From Terramyces sp. JEL0728 (Eukaryota > Chytridiomycota > Chytridiomycetes > Rhizophydiales > Terramycetaceae), in the NCBI GenBank assembly GCA_027603945.1, contig JADIIU010000023.1, forward strand, positions 1 to 64,000: a stretch of 64,000 nucleotides of DNA, read 5' to 3'. This document shows positions 1 to 64,000 of the stretch, in pieces (within the stretch, counting starts at the first letter, position 1; each line of letters opens with the position of its first letter). The notes under the pieces are model-generated. The model saw only the letters and a list, made by a program, of their open reading frames with translations. It was not told the origin of the DNA and made no database searches. Position numbers and translations under genes: made by a program.

Positions 1-311
1 TGGTTCCAGTATGCGATGAAACCGTTTGTGATGCTGGAAAAGGTTGTCGTTGACACTTTAGTTTCTTGTCCATTCCTAAATGTGTCGCGCAATAAACATT
101 TGATTACCGGTAATTATCTGAGATACTTGATATGGATTGGGCATTATGATCCAGAAGGTAGTGAAATCTGCATGAATTTATCATTCAAGTGCCTTACTCT
201 GCGAACGCAGTCATATTGTTCCCCATCGCAATATGACTTGTTCAGCGACGGATATTCCTCAAATCCTGAATACCCGCCACATATCCGGGTGGCTTGGAAA
301 CCATTGACATG
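1..311. other. Left-edge stretch without a supported gene
   Basis: No recognisable coding similarity. A 105-codon open frame on the plus strand (16-333) resembles no family I know, runs into the TATA box and start region of the next gene, and is opposed by a similar-length antisense frame. It is most likely upstream or intergenic DNA of the WrbA-like gene. A distant exon of a gene beyond the left edge cannot be excluded. Confidence 0.4.
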
Positions 312-319
312 TATAAAAA
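312..319 (+). promoter_or_regulatory. TATA box of the WrbA-like gene
   Basis: The sequence TATAAAAA lies 28 bases before the ATG at 348. If TBP-to-start spacing is about 30 bases, the 5' leader would be nearly absent. Inferred from position and sequence only. Confidence 0.5.
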
Positions 320-347
320 CCAGCATGAAATAAATAAATTCCGCAAA

Positions 348-980
348 ATGGGCAAAAAAGTCTTGGTTTTAGTAAGACAAAGCTAACAAGATCTACTCTG
401 CTTACGGTCACGTCAAACAGCTCGCCGAAGAAGAACTCAAGGGATTAAAGAAAGCTGGAATTGAAGCTGAAATTAAACTAGTTCCGGAAACACTCTCTGA
501 AGAGGTACAGCAGAAGATGCATATTGCCAAGTTTGATTATCCAGTCGCTACTCCTGCAGATCTGGAAAAATACGATGGGTTCTTGTTTGGATTTGCTACT
601 CGGTTCGGTTCTGGTATTTTTTATTTGATGTAGCTCCTGCACAGTTCAAGGCTTTCTTGGATGCAACTGGGCAGCTCTGGTTTGGGGGCAAATTGAAAGG
701 AAAAGCAGCCGGTATTTTCCAATCCTGCGCTGGTCTTGGTGGTGGTCAAGAGACACCTGCTCTTACCTTCTTGCCAAACCTTGCGCATCATGGCATTGCC
801 TTTGTTCCACTCGGAAGCCACCCTCACTTGTCCAATCTCACCGAAGTTCATGGTGGGTCTTACTGGGGAGCTGGGTGTGTAGCTGCATCAGATGGATCGC
901 GTCAACCATCCACTTTGGAAAAGGAATTGGCTGAATACCAAGGCGAACAATTTGGCAAATTCATCAGTCGTCTACAATAA
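348..980 (+). CDS. WrbA/Ycp4-family NAD(P)H:quinone oxidoreductase (flavodoxin-like)
   Basis: FMN-binding flavodoxin-fold protein of about 200 residues, expected to reduce quinones by two electrons in oxidative-stress defence. Exons are 348-371, 391-613 and 634-980, with introns of 19 and 20 nt. Splicing joins MGKKVLVL to IYSAYGHVKQLAE, which is the WrbA phosphate-loop start, and rebuilds TRFGSAPAQFKAFLDATG, the FMN-contacting TRFG segment. The later GGGQE..TFLPNLAHHG region also fits WrbA. The first exon is only 24 nt. Family assignment is firm; the physiological substrate is inferred from the family. Confidence 0.9.
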
Positions 981-1194
981 ACAAAGTCGAACAGTTATTT
1001 TTAGGTATTTAAGATAACATTGCCTAGTTCCAACATTCATGAGTTTAGCATTTCTGGTTCCTTCCCAAAATTTTCACCAGATAACCCTAAGTAATCTATC
1101 TAAAAAGTAGCTTGTTCATTTCTCCATTAAAAAGGTTAGCTGTTTACTTTACCCAAACCCATACCAAAATATTAATCTGAATTCCTTTATTTAA

Positions 1195-1563
1195 TCAACA
1201 GGATGAATGGCAGTCATAGATACTGATGCTATTGACTTGATCATTTATTCCATCTAATTGGAAATTACTTGGAGGAGGGTTGACGTTTGCAATCCAGCAT
1301 CTGCTATTTCCATTGCAGTTATCGCCAGTATGGTAACAAAGCTTTATGGCATAACCAGGAAGATCCCAAAGAGAAGAAGAGGCTATATTGTGGAAATCAT
1401 CGTTAACATTACGGCAAATTGTTCTCCAAGGTTGGGGCATCACCTCAAAGATATACATAGATTGGCGGCCTTGGAAATCTTTGTGTTCAAAGAGACTGAC
1501 AGATCCAGCAGCTGCAAGGGCAGAAGGGGTGAGCACAGTAACGAAAGCAAGCAAAGACAACAT
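1195..1563 (-). CDS. Small secreted beta/gamma-crystallin-like protein
   Basis: A 122-residue single-exon protein. Residues 1-18 are a typical signal peptide (MLSLLAFVTVLTPSALAAA). The mature part contains SVSLFEHKDFQGRQSMY, like the first strands of a beta/gamma-crystallin or peptidase-inhibitor-I36 fold, and several Cys residues that could pair outside the cell. Function unknown; secretion is a strong inference. It lies on the same strand as the PAN-domain gene at 2107-4266, and both look extracellular. An AT-rich TATTTAAAAG sequence lies about 30 bases upstream of the ATG. Confidence 0.7.
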   Translation of the reverse strand: MLSLLAFVTVLTPSALAAAGSVSLFEHKDFQGRQSMYIFEVMPQPWRTICRNVNDDFHNIASSSLWDLPGYAIKLCYHTGDNCNGNSRCWIANVNPPPSNFQLDGINDQVNSISIYDCHSSC

Positions 1564-2106
1564 TAAATGAATTCATCTACAATTTCTTGCCTTTTAAATA
1601 CAAAAACATAATAAAATCGGAATTAATTTATGCTATTCTTTCTTTGATTCAGCTTTTTTAGAATTGCGGTAAGCGGTCTAGTCGCCGCATGGGCAAATTA
1701 ATTGTCTTTGATCCAAGGAGTTTTAATGAGTTCTTTGCTCTCCTATTTCGCTCTCTTTCACCGTCCCAATTAGTCCACCGCCATTCCGTAATTCCGCACT
1801 CCTCAAAAATGAATAATCTGATATTATTTGAAACTATTTCTGTTGGTTTGGAATTGTTGGAATCCCTTACTAGATAGCAAACACAATTTCCAAATGGATT
1901 GATGAAGGCTTCGCAGACTAAGCTACAATTTACATTTCCAAATGGACATTGATATCTCCTAATGATCCATTCTTAGGTATGTAGGTTCATTGAGTAGATG
2001 ACCAATGTTTGTATGACTATAAAACTCATTTCTCTTCAAACATTACATTCTCTATTGTAATATCAAACTTGTAACTTATTTTGAAATGAAATGGCGAAAA
2101 GAAATC
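1564..2106. other. Intergenic spacer
   Basis: About 540 bases between two minus-strand genes. It should hold the promoter of the crystallin-like gene and the 3' end of the PAN-domain gene. No convincing ORF, RNA or repeat was seen. Confidence 0.5.
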
Positions 2107-4266
2107 TTATTGAGGAATACTCCAACATCCAGATTGGACATATTCAAAGTTGAACATCTGTGGGCAAGGAGTTTGACCATCAGCGGTGAAAGACTCTAGG
2201 GAAATTTCTATGAGTTAAAACACACAAGTACCTGAACTGTTGCTGTTGTAATCATAAAACACGCATTTGGAAGTTTCGGTTGAAAAGATTGAGCAAATAT
2301 ATGGAGAGAATTGATTAGTTGGATCAATAGAGATACAATCTATAGTTAACGAATTTACATTACCAATTTTAAAGTATTGATTCTTCTTTGCAGAAACACA
2401 ATTGTCCATTACTATAGTTCCTTCTTCGTCAACCGCAAGACAGTTGAATTCCAATTGAATTCTGAAATCAGTCGTGTCCTTATTTGCAATCACTTGGAAT
2501 AGAATCTTTTCTTTTTGGTCCTGGGAAAGCTCAATGGGTTCTGGAATATAAGTCATATTTTGCATGCGGGGAGCAGGTCCATTGAATGAATCCAACACCT
2601 TCGCCATGTATTTGGAATTTGAATCAGAGTCAATGTCGTTATGAATGGTAAAACAAGAGCGTACCGGGAGTTTGGCAATTGGTAAATCAACAGGTGGTGC
2701 TACAGGTGGGAATACAATGTTTGGGGTCGAGTCTGGAAAAGTTTGATTTCGCGCCATTGAGATACCATCCTTTCGAGTGTAGCGAGTCCATGTTGGTTTG
2801 AAAGCACAGTCATCCAAGAATAGAGTCTTCCAACCGTCTTCAGTAGTAAAATTACCCCTATGTCCGGCAAACGACAAACAATTGTGTGGATAACCAACAT
2901 TTGAGTAAGAAACCACAGTTGAATTAATCATCTGTTTTTCAGAAGTAACCCAAGACTGAGAAGGCTTTCGCTCACAGAATTTCCATTGAATCTGTTGACC
3001 ATCTGTATCCAAACAAGCAACATGACTTTTACTAGAGATTGCAACTATGGACTGTTCAAGAGAGAATGTGTCAATAGATTCGAGCATGCCATTACAAATT
3101 TCCAAGGAACCATCCACAGCATTTGCTGCCCCAATGCAATAACCAGAGTTTTCAGATTGTAAATAGTAACTAGAGAAAGGTTTTCCCACCAGATAAGATT
3201 GACCAGTTGGGAATGGAATGCTTGCGCTAGTAGTGGATGTGATGGTAGGAGCGGAGGTAACTGTAGTTGTGCTGACTCCAGGGTTGTCCAAAACCCCACA
3301 TCCCCATGATTGAGTCACATCATTGTATAAGTAAGCATCCTTTATCGTAACAGATCCCTTTTTCAAGAAACAATTCTGTCCATTGAATGTATAGTGGGTA
3401 CAAGTTGCTGTATTTTTGCATTCATTAGCACAGTCATCAGGTGTATTAATAGTTGCAGCTTTGATATCATTGACAGACCAATCACAAGCAAATCTCCAAG
3501 CATATCCCTGACCAAGATTCCATATTAGAGATGGCTTGATGATGCCGCAGCCAGTTGAGTTGTTTGCGTCAATCAATGGAATTGCATCAGTTTTGGAGAC
3601 TGTTCCATTTTTCAATAAACAATAAGTCACTTTGTAAGCAAAATGAGAACAGCTCGGAGTTGTACTACATTGATTCGCGCAGTTAGTCAGATCATTTGTA
3701 TTAACTATGCTGAAATCATCCTTGAAGAAATCGCATCCAAATGACCAAAAGTAAGCAGCTGTTTCAGTCCATGAGATATTCGATGGAGTCGGAGATGGTA
3801 CTACTGAAAAAGTAGTAGTCGTGGGTGTAACTGTAGTGGCTACATAATAAATGTAATTGAAATAGTTTTTCTTGTTATCATCATAGAATCCACACATCAA
3901 GTTTGTACCAGCAAGTTTGGTTTGAACATCATGATAAGTTAAACTTCCATCTTTAGCCCCTTTGACATAGCAATTGTTATTAGCCCAAGTAAACCAAGTG
4001 TTGAATCCTTGAGATGAGAATGCAGCTGTAGCACATCCACCACCGTCAGACATTGGGATCGATTGAAGATCGTGTCCTTCCCAATCACATTCCATACTCC
4101 AATAAAAATATTTACTGTATTGAACAGCAGTTTTTTTAGGATCGCAAGGACCAAGTGATAAATTGTCTTCGCTTGTTAAAGATGGCTGGCAGACGGTAAT
4201 TGTTTCTTGATGAAATTCTTGGCCAGCATAGACGAATGATAATACGAATAGATATCGAGCCAACAT
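2107..4266 (-). CDS. Secreted protein with three PAN/apple-like domains and a beta-trefoil-like region
   Basis: Predicted 711 residues in two exons (4266-2232 and 2207-2107) split by a 24-nt intron. Without splicing the frame stops eight bases into the intron region; with it the protein ends in 32 more residues including two Cys. A signal peptide (MLARYLFVLSFVYAGQ) is followed by three cysteine-spaced repeats, each with a CDW/CDF start, a central CxxYxxxxxNCxLKxG-type segment and a final GCGV/GCGI, at about residues 50-125, 170-245 and 250-325. These resemble PAN/apple domains (protein or glycan binding). A Ser/Thr-rich linker and a QxW-containing, ricin-B-like segment (about 355-500) follow. 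Probably extracellular adhesion or glycan binding; the ligand is unknown. Confidence 0.7.
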
Positions 4267-4515
4267 TGTTAATCTCAGCTTTGGATCTTCTTTATAAAAA
4301 AACTCTTTGATAGGAACGGTAGCTTCCGTATTCGGCCACCAAAAAAAGAATGAAACAGTGGTGACTGGGGATTATTGCTTTCAGCCTAATTAAAAAAGCA
4401 AAGCAAAGGGTTGTGCTCCCGGATTGAGAAGAAATGTAGCCACTTCGCCGCTTGAAGTTTTGCCACTAGTCCAAGGGAATTCCTATAAAAAAAGGGATGA
4501 AAAGAGCAAAGATAT

Positions 4516-7500
4516 ATGCTATTAGAAACACTTTTTTTTGTTGCAAATGCATTTGGCATTCCAGCAATTAATGAAAAGCGGGACGGGCTTGCATCATTTT
4601 GGGTAGAAAATGTGAACCATAATGGATACTCTCCATTCAATCCAGATCCCTTTGGATACAAAGTTTATAGAAATGTGAAAGATTATGGAGTTAAAGGAGA
4701 CGGAGTAACTGATGACACGGCAGCTATAAACCGTGTTTTAAATGAAGGAAAGCGATGGTGAGTTAAGTTTACTAATTCTCAGTGGTGCTGACTGTGCTTC
4801 TTCCACTGTCTACCAAGCTATGGTGTATTTTCCATCCGGCACGTATCTCATCAGTTCTGCAATCGATATACCTTATTACACGCAAATGGTTGGAAATTAC
4901 AATGACATGCCAGTTATCAAAGCATCGGTCAATTTTAAAGGGTTTGCGATGCTCGATTCTGATAAATATTTCGATGGTACGGGCAATAATTGGTTTATAA
5001 ATCAAAACAATTTCTTTAGACAAGTAAGAAATTTCATTTTGGACTCGACTAGTGTTGTATCCAATTCTCAAATTTTGTTAGTCCATTGGCAAGTTGCGCA
5101 AGCTACCTCTTTGACTCATATTGTTTTTAAAATGCCCAAAGAACAAGATCATGTCGGCCTTTGGATGGATAATGGATCTGGTGGTTTTATGTCGGACTTG
5201 AAATTTCAGGGTGGGAATGTTTCCATGTGGATGGGAAATCAACAATTTACTGTCCGTAATGTAGCCATCTCGGGAGCAAATACTGGTATATATCTTAATT
5301 GGGGTAAGCTATTAGATTTAACAATAGGTTGGCAATGGTCTTTTCAAAATGTGCGTATTTCCGACTGTGATATTGGTATTGATATGTCTGCAGAAACGGA
5401 ATCAGACCAGAAAGTCGCTGGCGTAACTATAATTGATTCTACATTTACCGAATGCAAGATAGGAGTAAAAACAATTAAATCCAAAAATTCCACCCCTGCT
5501 GGAGCAGGCACTTTATTGCTAGAAAATATCCATATCAACCACGTACCTAATGTGGTGGTAGGTGTTGATGATACACTATTAGTAGGCGGATCTGGAACCA
5601 TTGATTCGTGGGGTCAAGGCAGAATTTATGATGTTACTGGAAAAACTGATACTTTCACCCAAGGACTCCTTAAAGCAAACACAAGACCCTCGTCACTGGT
5701 AGATGGAAGTACTAAGGAATCTCCGTACTTTTCAAGAGAGAAACCGCAGTACCAAAATTGCCCAGCATCTAGTTTTATCAACGTTAAAGAATACGGAGTT
5801 AAAGGCGACGGAGTAACAGACGATGCAGATGCTATCAACTACGTGCTCAAACTCAATTTTGATTCTGGTGATTGTAAAGTGTTCTTTTTCCCAATGGGAT
5901 CTTATATCATCAAAAGTACAATCACCGTCCCAGTTGGAACACGAATGGTTGGTGAAACTTGGTCACAAATTCAAGCAACTGGTAGTTTCTTTGCCGACCC
6001 TAAAAATCCTCAACCTGCTATCAGAGTTGGAGTTCCTGGTGACACTGGCATCATCGAGATTTCTGACTTTCTCTTTACTCATAGTGGGCCGGTTCCCGGA
6101 GCCATATTGGTACAGTGGAATGTACATGAAAGTACTCAAGGATCAGCTGCCATGTGGGATTGCCATTTCCGAGTTGGTGGATCTATTGATACAAAAATCA
6201 GGCACACTAACTGCCCCAAGACATCAGCTGGCAACTTGGATTGTATGGGTGCATTCATGTTGATGCACGTTACTGCACAGAGTTCTGGTTACTTTGAAAA
6301 CGTTTGGGGATGGACAGCTGACCATGACTTGGATATAAAGAGCCAAGATCAGATAAATGTCTATACTGGCCGTGGTTTTTTGATTGAATCTGCCGATGGA
6401 CCTGTTTGGCTTTATGGTACTGCGTCCGAACACAATGCTCTTTATCAATATCAAATATCCGGCGCTAATAATGTATTCATGTCCATCATTCAAACCGAAA
6501 CTCCTTATTGGCAACCTGCTTCCAGTCCCCTTCTTCTTGATGTATTCGAGTACAATGATCCTTCAATAATCAAAAATGAATCATGGGCCCTGAATATTGA
6601 CCATTCCAGCGAAATATTCTTATATGGTGCTGGACTATACAATTTCTTTTCCAATTACGCGCAACAGCCCTGTTTAGATGCATCTAATTGCCAACAAGCT
6701 CTCATTCATGTTGCACACTCAAAACATCTCTTTTTATATAGCATCAACACAAAAGGCAGCAGCTACATGATAAGTGTTGGACAGAGCAACTTTTTAGCAA
6801 TTGATTACAAATCAAACATGGCAAATTTTACTAGTACTGTATTGCAGATTGGAGGATTGAGCGGATCAGCAAATGATATCGGCGACGATGACGAGGAAGA
6901 CGATGATTATGAGTTTCCACAAATGGGAGATATGCTCAAAAAACTTGACGAAGTGATGGACTACAGTTTAAATGACAAAAATAACGTTCCTGAAGACTTT
7001 TTTGATAAATTGCAGCAAGCTAGTAACAACATTTGTATCCAGAACCGTATTCCAAATCAAAGTAACCAATTGTTTGCCTATGGTGTCAACAAAATGTTAA
7101 AAGTCATTACAGATTGGACAAACGCTAGAGTTGATTTGGAGCATCATGATGGTGACCATATCGGAGCAGAGGTCGATAAGATGTTGGAATTCCAAACAGG
7201 AGGAGAAGGAAGAAAATATTTCACATGTAGCCCTGGCGTATGCCCCAATACGAGAGCATACCACTGGAAAAATCAAAAGTTAACCATGCCGAAACCACAA
7301 GATGTGACTTGGACTTTTGATTCCAGTAAGAAAAACGAGTTTGCGAATGATATGATGCGTCTATTTCAAATTGCTCCAAATCAGTACAAGCAGAATAGTT
7401 TCGAAGTTAGTTATTCGGAAACTCATTGTGCTGGTAGAGCATGCGGCACCACTGTCACAAAGAAGAAGTGGAATGGTCTTTTCACCATAGATACTTCCAT

Positions 7501-9563
7501 CAAGCGAGATCATTTCAGCAAGAAATCCATGGACGTGTACCACGACTGGGTTCAAGAGCAGAACAAAAATCTTGGTATTAAATTCATGATGTCCAATACA
7601 AATTTATTTGATTGTGACATAAGTGGTCGTGGTGTAAGCTGCCCTGATACAAATCGAGATCCTCCTTCTGTTAAAGATTCAGATGTCAGGTGGTCTGACA
7701 AAGGTGATGTTTTAAAGAAACTTATCGAAACTACGGGGATAGAAAAAAAGTTTTGGAACAAGCAAGACAGTGTTCACTATTATGGTTGTTGGGACATTTC
7801 ATGGGCTGACGCTCCATATTGTAACGATTTCAAATTTGATGGGGTATACGTTCTTTCATCTGACTATCCGGAGCCAATGACAGTTATACTCGATAGATTT
7901 TGGAAAGCCGGTTATAATTTCATTCAAAAAATCGATCAAAAACTTCAAGAATACCTCTCTGATGTTGAAGTTGAACGAATAATGAATTCTGCAGTTCTAC
8001 AGTTGAATTTTGCAGATCAAATGGTCAATAATATTGCTGATTATGAAGAAAGGATTGACAAGGAAATGGACAAGAAGAGTCCATTCTGGATGATATTGGG
8101 AATGGTAGTTTCCACCATCGCAGTTGCAATTGTTTCTGCTGGGATAGGAGCTGTAATCGAAGCTGGTGTTAGTTCAATAGTTGCTGGGTTAGAGGCAGGT
8201 GCAAACGCAATTCGTTTAACTATTGGTGCTGCTGATGTGGCAGAGGCTGCTTCTGAAGTATCTGTTATGGCCGACGAACTGACGGTTATTGCTACGAACT
8301 CGGAACGCTTAGAAGCTGCGGTAGTTGAAGCTAAAGGTAACTTTTAATTAATTAAGGCATGCAAACTGTCATCACAAGGCTTGCAAAACTAGCTGATAAG
8401 CTGAAGGTTGTCGTAAAGAATGCTGCCAAGGGATTGCAAAAGGTTTACAAATGTCGTAAATGTATTGCCGTTCAAGTGTTGTCATTTGAACTTCAAGATA
8501 TGGTGCCTGAAATTGACCTTGGTGGTTTAGTTGCTCGTAGATCTATTTCAAATCAAGAAATACTGTCACTGCCACCATTCAGTAATATTTCAGCTCCATT
8601 TAGTATCAATTTGAATTCCTTGGAGTCTTCAAAAATGCCAATGTTCACTGATATGTCCAGCCATAATCTTTTCAAACGAGCTGGTGGTAGCGGAGATCCT
8701 AATGCATTACTTAACAACGAGTGTAAAAAGGTTGGTGGGGAAAAAGGTATTACGGGTCAAGTATTCAGAAGCAGTACCTATGCCTGTGATACAACGAGAA
8801 TAGTCAGCGTCAAAGGGGAACTGCTAACTGGAGCCGTTGCAGCCAGCTATGAAACTGATGCGAAAAACAGAATGGCTCAATTTGGCTACACATATCCTGA
8901 TAGTGGAAATGGCGGCCCATTAGTGACCAACTGCGATCACAAAGTTCCCCAAAATTTTTTTGTCAAGAAAGTAGTTTGGCCCTTGGCGAAATTTTGTGAC
9001 AGTTTGACAGATCAAACCGAGAGAAAAAAGTTTATTAAGATAGCACAGGAACATCTTTTTGGTGAAGGTGGTTTGAAATCAAAAGTGAACGCTCCTGAAA
9101 ATCTCCAACAAGTTGACCATCTGTTGCACAAGACAATGAACAATGCAGGAGAGATACAGGATACATTAAACAAGGAACTTACAGAAGGAGATCGAGCATT
9201 TTGGAAGGCGAATCAAGGGGGGACGCGTGGAGGTATGGAAGGTATTCACAAATATCTGGATGAACATGTATCACCCACTATTGAAAATCATTGGACACCA
9301 GGTATATCATCTATTAAATTTCAGTGTTAGAAAAAAACCACAACGATATGGTAACCTCCTTAAAGAATGAAGGTTTCTCAACTGCAAGTATAGACTCATT
9401 TAAACATCACAATATTCAAGGACAAGTACTCGAACACATGCATGTGGATGTTGGAAATCAACATCTGGATCTCTTTGGTATGGATAATACTCTCAAGAAA
9501 ATTGGTGATGGAGATATCTCTGGGAAACGCTACACGAAAAAAAGTCCGAATTGCAATGCGTAA
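4516..9563 (+). CDS. Very large secreted GH55-type (double beta-helix) protein with a long unknown C-terminal region
   Basis: Predicted 1659 residues. Exons are 4516-4757, 4783-8336, 8357-9301 and 9325-9563, with introns of 25, 20 and 23 nt. A short signal peptide (MLLETLFFVANAFG) starts the protein. Two pectate-lyase-3 repeats each begin with NVK(D/E)YGVKGDGVTDD, at about residues 53 and 414, the hallmark of GH55 exo-beta-1,3-glucanases (family size about 750). After about residue 760 there is an acidic linker, a cysteine-containing domain, a hydrophobic Ala/Val/Ile segment near residue 1183 and a charged tail; none of these is a family I know. Glucanase activity is inferred from fold only; catalytic residues were not verified. 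Confidence 0.75.
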
Positions 9564-9974
9564 TACTCTTGAATATATTTATTGCAGTCAATACCATATA
9601 TGAAGAAACGGGTTTTACCTTATTAAAATTCCACTAGAAATTCTGTAAACTCGTTCTGTTTCTTTCAGCTTTCTTGAGATAAATGAATCAAATTCGATAA
9701 TCCCTACATTGAAGCTGCACTTTCTTCACTTATCAATTTTGGGGAGGATAACCCAAAGTACAGTATGCAGCTCAAATCAACCAATTTTACAGTGATGTTA
9801 CCAATTCTCCATTATTAGATTTACTCTCATATTTCCATACCAAACCTCATACTATATCTCGTGGATCATTTATAAGTTGCCCAGTAAACTTGGTGGAACT
9901 AGCGCCAATCAAATATGAACTGGCAGTGGTGAATACTGCTGTAGATCCATAAAAAATACAAGTTTATTTCCTCA
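9564..9974. other. Convergent intergenic region
   Basis: About 410 bases between the 3' ends of the GH55-like gene and the first membrane-protein paralogue. It is AT-rich and likely holds both polyadenylation regions. No ORF or RNA recognised. Confidence 0.5.
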
Positions 9975-11152
9975 TTATTGAGGTGCCACGACGTCGGCAT
10001 ATGAAAAGGTGGAATCTCTTTCCGGCTTACGATTAATCTGATTATAATCATACGCTGTCTCTTCATTAAGCGGATACTGAGGCTGTTGTGCGACAATTAC
10101 AGGCTGGTACCTTGGCTCGTGATAGCCTGCGTATACAGCTGGCCGATAAGGATTGCTATCCTGGCCATTGTAGATGATTGACGAGCGGTTTGACTCTGGA
10201 GCGTAGACGACCGAACCCCTGTTTGGATAATTTTCTGAATATACTGCAGGAGACTGAGAAAATCTGTGGTCTTGCGGCACTTCTGAAAAACCGTATTGAC
10301 TCGCTGGGCTCTGCAAATGAGATGGGGACAAGTTGCTGTCTTTGCCCTGAATAGTACTGCCATCTTCGCTTGACCGAGTGATCAAATCACAATTTTCATC
10401 CACAAGTGTTATTGAATTCAAAAAGATGATGAACTGGGTGTAGACAAATGCGACGGTCGTTAGCGAGAATGATGCTTTGGAAACGACATTGTAGATGGAA
10501 TTGCATGTAACTGCTGCCATAACGACACAAGAGACAAACAATCTAGATTCTTCACGAAGCAGTATATTGCTAATAGCCTTGTTTTCCGGCGACAAGAAAG
10601 CATAATCCTGTATTTTGATAATCATAATTGCAGAAGGCACCATATCCATAATCATCCAGTAAACGTACAATAATACTAATGACCAGTTGAAACTGACTTG
10701 CGGAATCAATGATTGTGTGCAATCGCCAGTGAACGAATACGCAGTCGCAATGTACAGCCAGTAAAGCACCAGCGAACCTAAAGCCGCAAACAGCGATATC
10801 CTTGCTGGACTATCACTTCCCCAAATTTGAAATCCTCTGTACACCAAGTACCCATATTTACAAGCGTCTGTATTAGTTAAAAAGTGCCTTTGAAAGAATC
10901 GATAAAGTCTCCAGTGAAAGCAATATACTTTTGTGAACACCCTGATCCTGGAAGCACACTGCCTTGCGCTAGTGCTTGTGTGATATAAGTGAATGTGAAA
11001 GCAAGAGCATCGAGGTAAATCATCCATCGAACAAAGTACTTGGGATGGAAGCCCACCTTGTAATGGTTCATAAAGAACATTACTAGGATGGCTGCTATAG
11101 TGACTTCTCCGGAAAAGTTGTTTAGGCCGTCTACAAATGTGAATGCTGCCAT
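9975..11152 (-). CDS. Multipass (about seven TM) membrane protein, paralogue A, family unknown
   Basis: Predicted 385 residues from exons 11152-10888 and 10867-9975. The 20-nt intron appears to be GC-AG; no GT is available nearby, and removing it aligns IDSFK-DACKYGYLVYRGF with IDTVK-DASKYGYIVFRGF of the neighbour. It shares HYKVGFHPKYFVRWMIYLD with that neighbour. Six to seven hydrophobic segments precede a cytosolic-looking tail rich in Tyr, Pro, Asn and Gln. The ATG at 11152 was chosen by alignment; an in-frame ATG at 11167 would add five residues. It resembles a small receptor or channel but shows no motif I can name. Confidence 0.7.
10868..10887 (-). other. 20-nt GC-AG intron in membrane paralogue A
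   Basis: Read on the minus strand the intron is GCACTTTTTAACTAATACAG, with a TACTAAC-like branch element close to the 3' AG. Frame and paralogue alignment both need exactly this removal. Confidence 0.7.
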
Positions 11153-11338
11153 AATTTTCCAAAACAATTTTCAAAGTTTCTGTTTGAAATCAGTGCCACA
11201 CGATTGCCAAACGAGATCTTTAAGCTCTGCAGGATTCCAATCATTATGCATCTGGGCAGTCTTGGCACTCGGCAACGAATGGCATAAAATTTTGTTCAAG
11301 AGTACAAATGTGGGTACATATTATATTAAGAGTAGAAT

Positions 11339-12357
11339 TTACTTTGCTTGATCAGCTATTACCAAATGAGCGTAGCTCTGTGGGTAGCTGTTTGATTGGA
11401 GATGCCCAGAAGACCTATTGTCTACATGCAGATAACGGTCGTATCCATGCTGCTGAGAAAAAGCATCCTGCTCTACATAATCAGTGTCGTACATATTATA
11501 TCGGTTGTCGTAGTAGCTTGATTGCAGAGGAGATCTTTTCGGATCGCTCACCATTGGAATCGATTCTTCCGCTTGGCTCTTTATCAAATCACAATTTTCA
11601 TCCACGATGGTAAGTGAGTTGACTAGTAGAATATACTGAGTGAATACAAACGCTATTGGCGCCAAATCAAACGTAGAGTGGGAAATGACATTGTAGATTG
11701 AGTTGCACGTAACACCTGCCATGATTACGCAGGACAAGAACAGCCGCATTTCTTCTCTGTACAAAATCCCTTTAACTTTTTGATCCTCTGGCGTTGCAAA
11801 TACGTAATCCTGAAATCTAATTACCAGGATGGCGGATGGAACCATATCCATTATTGTCTACATTAAAAATCAGCTACCCAGTATACATAGAGCAGCACTA
11901 GAGACCAGTTGAATGTATTTTGAGGGATGAATGGAAGTGAACAGTCGCCTCTAAAGGAGAATGAAGTCAGAATGTACATCCAGTATAGTATAGCGGAACC
12001 AGCGAACGCCATCAATGATATTTTGGCAGGGCTCTCCGTCCCCCATATTTGAAATCCTCTGAATACAATGTACCCGTATTTTGAAGCATCTTTTACTGTA
12101 TCAATTGCATTACTAACAATCCCAATGGTGTTGGCTGTACACCCGGTGAATTGCTGATTAGGCAGTGAATATTGGTAAGCTTGGGCGGTAAAAGTAAGCA
12201 GGAATCCAAGTGAATCCAAGTAAATCATCCATCTGACGAAATACTTTGGGTGGAAGCCGACTTTGTAGTGGTTCATGGAGACCATCAAGATCAGCCCTGC
12301 AAACGATACCAATCCAGAGTAATTGTTGATGTTTTGGACAAAAGAAGCTGTAACCAT
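11339..12357 (-). CDS. Multipass (about seven TM) membrane protein, paralogue B, family unknown
   Basis: Predicted 332 residues from exons 12357-11878 and 11857-11339. The 20-nt intron GTAGCTGATTTTTAATGTAG is removed between VYW and TIMDMVPSA. It is clearly a duplicate of the gene at 9975-11152: NNYSG/NNFSG, FHPKYFVRWMIYLD, FRGFQIWG, NTFNWSLVLLYVYW and TCNSIYNV are shared or nearly so. Hydrophobic segments cover most of residues 15-265; the tail is polar and Tyr-rich. The two copies are on the same strand about 190 bases apart. Their introns are at different positions, so the duplication is not very recent or introns have moved since. Function unknown. Confidence 0.72.
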
Positions 12358-12602
12358 TCCGGGTTTGTGTTGGTTTTTTGTTTTTAAAGGTCAAACATAG
12401 CCAAGCCGAGCCACCTCTTTTGTACCTCCAAATTAGGATCTTGATATCTGGAAGCTTTTGTATGATTTAGAGCTTCAAATAGTACAAGTGGTTGTTTGTT
12501 TTATGGCATTAAACTCTGATTGGCAATAACTAATCGATTTAGCAATAGCTGATCGATTGACTGGGAATGACTAACATCAAATTCCAAATTAATTTATTCG
12601 TC

Positions 12603-13046
12603 TTAGACTTTGGACGGCGGCTTCTTTGTGCATGGGACAAAGGAGCATATCTTAATCTCCATATCAATAACTGCCTTTTTGATATTTACATTCGGTGCGT
12701 GAGCAAATAACCCGTGCCCTACAACACTTGCATCGTTCTTTAATGTCAATCCCTTGCCAATCAACTGGTAAAGTTCCAAATCAACAATTTGTTCCAGGAC
12801 AAGATGATGGCCGTCAATTTGACACTTCCAGGAATCAGTGACGCTGCCAATTTCACCGAGGTTGGCAATATCCCCGTATTCATGCAAGCAAAGGGTCCAG
12901 TTTTTTGGTTTGGCAAGTAGGTTTTTGTAGTTTGCAATGTACATTCGGAGCAAGAGGGACCCGTCCGATGTATGCCCAGCTCTAACCAGACCAACCGGCT
13001 TATACTTGGCATTGCTTGTTTGTTGAATAGTGGCAATTGCAGACAT
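12603..13046 (-). CDS. Cu/Zn-SOD-fold protein resembling domain II of the copper chaperone CCS
   Basis: A 147-residue single-exon protein. The centre (WTLCLHEYGDIANLGEIGSV) resembles the HxHExGD loop of Cu/Zn superoxide dismutase and even more the IHEKGD-type loop of yeast CCS domain II. The first copper-site His is replaced by Cys, and several other metal ligands are not evident, so SOD activity is unlikely. The C terminus has CSFVPC, loosely recalling the CxC tail of CCS. The N-terminal ATX1-like MxCxxC domain of a true chaperone is absent here, and I found no upstream exon encoding it. Assignment is tentative; it may be a divergent or stand-alone domain. Confidence 0.5.
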   Translation of the reverse strand: MSAIATIQQTSNAKYKPVGLVRAGHTSDGSLLLRMYIANYKNLLAKPKNWTLCLHEYGDIANLGEIGSVTDSWKCQIDGHHLVLEQIVDLELYQLIGKGLTLKNDASVVGHGLFAHAPNVNIKKAVIDMEIKICSFVPCTKKPPSKV

Positions 13047-13625
13047 TTCTGAAGAAAGTTTTGTGGGAAATTAATCTCCGCAAAAATGTCGCAGCCCTTC
13101 CAGCCACAAATTAGCCACGTATCCTACTTGAAATTATGCAGCACAATTATACTGCTTGATTAAAGACACGAGATTGGCAAGACTGTTAGGTACTCTTATC
13201 CTACGCGATTGGTAGTAATTCTGTTCCTTCTGTAAAGGAGCATTCAACCAAACATCCACTGATCAATGGCTGTTGAAATTATATCCAAGTGGTATTCGCC
13301 TCATTTTTGATGACTATTGAAATTATACTCTAGCGGTACTAACCTGTCCTCCCAAATAAGCCGATTGCAGCACTATACACCTCAATCGTGGACTGTTTGG
13401 AGCCATCGACAGGACAATGTCACTATGCTAGGGACAAAGATAAACTCTGGCAGATCCGTTAACCATTAGTACACACCATTTACACGCTCCAGCATATATC
13501 CCATACCCCCATTTCTCTACACTCCAGCACAGTACTTTTGCACTTTTTTCCGATTATTTCCGCAGCTATCTTTGAACCAATTCTCAAATTTTCCTTGTTA
13601 AAAATCTCAATCAAATAATACCAAG
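13047..13625. other. Divergent promoter region
   Basis: About 580 bases between the minus-strand CCS-like gene and the plus-strand PIN1 gene, so it should contain both promoters. I see no ORF, RNA gene or clear repeat. An ATX1-type exon for the CCS-like gene was looked for and not found. Confidence 0.5.
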
Positions 13626-14169
13626 ATGGTCTGGGAAGTACAAATCAATTAATCCAAAGGAACGAATGTCAAGAACAAAAAACAGATTATATTACTTTAA
13701 TACTGAGACTCAAGAGTCAGTTTGGGATAAACCTGAAGGCGCCGAAATCAAACCGCATGAAGCTGGAGATTCGCAAACCATCCGCGCATCTCACTTGTTA
13801 GTAAAGCACAAAGATTCTCGTAACCCATCAAGCTGGAAAGAGGTACTTTTTCGTTAATCTAGGAAAAAATAACCAGGACAAAGGAAGACGCAATGGAAAA
13901 GATCATTGGTATATCGTACTAATAGAAGGTTTTAGAAAGATGATTGAGGACAAGGAAGTTGATTTGGCAACTTTGGCGCAGACTGAAAGTGACTGTTCCT
14001 CTGCAAAGCGAGGAGGAGATTTGAGCTTTTTTGGACGAGGACAAATGCAAGCTGCATTTGAACAGGCTGCGTAATTTCTGTTTAATTTAGATTCGCACTG
14101 AGTGTTGGTGAACTTTCACAGCCTGTTTCTTCTGATTCTGGAATCCATTTAATTCTCAGAACTGCATAA
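13626..14169 (+). CDS. PIN1: PIN1/Ess1 phospho-Ser/Thr-Pro prolyl isomerase (WW + parvulin)
   Basis: Parvulin-type isomerase acting on phosphorylated Ser/Thr-Pro, for example in the RNA polymerase II tail. Predicted 154 residues in five exons: 13626-13637, 13660-13842, 13863-13908, 13926-14070 and 14091-14169. The introns are 22, 20, 17 and 20 nt. The WW domain begins at once (MVWEERMSRTKNRLYYFN...W..P), so the N terminus is a few residues shorter than usual. The catalytic segment ESDCSSAKRGGDLSFFGRGQ holds the active-site Cys, and the end SGIHLILRTA is canonical. Every junction restores the family alignment, making this one of the safest gene models here. Confidence 0.95.
13909..13925 (+). 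other. 17-nt intron in PIN1
   Basis: The intron is GTATATCGTACTAATAG. The branch-like TACTAA runs directly into the terminal AG. It carries in-frame stops if retained, and its removal gives EKIIEGFRK, which fits parvulin alignments. Confidence 0.85.
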
Positions 14170-14299
14170 TAAATCTTGCTTATCTTTCACTTCTTTGAAT
14201 CAGATGCAGATTGTATTCAATGGCAGCCATTCTTGCCAAGCAACAGCAGCATATAAACACAAAAAGCAAGACTACGGAAATATTAATTTATTTGCATAT

Positions 14300-15178
14300 T
14301 CAAGCAAACATCTTTGAGTAGACCTTCTTTTCATTAGCGACTGCTTGCGCCTTGGTTTTTCGAACACGCAAGATTTCTTGTTCCACGTCAACTCCTTTCA
14401 AGATCTAAAATCAACTACAGCCTACCGCTTTCTTGGATCCCAACAATTCGACTGCCTCTTCATATTTGCCAAGCATTGTTTGTGCTTGGTAAAGACGGAA
14501 TGTTGCTTTTTCATGATTTTCATCAATTTCCAAGGTTTTCTTGCTGTATACTTCTGCTTGTTGTGCGTCTTTGGTTTTTAAACTGGCCGCAGCAATATTA
14601 GAGTACAAGGAAACTTTAAGTTCTTTGATTTGATTACCTTCATCAGGTTCAGCACCCCAAGTATTTGAAAGAGTGTTTTCTGCTTGTAGATACAATCCTA
14701 AAGCGTCCTTGAAATCTTGCTTCTTGAAACATTCATTCCCTTGGTCCTTGAATTCTTTAGCTCTGGCAATCTTTTCTGCAATTGAAAGTTCAGCAGTTGA
14801 GAGATCAATGCCGAGCAATTCAACATTGAAGAGTAAAGTTGCCCCACCAGGGATCTTTGGTGGAGATCCTTGAGCACCGTATCCATATTCAGCCTTTATC
14901 AATAAATCTGCTTTTTCTCCAATTCTCATTGTAGCTACACCAACATCCCAACCACGAATGACTTGACCCTGACCTAGTTTGAATTCGAATGGAGTGCCTC
15001 TATCGACACTAGAGTCGAATTTTTCTCCATTTTCGAATAACGATCCAGTGTAGTGGACTTTGACGGTAGATCCAGATCTACTCGCTAATTCTCCAGTTCC
15101 TTCTTGGATAATCTTTTTGTATAAATTCTTTGATTCATCTAATGCAACGTAGCCTTCTGGAATTTCCATTACTGTCAT
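14300..15178 (-). CDS. FKBP-type prolyl isomerase with TPR repeats
   Basis: Predicted 285 residues from exons 15178-14426 and 14404-14300, separated by a 21-nt intron with an in-frame stop. An N-terminal FK506-binding domain (VKVHYTGSLFENGEKFDSS, GQVIRGWDVGV, YGYGAQGSPPKIPGGATLLF) is followed by about three tetratricopeptide repeats (KEFKDQGNECFKKQDFKDAL, YSNIAAASLKTKDAQQAE, ATFRLYQAQTMLGKYEEAV). This is the FKBP52/FKBP51 layout, with one rather than two FKBP domains. The family usually works as an Hsp90 co-chaperone through the TPRs. It converges with PIN1, another prolyl isomerase, 131 bases away. Confidence 0.92.
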
Positions 15179-15337
15179 TTATTAATTGTAGGTTTTTTTG
15201 GTTTGAAAATTGATTGGAAACTTCCAGAACAAATTTCCGAAATAATGAAAAATGAGGAACAGGGATAAGCTGATCCATAATCGCATCTCAATAGGCTCAG
15301 CGTGTACGGTATTCCAAACTTGGATGGAAGAATGAAT

Positions 15338-15978
15338 TCAATCTAAAAGTTTATTTACTTTTCTGTTTACTTTGGTCATCAATTCGTTTGAATTATCCAT
15401 TCGGGTGTTTATCTTGTTCAATGCACCGGATTGCGCGTCTAATTCTTTGCCAAAGTCCAACCCCATCATCTTCAATTTGGAAACATGACTAGAGACTAAA
15501 TCAAGGTTCTGGTTGATGCTGTCAGTGGCAGTTTCTTCTTTTTCAATTTCCTTTGCTGGACTATTTAATTGTGAAGCTGCGGGTCTTTCAAGTTCCGGTT
15601 TGACAGGTGTCTCCTTGTTGGCAGACTTTTTAAACAAATTCGAGAGCTTTGGACTTTTGAAAACTGGAAACATAAAGAATCTGTTTAACGCAGTCAGTTT
15701 ATCTACTTTCTGATCCACAGTTGCAATATCCTCACCAGCTTGAATAATATTCCGTTCAATATTACCAAGCGTTTCTTTGGTTATCAATAACTACCTGACT
15801 GTTGTTGCAGCAGAGTCATACTACTCCCCGCAATTTCATCTGTCTGCTGCAGCCGTGCCAATACGCGTTGGGTGGATTTCAGAGAGTCTTGTTCAATGCC
15901 AGACGTTTGTTTTTTCATTTCTTCCAAGTATCCATCGTTGTAGGATTTTGGTTTGAATAAATCATCATGACTTGACAT
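15338..15978 (-). CDS. SNAP-25/Sec9-family Q-SNARE
   Basis: Predicted 206 residues from exons 15978-15795 and 15774-15338 around a 20-nt intron. Two heptad-rich SNARE motifs are visible: one at about residues 30-90 (TQRVLARLQQTDEIAG..., DQKVDKL) and one at the C terminus (LDLVSSHVSKLKMMGLDFGK...ALNKINTRMD). The linker is long, charged and Pro-rich, and there is no transmembrane segment. No cysteine cluster for palmitoylation is seen, as in fungal Sec9. Expected role: plasma-membrane exocytosis with a syntaxin and a v-SNARE. It could also be a SNAP-29-type protein; two SNARE motifs cannot decide this. Confidence 0.82.
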
Positions 15979-16126
15979 TTCAAGGCAAAGAGTATTTTAC
16001 GTCATTAGCAGTATAAACAACAATCCGATCTGGCAGTGTGCCATATTTGGTTCATTATTCATACCGCAGTTCAAGTTTCGGCCCATTGAGTTCCCATCCC
16101 AACCCTTGCGAAATTTTTAACTTTTA

Positions 16127-17967
16127 ATGTCCCAAGTAACCTTGCTGGTATACGACCTTTCCCAAGGGATGGCAAGAGCAATGTCAATGGGAATGGTTGG
16201 AAAACAAATTGATGGTATCTGGCACACAGCAGTAGTTGTTTACGGAAGGGAATACTGCTTTGGTCAAGGAATACAGGAATTTCAACCTGCAAACTCGCCG
16301 TATGGAAGACCAGTTGACAGGATTGATATGGGTACGACTCAAATCCCTGCTAAAGTATTTATGGAATACATGGATACAATGAGAACTGTATGGACTGCAG
16401 ACAAGTATCACCTACTCGACAACAATTGCAGTAATTGACCTTAACTTAGATTCATTTTCAGATGAAGTGTGTTTGTTTCTCGTTGGCAGAGGAATCCCAA
16501 AACATATTACTGGATTGCCAGCTGAATTTCTTGATACGCAAGTTGCAAATTAACTCTAGACCTTTAGGACAATCGATAAGACCAATGATAGAGAATATGT
16601 ACGGGAGATCAAGCCATTCGCAATCGAATCCTTCGTTGAATCAGGCACCTACATCAACCGCATCGTCGGTTGTTCACTGTACAAGCCTCGCACAGCTACG
16701 GGATATAATTAAAAACAACAGAGCGGTAGCAATTGACTTTACGAGCAAAATGTGTGGGCCGTGTAGAATGATATCGCCTGAATTTGAAAGGTTAATTGAA
16801 GAAACAAACTCAAATGGGAATAATGTAGTTGGTGTATCGGTAGAAACATCAGTAGCAAGGGATATTAGTGCAGAATTCGAAATCAATGCTACTCCAACCT
16901 TCATGTTTTATTTCACCGGGGACAAGGTGATTTTAACTAATGCAGATGTCGGAATTTAAAGGGGCTGACAGAGCAGAACTCAAGAGTAGTATCGACCTGT
17001 TGGTATATACTGCATATCCGCCTCATCCTCATAAAAAATATCCGCTGCGAGCAATTAACGAATTGGTTGCTTCGCCAGCCATTAACTTTGTAGTTTCATC
17101 TAATTTGGACGTAATTTTCAAGAAACTGAATGAAATTATTGTGGAAAACAGAGTTTCGTTTGAAACTGATGCTTTGGAAACTTTACACAATTGGATGAAA
17201 GCAACTGATTATCAGAAGAATACGATTTTACCCCACAATTGGCACGAAGCTCCATGCAAGCTATTACTTACACTCCCAGTAGCAAAATTGTTTCCGTTGT
17301 TGGATATTTTAAGACTATTGGCAATCAACAACACCATTCGCAGCTATTTTGTCAAGGATAAAGGTAACCTTTGCTAATACAGATTCAGTTTATGTGCAAT
17401 TAATCATTCGTGTTCTTTCCGACAACACTGCTGGAATGGCTACCAAACTAATGCTGAGCAAATTTGTACATTTCGTTGACCTAGATTTGCAATCTGTTTA
17501 ATCCATCTGATTACAAACAAAGTTTCAAGCTCCTTTCGACTAAAAGAGTCCATGGATCTACCTCTAGAGATGAAATTACTCGTTTGCTGATTGAGACGCT
17601 ATTGGCTCCAGAATATCAACTACGTCAAGCTTCAGCATTGTTGGCGTACAATATTGGATGGAGTCAAGCGCAAATTCGACAATCTCCTGTTGAATTTGAC
17701 GAAGCTTGGTGGTCTGAATTGATTGCAGCCATTTCCAATGCAATTGAAACTGAATCTACCAGTGAAAAAGCCAACGACGAAACTGCATTCAGACTGCTTG
17801 GTGCAATTGCGTTTTTATTGGTATATTCTGAAGAACCAGTATTAGAATTAGCTAAAGTCGTGGAAGTGCCTCAGCACATCAAGCATCTAACCTCTAAGCC
17901 GCACAAGGAGCATGTCAAGTGGGTAAAGAGCTTAGCAAGCGAAGTCGACGACTTGCTGAAAGAATAA
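16127..17967 (+). CDS. PPPDE (DeSI-like) peptidase - thioredoxin - PUL domain fusion
   Basis: Predicted 580 residues in six exons: 16127-16430, 16450-16537, 16560-16926, 16946-17363, 17383-17465 and 17485-17967. The introns are 19, 22, 19, 19 and 19 nt, and the 22-nt one is GC-AG. Residues 1-150 form a PPPDE thiol-isopeptidase domain with likely catalytic His33 (GIWHTAVVVYG) and Cys101 (LDNNC-NSFSDE, completed by splicing). Next is a thioredoxin domain with CGPC at about residues 196-199. The C-terminal third (LPHNWHEAPCKLLLTLPVAKLFPLLDILRLL... AYNIGW) is a PUL domain, which binds Cdc48/p97 in other proteins. Likely role: redox-linked ubiquitin or SUMO processing with Cdc48; the combined function is inference. 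Confidence 0.9.
16538..16559 (+). other. 22-nt GC-AG intron
   Basis: Begins GCAAGT, the usual GC-AG donor consensus, and ends CTCTAG. Its removal gives LDTPLGQSIRPMIENMYG, the conserved end of the PPPDE domain. The nearest GT donor gives the wrong frame. Confidence 0.8.
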
Positions 17968-18390
17968 ATTGTACTGAATTAACTTTGTCTTGTGATTTAT
18001 CGATGAAAGGCAATGGGCTGTCAATGAATTAAACAGCCTCCAACAAGGTAAATGCACTACTCAGAATAGATCTACTGCTATTATTCTATCACGGAAAAAC
18101 ATAAACCGCTGGAATTTGCGGCCGGTGCCTGACAGTTTTCTAATTCGGGATCTGTGGAAAAAGTGTGTCTTTGCGAGTGTACAGTGAATAACCCTAAACT
18201 AAAGGAAGAATGATTGTCTAGTATCAGCAGCAAATCCCATCTCCCATCTCTGGCTTTCTTCCTCTTCCAGAACAGAAAAGCGCACTAAAAAACCTTTCGG
18301 CCTACTTTTTCCAAGAACTGCAATTTCCTATTTAGTGACGAATCAATCATCGATCAATATAAATACCGCGAGGAATTCTTGGTATAAGAA
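17968..18390. other. Intergenic and promoter region of the peroxygenase gene
   Basis: About 420 bases between two plus-strand genes. The only recognised element is the TATA box at 18358-18365. No ORF or RNA gene seen. Confidence 0.5.
18358..18365 (+). promoter_or_regulatory. TATA box of the peroxygenase gene
   Basis: TATAAATA lies 25 bases before the ATG at 18391, which leaves room for only a very short leader. Inferred from sequence and position. Confidence 0.55.
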
Positions 18391-19125
18391 ATGATCTTGC
18401 AACTCGCAGCCCTTGCTCTTTCTGTCACTGCTGTTCCGCAAGCACAATTGCAAGTTGGCCAATGGGCACCAGCTGGCCCTAACGATGTTCGTTCCCCATG
18501 TCCAATCTTCAATACTATGGCAAACCACGGCTACCTTCCTCGAGATGGAGGTGTAATGACTCGCCAGCAAATCGTAACTACATTCAAAGAGCAAATGTCA
18601 ATTGATGAAACTTTGACCAACCAATTAATGGATGCGACTTATCTTTTGGGGCTAGGAAACGCACACGACCAAACCCTTACTCTGGCTTCCCTCAACACTC
18701 ACAATGCAATCGAACACGATGCATCCTTGTTTAGAAACGACGCTTTCTTTGGGGATAACCACACTCGCAACCTCACATTACTAAGCCAATTGATTAGCTA
18801 CTCCTCCGACGGTGAAACTATTTCCATCAATGATTTGGCACGCTATAGAAAAGATAGATTTGCAGATTCCAAAGCCAGAGATCCAAATTTTACATTTGGT
18901 CCAAAGCAAGAATTCTTGGCTTTTGGCGAAGCTGCATTGTTGGCAGAAACTATTTCTCCAGCTAATCCAAAAAACATACCAATTGAAGTCTTGAAGGCAT
19001 TTGTTGGAGATGAAAGATTGCCAGTTGCTGAAGGATGGGTAAAGAGAACGGACACTGTTAATGACTTTAACGTCGGTGTTTATGCTGCCGAACTGAAAAT
19101 CAAGGCTGGTATCTTCAATACATAA
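18391..19125 (+). CDS. Short-type heme-thiolate peroxidase (unspecific peroxygenase/chloroperoxidase family)
   Basis: A 244-residue single-exon secreted protein. A signal peptide (about residues 1-17) precedes the heme-thiolate motif SPCPIFNTMANHGYLPRDG, whose Cys37 should ligate heme iron. The EHD triad sits at about residues 108-110 (IEHDASLFRND), and a candidate acid-base Glu lies further on (FLAFGEAALLAE). PCP plus EHD and the small size match the short peroxygenase/chloroperoxidase group, which inserts oxygen from hydrogen peroxide into organic substrates or halogenates them. Substrate unknown. It is followed closely by a SnoaL-like gene and a hydrolase gene on the same strand; any metabolic link is speculation. 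Confidence 0.9.
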   Translation: MILQLAALALSVTAVPQAQLQVGQWAPAGPNDVRSPCPIFNTMANHGYLPRDGGVMTRQQIVTTFKEQMSIDETLTNQLMDATYLLGLGNAHDQTLTLASLNTHNAIEHDASLFRNDAFFGDNHTRNLTLLSQLISYSSDGETISINDLARYRKDRFADSKARDPNFTFGPKQEFLAFGEAALLAETISPANPKNIPIEVLKAFVGDERLPVAEGWVKRTDTVNDFNVGVYAAELKIKAGIFNT

Positions 19126-19196
19126 TAAAATTGCTTATAGATTAGTGGTTGCACAGGTTCGGGCATACCGACAATTACAGCGGCAATCCCGCGTCC

Positions 19197-19204
19197 TATA
19201 AATT
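19197..19204 (+). promoter_or_regulatory. TATA box of the SnoaL-like gene
   Basis: TATAAATT lies 21 bases before the ATG at 19226. It supports a separate promoter for this gene and a minimal leader. Confidence 0.45.
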
Positions 19205-19225
19205 ACCAGAGTTGAAATTTTTCTC

Positions 19226-19654
19226 ATGGCTCACCAAAAAGCTCTCCAAGATTGGCACAAAGTTGTGTTCCAACAAGATTTACAGACTCTTAGAAACTTG
19301 CTAGATGACAATGTTACTTTCCATACACCGCTGTACCTCAAGCCAAGAAAAGGAAAAGATATCGTAACTGCGGTATTAGCTGCAGCAATTTCAAATTTCC
19401 AAGATTTCAAATATTTCAGAGAGTGGATATCTCCAGACGGATTAAATTGGGCTCTCGAATTTGAAGCAAACGTAGAAAACAGTAAAATTAAAGGTGTTGA
19501 TTTGATCAGATGGGAGGTAAAAAACGGTGAATGGAAAATTGCAGAGTTTGAAGTGATGCTAAGACCGGTTAAGCAGCTCGTTCGATTTGGCCAACTCCAA
19601 GCCTCTAAAATCCCTCAGGTGATCCAAGAAATGGGATTCAAGGTAAAATTGTGA
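19226..19654 (+). CDS. SnoaL-like (NTF2-fold) protein
   Basis: A 142-residue single-exon protein. It starts with a helix (HQKALQDWHKVVFQQDLQTLRNLL) and a DNVTFHTPLYLKPRKGKDIV segment, then beta strands with EFEANVENSKIKGVDLIRWEVKNGEWKIAEFEVM: the cone-shaped NTF2/SnoaL fold of small enzymes and binding proteins. Catalytic residues cannot be assigned. It lies 100 bases after the peroxygenase gene but has its own TATA box. Family confident, function unknown. Confidence 0.75.
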   Translation: MAHQKALQDWHKVVFQQDLQTLRNLLDDNVTFHTPLYLKPRKGKDIVTAVLAAAISNFQDFKYFREWISPDGLNWALEFEANVENSKIKGVDLIRWEVKNGEWKIAEFEVMLRPVKQLVRFGQLQASKIPQVIQEMGFKVKL

Positions 19655-19750
19655 GCGGCTGAATTATTGACATGCAAATGGCACCTGACCAACAATTAAA
19701 GGGCCGTCAAGCACGAATATAAACTCTAAAAAATAAAAAAAAGTTGTGAA

Positions 19751-21121
19751 ATGGTTCTCAATTTGATAATGAAACGGATATCGCCTTTGATATTTCCTGC
19801 TGTGTGCGGTGGTATGGTCCTCTCAATGGCGCTTGTGTATATTGCAGGACTGGCAAATCTCGCATATGTCTGCTATCTGATTTTGTTTAGCCATCCGCTC
19901 TCCTTGTCTGCTATCCACGTTTGGTTGCTAATCGAAGGTATTTTTATTATCTTTGTGGAGCTAAAGTTTAATTACAGCGACTGGCCTTCGGACCATCTCC
20001 CTCAACTTGATAGTACCAGATTCAATAATCTCTACAGTGAATTTTCCAGCCCAAAGTTTGACTACAAGACGTTTCTAGAAGGCTGGTTTTTCGGGGCTAA
20101 TTTGGAACTGGTACGCAGACAAGATATTTTCGAATGGGGTGCCTGTATCTTTTACAACACTAGTATGCATGAAATGGATTCAGAGCAAACCGAGAAAATC
20201 CAAATGTTGATGGATTTGCTGGAAGACAGAATGCAGCTTAAACTTTTGGATAGGGCTGCCAATGAAGCACCTTTACCAAAGATTTTGCTCACTACCGATA
20301 AACCAAAAATTTATACCCGCCCAATGGTCTACTATGCTGGAATTAGATTTGCTGATATTGCTGGGCAATTAGCTTTCCGAAATCTTGGGTTTTCAAAAAC
20401 AAAGATTGGTAATCACGGTCTCGAAATGTATTACAAACAATCAAATTTCTTTTCTAACGATCTGCCTATTGTAATCTTTCATGGACTTGGAATTGGTGTT
20501 TGCACCTATGTTCCATTTGTAATTGGCTTGCTCAAAGAATTCCCAAACCGCACGATAATCTTGTTTGAAGTCAAGGCGGTGTCCATGCGACTTGATGACC
20601 GTCATTACTTGCCAACTCAGTTTGTTTCTGATGTCTCTTTTGGATTGGAGCAACTTGCAATCGATCAGGCTGTTTTTGTTGGCCATTCTATCGGAACATG
20701 CTGTCTGAGATGGATGGATATATACGCTCCCAAGTACATCCACTCGAGAATATTCATTGATCCAGTTTGCTTCTTGCTCTGGAACCACCATATTGCTTAC
20801 AACGCGCTATACCGACACCCCAAAACTGTAAACCAAGCCATTATCAAGTACATTGCCATGTGCGAACCTGGAATTGCAATCTTTTTACATCGCTACTTTT
20901 CGTGGTTCCAAAACACTTATTTCAGTAACGAGCTGCCACAAAAATGTGTGATTTTCCTTGCAATGGATGATGACATTGTTGATGCGCATGAAGTATTGTC
21001 TTACTTGAAAGACCACAAAGACGATACTCGCCAAGTTGTTGCGATTGAAGATATGCTCCATGGACAACTAGTATTCCATCGCAAAATGAAGTTGGTATTC
21101 GACGCAATCCAAAGTTTTTGA
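19751..21121 (+). CDS. Membrane-anchored alpha/beta hydrolase
   Basis: A 456-residue single-exon protein. Two or three hydrophobic segments (about residues 12-45 and 52-70) anchor it in a membrane. The catalytic half has FHGLGIGVCTYVPFVIGLL (oxyanion region), the nucleophile elbow GHSIG with Ser at about residue 313, a late MDDDIVDAHEV with a likely acid, and DMLHGQLVFH with the likely catalytic His. Lipase, esterase or acyl-hydrolase activity is expected from the fold; the substrate is unknown. It converges with the Ste20/CNH kinase gene, whose end is only 44 bases away. Confidence 0.85.
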   Translation: MVLNLIMKRISPLIFPAVCGGMVLSMALVYIAGLANLAYVCYLILFSHPLSLSAIHVWLLIEGIFIIFVELKFNYSDWPSDHLPQLDSTRFNNLYSEFSSPKFDYKTFLEGWFFGANLELVRRQDIFEWGACIFYNTSMHEMDSEQTEKIQMLMDLLEDRMQLKLLDRAANEAPLPKILLTTDKPKIYTRPMVYYAGIRFADIAGQLAFRNLGFSKTKIGNHGLEMYYKQSNFFSNDLPIVIFHGLGIGVCTYVPFVIGLLKEFPNRTIILFEVKAVSMRLDDRHYLPTQFVSDVSFGLEQLAIDQAVFVGHSIGTCCLRWMDIYAPKYIHSRIFIDPVCFLLWNHHIAYNALYRHPKTVNQAIIKYIAMCEPGIAIFLHRYFSWFQNTYFSNELPQKCVIFLAMDDDIVDAHEVLSYLKDHKDDTRQVVAIEDMLHGQLVFHRKMKLVFDAIQSF

Positions 21122-21165
21122 TGTAATAAATCTGATTAAAATTTTAGTTTATTAATATATGATGC

Positions 21166-23833
<2,668 letters not shown>

Positions 23834-24254
23834 TTGCTGACTCGAAAAAAGTTAAAAAACAAGACTAAAAATGTAATACTAGGACTTGAGCAGTAAATTA
23901 GATTTAGAGCAGCGTCATAGTGATACGTACGCCTGCCTAGATCTACATTTACCCTTTAACTTGTCAAATAACCCATTATTTGAGACACGATTCGGAGCCA
24001 ACTTTCTGCGAATTATTACTCGCCTCTCGGTAGATAGAATAAACCTTTTATCTGCAACGTTGGCTCTATCCTAGCTACTGATATCCTTTACGTGTATTTT
24101 CAATTTATTCGAGTGTTTGTCTCCAGAAGCGTAATTGGAAGCACTCTCAAGCTTGCAGAACAGACAATACATGAATGGCAATCTCGGAATTCAGATAGCA
24201 AATTGTAACAGACGATGCTTCAAGATAAGGGAATAAATATATTACTATGAATGA
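23834..24254. other. Intergenic region
   Basis: About 420 bases upstream of the kinase and downstream of the LIM gene (both minus strand). No coding similarity or RNA gene recognised. Confidence 0.5.
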
Positions 24255-25280
24255 TTAATTGAATATCTTCATATAGCATCCAGTGCAATAAGCCTTGTTA
24301 CTCTTTTCCTTGTAGCCTCCTTTCTCATCCAAAATCTTTGAGCAAAAAGCACATTTGAAGTGATTCAAATGAAACTTTTTATCCAGCGCAACAACGCATC
24401 GTCCAATAATGATACCTTTGCAGTCAAAGCAGATGTTGGAAGTGAGTTCGTAATAATGGTATTCGCAGTAATGCTGTTCGTCGTGCGTGTACAGCGAAGT
24501 GCCAGAAATTACTTTCTGGCATACTGTACATACTAGGCAATGTTTGTGGTAATTCTTTGACAGTACGGTAACGTAGTCGTCGATTAATGGTTGCATGCAG
24601 CCGGCACATCGCGTTGCGAAAAACGTATTGTAGTCGTCTTCGCAGAACGCTTTGGCTTGGTATTCAATAAATGATGTTTTGATTAGATTCTTTCCGCACA
24701 TTGCCTATATTAATTCATTCATACACAGAAAAAGTGATCTTCGTGAAAAGTCATTCCCAGCGCTTCAATACCTTCCTAGCATTAAGATTTATTACATCTT
24801 TGACAGGTTCTTTGCAGTACCCGCATTGAGCGCTAAAAGTCTGATGATAATCTTTTTCACACCATAATAGTTTGTCGCGATCAAACGTCAATAGTCCACG
24901 CAACTGTTTCTTACATTTATTACAATTGTAGTGGTCTGAATGGTAGTATTTGTTGCCAAGCACTTGTCCGCCACTAGTTATTGGTTCGGAACATAACGCA
25001 CATGTTCTAAATTCTTTGCCGTCCTTTGAATCAGTGGACGTGTTTGAATGAGTGCGGAATTTCGCAAGGACATCTGGAGAGGCTTTTAATGCATTCCTCG
25101 ATCCCAATTTTGACAGTGCTGGACTGGAAGGCCGTTTCATTCCCTGAAACTGTACTGCCATTTCTTCAATCTCCTGCAGTAAATTGACTTGCGGCTTTAA
25201 TTCCGTTTCTGGTTTGACACCTCCCTGCAGATCATTTAGCAATTTATCTAGATCAGTATCGAAATACCAAGATCGTCCAT
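24255..25280 (-). CDS. Paxillin-like protein: LD motif plus LIM domains
   Basis: Predicted 321 residues in four exons: 25280-25268, 25247-24796, 24775-24725 and 24704-24255, each intron 20 nt. The first exon is 13 nt; splicing creates MDDLDKLLNDLQGG, a textbook LD motif as in paxillin. A Ser-rich spacer follows, then LIM domains: CALCSEPI...HYNCNKCKKQL, CGYCKEPVKD...HFFCAMCGKNL, CAGCMQPLIDDYV...HCLVCTVCQK and CFDCKGIII...HFKCAFCSK, about four in total. Zinc-binding Cys/His spacing is intact. Expected role: scaffold at cell-cortex, actin or Rho-GTPase sites, as for yeast Pxl1. Confidence 0.9.
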
Positions 25281-25306
25281 AACGGAAAAGTAAACAATGC
25301 TCTTTT

Positions 25307-26860
25307 TTATTTCTTTACAATACGCACCATCTTAAATAAATATCCTTCAGGATTTAGTACCTGTTCTTTCACCAATTGAGTGACGCTAGAGTACTCTAGA
25401 ATCCTGGATTTAAAGACTTTTAAATCCGTAGAGTGAATCTGGGTCAGTTTATCAGCCAGATAATAAACCCAGAATATGTTTGTTTTGAAGCTGGTTGAGC
25501 TCCAGTTTGATTCGACCTCCTGCCGCATCCATCGATAAATGTCAAATTGCAAATCTCCTATCTTTTAACCACCAGATACCTTTTTTCTCAACACCCTTTC
25601 CTGTGAACAAATCTGGATCAAGTTCCAAATCATTATAATACAGGCAATCATCATAAATTAGTTTTGACAATGCAAAATCTATCAGTGTCACTTTTACAGA
25701 AGCAGTAGGCACTACTATTGAGCAAGTGTTGCCATCAATAGGCAGTTTGAATGTAAGAAACGACTGTTTCCATGAAGATACCAATACATTGCCCCAGTGT
25801 AAGTCGCGATGTTCGAAAGACAGCTGTTGCTCAGCTTGAGCTAATGATAATACAATCTGAAGAAATGCAGAATGCACACGTTTGTCATTTGTAATAATTT
25901 CAGAATGCTCCAGATCTTTCCCTCCATACTCCATGTGCATAATGAGATATACCTGATCAGCAGAGTATTCATCCGGTGGCAAATTTTCTGAATCCTGCTG
26001 TTCGTTGTAAACATTCCAAATGTCAATAAGCTTCTCGTGGTACAACCCCTTAACCAGTCCAACCCTTTATGAACTAATATTTACCGCTCTAGTTTAGCAT
26101 AATGAATAGCATGTGGTTGTGCGTCCCGTTGAAATAGATTTGAAATCAGCTCTGACACTTTTATTTCCAACCACGCAGAGCTGACAGTTAGTTGGTCTTC
26201 TGAGCCAATGGGTATAATCTTGACAGCAATCTGAGGAGTGTATTTTCCAGGTATCAAGTAGACATCCGAATAAGTTGCTTCCCCAATCTTTCTGGTTGGA
26301 AACTGATTCTTGAAGAATTCATCAAATGTAAAGAGCCTATCCTGTTTGCACAAGTCTAATAAATCCTGTATTGACTTTTCCGATAACGCTGGTGCTTGCT
26401 GGTTGACAACAGTGACATATTCCAGATCCCTTTCCTTGTCAATTGAAGCTACAGATGAAGTGTCGTCATTAACAATCTCTAAGGATTGCGCTTGATCAAC
26501 AATCTCCAAGGATTGCACTCGATCAATAATCTCGTCAGTATCAGGCTCTTGTACATCCACAAACGACATTGTCTGAGTAATATCTGGTTTTATAGGAATA
26601 GTTGTATCCAAATTGTCATTTAAAGGCGACCCCTTTTCAACCAAAAGGTAATCCTCCGAGATAGAAGCTGTTCGAGGTTCATTAATTGTTCTATCACCAT
26701 AAATATCATGTTCAGCTGGATCACTCGTAACTTTATCCTGCTTGCTGTCATCTGAGTTTCCCATATTCGTGATTATTTCCCATTTCCGCAGCCTTTCGAG
26801 CTCCAACTCCTTGTTCCGGAAAAGCTTGTTGCTATATGTCTTGATTGGGTTTTTCTGCAT
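25307..26860 (-). CDS. HASPIN: Haspin-family protein kinase (histone H3 Thr3 kinase)
   Basis: Predicted 503 residues from exons 26860-26085, 26064-25580 and 25557-25307, with introns of 20 and 22 nt. The first 190 residues are low-complexity and acidic. The kinase core is divergent in the haspin manner: KIGEATYSDVYL, AVKIIP, the catalytic loop EHRDLHWGNVLV, LIDFALSK in place of DFG, and LDPDLFTGKG..., with splicing completing DLQFDIYRWMR. Haspins phosphorylate H3 at Thr3 during mitosis to recruit the chromosomal passenger complex. Assignment is firm from the catalytic loop and C-terminal signature. The gene ends 27 bases beyond the start codon of the LIM gene. Confidence 0.95.
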
Positions 26861-26936
26861 TTAAAAACTGGAACAAAACTAACGATCAATACATCTAAGC
26901 GAATACAAGGATCATGGTAAAACTATTTAAAATATA

Positions 26937-27311
26937 TTATTGGAAATCTAATTGATTTCCTACATAAGGTGCAATTTCGTTTTCTCCCATCTTTCCCTGC
27001 GTAGCTGTATACAAAATGAACTTTTGGAACTGCGCTAACCTGGCTTCCAACATATTGTTTCTCTCGTTGGCTTTGGCAAGATTTTCTTCTGAAGTTTTCA
27101 GCATGGTTTCCGATTGCACAAACCGGAGGTATAAATCTCTCTTTTGCTCGAGCAGCTCTTGGTTTTCCTTCTCTAATAGTTCAATTTTGTTTTTGATTTT
27201 GTCACGGCAGCGTCTTGCAGCTTCGCTGTTCCGTTGTCGCTTTTCTAGTAGCTCCTTTGACACTCCTGCGTTCTTGCTGATTTTATGTAAATTAGGTGAA
27301 TTGCCGTCCAT
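26937..27311 (-). CDS. Small bZIP transcription factor
   Basis: A 124-residue single-exon protein. The basic region RQRNSEAARRCRDKIKNKI contains the N-x7-R signature, followed at the correct spacing by a leucine zipper (LLEKENQELLEQK, then heptads to about residue 95). It is nearly all bZIP, without an obvious activation domain, so it may act as a heterodimer partner or repressor. The NSEAARRCR core resembles ATF/Gcn4-like fungal factors. Its start lies 334 bases beyond the end of the RCC1-like gene. Confidence 0.88.
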   Translation of the reverse strand: MDGNSPNLHKISKNAGVSKELLEKRQRNSEAARRCRDKIKNKIELLEKENQELLEQKRDLYLRFVQSETMLKTSEENLAKANERNNMLEARLAQFQKFILYTATQGKMGENEIAPYVGNQLDFQ

Positions 27312-27645
27312 GTCGTCAGCAAGGTCTTTGGAAAGTTATATATTTGTTTGAGTCAAAACGAGTCATAATTGGTCATCGGAAAGTCACGTGGATGGTGTGT
27401 AACCTATTTTGCATAAAAGGTATTTATAGAGGGGTACATCAAATTCAACAGCTAAGAGTGTATTATAGATTGAACAAAAGAAATTTCACATCCGGTGATA
27501 ATTGGCTTGTAACTGTTAGTGCTCTTTTACATCTGAAAAGATCTATCGATTATCATTCTATCAGCATCAGCATTTACAATTACGGCGCAATACTATTGAA
27601 TATGCTCCATGTTGTATCAATTGAAATACACTTTCGCACAGGCAT
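27312..27645. other. Intergenic and promoter region of the bZIP gene
   Basis: About 330 bases. A plus-strand open frame over the bZIP start and the RCC1-like 3' end has no recognisable similarity and overlaps both genes antisense, so it was not accepted. Confidence 0.45.
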
Positions 27646-28623
27646 TCAAAATAAGATTGAATGGCCACCACCGCAACAAACGCCTTTTGCTCCAAGAGAG
27701 AGTAGATATTGGCCATAGATATTACTGTTTGTCCCATTTCCGCAATTGCCGTGTTCATTCCATCCCCACGAATGCACTCTGCCATTAACCAACAGCAGCG
27801 CATGTTCAGATCCAAAAGCAAGCTGCACATTCGCAATACTACTTGGATCTAGAATTGAATCGAACGGCCCGCTACATTGACCAAAATCACTTCGGCCCCA
27901 CATAACCAACCCCTTGTCGGTCAACACGGCAACAGCAGACCAGCTTGAATAAATACTTTTAGGGATTCCGGCCAACTCTATTTCAACAGGGTCAACGGTA
28001 AATTGGAAATCTCCTTTCAATTGTCTGAATTTGTTTCTGCCAAAACCAAATACCTTGTTTGCTTTTAGTATCAGCGAATGGAATTGGCCGCAGGCAATGT
28101 CGTCCACTTTATCAAACAATCGGAGTGGTACCCAGACTATATCGTTTCTATTCAAGGACAATGCTCCTTGTCTGGTAGTCCCACATCCATAGACTTGTCC
28201 ATTTCCAGATAGAAATAGGGTATGTCTCATCCCAGTACTGATTTTTACGATATCCTTCAGTTCTATAGTGGCAAAACTAGTCGCTTTCTTACTTTCTATT
28301 CCCAGTGCTCCAAAAGTATTTTCACCAGTTCCAAGTATGTAATCTTTTGTGGTAATATACGACGAATTCCATCCGCAGAAAATATTTACAATGTTATTTG
28401 AAGTGTGGATTGCTTGAAATTCCAGCAACTCTGTTCCTGCTGTTGCTAATTGGCCGTAAGAGTTATCTCCAGCTGCATAAACTGTGTTTTCTACTAAAAC
28501 CAGAGTGTGATTAGAACCAGCTGCACATTTTGAAGCAGAGACTGAAATTTCAGTCGGTGTATTCCTATCCTCCTTGTCGCCTGTCCCAAGCTGGCCACAG
28601 GCATTTGATCCCATCACAAACAT
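27646..28623 (-). CDS. RCC1-repeat protein, possibly Ats1/Kti13-like
   Basis: A 325-residue single-exon protein made almost wholly of RCC1 beta-propeller blades: FVMGSNACGQLGTGDKED, VYAAGDNSYGQLA, ILGTGENTFGALG, VYGCGTTRQGALS, VFGFGRNKFRQL, VMWGRSDFGQC and VHSWGWNEHGNCGNG, about seven blades. Its length and lack of extra domains fit Ats1/Kti13, a diphthamide and Elongator cofactor, better than RCC1 itself; this is a guess. An upstream in-frame ATG would add 30 hydrophobic residues and overlap the neighbour's stop, so the start at 28623 was preferred. Confidence 0.8.
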   Translation of the reverse strand: MFVMGSNACGQLGTGDKEDRNTPTEISVSASKCAAGSNHTLVLVENTVYAAGDNSYGQLATAGTELLEFQAIHTSNNIVNIFCGWNSSYITTKDYILGTGENTFGALGIESKKATSFATIELKDIVKISTGMRHTLFLSGNGQVYGCGTTRQGALSLNRNDIVWVPLRLFDKVDDIACGQFHSLILKANKVFGFGRNKFRQLKGDFQFTVDPVEIELAGIPKSIYSSWSAVAVLTDKGLVMWGRSDFGQCSGPFDSILDPSSIANVQLAFGSEHALLLVNGRVHSWGWNEHGNCGNGTNSNIYGQYLLSLGAKGVCCGGGHSILF

Positions 28624-28712
28624 CTTGCACCAAAAAATATGAAAAATTACGACTTGGTATATAATCTTTAAACAGAGCATAATTAATTTATATAACAGTT
28701 TATTAACTTTCA

Positions 28713-29630
28713 TTAGGCTGCAATTTTTACATTCAAGACTGATCCTTCAATATTTCCAGCAGGAGAATATTCGCAGGCAACAGTTTGCTTGAATGTGCCA
28801 TCTGGAGCAGTGTAAGGAGCAACAGCGCATCCGAAAGAAGTAGATTGCGGAGAGATTACTTGAGTGAAATGGCCATATTCGTGAAAGTTTCCAGAACCGA
28901 TTGGAACTCCATTGTAGAATTTGAATTCAGCAAACCATGCCTTGACGGCATCACCACAAGATAGCGTGCTGCCACCGGATTGTTGGTGCAGGTTTTCACC
29001 AAATCCAAGGCCGCTGTGTTCAAAGGCATCCTTAGCAGCCAAGTTGTTAACAACACCTTGCGCAACATTTTGAAGATTGGCGTCAAAAGTATAAGGACCA
29101 AGCCCTAAAACGGAGCGATAAGTATTGTGTAAAGAGAGACAATCACCATTGAAAGAACCAGTTTTTGGTAGTTGGACGATGTTGATGACTTCAGAAAGAC
29201 ATAATTGTGCATCGTTTACAATGGCAGCTGGAAGTTTGATGCCAGCAACAGTGACTTGGCCATTGTTGTTTGCGGCTTGCTTTGGAGGAGCAGCAGGTTT
29301 AGGTTGTGGTGGAGCAGGATTTCCTTTTGCCAATGGAGCTGCAGGAGGAGCTGCGGTTTTAGGTTTATCCTTGGATGGAGCTGGTTTAGGAGCTTGTTGG
29401 TTTGGAGCAAAGGAAGCTTGTTGAGGTTTTGGCAGGTTCGCAAATTGCACTTTGGTAGCAGCCGGCGCTACAGTAGTGGTGGTTGTAACAGGAACAGTAG
29501 TTGTTGGGTTGACAGTGACAGTCGGGATATTTCCAGCACGGCACTTTTTGACAGGTTGTGAACTATATGAACCAGCATAATCGGCCATAACCATACTCGA
29601 ATATAATGTAACTAACGTAAATGTCTTCAT
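28713..29630 (-). CDS. Secreted CAP/PR-1-domain protein
   Basis: A 305-residue single-exon protein. A signal peptide (MKTFTLVTLYSSMVMA) is followed by a Thr-rich and then Pro/Ala/Lys/Gln-rich low-complexity region to about residue 125. The C-terminal half is a CAP (SCP/TAPS) domain: HNTYRSVLGLGPYTFDANLQ, HSGLGFGENL, AVKAWFAEF, the GHFTQV motif and a final GCAV...ACEYSPAGN. Fungal CAP proteins bind sterols or lipids outside the cell. The low-complexity region suggests a wall-spanning or O-glycosylated stalk. Start chosen at 29630 because the signal peptide begins there. Confidence 0.88.
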   Translation of the reverse strand: MKTFTLVTLYSSMVMADYAGSYSSQPVKKCRAGNIPTVTVNPTTTVPVTTTTTVAPAATKVQFANLPKPQQASFAPNQQAPKPAPSKDKPKTAAPPAAPLAKGNPAPPQPKPAAPPKQAANNNGQVTVAGIKLPAAIVNDAQLCLSEVINIVQLPKTGSFNGDCLSLHNTYRSVLGLGPYTFDANLQNVAQGVVNNLAAKDAFEHSGLGFGENLHQQSGGSTLSCGDAVKAWFAEFKFYNGVPIGSGNFHEYGHFTQVISPQSTSFGCAVAPYTAPDGTFKQTVACEYSPAGNIEGSVLNVKIAA

Positions 29631-30274
29631 TTCTAAATGTATTGGGGACGGAACCTTCAAAGGTCATATTTAAATCTTGATGGCTCAACACGATATAGAG
29701 CCTGGCCCCTTGAAATTTGTTTTCTCATTGGTTGCAGCCTACAACAATGACTAAATTGAGCGAGAAATTCTTTTGTCGCCTCGAACCCTGCATCTGTCAA
29801 GGTTTCAAAAGGCCAACAAAGAACTAGTGATTGATTAGCTCTTTGATACTCAATACTTTTTTTTGAGGCTTTTAACAGGAAACAGAAGATTACAATTGCC
29901 ACCCTGTTGCCATTGTCTGTTAGCTATTCTGTGGGACCTTGTTTCACCCATGACTGAGTGAAAATATAATCTTGGCTGAACGCATAATAGCTACAGAGTG
30001 GTCCGTTGGATGAGAAGAGCATCTCAAAAGTTTCAAGTTCAATGCCTCAATTGTCACCACCAGTCGACATAATGCTTGGACTGAATAGGATCTGTCACTT
30101 GAGTGATTGCGAATGCAAACCAGTGTCGATTAGTAATAGTTACATTTTAATATATGTTTGAAACACGTCTAGTGAGTAATCCGGGATCCACGTATTTTGG
30201 GTTGAAAATTAAAACAAGGTGAAACCGAGTTGCGAGTGTGCACAGAAAGAAATAGACATTTTGAATTTATTAAG
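29631..30274. other. Intergenic region
   Basis: About 640 bases upstream of the CAP gene and downstream of the Zn2Cys6 gene. A short minus-strand open frame inside has no similarity. No RNA gene or repeat noted. Confidence 0.5.
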
Positions 30275-33001
30275 TTACAATAGGAATTCATCTTCAAATT
30301 CATTCCTTAAATCTCTAAAGCTTCTTTCTGTATCTTTAGGTGCAATACCGTCTTTTTGGAATGGATTGTTGTTTTGGTTCACAGAAGGAGTAGCAGTCAT
30401 GAGATTTGTTGGTTGCATTTGATTGTTGTTTGGGAACATTTGGAATTGTGGGACACTAGATGGCAGCTCAGGCATTTTTGAGAATTGTGGATATTCTGGT
30501 ATCTCTTCCTTTGCTGATTGAGGCTGCTGCCACAGGTTGGATACTGGAGCCTTTACTCGCAACGTTTCTCTGATTCCACCAACAATTTGTCGAAGCGAGC
30601 TTGCATACTTGGAAGCTACTGGCCAAACTTGAGAAGTGTTGTCAAGCACAGGGAGAATAACTGATTCTAACGGCTCGACTTGTGAATCTCGCACTTCGCC
30701 TACTCCATTGAACGTTTGGTGGTCAATCAATTTGAATGCAAATTCTTGTTGATTGATTAAAGCGGCAGATGAAATCATCAGCAGCGTAGCAATGATTGGA
30801 GAAGCAACAATTTCCGATCTATATTAAAATAAACTTACGGCGGGATAGTTGTTGGTGCAGGAGGCATAAACTGCCCATAGATTTTCTTGAGCAGGAACAC
30901 TTGAGCTTTGTATGCCATCTTTAATATTGCTGGTGATTCGTAAACCCCTCTGCTCAGCATTGATGATGATGTCTTGAATGAATGTGGTTTTGACACTGCT
31001 GGTGGTTGATCTGGTTGTGTGCTGAGTTCAGACGATTCGGCATTCCTTTGGTGCAAAAGTGATAGCGTTGCAAAGTAAAGTATGTTGATAATGACTGCAA
31101 TTGAAGACAATCTAACGCCATCCTTTACGGTGCAGAGTGTATTCATTTCAACCTCGTTCCCAGTAACCAAAACTTCCAAGTTACCCCAAAGGCGCAAATC
31201 TGAAGGTAGGTTTTCGTACCACAAGATCATTGTGTCGTGGATGCGGTTAATGTCGAGGTTGTTTGTTGATAATAATGAATAGAGAGAAGCTGGAACAATT
31301 GCCCTTGGCTCCGGTAAGGAACGAAGTGAGTTGAATCTTATCACTCGTCTAGTAATGTAAGAAAGCTCAATTAAATGAGCAGTGTTTTCCAATTTGCTAA
31401 ACAGATGGTTAACTTGGAGGAATCCAACCGAAGGCCTTGCAAAGCACTCACTGCTCATATCCGAAGCACCAAAGATGGTATCTTTTGGAAATCCAGAAAA
31501 GAATGGCATCCACTTGTCTGGCTCAACAGTGGAATCGGTTGAAAATACATCTGCTTGGTTTTGAATCATGTTAAATGTCGTTTTTGCAAGTCCAGTACAA
31601 GGTTTCTTCATCAAGTGTTGCGGTGTAATCATCGTTTCCGCATAATCAGCTTCATTGATTGTCAATGGATTTCCCGAAGATAGTGAAGAAAACATATCCA
31701 GCAGTAATGCGGACCACCATACTCTAATGTTAGCCGATTGTACCTTTTGCGTTCTTCAACACTGCACTTGACATGAAATTTCGAGATACTGTTGCACACG
31801 GTAAGGAAATCGTGGCCACTTGCGTCACTAAAGAATTCAAAATTCTGCGATAATCGTATAGCCATTCCTGTCATCATCCAAGTATGAGTCTTGTCGCTAA
31901 TGAAATCGCAAGAGCTCAACAATATCGTAGCCTGAGTAACAGCAAGTGTATTGGTATTGATGCTTTTCCAGGTTTCAGGAGCAGGAGTTGAAACAAGTGC
32001 TCTGTTTATGAAATATTCAGTTGCTTTTTGTGGGGTATAGAATGGGACTTGGTACAGGAATGGCGATTTGGAATAGTGGCATCCAATCGCATAAATCACG
32101 TTCATTAGCATTGGATGGTGATTGTTGTTTGGCACCAGGTTTTCCAAAAAGGCTGTCTCTTGGACGACAGGAACTATGGGATGATAGTAAGTAAAGAACA
32201 TGGCGATTAAGTGCATATAGAATGTCGCAGGGATATTTGATAGTTCGGGAATCGTCAAGTTAGTTGGAGCTCCATAAAGAAAAGCGTCATCCTGTGGGAT
32301 ATTGTTATTTGATAGGGTGGATTGTAAAAACAGGTCCAGATCGCTCTGTAAAGCTAATTTGGGGTTCAACTGGGTGTACAAGTTCAATACCTCGGGATCA
32401 ATAGTCAGAGGTTGTGTCACTGGATTGTAGGCACTTGGTTTAATATTTTCCAGAGGGATGTCAACATTATTCAAGTTGTTGTTGATGTTGTTGATATCCA
32501 ATCCAAAATTAAACGCAAAATCAGTGTCGAAATCAAGTATTCCCCCTGTAGTTGCAGGTCGTTCTTCAAATATGGAATGTGAAAATTTTGGAATCAAGCC
32601 CTAAAATTAAATTAAAAGATACGGAATGGACAATAGGGTTGTAAGAAAACAATTGGGATGCTTGCTTTGGCTGTGCAGATTCGAATGCTGGAAATAATTG
32701 TTCACTGGATTAATTATTCTTTACCTATCAGATGTTGTATTATCGTGGGACAGTTTAGACTTTTTAACTGTTGAATCAGGTCCAGATTCAGAGTTTCTTT
32801 TCGGTCCTCTCTTTTTCTGTTCAATGAGCATGGTACATTGGACTTCAGCTCGAACACAATTTGCGCACGGAGTGTTTCCATCGCATTTTCTTTGTTAATA
32901 AATTTCTACCTCTTTTTAAATTTGCAGCGGTCGCAACTCTGCGTTTGTCTTTTACGATTCTTGAGATTCAGTTCATTTTCTGCTCTGTCTTCTTGGAACA
33001 T
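30275..33001 (-). CDS. Zn2Cys6 transcription factor with fungal regulatory (MHR) domain
   Basis: Predicted 874 residues in six exons: 33001-32910, 32889-32725, 32704-32623, 32600-31744, 31723-30839 and 30818-30275. The introns are 20, 20, 22, 20 and 20 nt. The binuclear cluster CDRCKFKKRKCDGNTPCANC with a last Cys six residues later (C2-6-5-2-6 spacing) is completed by the first intron, followed by a basic KKRGPKRN linker. The middle-homology region contains ERKR-VWWSALLLDMFSSLSSGNPL, the typical fungal_trans block, also completed by splicing. The C terminus is Asn/Gln/Pro-rich. Target genes unknown. This family is essentially confined to fungi and is the best lineage marker in the window. 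Confidence 0.92.
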
Positions 33002-33735
33002 TGGGGTGGAAAATTGGGTAATCAGTTTTTCCATCTCTTTTTAAACAGATGGCAATGTGGCTTTGAACGAAGATTTCCTAATTTATGTCCGTGAGCTGCG
33101 GCCTCAAATCCGAGCTGTTGGAATGTGTGTATTTTGAGTGTAATGACGGTGGTTAAAGCGGTTCTTTGGTGGGGAATATATCCGTCGATATTTCGCGATT
33201 TTTTTGTTTTCACCATGCGTGCAGCATGGAACTGAATTAGTAGCTTCAGACATACTGGGCACGATGATTGAATATCCTGCGGGCGTATTCCTTGAAAGGA
33301 GTATTCTCTATTGATGACTCGCCTTTTGGATAGACTTGAGAGGGGAATCTCCTTTCGTCCAGCTGTGAATTCAGATTTAAACACCAGCAGAGGAAAGGGC
33401 GGTCAAGGGAGTTTAAGACAAGTGCGATTGATAAAATGTGCTGGCTGGCAGCAAGTGCTCAGTTCGCTGATGGAACAACTGCGATTTGCTGTCGGACATG
33501 TTCTAGGCGAGATTTCAGACTATGAATTCAACTGCCTGCAGTCCATATATCATTGGGCTTTATATTCAAACTAGTTCCAACCCTCGCCAAAATAGTTATC
33601 TCCCAGCACTCTACTCGCCATCTATTTGTTTCTATTGACAACAAAATAAACTCGATATTTTCTGTGACAAAAATAGTTGATTGGAGGAAAATCGTGACCT
33701 CGAAAACCCTTGCAAACCAATTGCGAATCTAAAAA
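33002..33735. other. Divergent promoter region
   Basis: About 730 bases between the Zn2Cys6 factor (minus) and RPN10 (plus). Open frames of 87 and 120 codons in it overlap each other on opposite strands and show no similarity. A proteasome-gene control element was not recognised. Confidence 0.45.
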
Positions 33736-34891
33736 ATGGTCTTGGAAGCTACAGTCCTAGTGTACAATAACAATTAAATCATAGAATTGACAATTCCGAA
33801 TGGATGAGAAATGGAGATTACACACCATCAAGATTGGAAGCTCAGAACGACGCAGTTACATTTTTATTCAATGCTAAAACCCAATCCAACTTGGAAAATA
33901 CAGTTGGATTAATTAGCATGGCAGGAAAGAGGTACTGTTATTTAATCCAGTCCAAAAGTTCTAGTTACCCTCACATCTGATATTGGAAAAATCCTTACTT
34001 CGCTACATCACGTAAAGATCGAAGGGAACTGTAAATTGGATACCAGTATTCAGATTGCTCAAGTATTTATTATTAATGTAGCTTGTATTGAAGCACAGAC
34101 AAAACAAGAATCAACGCCAAAGGATTATAGTGTTTGCAGCCAGTCCAGTTGAACAAGATGAAAAGACACTTGTTAAATTAGGAAAGAAACTAAAAAAGAA
34201 TAATGTTGCTGTGGATGTAGTTAATTTTGGACAAGAAAAGGAAAACACGGAAAAATTGGCGGCATTCATTGAAGCAGTTAATTCTAATGACAACAGTCAT
34301 TTGGTTTCTATACCACCGGGACCGCATTTATTAAGCGATGTATTACTGACTTCGCCAATTATTCAAGGAGAAGATGGTCCACCACCTGGATTTGGAGGAG
34401 GTAACTTTGAATTTGGTGTGGATCCATCTCTAGATCCAGAATTAGCAATGGTAAGGTTTGCTGTTCAAACAGAAGATTGATGCTGAACAAATTATAAATT
34501 GGACTTTTTAACTTTAGGCACTAAGAATGTCCTTGGAAGAAGAGCAAGCCAGACAAGCAAAAACACAAGGAAATACAGAAACTTCAGCTTCAACAGGAGT
34601 ACCTCAGCAATCGCCGGAAGACGAAGAATTGGCTGCAGCATTAGCTCTTTCAATGGGAGTAACTGACCAGCCAGGAGATGTAGAAATGAATGAAGATGAC
34701 GAAATAGCCAGAGCCATTGCATTATCCATGGAAAACGTAATAATCAACTAAACTAGCAACCAATTGATCCAAACTTTTTGAATAATATGGTGGGAAACCT
34801 TCCTGGTGTCAATCCTAACGACCCAAGAGTAAAAAACATTGGAAAGAAGGAAGATGAGAAAAAGAAGGCCAAAGAAGATGATAAAAAGTAA
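33736..34891 (+). CDS. RPN10: 26S proteasome regulatory subunit Rpn10 (VWA + UIMs)
   Basis: Ubiquitin receptor of the proteasome lid/base junction. Predicted 335 residues in six exons: 33736-33761, 33785-33931, 33951-34062, 34082-34450, 34518-34736 and 34757-34891. The introns are 23, 19, 19, 67 and 20 nt. The VWA domain ([50 protein letters not shown]) is followed by three UIM-like helices: [32 protein letters not shown] and [12 protein letters not shown]. The C terminus [20 protein letters not shown] matches metazoan PSMD4. The 67-nt intron splits the first UIM; if it is kept, the protein stops before all UIMs. Confidence 0.95.
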
Positions 34892-35181
34892 ATAAAGAGT
34901 CGGTTTTATTTTTTTGGAGGCTTGAACACGTTGGTATCAAATCAACCTGTCAGTATTACTTTACCGTGTTCAGATTGCATTAAGAATGCTCATACATTAA
35001 CTGAATACCGCATAAGGATTTTTACTTTTTACTGATGGATTTCTCTGAAGGCATATCAAATCCAGTCATTGATGTCACAGCCAGTGTCACGTTTTCGGAG
35101 GATTTTGAACTCCCCAATCAAATCAGCCGCACTTGAAAAAAAGAGCAAAATTGACTTTTGTTTTTCTTTGCATTAAACACC

Positions 35182-35730
35182 ATGGGCAAGTATGTAACAA
35201 AATAGGACAGTTTGGGAGTATAATTGCACTTGTAACAATCAGCTTCTGAATTTACTGGAACATTTTCTAACTTTTAGGTGTAAACCAAGAGGTCTCCAAG
35301 CAGCTAGAAAGCTCCGCACTCTTCGCAGAAATAACAGATGGGCAGACAACGATTACAAAAAGCGTGCTCTCGGAACTGCATACAAGTTCTCTCCATTCGG
35401 AGGTTCTTCCCACGCTAAAGGAATTGTATTGGAAAAGATTGGTGTTGAATCTAAACAACCTAACTCTGCTATTCGTAAGTGTGTTCGTGCTCAATTATTG
35501 AAGAACGCAAAGAAAGTTACTGCATTCGTTCCAAACGACGGTTGTTTGAACTTTATCGAAGAAAACGTAATTAGTTTACTTAATTGTAGGATGAAGTTTT
35601 GATTGCTGGTTTCGGTCGTCGTGGTAAGGCTGTTGGTGATTTGCCAGGTATTAGATTCAAGGTTGTCAAAGTATCTGGAGTTGCACTTTTAGCTCTCTTC
35701 AAAGAAAAGAAGGAAAAGCCACGTTCTTAA
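35182..35730 (+). CDS. RPS23: 40S ribosomal protein S23 (uS12)
   Basis: Decoding-centre protein of the small subunit. Predicted 145 residues from exons 35182-35189, 35278-35566 and 35590-35730. The first exon is only 8 nt, followed by an 88-nt intron, the longest here; the second intron is 23 nt. The protein starts [15 protein letters not shown] and contains [10 protein letters not shown] and [22 protein letters not shown], ending KEKPRS, all canonical for eukaryotic uS12. A long first intron directly after the start codon is common in fungal ribosomal-protein genes, so the exception to the tiny-intron rule here may be regulatory. Confidence 0.97.
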
Positions 35731-36015
35731 TTTACCAGACAAGTGTAAAGCGAAATCATATTCTTTTTAATAAAGTTTCACTTTGTTACAATACGCAGGT
35801 TTTAGCTGGATCGCCATTGTGTATCGCCGCCAAGAATTGGATGGATGATCTTGAAAGTTGCAAATTCCACATCTGGTGCAATTTGGACAGAGTACCCAGA
35901 AGCTAAACAACAGTGCTCAATCTACTAACCACTGTATTCTATTCTGTATTCTCCCACTAGAAACGTGATTGAATCAATCAAGATCAGCGCGTCAACAACA
36001 TGCTCTTGGAAAATA

Positions 36016-36531
36016 ATGCAAGTCGTAACACTATTCCTGTTGCTTGCTTCAACTCAAACTAAACTCCCATGCTCAAAACTACTGCCACGTTGTATCGAAT
36101 GTAAAGACAATGAAGTATGCAGGGTAATTCCGCCAACCAAAGATGCGTGCCAAAAAGCTATTTGTATTCCCGTAGAGCCAGTAGTCTGTACACAACAGGT
36201 CCCACAATGCAACTGTACTTCAACACAGACATGCAAAATTATCCCGCAAACTAGTACTGCATGCTCCAAAGCAATTTGTCGTGAATCTGGACCATTAATT
36301 TGCAACAGAACTCTTCCGCAATGCCCAAACTGCACTTCTTCACTTTACTGTGAAATTACAGAGCAGACAAAATATGAATGTCCAGCCGCAATTTGCAGTC
36401 CGCCAATAGTCTGTAAAAACAACAATGTCACCTGTCCAGCGTGTATGCAAAGCGAGACTTGCCGAATCTCCAACGGAACCTTTTATTCTTGCCCTAAAGC
36501 CGAATGCGTTCGTACTTCTAATAAAGTTTGA
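36016..36531 (+). CDS. Secreted protein with four Opy2-like cysteine repeats
   Basis: A 171-residue single-exon protein. A signal peptide (MQVVTLFLLLASTQTKLP) precedes four repeats of about 37 residues, each of the form C-x(5-7)-C-x2-C-x(4,5)-C-x9-C-x3-C, for example CIECKDNEVCRVIPPTKDAC and CPACMQSETCRIS. Spacing resembles the small extracellular Opy2 cysteine domain of the yeast HOG/MAPK anchor. Here it is repeated four times without a transmembrane segment, so the product should be soluble or wall-bound. An in-frame ATG at 35965 would put 17 polar residues before the signal peptide and was rejected. Ligand unknown. Confidence 0.68.
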   Translation: MQVVTLFLLLASTQTKLPCSKLLPRCIECKDNEVCRVIPPTKDACQKAICIPVEPVVCTQQVPQCNCTSTQTCKIIPQTSTACSKAICRESGPLICNRTLPQCPNCTSSLYCEITEQTKYECPAAICSPPIVCKNNNVTCPACMQSETCRISNGTFYSCPKAECVRTSNKV

Positions 36532-36943
36532 AACTGCGTCCCAGACGTGATTGTGTTGGCTGAATTGGCTTGTCGACATGTGATGCTTGTCACTGTCAAG
36601 TGAACAGTTGGGCAAATAGAATATTCGTTCGTATTGAGTATTTAGATGAGTTAGTAATGCAGTTGGTATGAGTAAGGCAAGCAAGTGTCCGTGCCAGCCT
36701 TTGACTCACCATCAATCGGTATCAACCGCATATTAAACCCACAACAACCTCGCCGTATTTATGCCAAAAGTTACTCCAATATGCCACCAACAACACCATT
36801 GTTTTATCTAATCGATTGTTTGTTCAGCTGATTACAAACGTCATGTTGAATGGCCTCCTGCAAAATAGACTATTCCCCAAGCCACGCAGGTGAATTCGCT
36901 CCCTTCCTGCCGCATCAACTTCTTTCAATTTAAACTATATTGA
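36532..36943. other. Intergenic region
   Basis: About 410 bases between two plus-strand genes. An antisense frame over the Opy2-like 3' end has no similarity. Nothing else supported. Confidence 0.45.
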
Positions 36944-38113
36944 ATGGATATGGAACAACTACTGACCAGATGCAACATCTGTTTTGATGCGCATCTTGAT
37001 TTCTGCCTACCGAATTGTCGAGACCAATTTTGTTTTCAATGCTTCAACAAGTATATCAAGACGCAAGTTACAAACTCCTGGGGACTCTCAGTTCAAAAGA
37101 TTTGCTGTCCGGCTTGCGCAACAACGCTCAGTCAATCCGATTGGGAAGACGTAATGCTATTTTAACGTAGTATGTCGACGAAGACGTTGTTGATTTGTAT
37201 GAGCATTATAACAGACCTTACCGACCGTTGACTAGAACCTGCGAAAACTGTCAGATTAACGAAATATATGCAACCCCGACTCCCAAAATTGATAAAGTTT
37301 CAAGGAAATTGTACTTGTCATTGACCGTAGAGCTTACGAAAACCTATACGCCTTGCTGGAAAAGATTCTGGTGAGCAGCAACACCATTGATAGCTTTGGG
37401 TACAGGATAATCTCAAAGTTCCAGTCGGATTTCTCAACCCATTTCAGAGGCGGTCCGCTGGAAATCCACTCAATTTATACCCAACTTATCATTGACTTGG
37501 AATTCTGCGCTAAAAGGAAATAGTACTAGAATACTAATATTAGTTTTACAGTGCATGGCGAGCATCCTATGGATATTATTGCTCAATTTTCGTCACTATT
37601 GATTACGCTGGAATTAGACTCGGATAAATGGAAAGATCTCCAGTTCAGACACATTTCAAAATTCCCCAAAGTCATTTGGTAATCCAATATTCATACTAGT
37701 AATGCCTGCTGTACGGATATCTGCTTCCCCTGCGGTGCATCCCCATACCATTACAACATGACCTGCCAAGAGCACATGTCACACATCTTGACAATGCAAT
37801 TAGGAACGCAAGAATTTCTTGCAAATGTTAATTGGAAACTGTCCAACAGTAAACGGTGCCCGAAATGCTCTATTCTTATTAATAGAGAAGAAGGCTGCAA
37901 CAAAGTAGATTGCCTGTATTGCGGATACAAATTCTGCTGGCACTGTCAAAGTAAATTTGACGATGGAAATTGTGGTTTTTACAGGTGCCAACTAGTTGGT
38001 GTTACTGATGTATCTGATTCCGTAAAGGTACCTGCAAATTAACCTAGACTGAATTGGGCGTTCCTAATATTAGCGCGATAAAAGCACTTGGGGCTGGACT
38101 ATTGGCTATATGA
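36944..38113 (+). CDS. RBR-type (RING-IBR-RING) E3 ubiquitin ligase
   Basis: Predicted 355 residues in six exons: 36944-37150, 37171-37310, 37331-37522, 37544-37678, 37700-38027 and 38048-38113. The introns are 20, 20, 21, 21 and 20 nt. RING1 is CNICFDAHLDFCLPNC...CFQCF...KICCPAC. A long non-canonical stretch (about residues 115-215) interrupts the region before IBR cysteines (ICNACCTDICFPCGASPYHYNMTC). The second RING is RCPKCSILINREEGCNKVDC...CGYKFCWHC. RBR ligases carry ubiquitin as a thioester on a RING2 cysteine. The insertion before the IBR is longer than in parkin or ariadne. The last exon of 22 codons is less certain. Confidence 0.82.
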
Positions 38114-38423
38114 ACTTTTGCTTGACTATATAATAAATCTGTTTCAGTATTTCGTGTCATCCTGCCGGATCTGACAATGTTTACATTTGGCTTTGTAGTA
38201 TTTGCAACTCTATCACTCGCAAAGGTATCTCGGGCACTGCTGGCTGATCTGTCGTATTTTTAGATGCGTCTATTGCACAGGTGTTTGCGGCTCTGCACAC
38301 CATTTTTAAAGCCAGATTAATGATTAAACTTGAATACACTTGTGCAAACGTGTAGTTGATGATCTCGCTGCGCCACATCTATTTACCAAGAGTCATTCTG
38401 CCATTTTGCCCAAGACTTGAAAA
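38114..38423. other. Intergenic and promoter region of HIS1
   Basis: About 310 bases. A 65-codon minus-strand frame (38181-38378) shows no similarity. A TTGACTATATAATAAATC stretch may serve as an AT-rich core promoter, but no control site could be assigned. Confidence 0.4.
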
Positions 38424-39402
38424 ATGGATCCAGCTGATTTAGAAGGAAGATTATTATTTGCGATTCCAAAAAAAGGAAGACTCCACGAACAATGCCTGCA
38501 GTTACTTGCCGGCGCAGATATTCAATTCACAAGAAGAAACCGACTCGACATTGCTCTGTCCACCAATTTGCCAATTGCACTAGTATTTTTAAATGCTTCT
38601 GATATTGCAAAGTTTGTTGGTGAAGGGAACGTGGATATTGGGATAACTGGGCAAGACATGTGTAAGGAAAACGCTGTGGTTGTTGAAGAATTAGTTCCAC
38701 TTGGGTTTGGAAAGTGCCAATTACAGGTTCAAGTCCCTATTTCTGCTGGATACAAGTCGATCGATGAATTGATTGGAAAAAGAATTGTCACTTCATTTAC
38801 CAATATTACAAAGAGGTATTTGCAGCCTAACCAAGCTATTTCGATTCTAGAGAGCAAGGAAAGACCCACGACGAAGGGATTGCAGCGCTTTCTGAATTGA
38901 AATTGGATGCCAAGCCCAATACCAAGGTCACATATGTTGGCGGTTCAGTGGAAGCTGCTTGCTCCCTTGGATTAGCAGATGCAATTGGTAATTTTAATTA
39001 ATTCTAGTGGATTTGGTTGAATCTGGAGAAACAATGAGAGCAGCGAAATTGACTCCTATCGCTACTTTGCTGACTACCCAAGCGGTCCTGATCTGCAATC
39101 CATCAAAGCATCAGTCAAACGCTTTGATTGAAAAAATCAAGACAAGAATTGTTGGTGTTCTAACTGCACAGAAATATGTGTTGACTACTTACAATATATT
39201 GAGAAAGAACTTGCCGCGAGCTGCTAAAATCACTCCAGGGAAGAAAGCTCCAACGTTGTCGCCGTTGGAAGATGAAAACTGGGTTGCAGTTTCGTCCATG
39301 GTTTTGAAAAAAGAAGTTGTGCAAATAATGGATGATTTAACCGCTATTGGAGCAGAAGACATCATGGTTATGGAAATTCACAATTGCAGAATTGGACACT
39401 GA
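38424..39402 (+). CDS. HIS1: ATP phosphoribosyltransferase (first step of histidine synthesis)
   Basis: Catalyses ATP + PRPP to phosphoribosyl-ATP, the committed, feedback-inhibited step of histidine biosynthesis. Predicted 312 residues from exons 38424-38815, 38836-38987 and 39008-39402, introns 20 nt each. Signatures: LLFAIPKKGRLHEQCLQLL, ITGQDMCKEN, RIVTSFTNITK-SYF, VTYVGGSVEAACSLGLADAI-VDLVESGETMRAA, and a C-terminal ACT-like regulatory part of the long-form enzyme. Both junctions fall inside conserved blocks that only splicing restores. A window gene for histidine synthesis implies the fungus is not an obligate amino-acid scavenger. Confidence 0.96.
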
Positions 39403-39432
39403 ATAAATTATCTCATATTTTTTTTGTTTTTT

Positions 39433-41126
39433 ATGGGAATATTTGGACTCACTCTGCACATTAAACAAAACTTTCCCAGCCTAGGAGAGCGGATTCATTG
39501 GGATTGCAATCACTCTAGCGACGGTGTACTCATCGTAGACGGCAATTCTTTTGGATTTCAAATTGCAAGGGAAATAAACTGGTTACATGGTCCGCAATAC
39601 CACGCTTTCACATACTATATTGAAAAATATTTCACATATCTAATAAGGACTGGAAAGCGGATCATTGTAGTGTTTGACGGAGCGCTACCAAAATACAAGC
39701 TGTCTGAACGGTTGTCCAGGAATCAGGAACGGGTTGATAGAATACATGAATTATTAAAAGAAGCTACTGCGTCCGTAGTCGATCCAAACGCTCAGCTAAT
39801 GGCAGCCTCAATTTTACCCCCATTTGCTGTTCCAATTGTTATAGAGACGGTAAAAAAATTAGGGTTGGAGTATATCATTGCGAGAGAAGAGGCAGATTCA
39901 GTCATTGCTGGATTGGCAAAGAAACATGATGCGTATGTACTGTCGCAAGATTCTGATTTTTATGTATACGATATACCTGGCTTTATTCCTTTGGACACTA
40001 TAAATTTCAAGTAACACTTTATTAATTTAGAATGAATGAATACCTGGAAGAGAATTTGCAAGAGTCGAGTAACTCATTGTCAGTTGTGCTGTATACGCGA
40101 AAGAAGCTGGGTCTGGCGTTTGGAGTTCAGCCAAATCTCTTGTACTTGGTAGCAGTCCTGGGAGGGAGCGACCACTTCTCCAAAGATGAAATATCAGAAA
40201 TGTACAAGCTGAATCCTGGTTTAGGAATCAAGAACCAAGTCAAACCAAAGCAGAAATGGCCCAAAGTTATTCAACTGGTGCGTAAATTCAATTCACTTGC
40301 CCCAAGAAAAGCTAAAGATAAAATTCTTGAATTGATTAAACCGGACTGGAGATCTAAATTAGAAACAGCGTTCACATTAGCACAACTGCAATATGACGAA
40401 ATAGAATACAAAGAGATTACCAATACACTAGATATAGAAAAGAAATTCGCGCTTGGATTGATTAATCCAAAGATTTTTGAAATTTTAAATGCTTCTACGT
40501 TTTGGTGCACTTTATTTCTGGAAAATTACAATTCGCCAACTAGCTGGGATGCAGCCCAGAATATTAGGATTGGAATTTACAGAAAACTTGCCGTTACAGA
40601 TATAACCGAGCATTATCGATCATCCAATTCCATGTGTACACGGCTGGTTGCTTTAACAAACTCGGAATTGCCAGTTCCCTCAATAGAAAATAGTATGGAT
40701 GCTGTGATTTATTCGTTTAGAGAATTAATTCTGTATCTAGGTCAGTGTGGCAGGAATATCGGCAACCATGAACTATGCGGGTGGATAGCAAGTATGTTGC
40801 TGGTCAAAGATTGTTTAGATTGCAACCAAAAGGTGCGATCAAAGCCAATCACCCCCACAAAAGAATCGATCCATCAACTTGCTCAAATTGAATGCATACT
40901 CTTTTGCCTGTCGCTGCTGTATTCACTAGATGGAACTGATGTCCAATTCTGGGAATTGCTTGATGGACCTACTTTCCACTGGTGTCATCAACACGCTAGA
41001 AAAGGCGCATCGCCAAAATCGCTGCTTGGAAAGGTAGACACTCAATCTTTCAAAGAAATATACACGCAAGTCATTGCAGGACTGGAAAATTTCGTCGACA
41101 TTGTGATTGAATATCCTGACCTCTGA
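39433..41126 (+). CDS. Asteroid/XPG-like nuclease-domain protein
   Basis: Predicted 557 residues from exons 39433-40010 and 40031-41126 around a 20-nt intron. It begins MGIFGLTLHIKQN and has VLIVDGNSFGFQIA, RTGKRIIVVFDGALPKYKL, IIAREEADSVIAGLAKK and VLSQDSDFYVYDIPGFIPL: the PIN/XPG fold with several of the metal-binding acids of FEN1-like nucleases. The start and layout fit the Asteroid family rather than FEN1, EXO1 or MKT1. The C-terminal half is unfamiliar and probably helical. Nuclease activity is plausible but unproven. It converges with the coiled-coil gene, which ends 26 bases away. Confidence 0.78.
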
Positions 41127-41152
41127 TCAGCTCACAAGTACTGATTCACTAT

Positions 41153-42082
41153 TTATTTCAACAATTTTCGATCAAAATCTCGAGGAGGCAATTTCATAAA
41201 TTCATTCGCATTATCTATACTTTTTCCAACATCAAACCCGGTGACCGCCTTCAAGTAGCTAAAGGTTGTTCCAATCCTATATCAAATATCAAATACCCTC
41301 CATGTATTCCAAGTACACGCAAGAACTTTCTCAGCCGAATGAATAATGCAATGAATGTGAACAATTGAATAAATCGCTCGACGTATTTTCTATTCTTTTT
41401 TGGCATAAATGAGGATAAGCTGTCAATAGCAGTCATGGTCAGTGAGTTTCTAATCACCAATACGCATCCCAACAGTATGCTAAATTAAGAACTAGCTACC
41501 TGCTATCTACCAGAAAATCTGTCTTTATCCTGCTTTGCGATAACTTATCCAGTTTCTCGGCTGTGCTATCCAGCACTCGCTTCTGATCATCCAATTCCCT
41601 TCTATACTGGAATTAGCAATAGTTACTTGTATGATAGCATTGTTGAGGACAGTCTGGGTATCCTTTAGCACAGAATCGAGCCGTTCAGCTTCCTGTCGCT
41701 GAGCTTCAACATCCAAGTCCAAGCTCAGAATAGTCGCTCTCAAATTCGTAATAGTCTTTGACAGCGCAATAATCTCTTGCTGTCCACGGACAATAATCCC
41801 TTCCAATTTCTTTGTGCGAGTGAAATTGGCTATATTCGCCATATAATTTGCAGTTGAAACTGAGTATTGGAGCTGGTTTACTTGTTGCTGGTGCCTAAAT
41901 ATGCTTGATAACTGGGTTACGAGGTCTTCTTGCGGGTTTAATTGCACAGTAGTTGATATGAATTGGGAGAGTTGGCTGGAGATCATTTGAGTCGAATCCA
42001 AAAGCTGCTGGATTGAATTATTCGAGGTATCTATATCCTTTGGAACTACTCCTGTTGAACCATTGCTTGAGCTAAGTTCCAT
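41153..42082 (-). CDS. Coiled-coil protein with C-terminal hydrophobic segments, function unknown
   Basis: Predicted 289 residues in four exons: 42082-41627, 41606-41500, 41479-41297 and 41276-41153, each intron 20 nt. The N-terminal 185 residues are Gln/Ser/Leu-rich heptads likely to form a coiled coil. Two hydrophobic stretches follow (SRILLGCVLVIRNSL and FIQLFTFIALFIRL), then a short basic tail (DFDRKLLK). It may be a membrane-tethered factor, but I recognise no family. It lies 72 bases downstream of the SAC1-like gene on the same strand. Junctions are supported by coherent frames and uniform intron size, not by homology. Confidence 0.62.
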
Positions 42083-42154
42083 TGTGGAAACTTTTGGGAA
42101 CAATGCACCTGACTTGCGGAATGCCGATTAAAAATTAGCAATAACATTATATTA

Positions 42155-44142
42155 TCAGCGACCAAGGGGGTTATTGGAATCTTCCTTTACCATTGGAGCA
42201 AACCCTAAATCGGAGCTGAAGCGCTTATCGATTCTGCGGATTCCTTTGATAGCTTCAAGGCGTTCGAATTCAGCGACCAATCCTTTCGCTGGTGGTTGAG
42301 AGAGGTCAGGTAACCTAGAAGTGTCAATCATGTACTTTGGAGTGCGAAGAAACAGCGATTTACTAACACCAAAAAAGGTGCTCATGAACCAGTAAATATA
42401 CATCCAAATGATTGCCCCGACGAATTGAATGAGGTTGTCTATTTTACGAGGTGCTGCAAATCGTTTTACGAGTAAAAAGAGAGCCAGAAATAGCGGTTTT
42501 GAAAAATCTGAATAGATAATTCTTCTACGAAGTAGCACTTGGTCAGCTACTGTTTCATAGCCAGACCATCTTTTGCCCATAAACAAATCAACGCTATCTT
42601 GGGTACCATAGTGTTGAAAGTGGGAAAGGTACATCCGAACAATCTGGGTCCAAAAGTCAATTCCAATGGTAGCAAATTGATATCTCCAAGTTCTACAGAT
42701 TCTATAGGGATGATTCATTGGAGAACCCACATAATAATTGGACAAGGAATTGGCCATTGCCAGCCACATTCGCTGGAACTGATATTCTGTTGCTGAATCT
42801 AATCTTTTGCGACGATAGCCCCAAGCTTCCAGTTCAATTAGCATGAGTCTCAACACCTCTTTAGCAATCAAATATTGTGAAATTGAAGTTTCATCAATGC
42901 AGTCAACACTGTTTACTCTAAGAATTCCGTTTTGGAGCTTGTTGAAAAACGCGCTATTTCCTGAAAGCGACCTTGAGCAAATAAAGAACCCTTGCGTATC
43001 GAGGATCCTATTGATATGAGATGTGAATTCAAGCTCTGTGGCATGGTTGGTAACGGGTGCAAACTTGAAATATTTCAAACTGGGATGATCTACTGTTTTG
43101 ACAGCAGTCTGGTATGCGATTGACAACTGTCTAGAGTCTGCTCCGTGGCATTTTCTATCAATCATGTCAATGATATCAACCGAACCATACGTTTCTAACA
43201 ATCGCTTGAAATGTCTTTCAAACCCCATCGTCGAAGCTTCCGATTCGGTTTCTTGCAGCTCAATCTCTGGTCTTTTAAACAAATTCAAGTTAGTTTGCGA
43301 CCAGAACAGCGGTACTGAACCTCGCAAGATCCGATAAGCGGCGGTTTTCCCTACTTTGGCTGCAATCAAATTAGTTTCAACTTCAAGCGCAACATTGCCA
43401 TCAACGTCTACGCCTCGGCACCAATATCTTTTCCCCGCTCTATATCTACTGGTTCGTGACATCATTAATACGGTAACTTCAGGCCCGTCCAGTTTGACTT
43501 TGAGAGTTCCTACAAATCCAGATATGATTGGTATGACGAATGGTGAATAATCCTTGTTGGGATCTTGATCAACCATGATATTTGACAGCACAAAGCTATT
43601 CCATATGTATCGATCGTCCAAATTGTCATATAGTGTCAAATCGCAATTGCCGGCTAATTGCGAGGCAATAAACTGAACATCAGCAGTCAAATCAATATCT
43701 TGCGAGTAGTACGTATCCTTTGTAGTGAATTGCGAAATAATATCACGTAAACTAACAGCTTGATATTCTTGCTAATGTAAGTAAAAGGAACCTCATCCAA
43801 CGATAATGACAACGGTTGTTGGTAAACCATAATCGCAGAGACTTTTAAGATTTTCCAAATGGCCACATTCAAATCGCTATCAACGCACACATTCTCTCTC
43901 TTTGTAATTGCAAAAATATACCGGGAGAATCCGAAATCATACATGCCTACTAATCCGTAATGGATTTGCCCGCTAATTACCGGTTCGGTGTACAGTGAAT
44001 TTTCTGCAAATAAACCATCCAATTTCGCAGTACCTTCTGTGGTATCAAAATATATTGTACTGACCTCCTTATCCACTATTGACTCTACAATAACATTTCC
44101 GCCTTCAACTGTATAAATTTTACGAAGGTTGTCTGCAAACAT
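42155..44142 (-). CDS. SAC1-family phosphoinositide phosphatase-like protein, catalytic site altered
   Basis: Predicted 655 residues from exons 44142-43792 and 43771-42155 around a 20-nt intron. The SAC domain is complete in outline: ISGQIHYGLVGMYDF, DIDLTADVQFI, FVGTLKV and SRTSRYRAGKRYWCRGVD. C-terminal hydrophobic segments (ALFLLVKRF, QFVGAIIWMYIYWFM) place it in the ER/Golgi membrane like Sac1. The catalytic P-loop, normally RTNC-x2-DCLDRT, reads RVNSVDCIDET, so the nucleophile Cys is Ser (about residue 405) and the CX5R arginine is Glu (about 411). By family knowledge this should be catalytically dead: a lipid-binding or scaffold pseudophosphatase. Confidence 0.88.
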
Positions 44143-44197
44143 GATGAGGATTTCAAAGTTCAACAAATTTGATGAAATTGCACAGTTTTAGAATATA

Positions 44198-44718
44198 TTA
44201 AGTAAATTTAGCTTTACGTTTGGCTGCCAAATCCGCATCCACTTTAACCTTGATTTTACCTAAATGAGTTGCAATTACCATCATTCTTGGGAACCTTTTT
44301 CTCTTTTTCAATTTTGGGTTTCTTTTCCTTTTGCTGTGGTTCACTATTTCCAAACTTTTCCTTTCTTTTCTGCGCTAAATCTGAATCTACTTCGACTACG
44401 AGTTTGGCTTTTGGTGCTGGAGCAGATTTAGGTGCTGTTGCTGATTTAGGTGTAGTCGGAGCCTTTTTACTTGAATTTGCAGGTTTCAGCACTGGAACAC
44501 TAGTATTTACATTGATATTGAATCGCTCAGCTCTTGCCTTTTTCTGCTCCTCCAACGATTCCGGTTTCTTTTTCTCCAAATGTTCAACAAGCGTTACAAG
44601 CATCTCCTCCTTTGATCCAAGGCTCAATCCTCTAGATGTTATTTCTGGTGAATGACTAGGTACCTTTTTTCAATTGCTCCTCATCTAATTTAACTGCTTG
44701 GACTACTGAGAGTGTCAT
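44198..44718 (-). CDS. THO1: SAP-domain RNA-binding protein, Tho1/SARNP-like
   Basis: Predicted 160 residues from exons 44718-44664, 44644-44279 and 44259-44198, both introns 19 nt. An N-terminal SAP helix pair (VKLDEEQLKKEITSRGLSLG and KEEMLVTLVEHLE) is rebuilt by the first splice. A Pro/Ala/Lys linker follows. Two related basic motifs, VEVDSDLAQKRKEKFG and VKVDADLAAKRKAKF, resemble the RNA-binding C terminus of Tho1/CIP29, which works in mRNP assembly and export with the TREX helicase. The second motif needs the last intron to be removed. Small size and layout match the family well. Confidence 0.85.
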
Positions 44719-44863
44719 CTTAAAATGCAAAAAAATCTGCGTGTTGATCTGTCGCATTTATGCTGCCAGGATAAGGGACAAGTGCATAACATGGACAAAG
44801 TGCGTTACAGAATAAAACCATCAAGATCATCTGGATCGCATCAAGAATCTCATTTATTCTAAT

Positions 44864-46524
44864 CTATCTATTAACAGGCCGATGAGTCTTATTCTGCAAA
44901 TAGTATAGACTGCATTGTAAGCACAAATACTCATACCCAACATTCACACCCTAAATTAAAATCAATCTTACGCCAAGCGATTCATTGCAATTTATACATT
45001 TCCGTTCAACTTCAACTGCTCTTGTTTCAACAGGAAACATTGGCTGCCAAATTTGCGGCCGAGCACGCTGTTGAGCAAGCATACTCGTAATAGCATTGTA
45101 CGAAGCACCAGCGTTCGCGTTTGCTTTTGGAGATTGCTTGGCTTTTTGCTGGACAACTTTGACAGTCACACTTTTAGTTGTTTCAAAATCAGTATGGTTG
45201 CTTTGCTCTACCAACTGTAGTAACCTTTTTCGTACTTTTTCTAAATGCGGTTTGCGCGAATCCACAGGCATTGCAAGTATCTTTTGGAATTCTTGCTTAT
45301 TGTCACTGATGGCTTGTTCAATTGTTGAAATCTGCACCTGCTCCGATGGCCCTATCGGTTGCGACAGGAACGCACATTTGTTTGCATTCTTCTTGAAAAT
45401 TTCCCTTTCTGCATTCCTGAACAATATTTCTGCTTCATTTGTAAGCTTTTGGATCTGGGATTTGATAGACACTTGGCCACATTCAGTGTCTTGATAATCA
45501 GACTCTTTTTTCTTTTCCAATACATTTCTGGTTGCCTTTGCGATAGAATGAGCTCCTCTCGTCAGCTCTTTTTCCTTGAAGTTATATTTGAGATCCTTTG
45601 TAAATCTTTCGAGACTCTCGACATACGCTCTTCCTTTATCTTCTCCCAGATAGTAATTGAATTCAGCTTCGTTGCTGGAAACAATTGGGTTCGGTTCCAA
45701 AGAAGTAATCCAACAGTGGGATAACGAATTCAGATCAATATCGGACAGAGTTTCTTGAAAAAAGTATGGAAGTTTCTTGAAGAAGCCCAAGATATGTGAA
45801 TTCTCTACAATAGGGGGTTTTTGTTTGGGATTTTCAGAGTTAAAAAGGTGTTACCGTGATATATCGTACCATCAGGATTATACATTTGAAACATTATATT
45901 CTCCAGATCCTCCCAGTGCTTAATCTTTTTCTTCTTTTCTTTTTTAGGTTCCTCCTCTCTGATTTTAGGTTTTTCCGACATCTCTGGTGATTGAACCACT
46001 TCTTCTTCTTCATCCGGAACCACACTGACAGTTTCTCGTTCAATTATTCTTAGTCCGCTCTGTTCCAGCTTTTCCGCAGCTTTAAAATATATTGTGTCTG
46101 GAGCGTTGTATAGTTTTGCGTTACGCACCACTAATATAAAATCCTTTTTGAAGTCTTCGCAATCCTTGTACAGTTTTTTAGTTACTTTATCTCTCATTGT
46201 CCCTGCGTCAGGTCAAATTACCTAGATCCATAGGATTTTTAATGATATTCGAATAATCTGGAACTAGCGACGTATCTACAGGATATAAAAAGAATCCATA
46301 ATTGTCTCTCTGGGTAATCATCGTAATTAGCTTGTCCAGACAATTGGAAAGGGTGATTTTCTTTCGTTTTACTGACTGAGTTGGCTGGGGAGCTGGCCGC
46401 TTCTTTTTCTCTGATTCTTCTTCGTCTGTAGGGTATGCTGTAGAGGTAATCTTGTTGGCTTTTATTTTTATCGAAAATTTAATTTTAGGTTCTAATTTAA
46501 ATTGAATTTACTGTCCTGCGACAT
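44864..46524 (-). CDS. Bromodomain protein (BRD7/9-like) with C-terminal GATA-like zinc finger
   Basis: Predicted 516 residues in five exons: 46524-46512, 46491-46222, 46202-45855, 45804-44972 and 44950-44864. The introns are 20, 19, 50 and 21 nt; the first exon is 13 nt. The bromodomain (DNYGFFLYPVDTSLVPDYSN, KNPMDLGTMRDKV, KDFILVVRNAKLYNAPDTIYFKAAEKL) keeps the acetyl-lysine Asn and resembles BRD7/BRD9 of SWI/SNF remodellers. The last exon completes a finger with CINCN, then CLQCSLYYLQNKTHRPVN, spaced like a GATA factor. The middle is charged and helical. The 50-nt intron is less certain than the others. It probably reads acetylated histones in a remodelling complex. Confidence 0.85.
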
Positions 46525-46661
46525 TTTTGGGATTTGGCAGAAAAAGTAAAAAATAGTTGGTTGACACTGCAGCCAACCAGTCAGTCGCCACTGATATAGA
46601 GTGAAAAAGTCAATCATGATCCTTGAACACATATGATCGCATGGGAAAACAAGATGGTTTA

Positions 46662-47411
46662 TTAACGGACTTGGTAAATGACAAATTCATGATTCTTCAT
46701 CCTGATAGAATCCAAATCAAACGGAATACTGTACTTGTACCATCCAAAGCAATTTTTTTGCAAAGAAACGGTACCTTTGAAGCTGGTTTGACGTGACAAG
46801 ATAGTGCCTACATGTTCATACAGCTCGTAGAATTCATTTTGTTTCAATTCATCATCTACATCATCCAATCTAATCTTTCTAGGCAGGTACTCGTGGTTTG
46901 CGTATGAAATGATCCCGCGATCTTCGAATGGAACTATGGCCCAATCCCCGGTTATTCTTCCAAGTCTAGTGATTTTCTTTGCTTCGCAATATAAATCATA
47001 AGCTGGGATAGCGAGTAGCAGCGCAGATATCGCCAGCAAGAGCACAATCGATGTAAACAGCGAGTAAGTTGCGCCAAGGGTCATTGCAAGTACTATAATG
47101 CTGGCGGAATAAGCCATTGATGCAGATAGCACAGGGACAAACAATGGCACCAAAGTAATCCCGCCAATGATGGACAACCCAGTAACTACAGCGGGTAGTC
47201 GTGGCGGTGTTTCTAATGCTATACTTGAATGGTTTCTAGTGGTGTATGGCTTCTTAAATTCTTTGACAAGCAAAGGTAACAATCGCTTCACTGGACTGAA
47301 ATCAACATGTTTAGAGATGGATGTGAGAGGTCTTGAATACACTGGTTTTGGAAATCTTTTAATATTGCTGATTGTGCTTCTCCTAAAGGTTAGTAGAAGG
47401 GAATTCATCAT
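46662..47411 (-). CDS. Two-TM mitochondrial-looking membrane protein, paralogue 1
   Basis: A 249-residue single-exon protein. The N terminus is basic and Ser/Arg-rich without acids (MMNSLLLTFRRSTISNIKRF), as in a mitochondrial presequence. Two or three hydrophobic segments occupy about residues 70-145 and a soluble domain follows, ending near FGWYKYSIPFDLD. The next gene upstream on the same strand has the same layout and ending. Function unknown. The tail might suggest a soluble intermembrane-space domain, but no named family was recognised. Two adjacent ATGs exist; the upstream one is used. Confidence 0.68.
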   Translation of the reverse strand: MMNSLLLTFRRSTISNIKRFPKPVYSRPLTSISKHVDFSPVKRLLPLLVKEFKKPYTTRNHSSIALETPPRLPAVVTGLSIIGGITLVPLFVPVLSASMAYSASIIVLAMTLGATYSLFTSIVLLLAISALLLAIPAYDLYCEAKKITRLGRITGDWAIVPFEDRGIISYANHEYLPRKIRLDDVDDELKQNEFYELYEHVGTILSRQTSFKGTVSLQKNCFGWYKYSIPFDLDSIRMKNHEFVIYQVR

Positions 47412-47501
47412 ATATGAGGGCAACTTTCTCTGCTGCTTTTTTGCCTGAAAGCCACTTTCAATCAAAGAGAACAGAGTTTATTTTGTGCGAAAAGATCCAG
47501 A

Positions 47502-48245
47502 TTAAAAAGAAGCAGAATGATGTTCGGATTCTTGAATGTAATCCAAGTCAAATGGGATCGAATACACCCACCATCCGAAACATTCACGTTGCAAAGAGAC
47601 TTTTCCTTGCACAGAAGTAGAATCCGCAACAACTTTTCCCAAATCAATGTACATTTTGAACAGGACATTGTTTTTGAAATCAGCATCTGAATCCACTCGA
47701 ATATCAAAATCAAAACGACGTGTTGCAGATGGAGCATCTTGTTTGGAGATCAATCCTCTATGCTCCAAAGGCACTACTTTCCATCCATGTCCAAGTTGTT
47801 TGCTTTCAATCATTTTCTTTGTGTCAGTGTACAAGTCGATCGCTGGGATACTGAATGCAACTGCTATGAGGGCTAAAAGGGAAACTACCAACAATCCAAT
47901 GGTGAATACAAACGAGAATGTAAAAATATAGGTAAGTGCTACTATTCCGATTACTGATAGTGTAACCAGAGTGGAGAATAGATCCGGAATCAACGATATG
48001 GCGCCAAATATCGCCAATCCTGTTACAATGTATTTGCCTTTATTGGAAGGCTGGGTTAGCGCAGTGTATGGTCTGTATGAAATATTTACTGGCTTGAATT
48101 GATTATATGCAAAGTACTTTGGCATGGTGGATTCTAATCGCCAAACTCTAGGCTGATTCAAGTTGCTGATTAATCGATTTGGGATCGCAAGTAAATTTCT
48201 AGTTGTTCTAAACGTAGGTCGAAGGTGAAGTAGCGTTGGAATCAT
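47502..48245 (-). CDS. Two-TM mitochondrial-looking membrane protein, paralogue 2
   Basis: A 247-residue single-exon protein and clear relative of the downstream gene. Shared features are a basic N terminus (MIPTLLHLRPTFRTTRNLLA), hydrophobic segments around residues 65-125, then YDLY/IDLY-type turns, a WxxVPxExRGxIS segment, GKVSLQRECFGWWVYSIPFD and a short tail. The stop is 91 bases before the neighbour's start. Tandem duplication with marked divergence. Function unknown; mitochondrial location is inferred only from the N terminus. Confidence 0.68.
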   Translation of the reverse strand: MIPTLLHLRPTFRTTRNLLAIPNRLISNLNQPRVWRLESTMPKYFAYNQFKPVNISYRPYTALTQPSNKGKYIVTGLAIFGAISLIPDLFSTLVTLSVIGIVALTYIFTFSFVFTIGLLVVSLLALIAVAFSIPAIDLYTDTKKMIESKQLGHGWKVVPLEHRGLISKQDAPSATRRFDFDIRVDSDADFKNNVLFKMYIDLGKVVADSTSVQGKVSLQRECFGWWVYSIPFDLDYIQESEHHSASF

Positions 48246-48648
48246 AAGAGGCAACTTTTTCCTGTGCAACTTGCTTCAAAATAACATGGGACCCAATTTA
48301 TCGCACAGAAACGAATGGGAATATCCAGTCTCTAATTGGACTCGCCTTGTTCATGACAATGCAAGTGACGATGTTGAACTTGCGTATACATCAGCAAATC
48401 GCGTCTGATCTAAGCTAGAGTAGATTGGAGTTCAGACTAATGTGAACACACACTTTCAAAACAGAAGCACCTCTTGCAAACTCAAAGGATGAATTACTGA
48501 ATTTGGAATGAACTGGAAAGGATTTTGGAGAGTAGACCTTGACTTTAATATGGAAAAGAAAGCTATTTCAGCGGTTTAATAAACTACTTTCGAATGGTTA
48601 TTGCTGGCCATCCACGGCCGAGCCATATTGAAATTTTTCTTTCTAATC
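48246..48648. other. Divergent promoter region
   Basis: About 400 bases between the minus-strand membrane paralogue and the plus-strand thioesterase gene. No coding or RNA similarity seen. Confidence 0.5.
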
Positions 48649-49182
48649 ATGAACAGCTGTGCTGCTTCGTTAAGGAAATCGCTTTCTCCAAAGCTGCAAG
48701 AGCTTGTAAAAACATACCCATCAATCGCCAAGTTTCAACTTCATTGGGGAGAAATGGACATGTTTGGCCATCTAAACAATGTGTGGTACGTCAGATATGT
48801 TGAATCCGCCAGATTCGCACATTTAGAACAGGTGCTGAAAAAGAACTTTACAGATAAGCAATACAAGAATTTCAAGGATGGAACTGGAGTTGGAATCATT
48901 GTGAAATCAATCTCAATCAATTACAAAGCGCCAGCGCTGTACCCGGATAATTTGGTTGTAGCAACAAAGATTGGCAATCTAAGCAGCGATAGATACTCGC
49001 AATATACAGTGCTATTATCCGAGAACCAAGGAACCATTGTCGCGGAAACAGAATCTGTGATAGTTGCCTATGATTACGATAAGCAAGGTAAAGGGTCTTT
49101 GCATTCTGGATTCAAGACCTCGTATGATCAAGCAGTTGAAGATTATGGACCCCAGGAGCCAATAAAGAAGGCCAGGTTATAA
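48649..49182 (+). CDS. Hot-dog fold acyl-CoA thioesterase (4HBT family)
   Basis: A 177-residue single-exon protein. The core HWGEMDMFGHLNNVWYVRYVES is the 4-hydroxybenzoyl-CoA thioesterase/YbgC signature, with the catalytic-type Asp before the GHLNN helix. The KSISINYKAPALYPDNLVV strand and the terminal IVAETESVIVAYDYDK strand complete one hot-dog. The N terminus (MNSCAASLRKSLSPKLQE) is weakly basic and might be a mitochondrial signal. Expected to cleave acyl-CoA; chain preference unknown. An in-frame ATG at 48601 would add 16 hydrophobic residues and was not preferred. It converges with the ATPase gene, 29 bases apart. Confidence 0.85.
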   Translation: MNSCAASLRKSLSPKLQELVKTYPSIAKFQLHWGEMDMFGHLNNVWYVRYVESARFAHLEQVLKKNFTDKQYKNFKDGTGVGIIVKSISINYKAPALYPDNLVVATKIGNLSSDRYSQYTVLLSENQGTIVAETESVIVAYDYDKQGKGSLHSGFKTSYDQAVEDYGPQEPIKKARL

Positions 49183-49211
49183 ATAATTGAAAATAAAATG
49201 AATTTATTCAA

Positions 49212-52200
49212 TTAAACTGGATTCTGAGTTCTCTGATATCTGATTCTTTCAAAGAACTGCTTCCCACCAAAGTGGAGGAATATTCTTCTGAAGGTAGCGT
49301 AGAGATATAGGAACCCTCCAAAGCATCCAGGAATAGCGAGGAATAGCGGATCCAAGTTTCTAGAAGTGATAAAGATTGCTAATTTAGTAACGATTACCAT
49401 TGGTAATTGGAGTGTACACCACCAGTAGAGCAAAGATACACCCCGATGCCAAAACTATCCACATTTGCTGGTTACTATTATTAAAATTCACCCACCTAAA
49501 CATCCTAGTAGAAATTCCAAAAGTATATCTCTTTTTACAAGCAAAATAGTTGCACACTTGAATAATAAATATCGACAGATAGTACCCACTCTGCACCTGT
49601 CTAATTGCTTCGAATTGATCATATCCAGCCAAGACTCCGCCATTTTCAAGTTCAAGATCCGGGCTGGTAGGTTTCCAATAGATATTCCCAATAATCTGGC
49701 TTTTACGGGCATCTTCTGCTGATACGCCAAACTGAATCCAAAAGATTGCAAAGTATGTGCATATTGCTCCTGCAAATTCGATTAATCCTGCTTCAAGATA
49801 TGCCCAGATTAATACCTCTGCATCCATCAACCTTTCGCCTGTCGGGACGGAAGTCAATGCTTGCATTTCATGTAGCTGGGCTTTCCAGTACCGTTTATCA
49901 ACAACTTGCTTGGCTTCTTGTAGATAATTCAAGTACCTATTCTGTAATTTGCTGTTTAGTTTCTTGAAATCCTTTTGTAGAGCATCCTTTCCCGTCATAT
50001 TCAGCAATTCTGTAGATTCGTTTTCGGCTTCATTCAAATTGTTAATGCTGTTCAATAAATCAACTGTATCTGCATTGAGGCTTGATTTTCTCCTGAGTAG
50101 ATTCGCGTGTTTCTCCATAATCTTTTCGTTGGTAATTATCCTTCTTGGGGGAATCGTCATTAGGATCTTGTCATCCTCAGCTGGCTCCCAAGCAAATGAC
50201 AGTGTCATCAGCAACTCAAACCCAAGATCAACCGCCAATATCTGGGTCGGAGTGATCGGTAACGGTATTGGTACGATCACGTACAATAAATATGGTAATA
50301 TTTCACACATAATATGGCTCAGTGAATACTTGATTGCTTTTTTTAAATTAGTAAAGATTAAGCGGCCTTATTAATAATACTGTACCTTCTTGGATGCCTT
50401 TAACTGTGCTTGTAAAATTATCGTCCAGCAAAATCATTCTTGCGCTTTCTTTACTAATATCACTTCCTGTTTTGTTCATTGATATACCAAGGTCTGCTTG
50501 CTTTAATGCTGGACTATCGTTGACCCCGTCACCAGTCACTGCGACAATATGTCCAAATGCCTGTGCATATCTAACAATCTCTAATTTGTGAGAAGGCAGT
50601 GTCCTCGCAAAAATAATCTCGTCGTAGCAGAATGTATGGGCCCAGTCTTTATCTGTCATTTCTTCCACTACAGCCCCGCTAATGACAATTCCCGAAGATC
50701 CTTCTGGGTATGGAATAGGTAAGGATTCTGGCTCATAAACTTTTAGCACACGGCTTTCCTTTACCAGATTAACTTGCCTTGATATTGTCTAGATGAGGGA
50801 TAAACTACCTCAGCAGTTACTGGATTATCACCGGTTATCATCATCACTTTTATACCGGCACCTCGAATTGTTGAAATGGCATCTGCCACTCCTTCTTTAG
50901 GAGGATCCTCCAGTCCAATCAGACCCAAGAAGGTGTAATCGCACTACATCAAAACGCAGATACCTTTGGATAATTTTCTTTGGTATGATCAAAGGTGAAA
51001 TTGTCTGGATACTTGTCGCCTCTCATTTGCAGTATCCCGCAAGCTAGCACCCGAAGTCCTTTTTGGGCCATATCATTCATTGCATTTTTATATTTCAGCT
51101 GATGTTCTGCAGTGATGGGTATGATTGAGCCATTTATCCAAATTGTTGAGCACAAATTCCACACCTTTTCAGGAGCTCCTTTAATATGCAAAGTCAGGCC
51201 ACCTTGCGAATGAGATTTCCGATGAATTGTGGTGTGATACTTTGTATTGGACGAAAAAGCAAGCTCAAAGACTTTTGGATACATTGAATCAATCTGATTA
51301 AAGTTCTTTAGTTTGTCCGCTGCAAATTTAAGCAACCCTTTCTCTGTGGAATCCCCAGTGTAGATCTTTTCTTGAGAGCTTGGAAGCACTTCGCATTTTG
51401 CTCTATTTGTAAAGTAAGATGAACCTAGAGCAAGTTACACAAACATGCATCAACTGAGCTGCACCACTTAATTCTAACTTTAGTGGCAGCTGGACTTTCG
51501 GGTTGGTAATTTTCGAAGGGAGGAGATACGTTGAACCATTGATCCACACCTCAGTTACCTCCATTTCATTTTTAGTCAGAGTACCCGTTTTATCTGTTGC
51601 AAGCATTGTAATTGCACCAAGGGTTTCGATTCCATGGAGATCCTTTACTAATACATTATTTTTGGTCATCCTGTGGCCAGACAAAGCAAGTATCATTGTA
51701 ACCGTTAATGGCAAACCTTGCGGCACCCACGCAATAAGAATACCTATACTAAAAGTAACCGCATAAACGAAATTTCGCCCTCTTGCCAATCCCCACAAGA
51801 AAAATATTATTGCTGTTACCAAGGCTAATCCTGCAATGGTTTTGATAAACCTTCTGATTTCTTTCGAGAGGAAGGATACTTTAGCCTTTGCATCTTTTGA
51901 TAATCTCTTGATCTTTCCAACGATTGAAGCTTCGCCTGTGTGGACTACTATTGCATATCCTTCGCCTATTCTATTAGTAATGATGTACCAGAAGATACAA
52001 CGTCAGTGCTGAATACAACTTGCGGAGAATCGAATGGATTCGAATCTTCTGCGCTTCCTTCCAGCACTGGGAAACGGCTGAAAGGCTCACTTTCACCTGT
52101 CAGTCCAGACCCATCAATCCTCAGCTCGTTGGAATGATAAAGGATGCAATCCGCAGGGACTTTATCGCCAGATTTCAAATACACCAAATCACCCGGAACA

Positions 52201-53136
52201 ATATCGCAAGCAGCAATTTCCTCTTTTCTTCCATTTCTGATCACGATTGCATTGGAGGCAATTAACCCCTTTATTAGCCACAAATACCTTGAATGAGCTC
52301 AAAATTGATGAAATTTTTTGTAATTCATAAAACTCGATTCCTGCATTGATTACACCTACACAGAGCATAGTCGAACCAATCCAAATCTAAAATTAAAGCT
52401 GCAGTACACTTTCGAAATTTTGTTCTGGCCGAAGAGCGTACAAGACCAGATACATGATTCCTGATGCATAAAGTAAAACATTAAACAGATTAGTCAAACA
52501 TTCAATAAATATAACATGCAATTTCGAGTTTTCAGTCGCTCTAGATTGATTTGGCCCGTAAATCTTTAGTCTTTCAGCTGCTTGCGTGGATGTTAATCCA
52601 GTCGACTGTAATAGAGCTTTAACTTTGAAATCAATGCGCAGCTTTTCAGCAAGCTTTTCAATCGACAAAGTGTGTTCTTGCATATGAGTTAACCCAGCAC
52701 CCATGAATTTAACCACTGGGTCTTTCGAGGATTGCGGATCCACTTCCATCTCAATTGCTTCGTCGCCATTAGCTAGCTTTTGAATATTTGGCGAGGATTT
52801 GGATACTCCTTTCAATGCTCCTCTAATTTTGCCGAACCTTGACGATTCCTTTTTCTTTTCATCTTTGACAGCTTCCTTCATACTCTTAATCGATACTTCC
52901 TCTTTAGATTTAACTGAAATATTGACAATTTCTTCTGCGAGGTTCCTATTCTTTTGTTTCAACTCATTCAATTCCTTTTCCTTTTCGGCATCTACTTCCT
53001 TTTTCTTGAAAGTAGGAAATAGTGTGGGTTTTGCCCGTTTTGTTTCAGTTGGCGACTGTTCTTCTTGTTCATCGTCTTCTTTTAGTGGAGTAGTGTCTTC
53101 GTTTGTCGTGTCCAATGGAGTATTAGCATCGTCCAT
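49212..53136 (-). CDS. P-type cation ATPase of the Na,K-ATPase-like group
   Basis: Predicted 1253 residues in nine exons: 53136-52408, 52386-52288, 52268-51989, 51965-51425, 51402-50964, 50943-50809, 50788-50386, 50366-49398 and 49378-49212. The eight introns are 19-23 nt. All P-type marks are present: DGSGLTGESE, phosphorylated Asp at about residue 494 in TDKTGTLTKNE, KGAPEKVW, MMITGDNPVTAE and TGDGVNDSPALKQADLGISM. The hinge GSDISKESARMILLDDNFTS and M5-M6 (CEILPYLLY, LAVDLGFELL) are closest to animal Na,K-ATPase alpha. In M4 the usual PEGL is PQGLP, and a charged loop of about 90 residues lies between M6 and M7. The transported ion is uncertain; a fungal ACU-type pump is the alternative. 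Confidence 0.9.
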
Positions 53137-53223
53137 CGTGATTGAAACGCGTTGAAATTATACTACAGTATGAACAAATTTTTTATTAAACATAAAACAT
53201 AACGTGATAAAACTATTCGAAAT

Positions 53224-53643
53224 CTAAAAATCGGCCTTTGGACGACTTTGCTGACTGGATGATGACAGATTAGAAAATCGTTTTGGAAACAGGGAGATGT
53301 CTGTCACCACGTTGGACCATGACTTGGTTGATTTATGTGTGTAGGGTTGATTAGAAGATGTTTGATCATATGTTTTCTTTGGCAAAGCCCTAGATAGCGA
53401 TAGTTTGTACAAGTTATTTAGCGGATGGTTAGTTGAATCATTTGCAAATATGGAATTTGGAAAGTCTTGGAGCTCCGAATGCTGTATTTGTCTTGTAGGG
53501 GACGAGATCAAGGAAACCCTGGATGTTCTTGATTTTATCTGAGTTTCATGGCGAACAAGTGCAATTTCTTCAGCAAAATTCTCTTCAAAAACTACTATTA
53601 ACTAAAAAGTACGTCTAACAAGCTCAGCATGTAACGGCTTCAT
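53224..53643 (-). CDS. Small Ser/Lys-rich protein of unknown function
   Basis: Predicted 132-133 residues from a 31-nt first exon (53643-53613) and a second exon ending at 53224. The intron is 18 nt (53595-53612) or 21 nt (53592-53612); both keep frame because two AGs are three bases apart. Without splicing, an in-frame stop follows at once. The protein has a short helical N terminus (LHAELVR, FEENFAEEIALVRHETQ) and a disordered Ser, Lys and Pro-rich tail. No family recognised. It is packed between the ATPase and DOCK genes on the same strand. Confidence 0.5.
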
Positions 53644-53703
53644 GTCATTGTGGACGATATTGCCATGCAAATAAATGCAGCGAGATATTACTTCAACCTA
53701 TCA

Positions 53704-56700
53704 TCAGCTAAAAATCACTTGATCCAGAATATACTGTTGAAGCATTGGTTTCAATTTCTTGTCTGGGAATTCAAAAGGCACATTTTCATTCAAAAATGCA
53801 TTCTTGTACATTTGAACACCGCCATTAACGGGAGCATCGATCGCACCTTTGAGCGCCATTGTGAAAATGTTTATATTTTGCATCAAATAGACCAGATTTT
53901 GATTGGTTCCATTAGAATTGCCAGAAGAAGTAGGTCTGCCAGGATCAGTAAGCATACTTGCACGATTGCTTCCAGGAGCGCGAGCTTTAGAGGCAGTAGT
54001 GTCAACAGATCCCCTCCTATCTTTGATAAAGTCTGGGATCAATTCAAATTTCTTTTCCAACGTAACTAATTCCTGAGTTTTCGTTCTGATTGAAATTATA
54101 GCGTTTTCTATCGGACTGAGTTGGAAAGTTAGGGTCTGGATCACTTTACTCCTCCTTGAAAGATATGGTAAAGCATTCTCTGTGATCAAAATAGTCTTTT
54201 CAGAATACAGCTCCAAAAATTCTTTTGCCGGATGGTTAGAATAATCAGAATTTGCTCTTTTCACTGGTTTGGAATACGAGAATATGGACACTTCATTGTT
54301 TTCATAATATGTTCTGAAGTGATCAGGGAGGGAATCTCTATTTTGGGTTGCAACTTGGCATTCCTTGTCATGCTGGAATAATTCTGGGGCCAACAGCCAG
54401 AGTGGAATCTTGTCTTCACCTTTGCTCCTCCTTGTATCGATGCTCCACTTCAACAATCCTAGAGGGCCGTCGCAGCCGAAGCTGTTCCCTTGTTCTATTT
54501 TCCATTGACGCAAATCTGCCACCGGAGCAACGGCAGTAATCTGCATGAACCTTTGATTGCTAAGAAGAATTTCGTCATCAATTTCAGAGTTTGCTTTGAG
54601 CACAGTAATTGGCTCGTATTCCTTTTGCATACGCTCTGTGAATTCAGACAGCTTTTCCCAATTGTCACCCCTAAAAACAAACTGTTTGCCAGATAACTTG
54701 CTTGTGAATCCTTTACCATAAAATGACACCCGATAATAGGTAGGAAAACTGCGCTGATTTAGAGAAATCTTGTCGTACAAATAAACCCTGAATTTCAACA
54801 ATTCTGATAGTTTAAAGTAGTCAAAGATCTTGTGTTCATACTGGTATTCCAATTCCCTAGTCAGTTCAATTGCGCGTTCCCATGCTTGTCCTTCATCCAA
54901 TAGGCGGATACACTCAATATGGATTTGTTCGTTCAAGTCAAACTCTGATTGCCAAACAGGAAAGCCACCAACCGTTTCTTTAGGATCAATTAGTTTATCC
55001 ATGCTCCAGTTTAGCAATTCACATTGCTGTTTGAGTGTGATTGCAGCTTCAATGTAGTTCTTCTGCTCCATATGAATCTGGTACAAAATCTGCAGGTACT
55101 TTACAAATAGCTGGCGATGCTTGATGTGACGAACAAATCGCAATAGCCTTAATGTACTAGCAACAAACTCTGCAGTTTCAAAAGTCCTAGCTTCCTTTTG
55201 TAATTGCACAAGCGGAATGAATTTGTGTAGAGAGCGCAAGAATGAATTCCCTTGTGCTACAAAAGTTTCTTCTCCGACCTTGAATTTGTCCGACATTGCA
55301 TTCAAGAGAAAACTTTCGTCCTCTCCGCCTTCGTTTGAATTCGATTGTAGTATCATGTTGTGGACAGTTTCATAGCACACATATTCAACGACCTTCAGGT
55401 TACCACATCTTTGATGTTCAATTCTAAAGCAATCATGTGCCATATCTATCGCGAGTTTACGAACATGATTTCTCTTTACGGCAATTTCAAATATGTTTGC
55501 AATGAATGACGAATGTAGGAGCAAATCAATATTGTACTGTTTTTTGCATAGTTCCATTGTTAATATACAGGACTGCACAAGTTGAGTTGATTGCACTTGA
55601 ACATCACCGACAAATTGATTGTAGTACCACAGCTTTTGCGTTGAAAACTCTGCCAAGTTTACGTCGCCCGATTTTGCAAATTCTACAGACAGGTCCAGCA
55701 ACGAACTCCAGATATACTGATATGTAGATTGTAACCCCACGTCAGAATTTAAAGGGTCGTTGTTCATTGGAAATTCAGCCAGTGCCCTCCTAACACATTC
55801 CAGATATTTGATGATAGATTTTGTAATGAGCGCTTGGAATCCAACCAAGTTCCTGTCAAAAGCACCGTCTTCACTGAAAGATCTAACTGCTGCAATTATT
55901 TGCAAGATGAGATGTGTAGAGTCGCAAGAATCAAGAGATACGGACAATATGGTGGTAAGATATTCTGTTGTAAACATGGTCCCGAAACTAACAAGTAGCA
56001 GCAGCACATCATAAAACTCTTGCTTGTTTGGAATATGCACCGAAATTCGTTGGTTTCCATTTGTTTTTGAATTTACTAAAGAACCGTTAGATTGGCAGGA
56101 TGATTCGTTCATAGGTGTGTCAAAAGAAGTAATATATACAGTAAGAAGCATCGAAAGCAACTTTGACCACTGAAGGCTGGATATACCTGTTAACCCTTCG
56201 GAAGGAAAATCAGCTGGTTCAGGTAATAACATTTTTTCAATCTGCTGAATAATAGCAATGCAAACCTCAGTGCCGTTATTAACAACAGCTTTTTCACTTG
56301 ATCCTACTGTGGCAGCAATAGAACCGGAAGTATGCATTCCGTCATTTCCGAACGATTGTAATACCCATTCGCAAGAATATTGCCTCCAGAGTATTTGGCT
56401 ATCAACAGAGTTCAAAACATTCATCGAATAGATATTTGCAATCACCTTTAGCCTGATACTAGATAGCTTGTTTGATTTCATGTCGATCGAATCCAAAATT
56501 CTCTTCAGCAATTGGACCTTTTTCTTTTCATCCATAAAACCAAGCTCTTGGACAATCGAATCCAGCTTTTGCAGGGTGAGTGTTTGAATTGCCAAATTTT
56601 GAGTGGTGCATTCTTGCGATAATAGTTGAGAAAGGGCTTCCACCAGCTGTTCGACAACTTCCACCTTTTTCACATCGTCCAATTGCAATTTGAAAATTAG

Positions 56701-59070
56701 GCGAAGGATCAAGTGCCAAGATTTCACTGCTTTTTTAATTGCTTTTCCTCCTTGGATAGAAGTGTTTCGAAAAATACCTACATACAGCTCAGAGATTCGC
56801 GGTAAATCGGATTTGAACTTTGGTAGCATTTCAAATTCAGCCAAAATCTGATCCAGCTGAGGAGCAAACCGCTGATCTTGCAGTGTGTTGAAGAACGAGA
56901 TAAATGCATCCATCACTTCATTTGTTGCCGGTAACACCACGTCGAAAAGCTTTGCCTCTCGATGAGGACCCATTTCGAAAAACAAATCTTTAAACGTATT
57001 AAAGATATAGTTGCAGAACTTTGCAATTTCAATTTCTGAAATATTGCTAAAATTCAGTAGGACATCTTTCAGTGGGGATCTGTTGTCCACTCCAGTATGT
57101 TTCCAGGTCAAAAAATTAGAGAGTTTAATGTCCTGGGTAAAGAATGTGGAAAACAGGGAAGTTGAAATAATAAAGGAATTGTCCAGTGCTGGCAATTTCG
57201 TAAGCGCATTGGCGGACTTTGATATTGACGTGATAGAGTTTGACGATAAATGCATTGGGACAATGATATTTGGCCCGGCTGCAAATCCAAGGTAATTTTC
57301 TGGCGAGACATATCTGCCATCGTATTTGTACAATGTCAATTCGTGGTACCCATCGTTGATCATCAAATGTTGTCGTTGCATCAACGGCAGGAAGGCAAAC
57401 GAAGTTGGCTCCAAACTCTTTGCCAAGTTCCTGAACGTAATGAATAAATGTGCCGTTTGCATCTTTTGCGGAGGTAAATCAACTCTAATTGTTTCATTCC
57501 AGATCGATGCTGATGCTTTCGTAAATATGACTGAGCTATACTCTTTTATCGGAACTTTCTTTCCTCCTCTAAACATTGCATCTGCAATAACTACCATTAA
57601 TAATTAATTACAAGACCCGTCAGGCAGTCTAATATGAAGCGTGATTTGAACTGCAAGAGAAGAAGATTTAGGGAATGCGAAATTTCCCCGTTCAATAGTC
57701 AAATACACGCAATTTGTATCTTTTGCTGGCAAAACTTCATCCGAATTTCCGTTTCTAGGTATGCGGCAGCAGGCTTTTGGAATGGTAATATCTGCAATAT
57801 TTCCTCCTATTGCTGAAATTTTTACAGACAGCCTCTCATGGCTACTGTTATCTTCACTCGCTGAATTCCAGTCAAGTTTTCCTTCTTGGTCGTCATTCAC
57901 CTTGCGGATTGGCACCATCAAGTCTTGTCCAACTATCAACCCTGCACCACCCGGCTTAGATAGCAATTGCGCAATGGTGATGATTGAATATCCGTAAAGT
58001 TTTCTGATTATTTGGTTATTTTCTTTGGAAAATAGCTTTGCGCTTTGTTTCTTGATAGATTGAAACAGAGAGTTGCCTTTAGTTTCAATATTCATATTCG
58101 TCAATGAACAAGAAACGCTGATTTGACATAGAAGGAATACATGCGGCTGTACCAGCTTGCTCGTCAAATCCATAAATACACAGGACTTGAGCGAGTTGTC
58201 TACCATCCTTCCATCATGGCCTGAGCTAATCACAAACTCTTCTGATAAAGGCTTCATTGCCCTTTGATCATAAATAGCAAACGACAATTCCACCGTTTCG
58301 TCTGGGGTACATTCAATTCCCCTAAATCCTTGAAAATCCATAAACAAATGTAGCCGCTCAAATACAACATCGCTAGGACTCTTTACTGGCTCAACGGCGG
58401 TCTTCTCCAAGTATTTTTCGTACAGATGCAGCGTGCTGGTGTTTTTTTCTGTGATTAATTCTCCAGTATCATCAAATAAATACAATCCAAACTTGAATTT
58501 CTGGTTGACTTGTTGTATTGAAGCACTTATTGACTGTCTGTATTTGATGGATTCATTCCTGGAAGGAACATTTGAAATTAATATCTGTATCTTGCTAGTT
58601 ATAATTTCAATTTCGTTATAAATGTATTCCCTGTGGGCATGGTCGCTACAGTGCGGCAGATATAGTATCCAGTCCTTGAAAGCAGCTGCTACTTGGCTGT
58701 AGAATTGCCCATCGCCGCCAGGTATTGCAAATGAATTTGTAAATTGAGGATGCTCGAATAAAAGTACTTGAGATCTCTGTGATATCAGCTTGCCAAAATC
58801 TTCAGGATTCAATTTGAAGCATTCGTAGTGCGTGGGAGAGTGAGCCGATATTTCTACCAAATAACTATAGGGAGTTTGTTCGAACCCAGTGTATTGCTGC
58901 TGCGGAACGCCAGTGACTATTATTCCATATATATTCTGTTCTAACAGTGTGAATTCGTCTGGATCTACTGTCATTTCGGTAAAAAGATTCTTAATTTTGG
59001 TTGATCTGTGGGTTTTTAATTTTAGGTAGACTCTTTTGGTCAAGTCCTCGAGAATTTTTTGTGTAACCAC
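53704..59070 (-). CDS. DOCK-family Rho/Rac guanine nucleotide exchange factor (DHR-1 + DHR-2), N terminus unresolved
   Basis: At least 1749 residues from exons ending 57612 and 57590-53704, joined by a 21-nt intron inside the DHR-1 (C2-like) domain: VYLTIERGNF..., then SSVIFTKASASIWNETIRVDLP and DGYHELTLYKYD. DHR-2 near the C terminus has WERAIELTRELEYQYEHKIFDYFKLSELL, FPTYYRVSFYGKGF, FVFRGDNWEKLSEF and NALPYLSRRSKVI. This architecture activates Rac/Cdc42-type GTPases, as in yeast Dck1 and animal DOCK180. The reading frame is open to 59070 but begins there with GTG; the first ATG is at 58974. An upstream exon was searched for and not convincingly found, so 58974 is the conservative start. Confidence 0.88.
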
Positions 59071-59679
59071 ATGAGGAAATCAAAAAATTCAGCTCAATTC
59101 CCAGCAAATCGACGGAGGCGGCAGCAGGATAGCTTGACGACATCGGTGCATTAAGAGCGGTAATGGATTCGTTAGGTTGGATTCTCGGATGAAAGTTGGA
59201 CGGTCTCTTCCGAAATTGGACTGGTTTTCATTTTCACCCTTATTTTTGCCATAGCGCTGTCAGAGTGTGAAAATTAAGCCGAAATGGTGCTAGAAAACTC
59301 TGAGAACCGCCTGCTAATTTAAAGCATGGAATGCGAATTGGCGAGCTGATGATACAGTAGGATACGGGATATCCATTTCCAATAATAACTTTGGCTGATA
59401 ATTATTTCAAGAGAACCAAAAGTTCTCAGATATCAGTGCCGCCAATTAAGGAAAGATCGTGAAGCAAATAAGGAGTTGGCAAGGCAATCTAATGGATTCG
59501 GCGACTGAACCACCTACCGCCAAATCAAGTATTGTGATATAAAGATTCAATTCATCTCAAGCAAAGTCCCGTCCGGCTTAATCGCAGCATTGGCACCATA
59601 CAAGCCTATATTGCAGTCCTTTTCAACCATATTTGTAGGTTTTAAACAACAGCGACGCGAAAAAACTCGTCCTAAAGAA
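59071..59679. other. Divergent region; may hide the first exon of the DOCK gene
   Basis: About 610 bases. An ATG with an Ala/Ser-rich 20-codon frame lies near 59140 on the minus strand, but no donor/acceptor pair joins it to the DOCK frame. Otherwise nothing recognisable. Confidence 0.4.
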
Positions 59680-60203
59680 ATGGTTCAGGTCAAAGTAAGA
59701 GCGCTTTAATCTAGGAATTATTCGACGGTTCAAAAATCTAATGCTAGCCATCAAAAACTCACAATCAGATACAGTAAGACAAATGTTGCTGCAAGAAAAA
59801 GGATTAGCCTCGCAAAAATACAAATCAGAAGATGCAAAATTCGATCCAGATGTAGAATTAGATGCTTATAAATTCTTGGGAGCTTATTTAGGGTCGATTA
59901 CTCCACTTCATTTTGCAATTTTACTCGGACAGGATGAAATCGCCAAAGATATTATCGAAAGAAGTTTCAAGGAGGATTTAGAAGAGACTTTTGGTGTACG
60001 AAATTGCTAATTTTAGGGAGGCAATACTGCTCTCCATTTGGGTAACTGTTTACTAACAAGCTACTTTGCTAGGCGCGGTGGATATTGTCACACTATTATT
60101 GGAACGAGGAGCGAATAGAACGGTCAACAATGCGAAAGGATTCCAACCAGTCGATCTCTCTGACGATCCAGAATTGAGAAAGCTTTTTGTCTCGACCAAA
60201 TAA
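59680..60203 (+). CDS. Small ankyrin-repeat protein
   Basis: Predicted 147 residues in five exons: 59680-59694, 59715-59727, 59748-59995, 60017-60041 and 60061-60203. The introns are 20, 20, 21 and 19 nt. Two initial exons of 15 and 13 nt and a 25-nt internal exon make it one of the most fragmented genes here. Splicing yields ELFDAIKNSQSDTVRQML, SITPLHFAILLGQDEIAKDI, GNTALHLATLLGAVDIVTLL and ERGANRTVNNAKGFQPVDL: about three ankyrin repeats. It probably mediates protein-protein contacts; partners unknown. The 3' end converges with the F-box gene, 21 bases apart. Confidence 0.85.
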
Positions 60204-60224
60204 AATTACAAATTTATTTACAAT

Positions 60225-61070
60225 CTAGCAAATCATGCGCATGTAGAGATCTCTCAATCTATGCCCAAGTTCCTCTCCATTTATTTTAGAGATTTTCGTG
60301 CATACACACGGCATTTCATCCTTGTATCCGAAAACTCCTCTAATCGTAGTAACAGTCAATCTAATCTGATATTTATCTCTGGTGAATGTATGTTCAAGGT
60401 GGTCGAATGCAGACACTGAGCCGTGTACGAATTCACTCTTGTAAATTTCTTGGTTATCGTAATGCACACATTCAGTACAAGAGTGCGGGACTCTTAATCC
60501 GCCTACTGGCGAATCCAAAGTTGGCATTATTGGTGGTAGCTGTCCTTGTTGGATTCGTTTCTGCACATCCGCGATATAGCACGGCAGTCTCTCCCTGTGA
60601 TCAAAGTATTCTACTAAAACTTTTCCCCCATTGCGCACATTCAATGTAATTCCGCCCAAGAAATCATATTGCTCCAAAAATGTTTTATGGATCATGTACG
60701 GCATTTCAGTGCCCTGTTTTGTCCATTCGCCAAACACCAACTGATCATATGAATGTAAAGAGGTTTCAAGAGAAACGTCAACCTCAATTGTGTCTGGTGT
60801 TCTGGAGATGTATTCCTTCCAATTTTGACGGTCAGCTACAATTGATCTCCAGCGCTGGTTTACATGACGGAGTGTGAAGCAGGTCTTGAATCCGCTTGAC
60901 ATGGCAATCATTGCAAGGATTTCAGTTGGTAAAATGTCAAAATAGCTTTCTGGCTTTTCAGGTTGGACAATTGTTGTTTGCGAATCTTGTCTTGTATACA
61001 TTGGCTTTAAAAAGTCCAAATCGTCGAGGTCCAACGATCCTAGTATGTTCTGTACTTGCGTTATGTTCAT
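60225..61070 (-). CDS. F-box-like protein
   Basis: A 281-residue single-exon protein. An F-box-like helix set occurs at about residues 43-80 (YFDILPTEILAMIAMSSGF, TLRHVNQRWRSIVADRQNW). The remaining 200 residues carry a CxxC...C-rich segment (HSCTECVHYD, PCVCTKI) and no known repeats. F-box proteins link substrates to SCF ubiquitin ligases. The frame continues upstream to 61202, but a TATAAAA box at 61104-61110 lies only 33 bases before ATG 61070, so that ATG is preferred. Substrate unknown. Confidence 0.68.
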   Translation of the reverse strand: MNITQVQNILGSLDLDDLDFLKPMYTRQDSQTTIVQPEKPESYFDILPTEILAMIAMSSGFKTCFTLRHVNQRWRSIVADRQNWKEYISRTPDTIEVDVSLETSLHSYDQLVFGEWTKQGTEMPYMIHKTFLEQYDFLGGITLNVRNGGKVLVEYFDHRERLPCYIADVQKRIQQGQLPPIMPTLDSPVGGLRVPHSCTECVHYDNQEIYKSEFVHGSVSAFDHLEHTFTRDKYQIRLTVTTIRGVFGYKDEMPCVCTKISKINGEELGHRLRDLYMRMIC

Positions 61071-62110
61071 TTTGGAAATAGTTACTTGGACAATGGCAGG
61101 GGGTTTTATAGGACCATGGCGGTGTGGGGCGAACAATCGCAGTTTCAGGTTAGTTTCACGAACAATAGATGGCATTAGTTTCAGATCTTGCTGCCATGGC
61201 ATTTTCTAGCAAGTATGCCTGACCTGGTCTCTAATTTGATAATTCCCAAATGGCGTCAGTTTATTATATAGAAATTCCAACTGCAAATCCATACTGGTAA
61301 ATGAATTTAATGAATTTACCTCGCAGCAGACACTACCTTGTGTTCGTTTGATCAAATATCTAGAGGCATTACTGCCAGCTTGATCCCGATTCACAGAGAA
61401 AGGGAATTTGAAATCCACTGTTCCTGATTAAAATCACTGATCTAATTCCAACAAATGGATGTCTGTGTATATATTGTTTGTTGAAACGAAAAAAGTTGGT
61501 CATGCTTGTTGGTGAAAACATCAATGGTGCATTCATAGAAATGAATTGGCATGGTCGAATGTTGAGCTAGAGGACAGATCAGCGACAGTGAAAGCAGAAA
61601 TTTCTGTGGAAAGTGGAATTTTATAGTTATTCCATGCAATAATTATGAGTGTATATTAAACGAAAAGCGCGATATTAGGGTGATGAACAGCAAGGAAACC
61701 GCCGTAAATCTTTCTCCAGTCTTATTAATGCTTGTATTCAATTGATCTATCAAACGTTTGCAATTTCACCTGTGTGTAACTTTGTCCCTGCCCTATTTTG
61801 TGAGAGGGAGCGTCGCCATAAAGAGGAGGGAGCCGAACAGATCAAACTCTCGAATGCAGTTTACAATCTCCAATTCAACGCAAACGTGAAGCTAAGCATC
61901 TACTAGCAGCAAGTCCGCCAGAACTCCGATTGAATTGATTGGCTGTTGATATGAAATTTTCTCTAACCAATCCAGATCAGTTGAGTTTGTCTGTGCTCCT
62001 GAAACACCACCCATAAGCCTTGAACTTTCGATAGCAACAGGGGTCCACCAATATCTCACGTTATTAACTTGCGTTTAATATAAATTGATGCGAAATATAC
62101 GTGAATTTCA
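61071..62110. other. Long region without a supported gene
   Basis: About 1 kb between the F-box gene and the SWIRM gene. Minus-strand open frames at 61206-61418 and 61442-61639 begin with GTG or TTG and have Cys/Ser-containing but unrecognised products. A TATA box for the F-box gene sits at 61104-61110. No RNA gene was found. A poorly conserved small gene may lie here. Confidence 0.4.
61104..61110 (-). promoter_or_regulatory. TATA box of the F-box gene
   Basis: TATAAAA on the minus strand, 33 bases upstream of ATG 61070. It decides between this start and a longer in-frame reading. Confidence 0.5.
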
Positions 62111-62908
62111 ATGTCTGCTATATTCGACTATCCTAGCCCCATCCCTTCCCCATTCCTAACTAAATCCTCATTGATCTGGGAGGCTCCTGTAAATGAAATT
62201 CACCAAAAATCAAAAAGAAAGAATTCAATACCTCATCGTTCACTTAGTCCGCCATTGGACCACGTCGATAGATCGTTTCAACGCATTGTAAATCTGGATG
62301 TTTATGCTGTGTTCAAAGAAAACCCAGCTGTATTGCTGGGAAAGAAGCTTTCTGATTCAGATTCAGAAACAAACCCAAAATCACCACGAGATAGCATCCC
62401 AGACCCACCAAAACCAAAATCAACCAGTGCTTGCAAAGTCCTTCCTTCATTTATCGTCAAGAATGAACCAATGGAACTGGATTTGTGTGAATACAAAGAA
62501 ACCAAAGGCGCACCTAACGTGTCATGGAAAGGTGAATGATGAATTAACGCTAGCTGGAGCTCAGCCGCTTCCAATTACTAGAGACATGCCTGAATATGAC
62601 GATTTAACTGCTGAAGAGGTTCGTACTTGTGCCACATTACGGATCTCTCCCAAGCAATATATCGAAATCAAGAGAACTATGCTCACTGCAGTTCGTTCTT
62701 ATGGCCCGTTCAAAAAACGCGAGGCTCAAACATGGTTTAGAATAGATGTAAACAAAGTACATTCAATTTAACGTAGATTTGTATAATTTATGACTGGTTC
62801 AAAGCACTTCAATGGATTCCAAGCACTGATGATTGGGTTGCACCAGCCGATTCTGGTAGACGAGGATCTTTTTCCGAACATAGACAAAAGAAGCTCAAGA
62901 GAAAATAA
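62111..62908 (+). CDS. SWIRM-domain protein (Fun19-like)
   Basis: Predicted 251 residues from exons 62111-62531, 62554-62756 and 62777-62908, with introns of 22 and 20 nt. The N-terminal 150 residues are disordered and Pro/Ser/Lys-rich. The C terminus is a SWIRM domain: DLTAEEVRTCATLRISPKQY, MLTAVRSYGPFKKREAQTWF and ...NKICIIYDWFKALQWIP, the last part needing the second intron removed. A stand-alone C-terminal SWIRM after a disordered region matches yeast Fun19 rather than Ada2, Swi3 or LSD1. SWIRM domains bind nucleosomal DNA or chromatin complexes. Partner complex not evident. Confidence 0.85.
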
Positions 62909-62998
62909 GGGGTTTCAAGCAAGATTCCTGTAAATACCGTGTAAATACCTTGAAATATATTTCCTTATTATTTTTCAAACCGCAATTGTCGATACAAT

Positions 62999-63660
62999 TC
63001 AAATAAATTTGTCCGTACTTGGTACTGCTCGCTTTGGTTTTCTAGTTAGGGGTTGGTTACTTGGGTTTAGCATTTCGCGGCATTTACGGTTTTCCTTTGA
63101 GAATCCAGGTGATTTATCTTGCCACCATTTAGATTTTGGCGGTCGTACAGATTCCCAATGTGCTTTCCAGCGCTGTAGTAACAAGTATTTCTATGTCAAG
63201 TTCTAGTACTTCCTAGGTTATTTTCATGTACTTGTGCACGCAAGACCTCTAATTGCTGGGAAATTGGTATTCCTGGCATTAATCCTTCAACGGAATCCGG
63301 AATTACAATCTCCTTTTGGACTTTCTGCATTTGCTTGTAATCGTGTTTAAATCTAGTTTTAATTGTGGTGTTGAGATTGTCAGCTGGTTTCCTGTGCGAT
63401 AGTATTGCTTCTCTCATTTGTAAATCTGTCAAGTGATACTCTAAATCACGTAGATTATTTGATTTTAACGAGGTTTCTAGATGCGCCTGGTATTCCAGTT
63501 CTCTGAACAGTGTCTTGCAGTTCAGATAATCTGCAGTCCCATTTGGGTTATCGTTTGATACAAGTGAAATCTGCGACTCTTCATGCGGTACTGGAGGAGG
63601 TGCTGGCACGTCTTTCCTGCCAAAATTTACACCTCTCACTATCAGGTCAATTTCTTTCAT
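62999..63660 (-). CDS. Unrecognised charged protein with a possible 3-nt microexon
   Basis: Predicted 207 residues: exon 63660-63232, a GAA microexon at 63212-63210, and exon 63190-62999, flanked by two 19-nt introns. The product begins MKEIDLIVRGVNFGRKD, is rich in Leu, Glu, Lys and Gln in the middle (helical), and ends basic with many Trp/Pro (RWKAHWESVRPPKSKWW). I recognise no family. The exons share one frame only if 41 nt in total (or 38 plus the GAA) are skipped. The gene lies 34 bases downstream of the PEX11-like gene and converges with the SWIRM gene. Confidence 0.55.
63210..63212 (-). other. Candidate 3-nt microexon (GAA)
   Basis: On the minus strand the order is exon, 19-nt GTACAT...CCTAG, GAA, 19-nt GTACTA...CATAG, exon. 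Each flank has a donor, an AAC- or GAC-type branch element and an AG, and has the modal intron size of this window. A single 41-nt intron is the alternative. Confidence 0.55.
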
Positions 63661-63694
63661 TGTTTAAACAAAATTATCAAACAAATTGTATTTT

Positions 63695-64000
63695 TCAATT
63701 AGTTGCTTTCCATGCAGAGTAGAATTGCAATACTGCGGCAATGGTTCCAAAGAAACCAACTCCAACATCTGGGAAGGAGGAAGTTTCCAATGACCAGTGG
63801 ATTGTCAATGGGAAATACGCAGTGTTGACCAATGCTGAAATCGCCCAGTCTTTTTCTTCTTGCTTTAATTTCTTCAATTCAGTCTTGACAACCTCTTGGT
63901 CCTTCTTTCCACTCTTCAATGCTTTGATCTTTTGATCACGAACGCTGCGTTCCTCCCATAGCTGGCCAAAGTATAGTACGACATATGCAGCCCAGAATCT
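63695..64000 (-). CDS. PEX11: PEX11-family peroxisomal membrane protein, 3' part only
   Basis: Open at the right window edge; at least 101 codons. The visible C-terminal part reads WAAYVVLYFGQLWEERSVRD, a charged linker, then NTAYFPLTIHWSLE and FPDVGVGFFGTIAAVLQFY. This matches the end of Pex11-type proteins, which shape and divide peroxisomes: a conserved helix, the PLTxHWS motif and a final transmembrane helix with a GxGxxGTIAA motif. The 5' end lies beyond 64000. No intron is needed in the visible part. Confidence 0.85.
   Translation of the reverse strand, partial: RFWAAYVVLYFGQLWEERSVRDQKIKALKSGKKDQEVVKTELKKLKQEEKDWAISALVNTAYFPLTIHWSLETSSFPDVGVGFFGTIAAVLQFYSAWKATN

Follow-up and report, generated by a model that had tools for sequence, protein, structure and literature searches.

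Introns of about 20 nt are near the shortest reported. The cases that we found belong to ciliates, the relic nucleus of an alga and a rhizarian parasite, and genome reduction or lineage oddity is the usual explanation for them. Among the relatives of fungi, microsporidia also have short introns, from 23 nt upwards. These are few per genome, and the organisms that carry them are obligate parasites (PMC10245619). The chlorarachniophyte nucleomorph holds more than 800 introns of 18–21 nt (cited in PMC10245619), while those of Mikrocytos mackini form a narrow class of 16–17 nt (n=224; PMC10245619). In the heterotrich ciliate Stentor coeruleus, introns measure 15–16 nt, the commonest being GUAAUUUUUAUAUAG (PMC9505925). 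Reported ranges are 20–33 nt for Paramecium and 21–29 nt for Nyctotherus (PMC2633312), with 25–45 nt also given for Paramecium (PMC5014332). In a study of Cryptococcus neoformans, 'ultra-short' denotes less than 60 nt and introns average 56 nt (PMC11913375); a mean of 63 nt is given elsewhere (PMC8476143).

We analysed a window of 64,000 nt (C23:1–64000) from Terramyces sp. JEL0728, a chytrid fungus (Rhizophydiales, Terramycetaceae) whose assembly comprises 15.0 Mb in 231 contigs. Its genes almost certainly carry spliceosomal introns of the U2 type that have settled at a length of about 20 nt, a trait that is most likely family-wide. The window contains ordinary biosynthetic and housekeeping genes, and tiny introns occur throughout all 264 kb of Terramyces sequence looked at. 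A gene finder run on the 264 kb placed introns in 139 of 166 gene models, compared with 18% of genes in Stentor (PMC9505925). Extrapolation from the 264 kb gives ∼31,000 introns per genome, and their density, 2.6 per kb of coding sequence, resembles that of several fungal clades (Rozella 2.53, Pucciniomycotina 2.80; PMC8476143), although the gene sets differ and the comparison is rough. The nucleomorph shares with Terramyces both the length window and a large number of introns per genome, but it is a relic endosymbiont nucleus of ∼300 genes, whereas Terramyces offers a nuclear genome of ∼15 Mb assembled. Cryptococcus genes are similarly intron-rich, with introns about three times longer; those of Paramecium and Nyctotherus, likewise tiny and in protein genes, are slightly longer than the Terramyces ones.

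Chance is excluded as the source of the ∼20-nt introns, because none of 12 mock dinucleotide pairs produced a peak at 20 nt. With a flat intron-length prior, and with coding tables retrained twice on GT-AG models ahead of this comparison, the 264 kb yielded 129 GT..AG introns of 19–21 nt, against at most 17 for the mock boundary pairs, and 71 of exactly 20 nt against at most 9. GT..AG ends were again favoured in a replicate covering 18 other loci on 12 contigs, where 29 of 54 introns fell at 19–21 nt, compared with 0–6 for eight mock pairs. No excess of longer GT-AG introns was found up to 60 nt: those outside 16–24 nt numbered 109, below every mock pair (135–235). On the reversed sequence the gene finder built 4 models with 25 introns of 17–25 nt, whereas the real 264 kb gave 166 models with 547 such introns. 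In the raw sequence, spans matching GTA..TAA[TC].[TC]AG numbered 42 at 19 nt and 39 at 20 nt; the median count for this pattern across spans of 12–60 nt was 2, and no span of 27–60 nt exceeded 7. Both the gene finder and the homology alignments described below confine the length distribution to a narrow class, as in Mikrocytos (PMC10245619).

Within the window, introns of 16–24 nt made up 104 of 129 and 130 of 138 in two gene-finder runs. One hundred introns of 17–25 nt were identical in both, with lengths of 18 (3 introns), 19 (16), 20 (45), 21 (26), 22 (4) and 23 nt (6); the 18-nt calls are doubtful. The first-pass annotation, made by eye, had counted about 85 introns, some 82 of them of 17–25 nt and most often 20. 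The size class and the commonest length hold, but its count was probably too low, the window containing nearer 100–130. Similarly, the ends TAG, AAG or CAG that it described are present in 97 of the 100 shared introns, whereas 'nearly all' overstates the GTA start (82 of 100). The CTAAY/TTAAY-like element that it placed just before the intron end is borne out: YTRAY lies within 10 bases before the AG in 58 of the 100, compared with 6.6% before any AG (n=7,370), and the remaining 42 lack the strict pattern.

The donor is GTAATT-like, with preferred G at −1 and A at +3/+4 and no preference for G at +5 in the 19–21-nt classes. A branch fit that started from TnA(Y) and considered adenosines 5–10 nt from the intron end gave the motif YTAAY, its adenosine mostly at position 14–15 and followed mostly by a 5–6-nt tail, which leaves no room for a polypyrimidine tract; 26 of 536 introns have no adenosine in that range. 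Stentor shares the GTAATT-like donor, the A+T-rich introns and the 5-nt tail after the branch A, which there lies at 10–11 rather than 14–15 (PMC9505925), and Nyctotherus shares the GTA..TAG ends. The depletion of stop-free 3n introns reported for Paramecium and Nyctotherus, and the surveillance signature reported for Paramecium, were not seen: the Terramyces introns show no excess of in-frame stops, in a test made with a gene finder biased against stop-free 3n introns. Six of seven homology-defined 21-nt introns contain an in-frame stop, a set that carries the same bias.

Protein-to-genome alignments blind to splice motifs, using 31 proteins, gave 233 inserts, 197 of them of 18–23 nt. They define 24 introns of 19–23 nt in three genes (Table 1), 22 of which are backed by at least five homologs. 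Another 44 inserts differ from these introns; 32 of them overlie or touch one, and the 12 lying elsewhere come from a single homolog each. Precise intron removal restores conserved coding sequence in HIS1, ATPase, MAP4K, PIN1 and RPN10, the last two checked against chains of solved structures. This agrees with the first-pass placement of introns in PIN1, RPN10, HIS1 and the ATPase. The spliced HIS1 model is 100% identical over 100% of its length to the deposited Terramyces sp. JEL0728 protein P0001. The de novo model of the MAP4K-like gene (W14) joins it to genes upstream.

Table 1. Intron-bearing genes and introns located in the 64,000-nt window.
Feature	Position	Strand	Length	Evidence or remark
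100 introns of the 17–25-nt class	1..64000	.	18–23 nt, mode 20	identical calls, two gene-finder runs
PIN1 intron 1	13843..13862	+	20 nt	gapless junction, two PIN1 chains
PIN1 intron 2	13909..13928	+	20 nt	gapless junction, two PIN1 chains
PIN1 intron 3	14071..14090	+	20 nt	gapless junction, two PIN1 chains
MAP4K-like kinase gene region	21160..23820	-		14 homology-defined introns
MAP4K intron	23694..23714	-	21 nt	8/9 homologs; in-frame stop if retained
MAP4K intron	23654..23674	-	21 nt	9/9 homologs; in-frame stop if retained
MAP4K intron	23448..23470	-	23 nt	7/9 homologs
MAP4K intron	23379..23398	-	20 nt	7/9 homologs
MAP4K intron	23299..23319	-	21 nt	8/9 homologs
MAP4K intron	23227..23246	-	20 nt	9/9 homologs
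MAP4K intron	22902..22922	-	21 nt	6/9 homologs
MAP4K intron	22800..22819	-	20 nt	5/9 homologs
MAP4K intron	22456..22475	-	20 nt	1/9 homologs; region poorly conserved
MAP4K intron	22199..22218	-	20 nt	2/9 homologs; region poorly conserved
MAP4K intron	22117..22137	-	21 nt	9/9 homologs
MAP4K intron	21824..21843	-	20 nt	8/9 homologs
MAP4K intron	21485..21505	-	21 nt	6/9 homologs; stop-free
MAP4K intron	21384..21403	-	20 nt	7/9 homologs
RPN10 intron 1	33762..33784	+	23 nt	gapless junction, two chains (8amz_W, 12bm_b)
RPN10 intron 2	33932..33950	+	19 nt	gapless vs 8amz_W; one-residue gap beside junction vs 12bm_b
RPN10 intron 3	34063..34081	+	19 nt	gapless junction, two chains (8amz_W, 12bm_b)
HIS1 (ATP phosphoribosyltransferase) gene	38424..39402	+	312 aa (spliced product)	spliced model vs deposited protein
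HIS1 intron, GTATTTGCAGCCTAACCAAG	38816..38835	+	20 nt	motif-blind alignment, 7/11 homologs
HIS1 intron, GTAATTTTAATTAATTCTAG	38988..39007	+	20 nt	motif-blind alignment, 11/11 homologs
P-type cation ATPase (Na/K-ATPase alpha-like) gene	49212..53136	-		8 homology-defined introns
ATPase intron	52387..52407	-	21 nt	10/11 homologs
ATPase intron	52269..52287	-	19 nt	9/11 homologs
ATPase intron	51966..51988	-	23 nt	11/11 homologs
ATPase intron	51403..51424	-	22 nt	8/11 homologs
ATPase intron	50944..50963	-	20 nt	11/11 homologs
ATPase intron	50789..50808	-	20 nt	11/11 homologs
ATPase intron	50367..50385	-	19 nt	10/11 homologs
ATPase intron	49379..49397	-	19 nt	9/11 homologs

The sister genus Boothiomyces provides a new finding. 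Three of its annotated MAP4K proteins contain six 7-residue insertions. Every one coincides with an intron site of Terramyces and can be read as a 21-nt GT..AG intron free of stops. Two of the proteins have VSSNLMQ or VRSSLMQ at 22800..22819; Boothiomyces sp. JEL0866 has VTIFNVQ at 22456..22475 and, with B. macroporosus, a further insertion at 21824..21843, and Boothiomyces sp. JEL0838 has one at 21384..21403. Sequence within reach of an intron site makes up 5.3% of the MAP4K protein, and 200,000 random placements put at most four of six insertions at such sites. None of 11 MAP4K proteins from other families has such insertions there. The Boothiomyces insertions look like introns retained by annotation. 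Because they suggest that Boothiomyces shares these intron positions, the trait is probably not private to the Terramyces genome but common to the family Terramycetaceae. The sole Boothiomyces ATPase protein shows no 7-residue insertion at any of the eight ATPase sites, the segment with the first two being missing from it.

The first-pass annotation had also proposed a survey of snRNA and splicing-factor genes. A U2 snRNA was found (140 bits) with GTAGTA, the GUAGUA branch-recognition box that Stentor U2 also has (PMC9505925). The best match to U2AF65, the large subunit of U2AF, scores 251.7 bits, under the cut-off of 310.3, and is read across introns; weaker matches to this subunit also occur in 2 of 14 control genomes. 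Genes for Slu7 and Prp18 both scored above cut-off. In the rhizarian parasite Mikrocytos, by comparison, the spliceosome is reduced and introns are few. Searches of the 15 Mb in 231 contigs with Rfam models, BLAST and core patterns, run without a eukaryotic positive control, found neither U1 nor U4, and for U6 only weak hits inside a 3.1-kb duplicated stretch, none credible. By contrast, all five major snRNAs were found in Stentor (PMC9505925).

Could the introns be something else? Indels, frameshifts or decayed genes can mimic short introns when a reader repairs the frames by eye. Many of the family matches do contain stop codons when read in one frame, and for 2 of 8 ATPase and 3 of 14 MAP4K introns the deposited annotation conflicts with what homology indicates. 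Such errors would not, however, share a 19–21-nt length, GT-AG ends and a YTAAY at a fixed place, nor would they recur as 7-residue insertions at the same sites in Boothiomyces proteins, so that an artefact of annotation or sequencing has a negligible probability. Equally negligible is the replacement of RNA splicing by programmed frameshifting or by excision at the DNA level, as of the internal eliminated sequences of ciliates. Those elements are also short (∼20–30 nt) and A+T-rich, but GT..AG ends with a branch motif 5–6 nt before the end are explained by splicing alone, and the genome has splicing factors and a U2 snRNA of canonical type. The high uniformity of length would suit real introns recently inserted as a short mobile, introner-like unit rather than old introns that shrank. 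Against this origin, which we consider highly improbable, introner-type copies of one sequence were not found among the 536 introns of 18–23 nt, all distinct when compared for exact identity; phases follow the order 0 > 1 > 2 (229/177/139), the density is roughly comparable to that of several fungal clades (PMC8476143), and Boothiomyces appears to have introns at the same sites.

A further reading accepts the tiny introns but supposes an altered spliceosome, with U1 recognition of the 5′ splice site reduced or lost and U4/U6 diverged. The failed searches for U1, U4 and a convincing U6 favour it, as does the unfavoured G at +5. Yet U2 is canonical, including the stretches that we take to pair with U6, and so predicts an ordinary U6; snRNA genes present in one copy may just be missing from the assembly; and the preference for G at −1 and A at +3/+4 remains compatible with a normal U1. 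We judge this reading improbable. Rather unlikely, too, though worth keeping in sight, is a length-locked spliceosome throughout Terramycetaceae, in which ∼30,000 introns per genome would be of 19–21 nt with the branch at 14–15, ordinary-length introns could no longer be removed and 5′ splice-site recognition would be remodelled (relaxed +5, diverged U1/U4/U6). If true, it would be the first in a free-living, culturable fungus and opisthokont, as far as the literature searched extends.

The analysis confirms the first-pass observation of ∼20-nt introns in a fungal gene set and supports its interpretation of them as spliceosomal. On the preferred reading, U2-type introns settled near 20 nt, splicing would follow the usual two steps, carried out by a U2 snRNP that has the canonical GUAGUA box, through a lariat loop of ∼14–15 nt and with the nearby AG as 3′ splice site. 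On an intron of ∼20 nt the contacts of U1 with the 5′ splice site and of U2 with the branch would abut or overlap; U1 and U2 therefore probably act sequentially or with shortened pairing, and the relaxed +5 position fits either. A branch-to-AG distance as short as 5–6 nt might make Slu7 and Prp18 dispensable; both are nevertheless kept, which counts against this reading. The introns would be old chytrid introns that shrank where they stood, not new insertions, and the phase bias and the 536 distinct sequences fit such shortening.

Terramyces belongs to the same kingdom as the yeasts that underlie splicing genetics. Terramycetaceae are a free-living family, and if Terramyces is itself free-living, intron shrinkage is separable from parasitism. 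Strain JEL0728, presumably held in a culture collection, would be a culturable organism for studying how U1 and U2 can work on a 20-nt substrate, and its relatives Batrachochytrium and Spizellomyces could help to date the change. The practical consequence concerns the deposited Terramyces and Boothiomyces proteins: because they show apparent retained introns and lost exons, it is as if annotation programs mishandle introns of ∼20 nt. The deposited Terramyces ATPase protein P0121 skips 52 nt at intron 51403..51424 and 49 nt at intron 50367..50385, and the MAP4K intron 21485..21505 is retained as seven residues (SISKLKI) in protein P0241.

The ~20-nt introns of Terramyces are real. Their occurrence throughout the window, claimed in the first-pass annotation, was borne out both by a gene finder set against mock boundary pairs and by homology alignments blind to splice motifs. 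The gene finder weighs coding 5-mers against background, with no splice motif and a flat prior on intron length (12–60 nt allowed), and was applied to 264 kb, the window together with 200 kb from contig C1 of the same assembly. With GT..AG as boundaries, the run used 267 introns, 30 of them of 19 nt, 71 of 20 nt and 28 of 21 nt. Twelve other dinucleotide pairs, run with identical code, gave at most 9 introns at 20 nt and at most 17 at 19–21 nt. By the time the mock pairs were run, the coding tables had been through two rounds of retraining on GT-AG models, so that a slight bias towards GT-AG is possible, with no bias in length. GT-AG introns outside 16–24 nt were fewer (109) than for every mock pair (135–235), which gives no hint of a further, longer class within the 60-nt limit.

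A replicate covered another 18 loci, spread over 12 contigs and totalling 63 kb (six overlapping or repeated loci were excluded, and two retained loci overlap by about 1.1 kb). Here, 29 of 54 GT-AG introns were 19–21 nt long, versus 0–6 for eight mock pairs, and 16 of the 18 loci contained at least one intron of 18–23 nt. The final coding tables were counted on the window and C1 only; nine of the 18 loci had supplied long ORFs to the first seed. Independently of any gene model, spans of the form GTA..TAA[TC].[TC]AG numbered 42 at 19 nt and 39 at 20 nt, with a median of 2 over 12–60 nt.

Two trained runs placed 104 of 129 and 130 of 138 window introns at 16–24 nt, and agreed exactly on 100 window introns of 17–25 nt. 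The final run on the 264 kb produced 166 gene models with a combined CDS of 208.6 kb; 139 of the models carry introns of 17–24 nt, 545 in all, or 2.6 per kb of CDS. By extrapolation, the whole assembly (15,016,339 bases in 231 contigs, the window being G000:C23:1-64000) would hold about 31,000 such introns. The reversed sequence yielded 4 models and 25 introns of 17–25 nt, versus 547 in the real 264 kb. Another run, in which a motif model and flat length were combined with an intron penalty that was too weak, called too many introns (1552) and was set aside; its top count was still at 20 nt. Introns above 60 nt in early runs mostly look like fused genes. The 22 final-set calls longer than 24 nt had a motif score of 7.46, versus 8.29 for short introns and 2.49 for random GT-AG pairs. 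As that same score had served to select the calls, it is possible that a small number of longer introns are real.

Boundaries were also defined by homology in three genes, HIS1 (+), a P-type cation ATPase (49212..53136, −) and a MAP4K-like kinase (21160..23820, −). Homologs selected from 360 (11 HIS1, 11 ATPase and 9 MAP4K, excluding deposited Terramyces proteins; nearly all from chytrids, plus one metagenome protein and one from an aphelid) were aligned to the genome with insertions from 10 nt at flat cost and splice motifs ignored. This gave 233 inserts, 197 of them of 18–23 nt prior to any motif requirement. Inserts no longer than 26 nt were taken as introns if a shift of up to 6 bases brought them to GT..AG; this yielded 24 introns (2 in HIS1, 8 in the ATPase and 14 in MAP4K), all of 19–23 nt. 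At least five homologs support 22 of these; the remaining two, both in poorly conserved stretches, are supported by one or two. Among the 233 inserts, 44 match none of the 24 introns: 32 of these overlap or abut such an intron, and the other 12, at separate positions, come from one homolog apiece. In PIN1, with three 20-nt introns, the junctions are gap-free against two PIN1 chains. Those of RPN10 (introns of 23, 19 and 19 nt) are gap-free against chain 8amz_W; against 12bm_b, a gap of one residue lies next to the second junction and the other two junctions are gap-free.

After removal of its two 20-nt introns, the HIS1 model (38424-39402) matches a deposited Terramyces sp. JEL0728 protein at 100% identity from end to end; the ATPase and MAP4K-like models reach 98% and 95% identity to Terramyces proteins HDV01_003425 and HDV01_003412, respectively. 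Given these identities and the NCBI taxonomy of the strain (Chytridiomycota, Rhizophydiales, Terramycetaceae), the source organism is a chytrid fungus, neither a nucleomorph nor a ciliate. The deposited annotation already includes many of the tiny introns; its mismatches with the homology-defined boundaries are tabulated for the deposited ATPase (P0121) and MAP4K (P0241) proteins.

Mismatches between deposited annotation and homology-defined introns (window positions)
Position	Deposited protein	Treatment in the deposited protein
51403-51424	P0121	skips 52 nt for 22
50367-50385	P0121	skips 49 nt for 19
22117-22218	P0241	skips 92 nt: two introns and an exon
21485-21505	P0241	reads one 21-nt intron as coding

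The last of these introns, retained in P0241 as SISKLKI, is the sole stop-free one among seven homology-defined 21-nt introns. The annotated MAP4K proteins of Boothiomyces sp. JEL0866, Boothiomyces sp. JEL0838 and B. macroporosus, from a sister genus in the same family as Terramyces, carry nine insertions relative to the spliced Terramyces protein. The genome paper for these strains is reportedly Amses et al. 2022. Six of the insertions are exactly 7 residues long, and each of the six falls no more than 1.5 residues from a Terramyces intron site, with 4 of the 14 sites involved; such near-site positions account for 5.3% of the protein, and in 200,000 random placements at most 4 of 6 landed at sites. 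Inserts at phase-0 sites begin with V and finish with Q (GTN...CAG), those at phase-1 sites begin after S (A|GT) and finish with A (..G|C), and LM, present in four of the six, fits CTAATG. On the strength of these phase-dependent ends and the LM fit, we read the 7-residue inserts, seen at the protein level, as stop-free introns of 21 nt that the annotation retained.

Among 11 MAP4K proteins from other families, none has a 7-residue insertion at an intron site (one has two elsewhere), and none was found at a site in 14 HIS1 proteins besides the deposited one. The single Boothiomyces ATPase protein has none at the sites either; the stretch holding the first two sites is missing from it. Twelve ATPase proteins from outside the family include one such insertion at an intron site, in Polyrhizophydium; it fits the GT..AG grammar poorly and was not counted. 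Because the Boothiomyces inserts coincide with Terramyces intron sites, the tiny introns probably go back at least to the split between the two genera, whose intron lengths seem to differ by one base at these four MAP4K sites. In the HIS1 protein of Globomyces sp. JEL0801 (P0003), about 5 residues are absent at the 38816-38835 site, where the insert is 35 nt for 20. Such a gap might come from annotation stretching a too-short intron, and might be a lead for tiny introns beyond Terramycetaceae.

Exons favour A, A and G at −3 to −1. The donor is GTA, with A at +3 in 76–84% of introns, depending on length class, and most often A at +4. In 19–21-nt introns T is most common at +5 and +6; in 22-nt introns (n=38) +5 is most often G (37%). 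The intron interior is 72% A+T. A branch fit, seeded with TnA(Y) and restricted to adenosines 5–10 nt from the intron end, converged on (C/T)TA-A-(C/T) and left 26 of 536 introns unassigned. The branch A is most often at position 14 in introns of 19 nt, at 14 or 15 in those of 20 nt, at 15 in those of 21 nt and at 15–16 in those of 22 nt. Among the 510 assigned introns, 383 have the branch A at 14 or 15, and 394 have a tail of 5 or 6 nt after it. Calls of 18 nt are doubtful and may be false, because in-frame stops occur in 4% of them versus 33% expected under random phase. An in-frame-stop enrichment test on the introns, itself biased, gave no signal.

Introns of comparable size are given as 18–21 nt in the chlorarachniophyte nucleomorph, 16–17 nt in Mikrocytos and 15–16 nt in heterotrich ciliates in PMC10245619, and as 20–33 nt in Paramecium and 21–29 nt in Nyctotherus in PMC2633312. 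In one study of Cryptococcus (PMC11913375), 'ultra-short' denotes introns below 60 nt. Stentor, whose introns measure 15–16 nt, shares the GUAAUU donor (in its commonest intron) and the 5-nt tail, but its branch A lies at 10–11 (PMC9505925) and that of Terramyces mostly at 14–15. No fungus with ~20-nt introns as the norm appeared among the titles and abstracts listed, in which subscription literature was thinly covered, and priority is unproven.

From the observed signals and their spacing we infer how they might act. U1 or U6 would recognise GTA(A) at the 5′ end and U2 would recognise YTAAY 13–14 nt further on; branching would then give a loop of about 14–15 nt, and the AG 5–6 nt downstream would be used. 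On 13 nt, the U1 duplex (to +6) would abut or overlap the U2 branch duplex, so the two probably bind in sequence or pair over a shortened stretch, which the absent +5 preference would fit. As to origin, phases follow the order 0>1>2 (229, 177 and 139) and 536 of 536 intron sequences are wholly distinct; both would fit old introns shortened in place. In a comparison that is rough, since gene sets differ, the 2.6 introns per kb of Terramyces lie under the mean of two chytrids (3.93) and the value inferred for their ancestor (5.30), and are like those of Rozella (2.53) and Pucciniomycotina (2.80), as given in PMC8476143.

The survey of splicing genes proposed in the first-pass annotation succeeded in part, recovering U2 snRNA and a U2AF large-subunit match below cut-off; U1 was not found in it and the U6 matches were not credible. 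The U2 snRNA is canonical (140.2 bits, GTAGTA), and the best U2AF large-subunit match, read across introns, scored 251.7 bits, under its cut-off. Slu7 and Prp18 are second-step factors, dispensable at short branch-to-AG distances; the idea that they might be lost was dropped, both being encoded, each matched in two pieces. In the assembly, nothing was found for U1 by Rfam model or one pattern, nor for U4. BLAST with the Rfam consensus and a search for the U6 3′ core gave no credible U6. Nor did the U6 core ACAGAGAAGATTAGCA at up to 2 mismatches (18 matches versus 16 in the reversed control); the lone 1-mismatch match sits in apparent coding sequence. Two 27-bit U6 candidates are probably not U6: they lie within a 3.1-kb stretch occurring at least twice at 98.9% identity (L030 and L031, loci on contigs C199 and C111). 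Rfam scans of the window and 150 kb of C1 returned no family. The failure to find U1, U4 and a credible U6 says little, because the control genomes gave no snRNA match and no eukaryotic positive control was included. Most likely, the snRNA set is ordinary but unassembled.

Contigs C18, C26, C3 and C42 of the assembly carry paired near-identical kinase matches at constant offsets within a contig (about 61.8, 46.2, 29.3 and 29.7 kb), which represent either large duplicated segments or haplotypes that the assembler joined. Within the window, two neighbouring related membrane-protein-like genes at 9975-12357 (−), both with MNHYKVGFHPKYFVRWMIYLD, are apparently a tandem duplication. The protein encoded at 18391-19125 (+) has a PCPIFNTMANHGYLPRDG stretch, and by this motif we take it to resemble fungal chloroperoxidase/unspecific peroxygenase.
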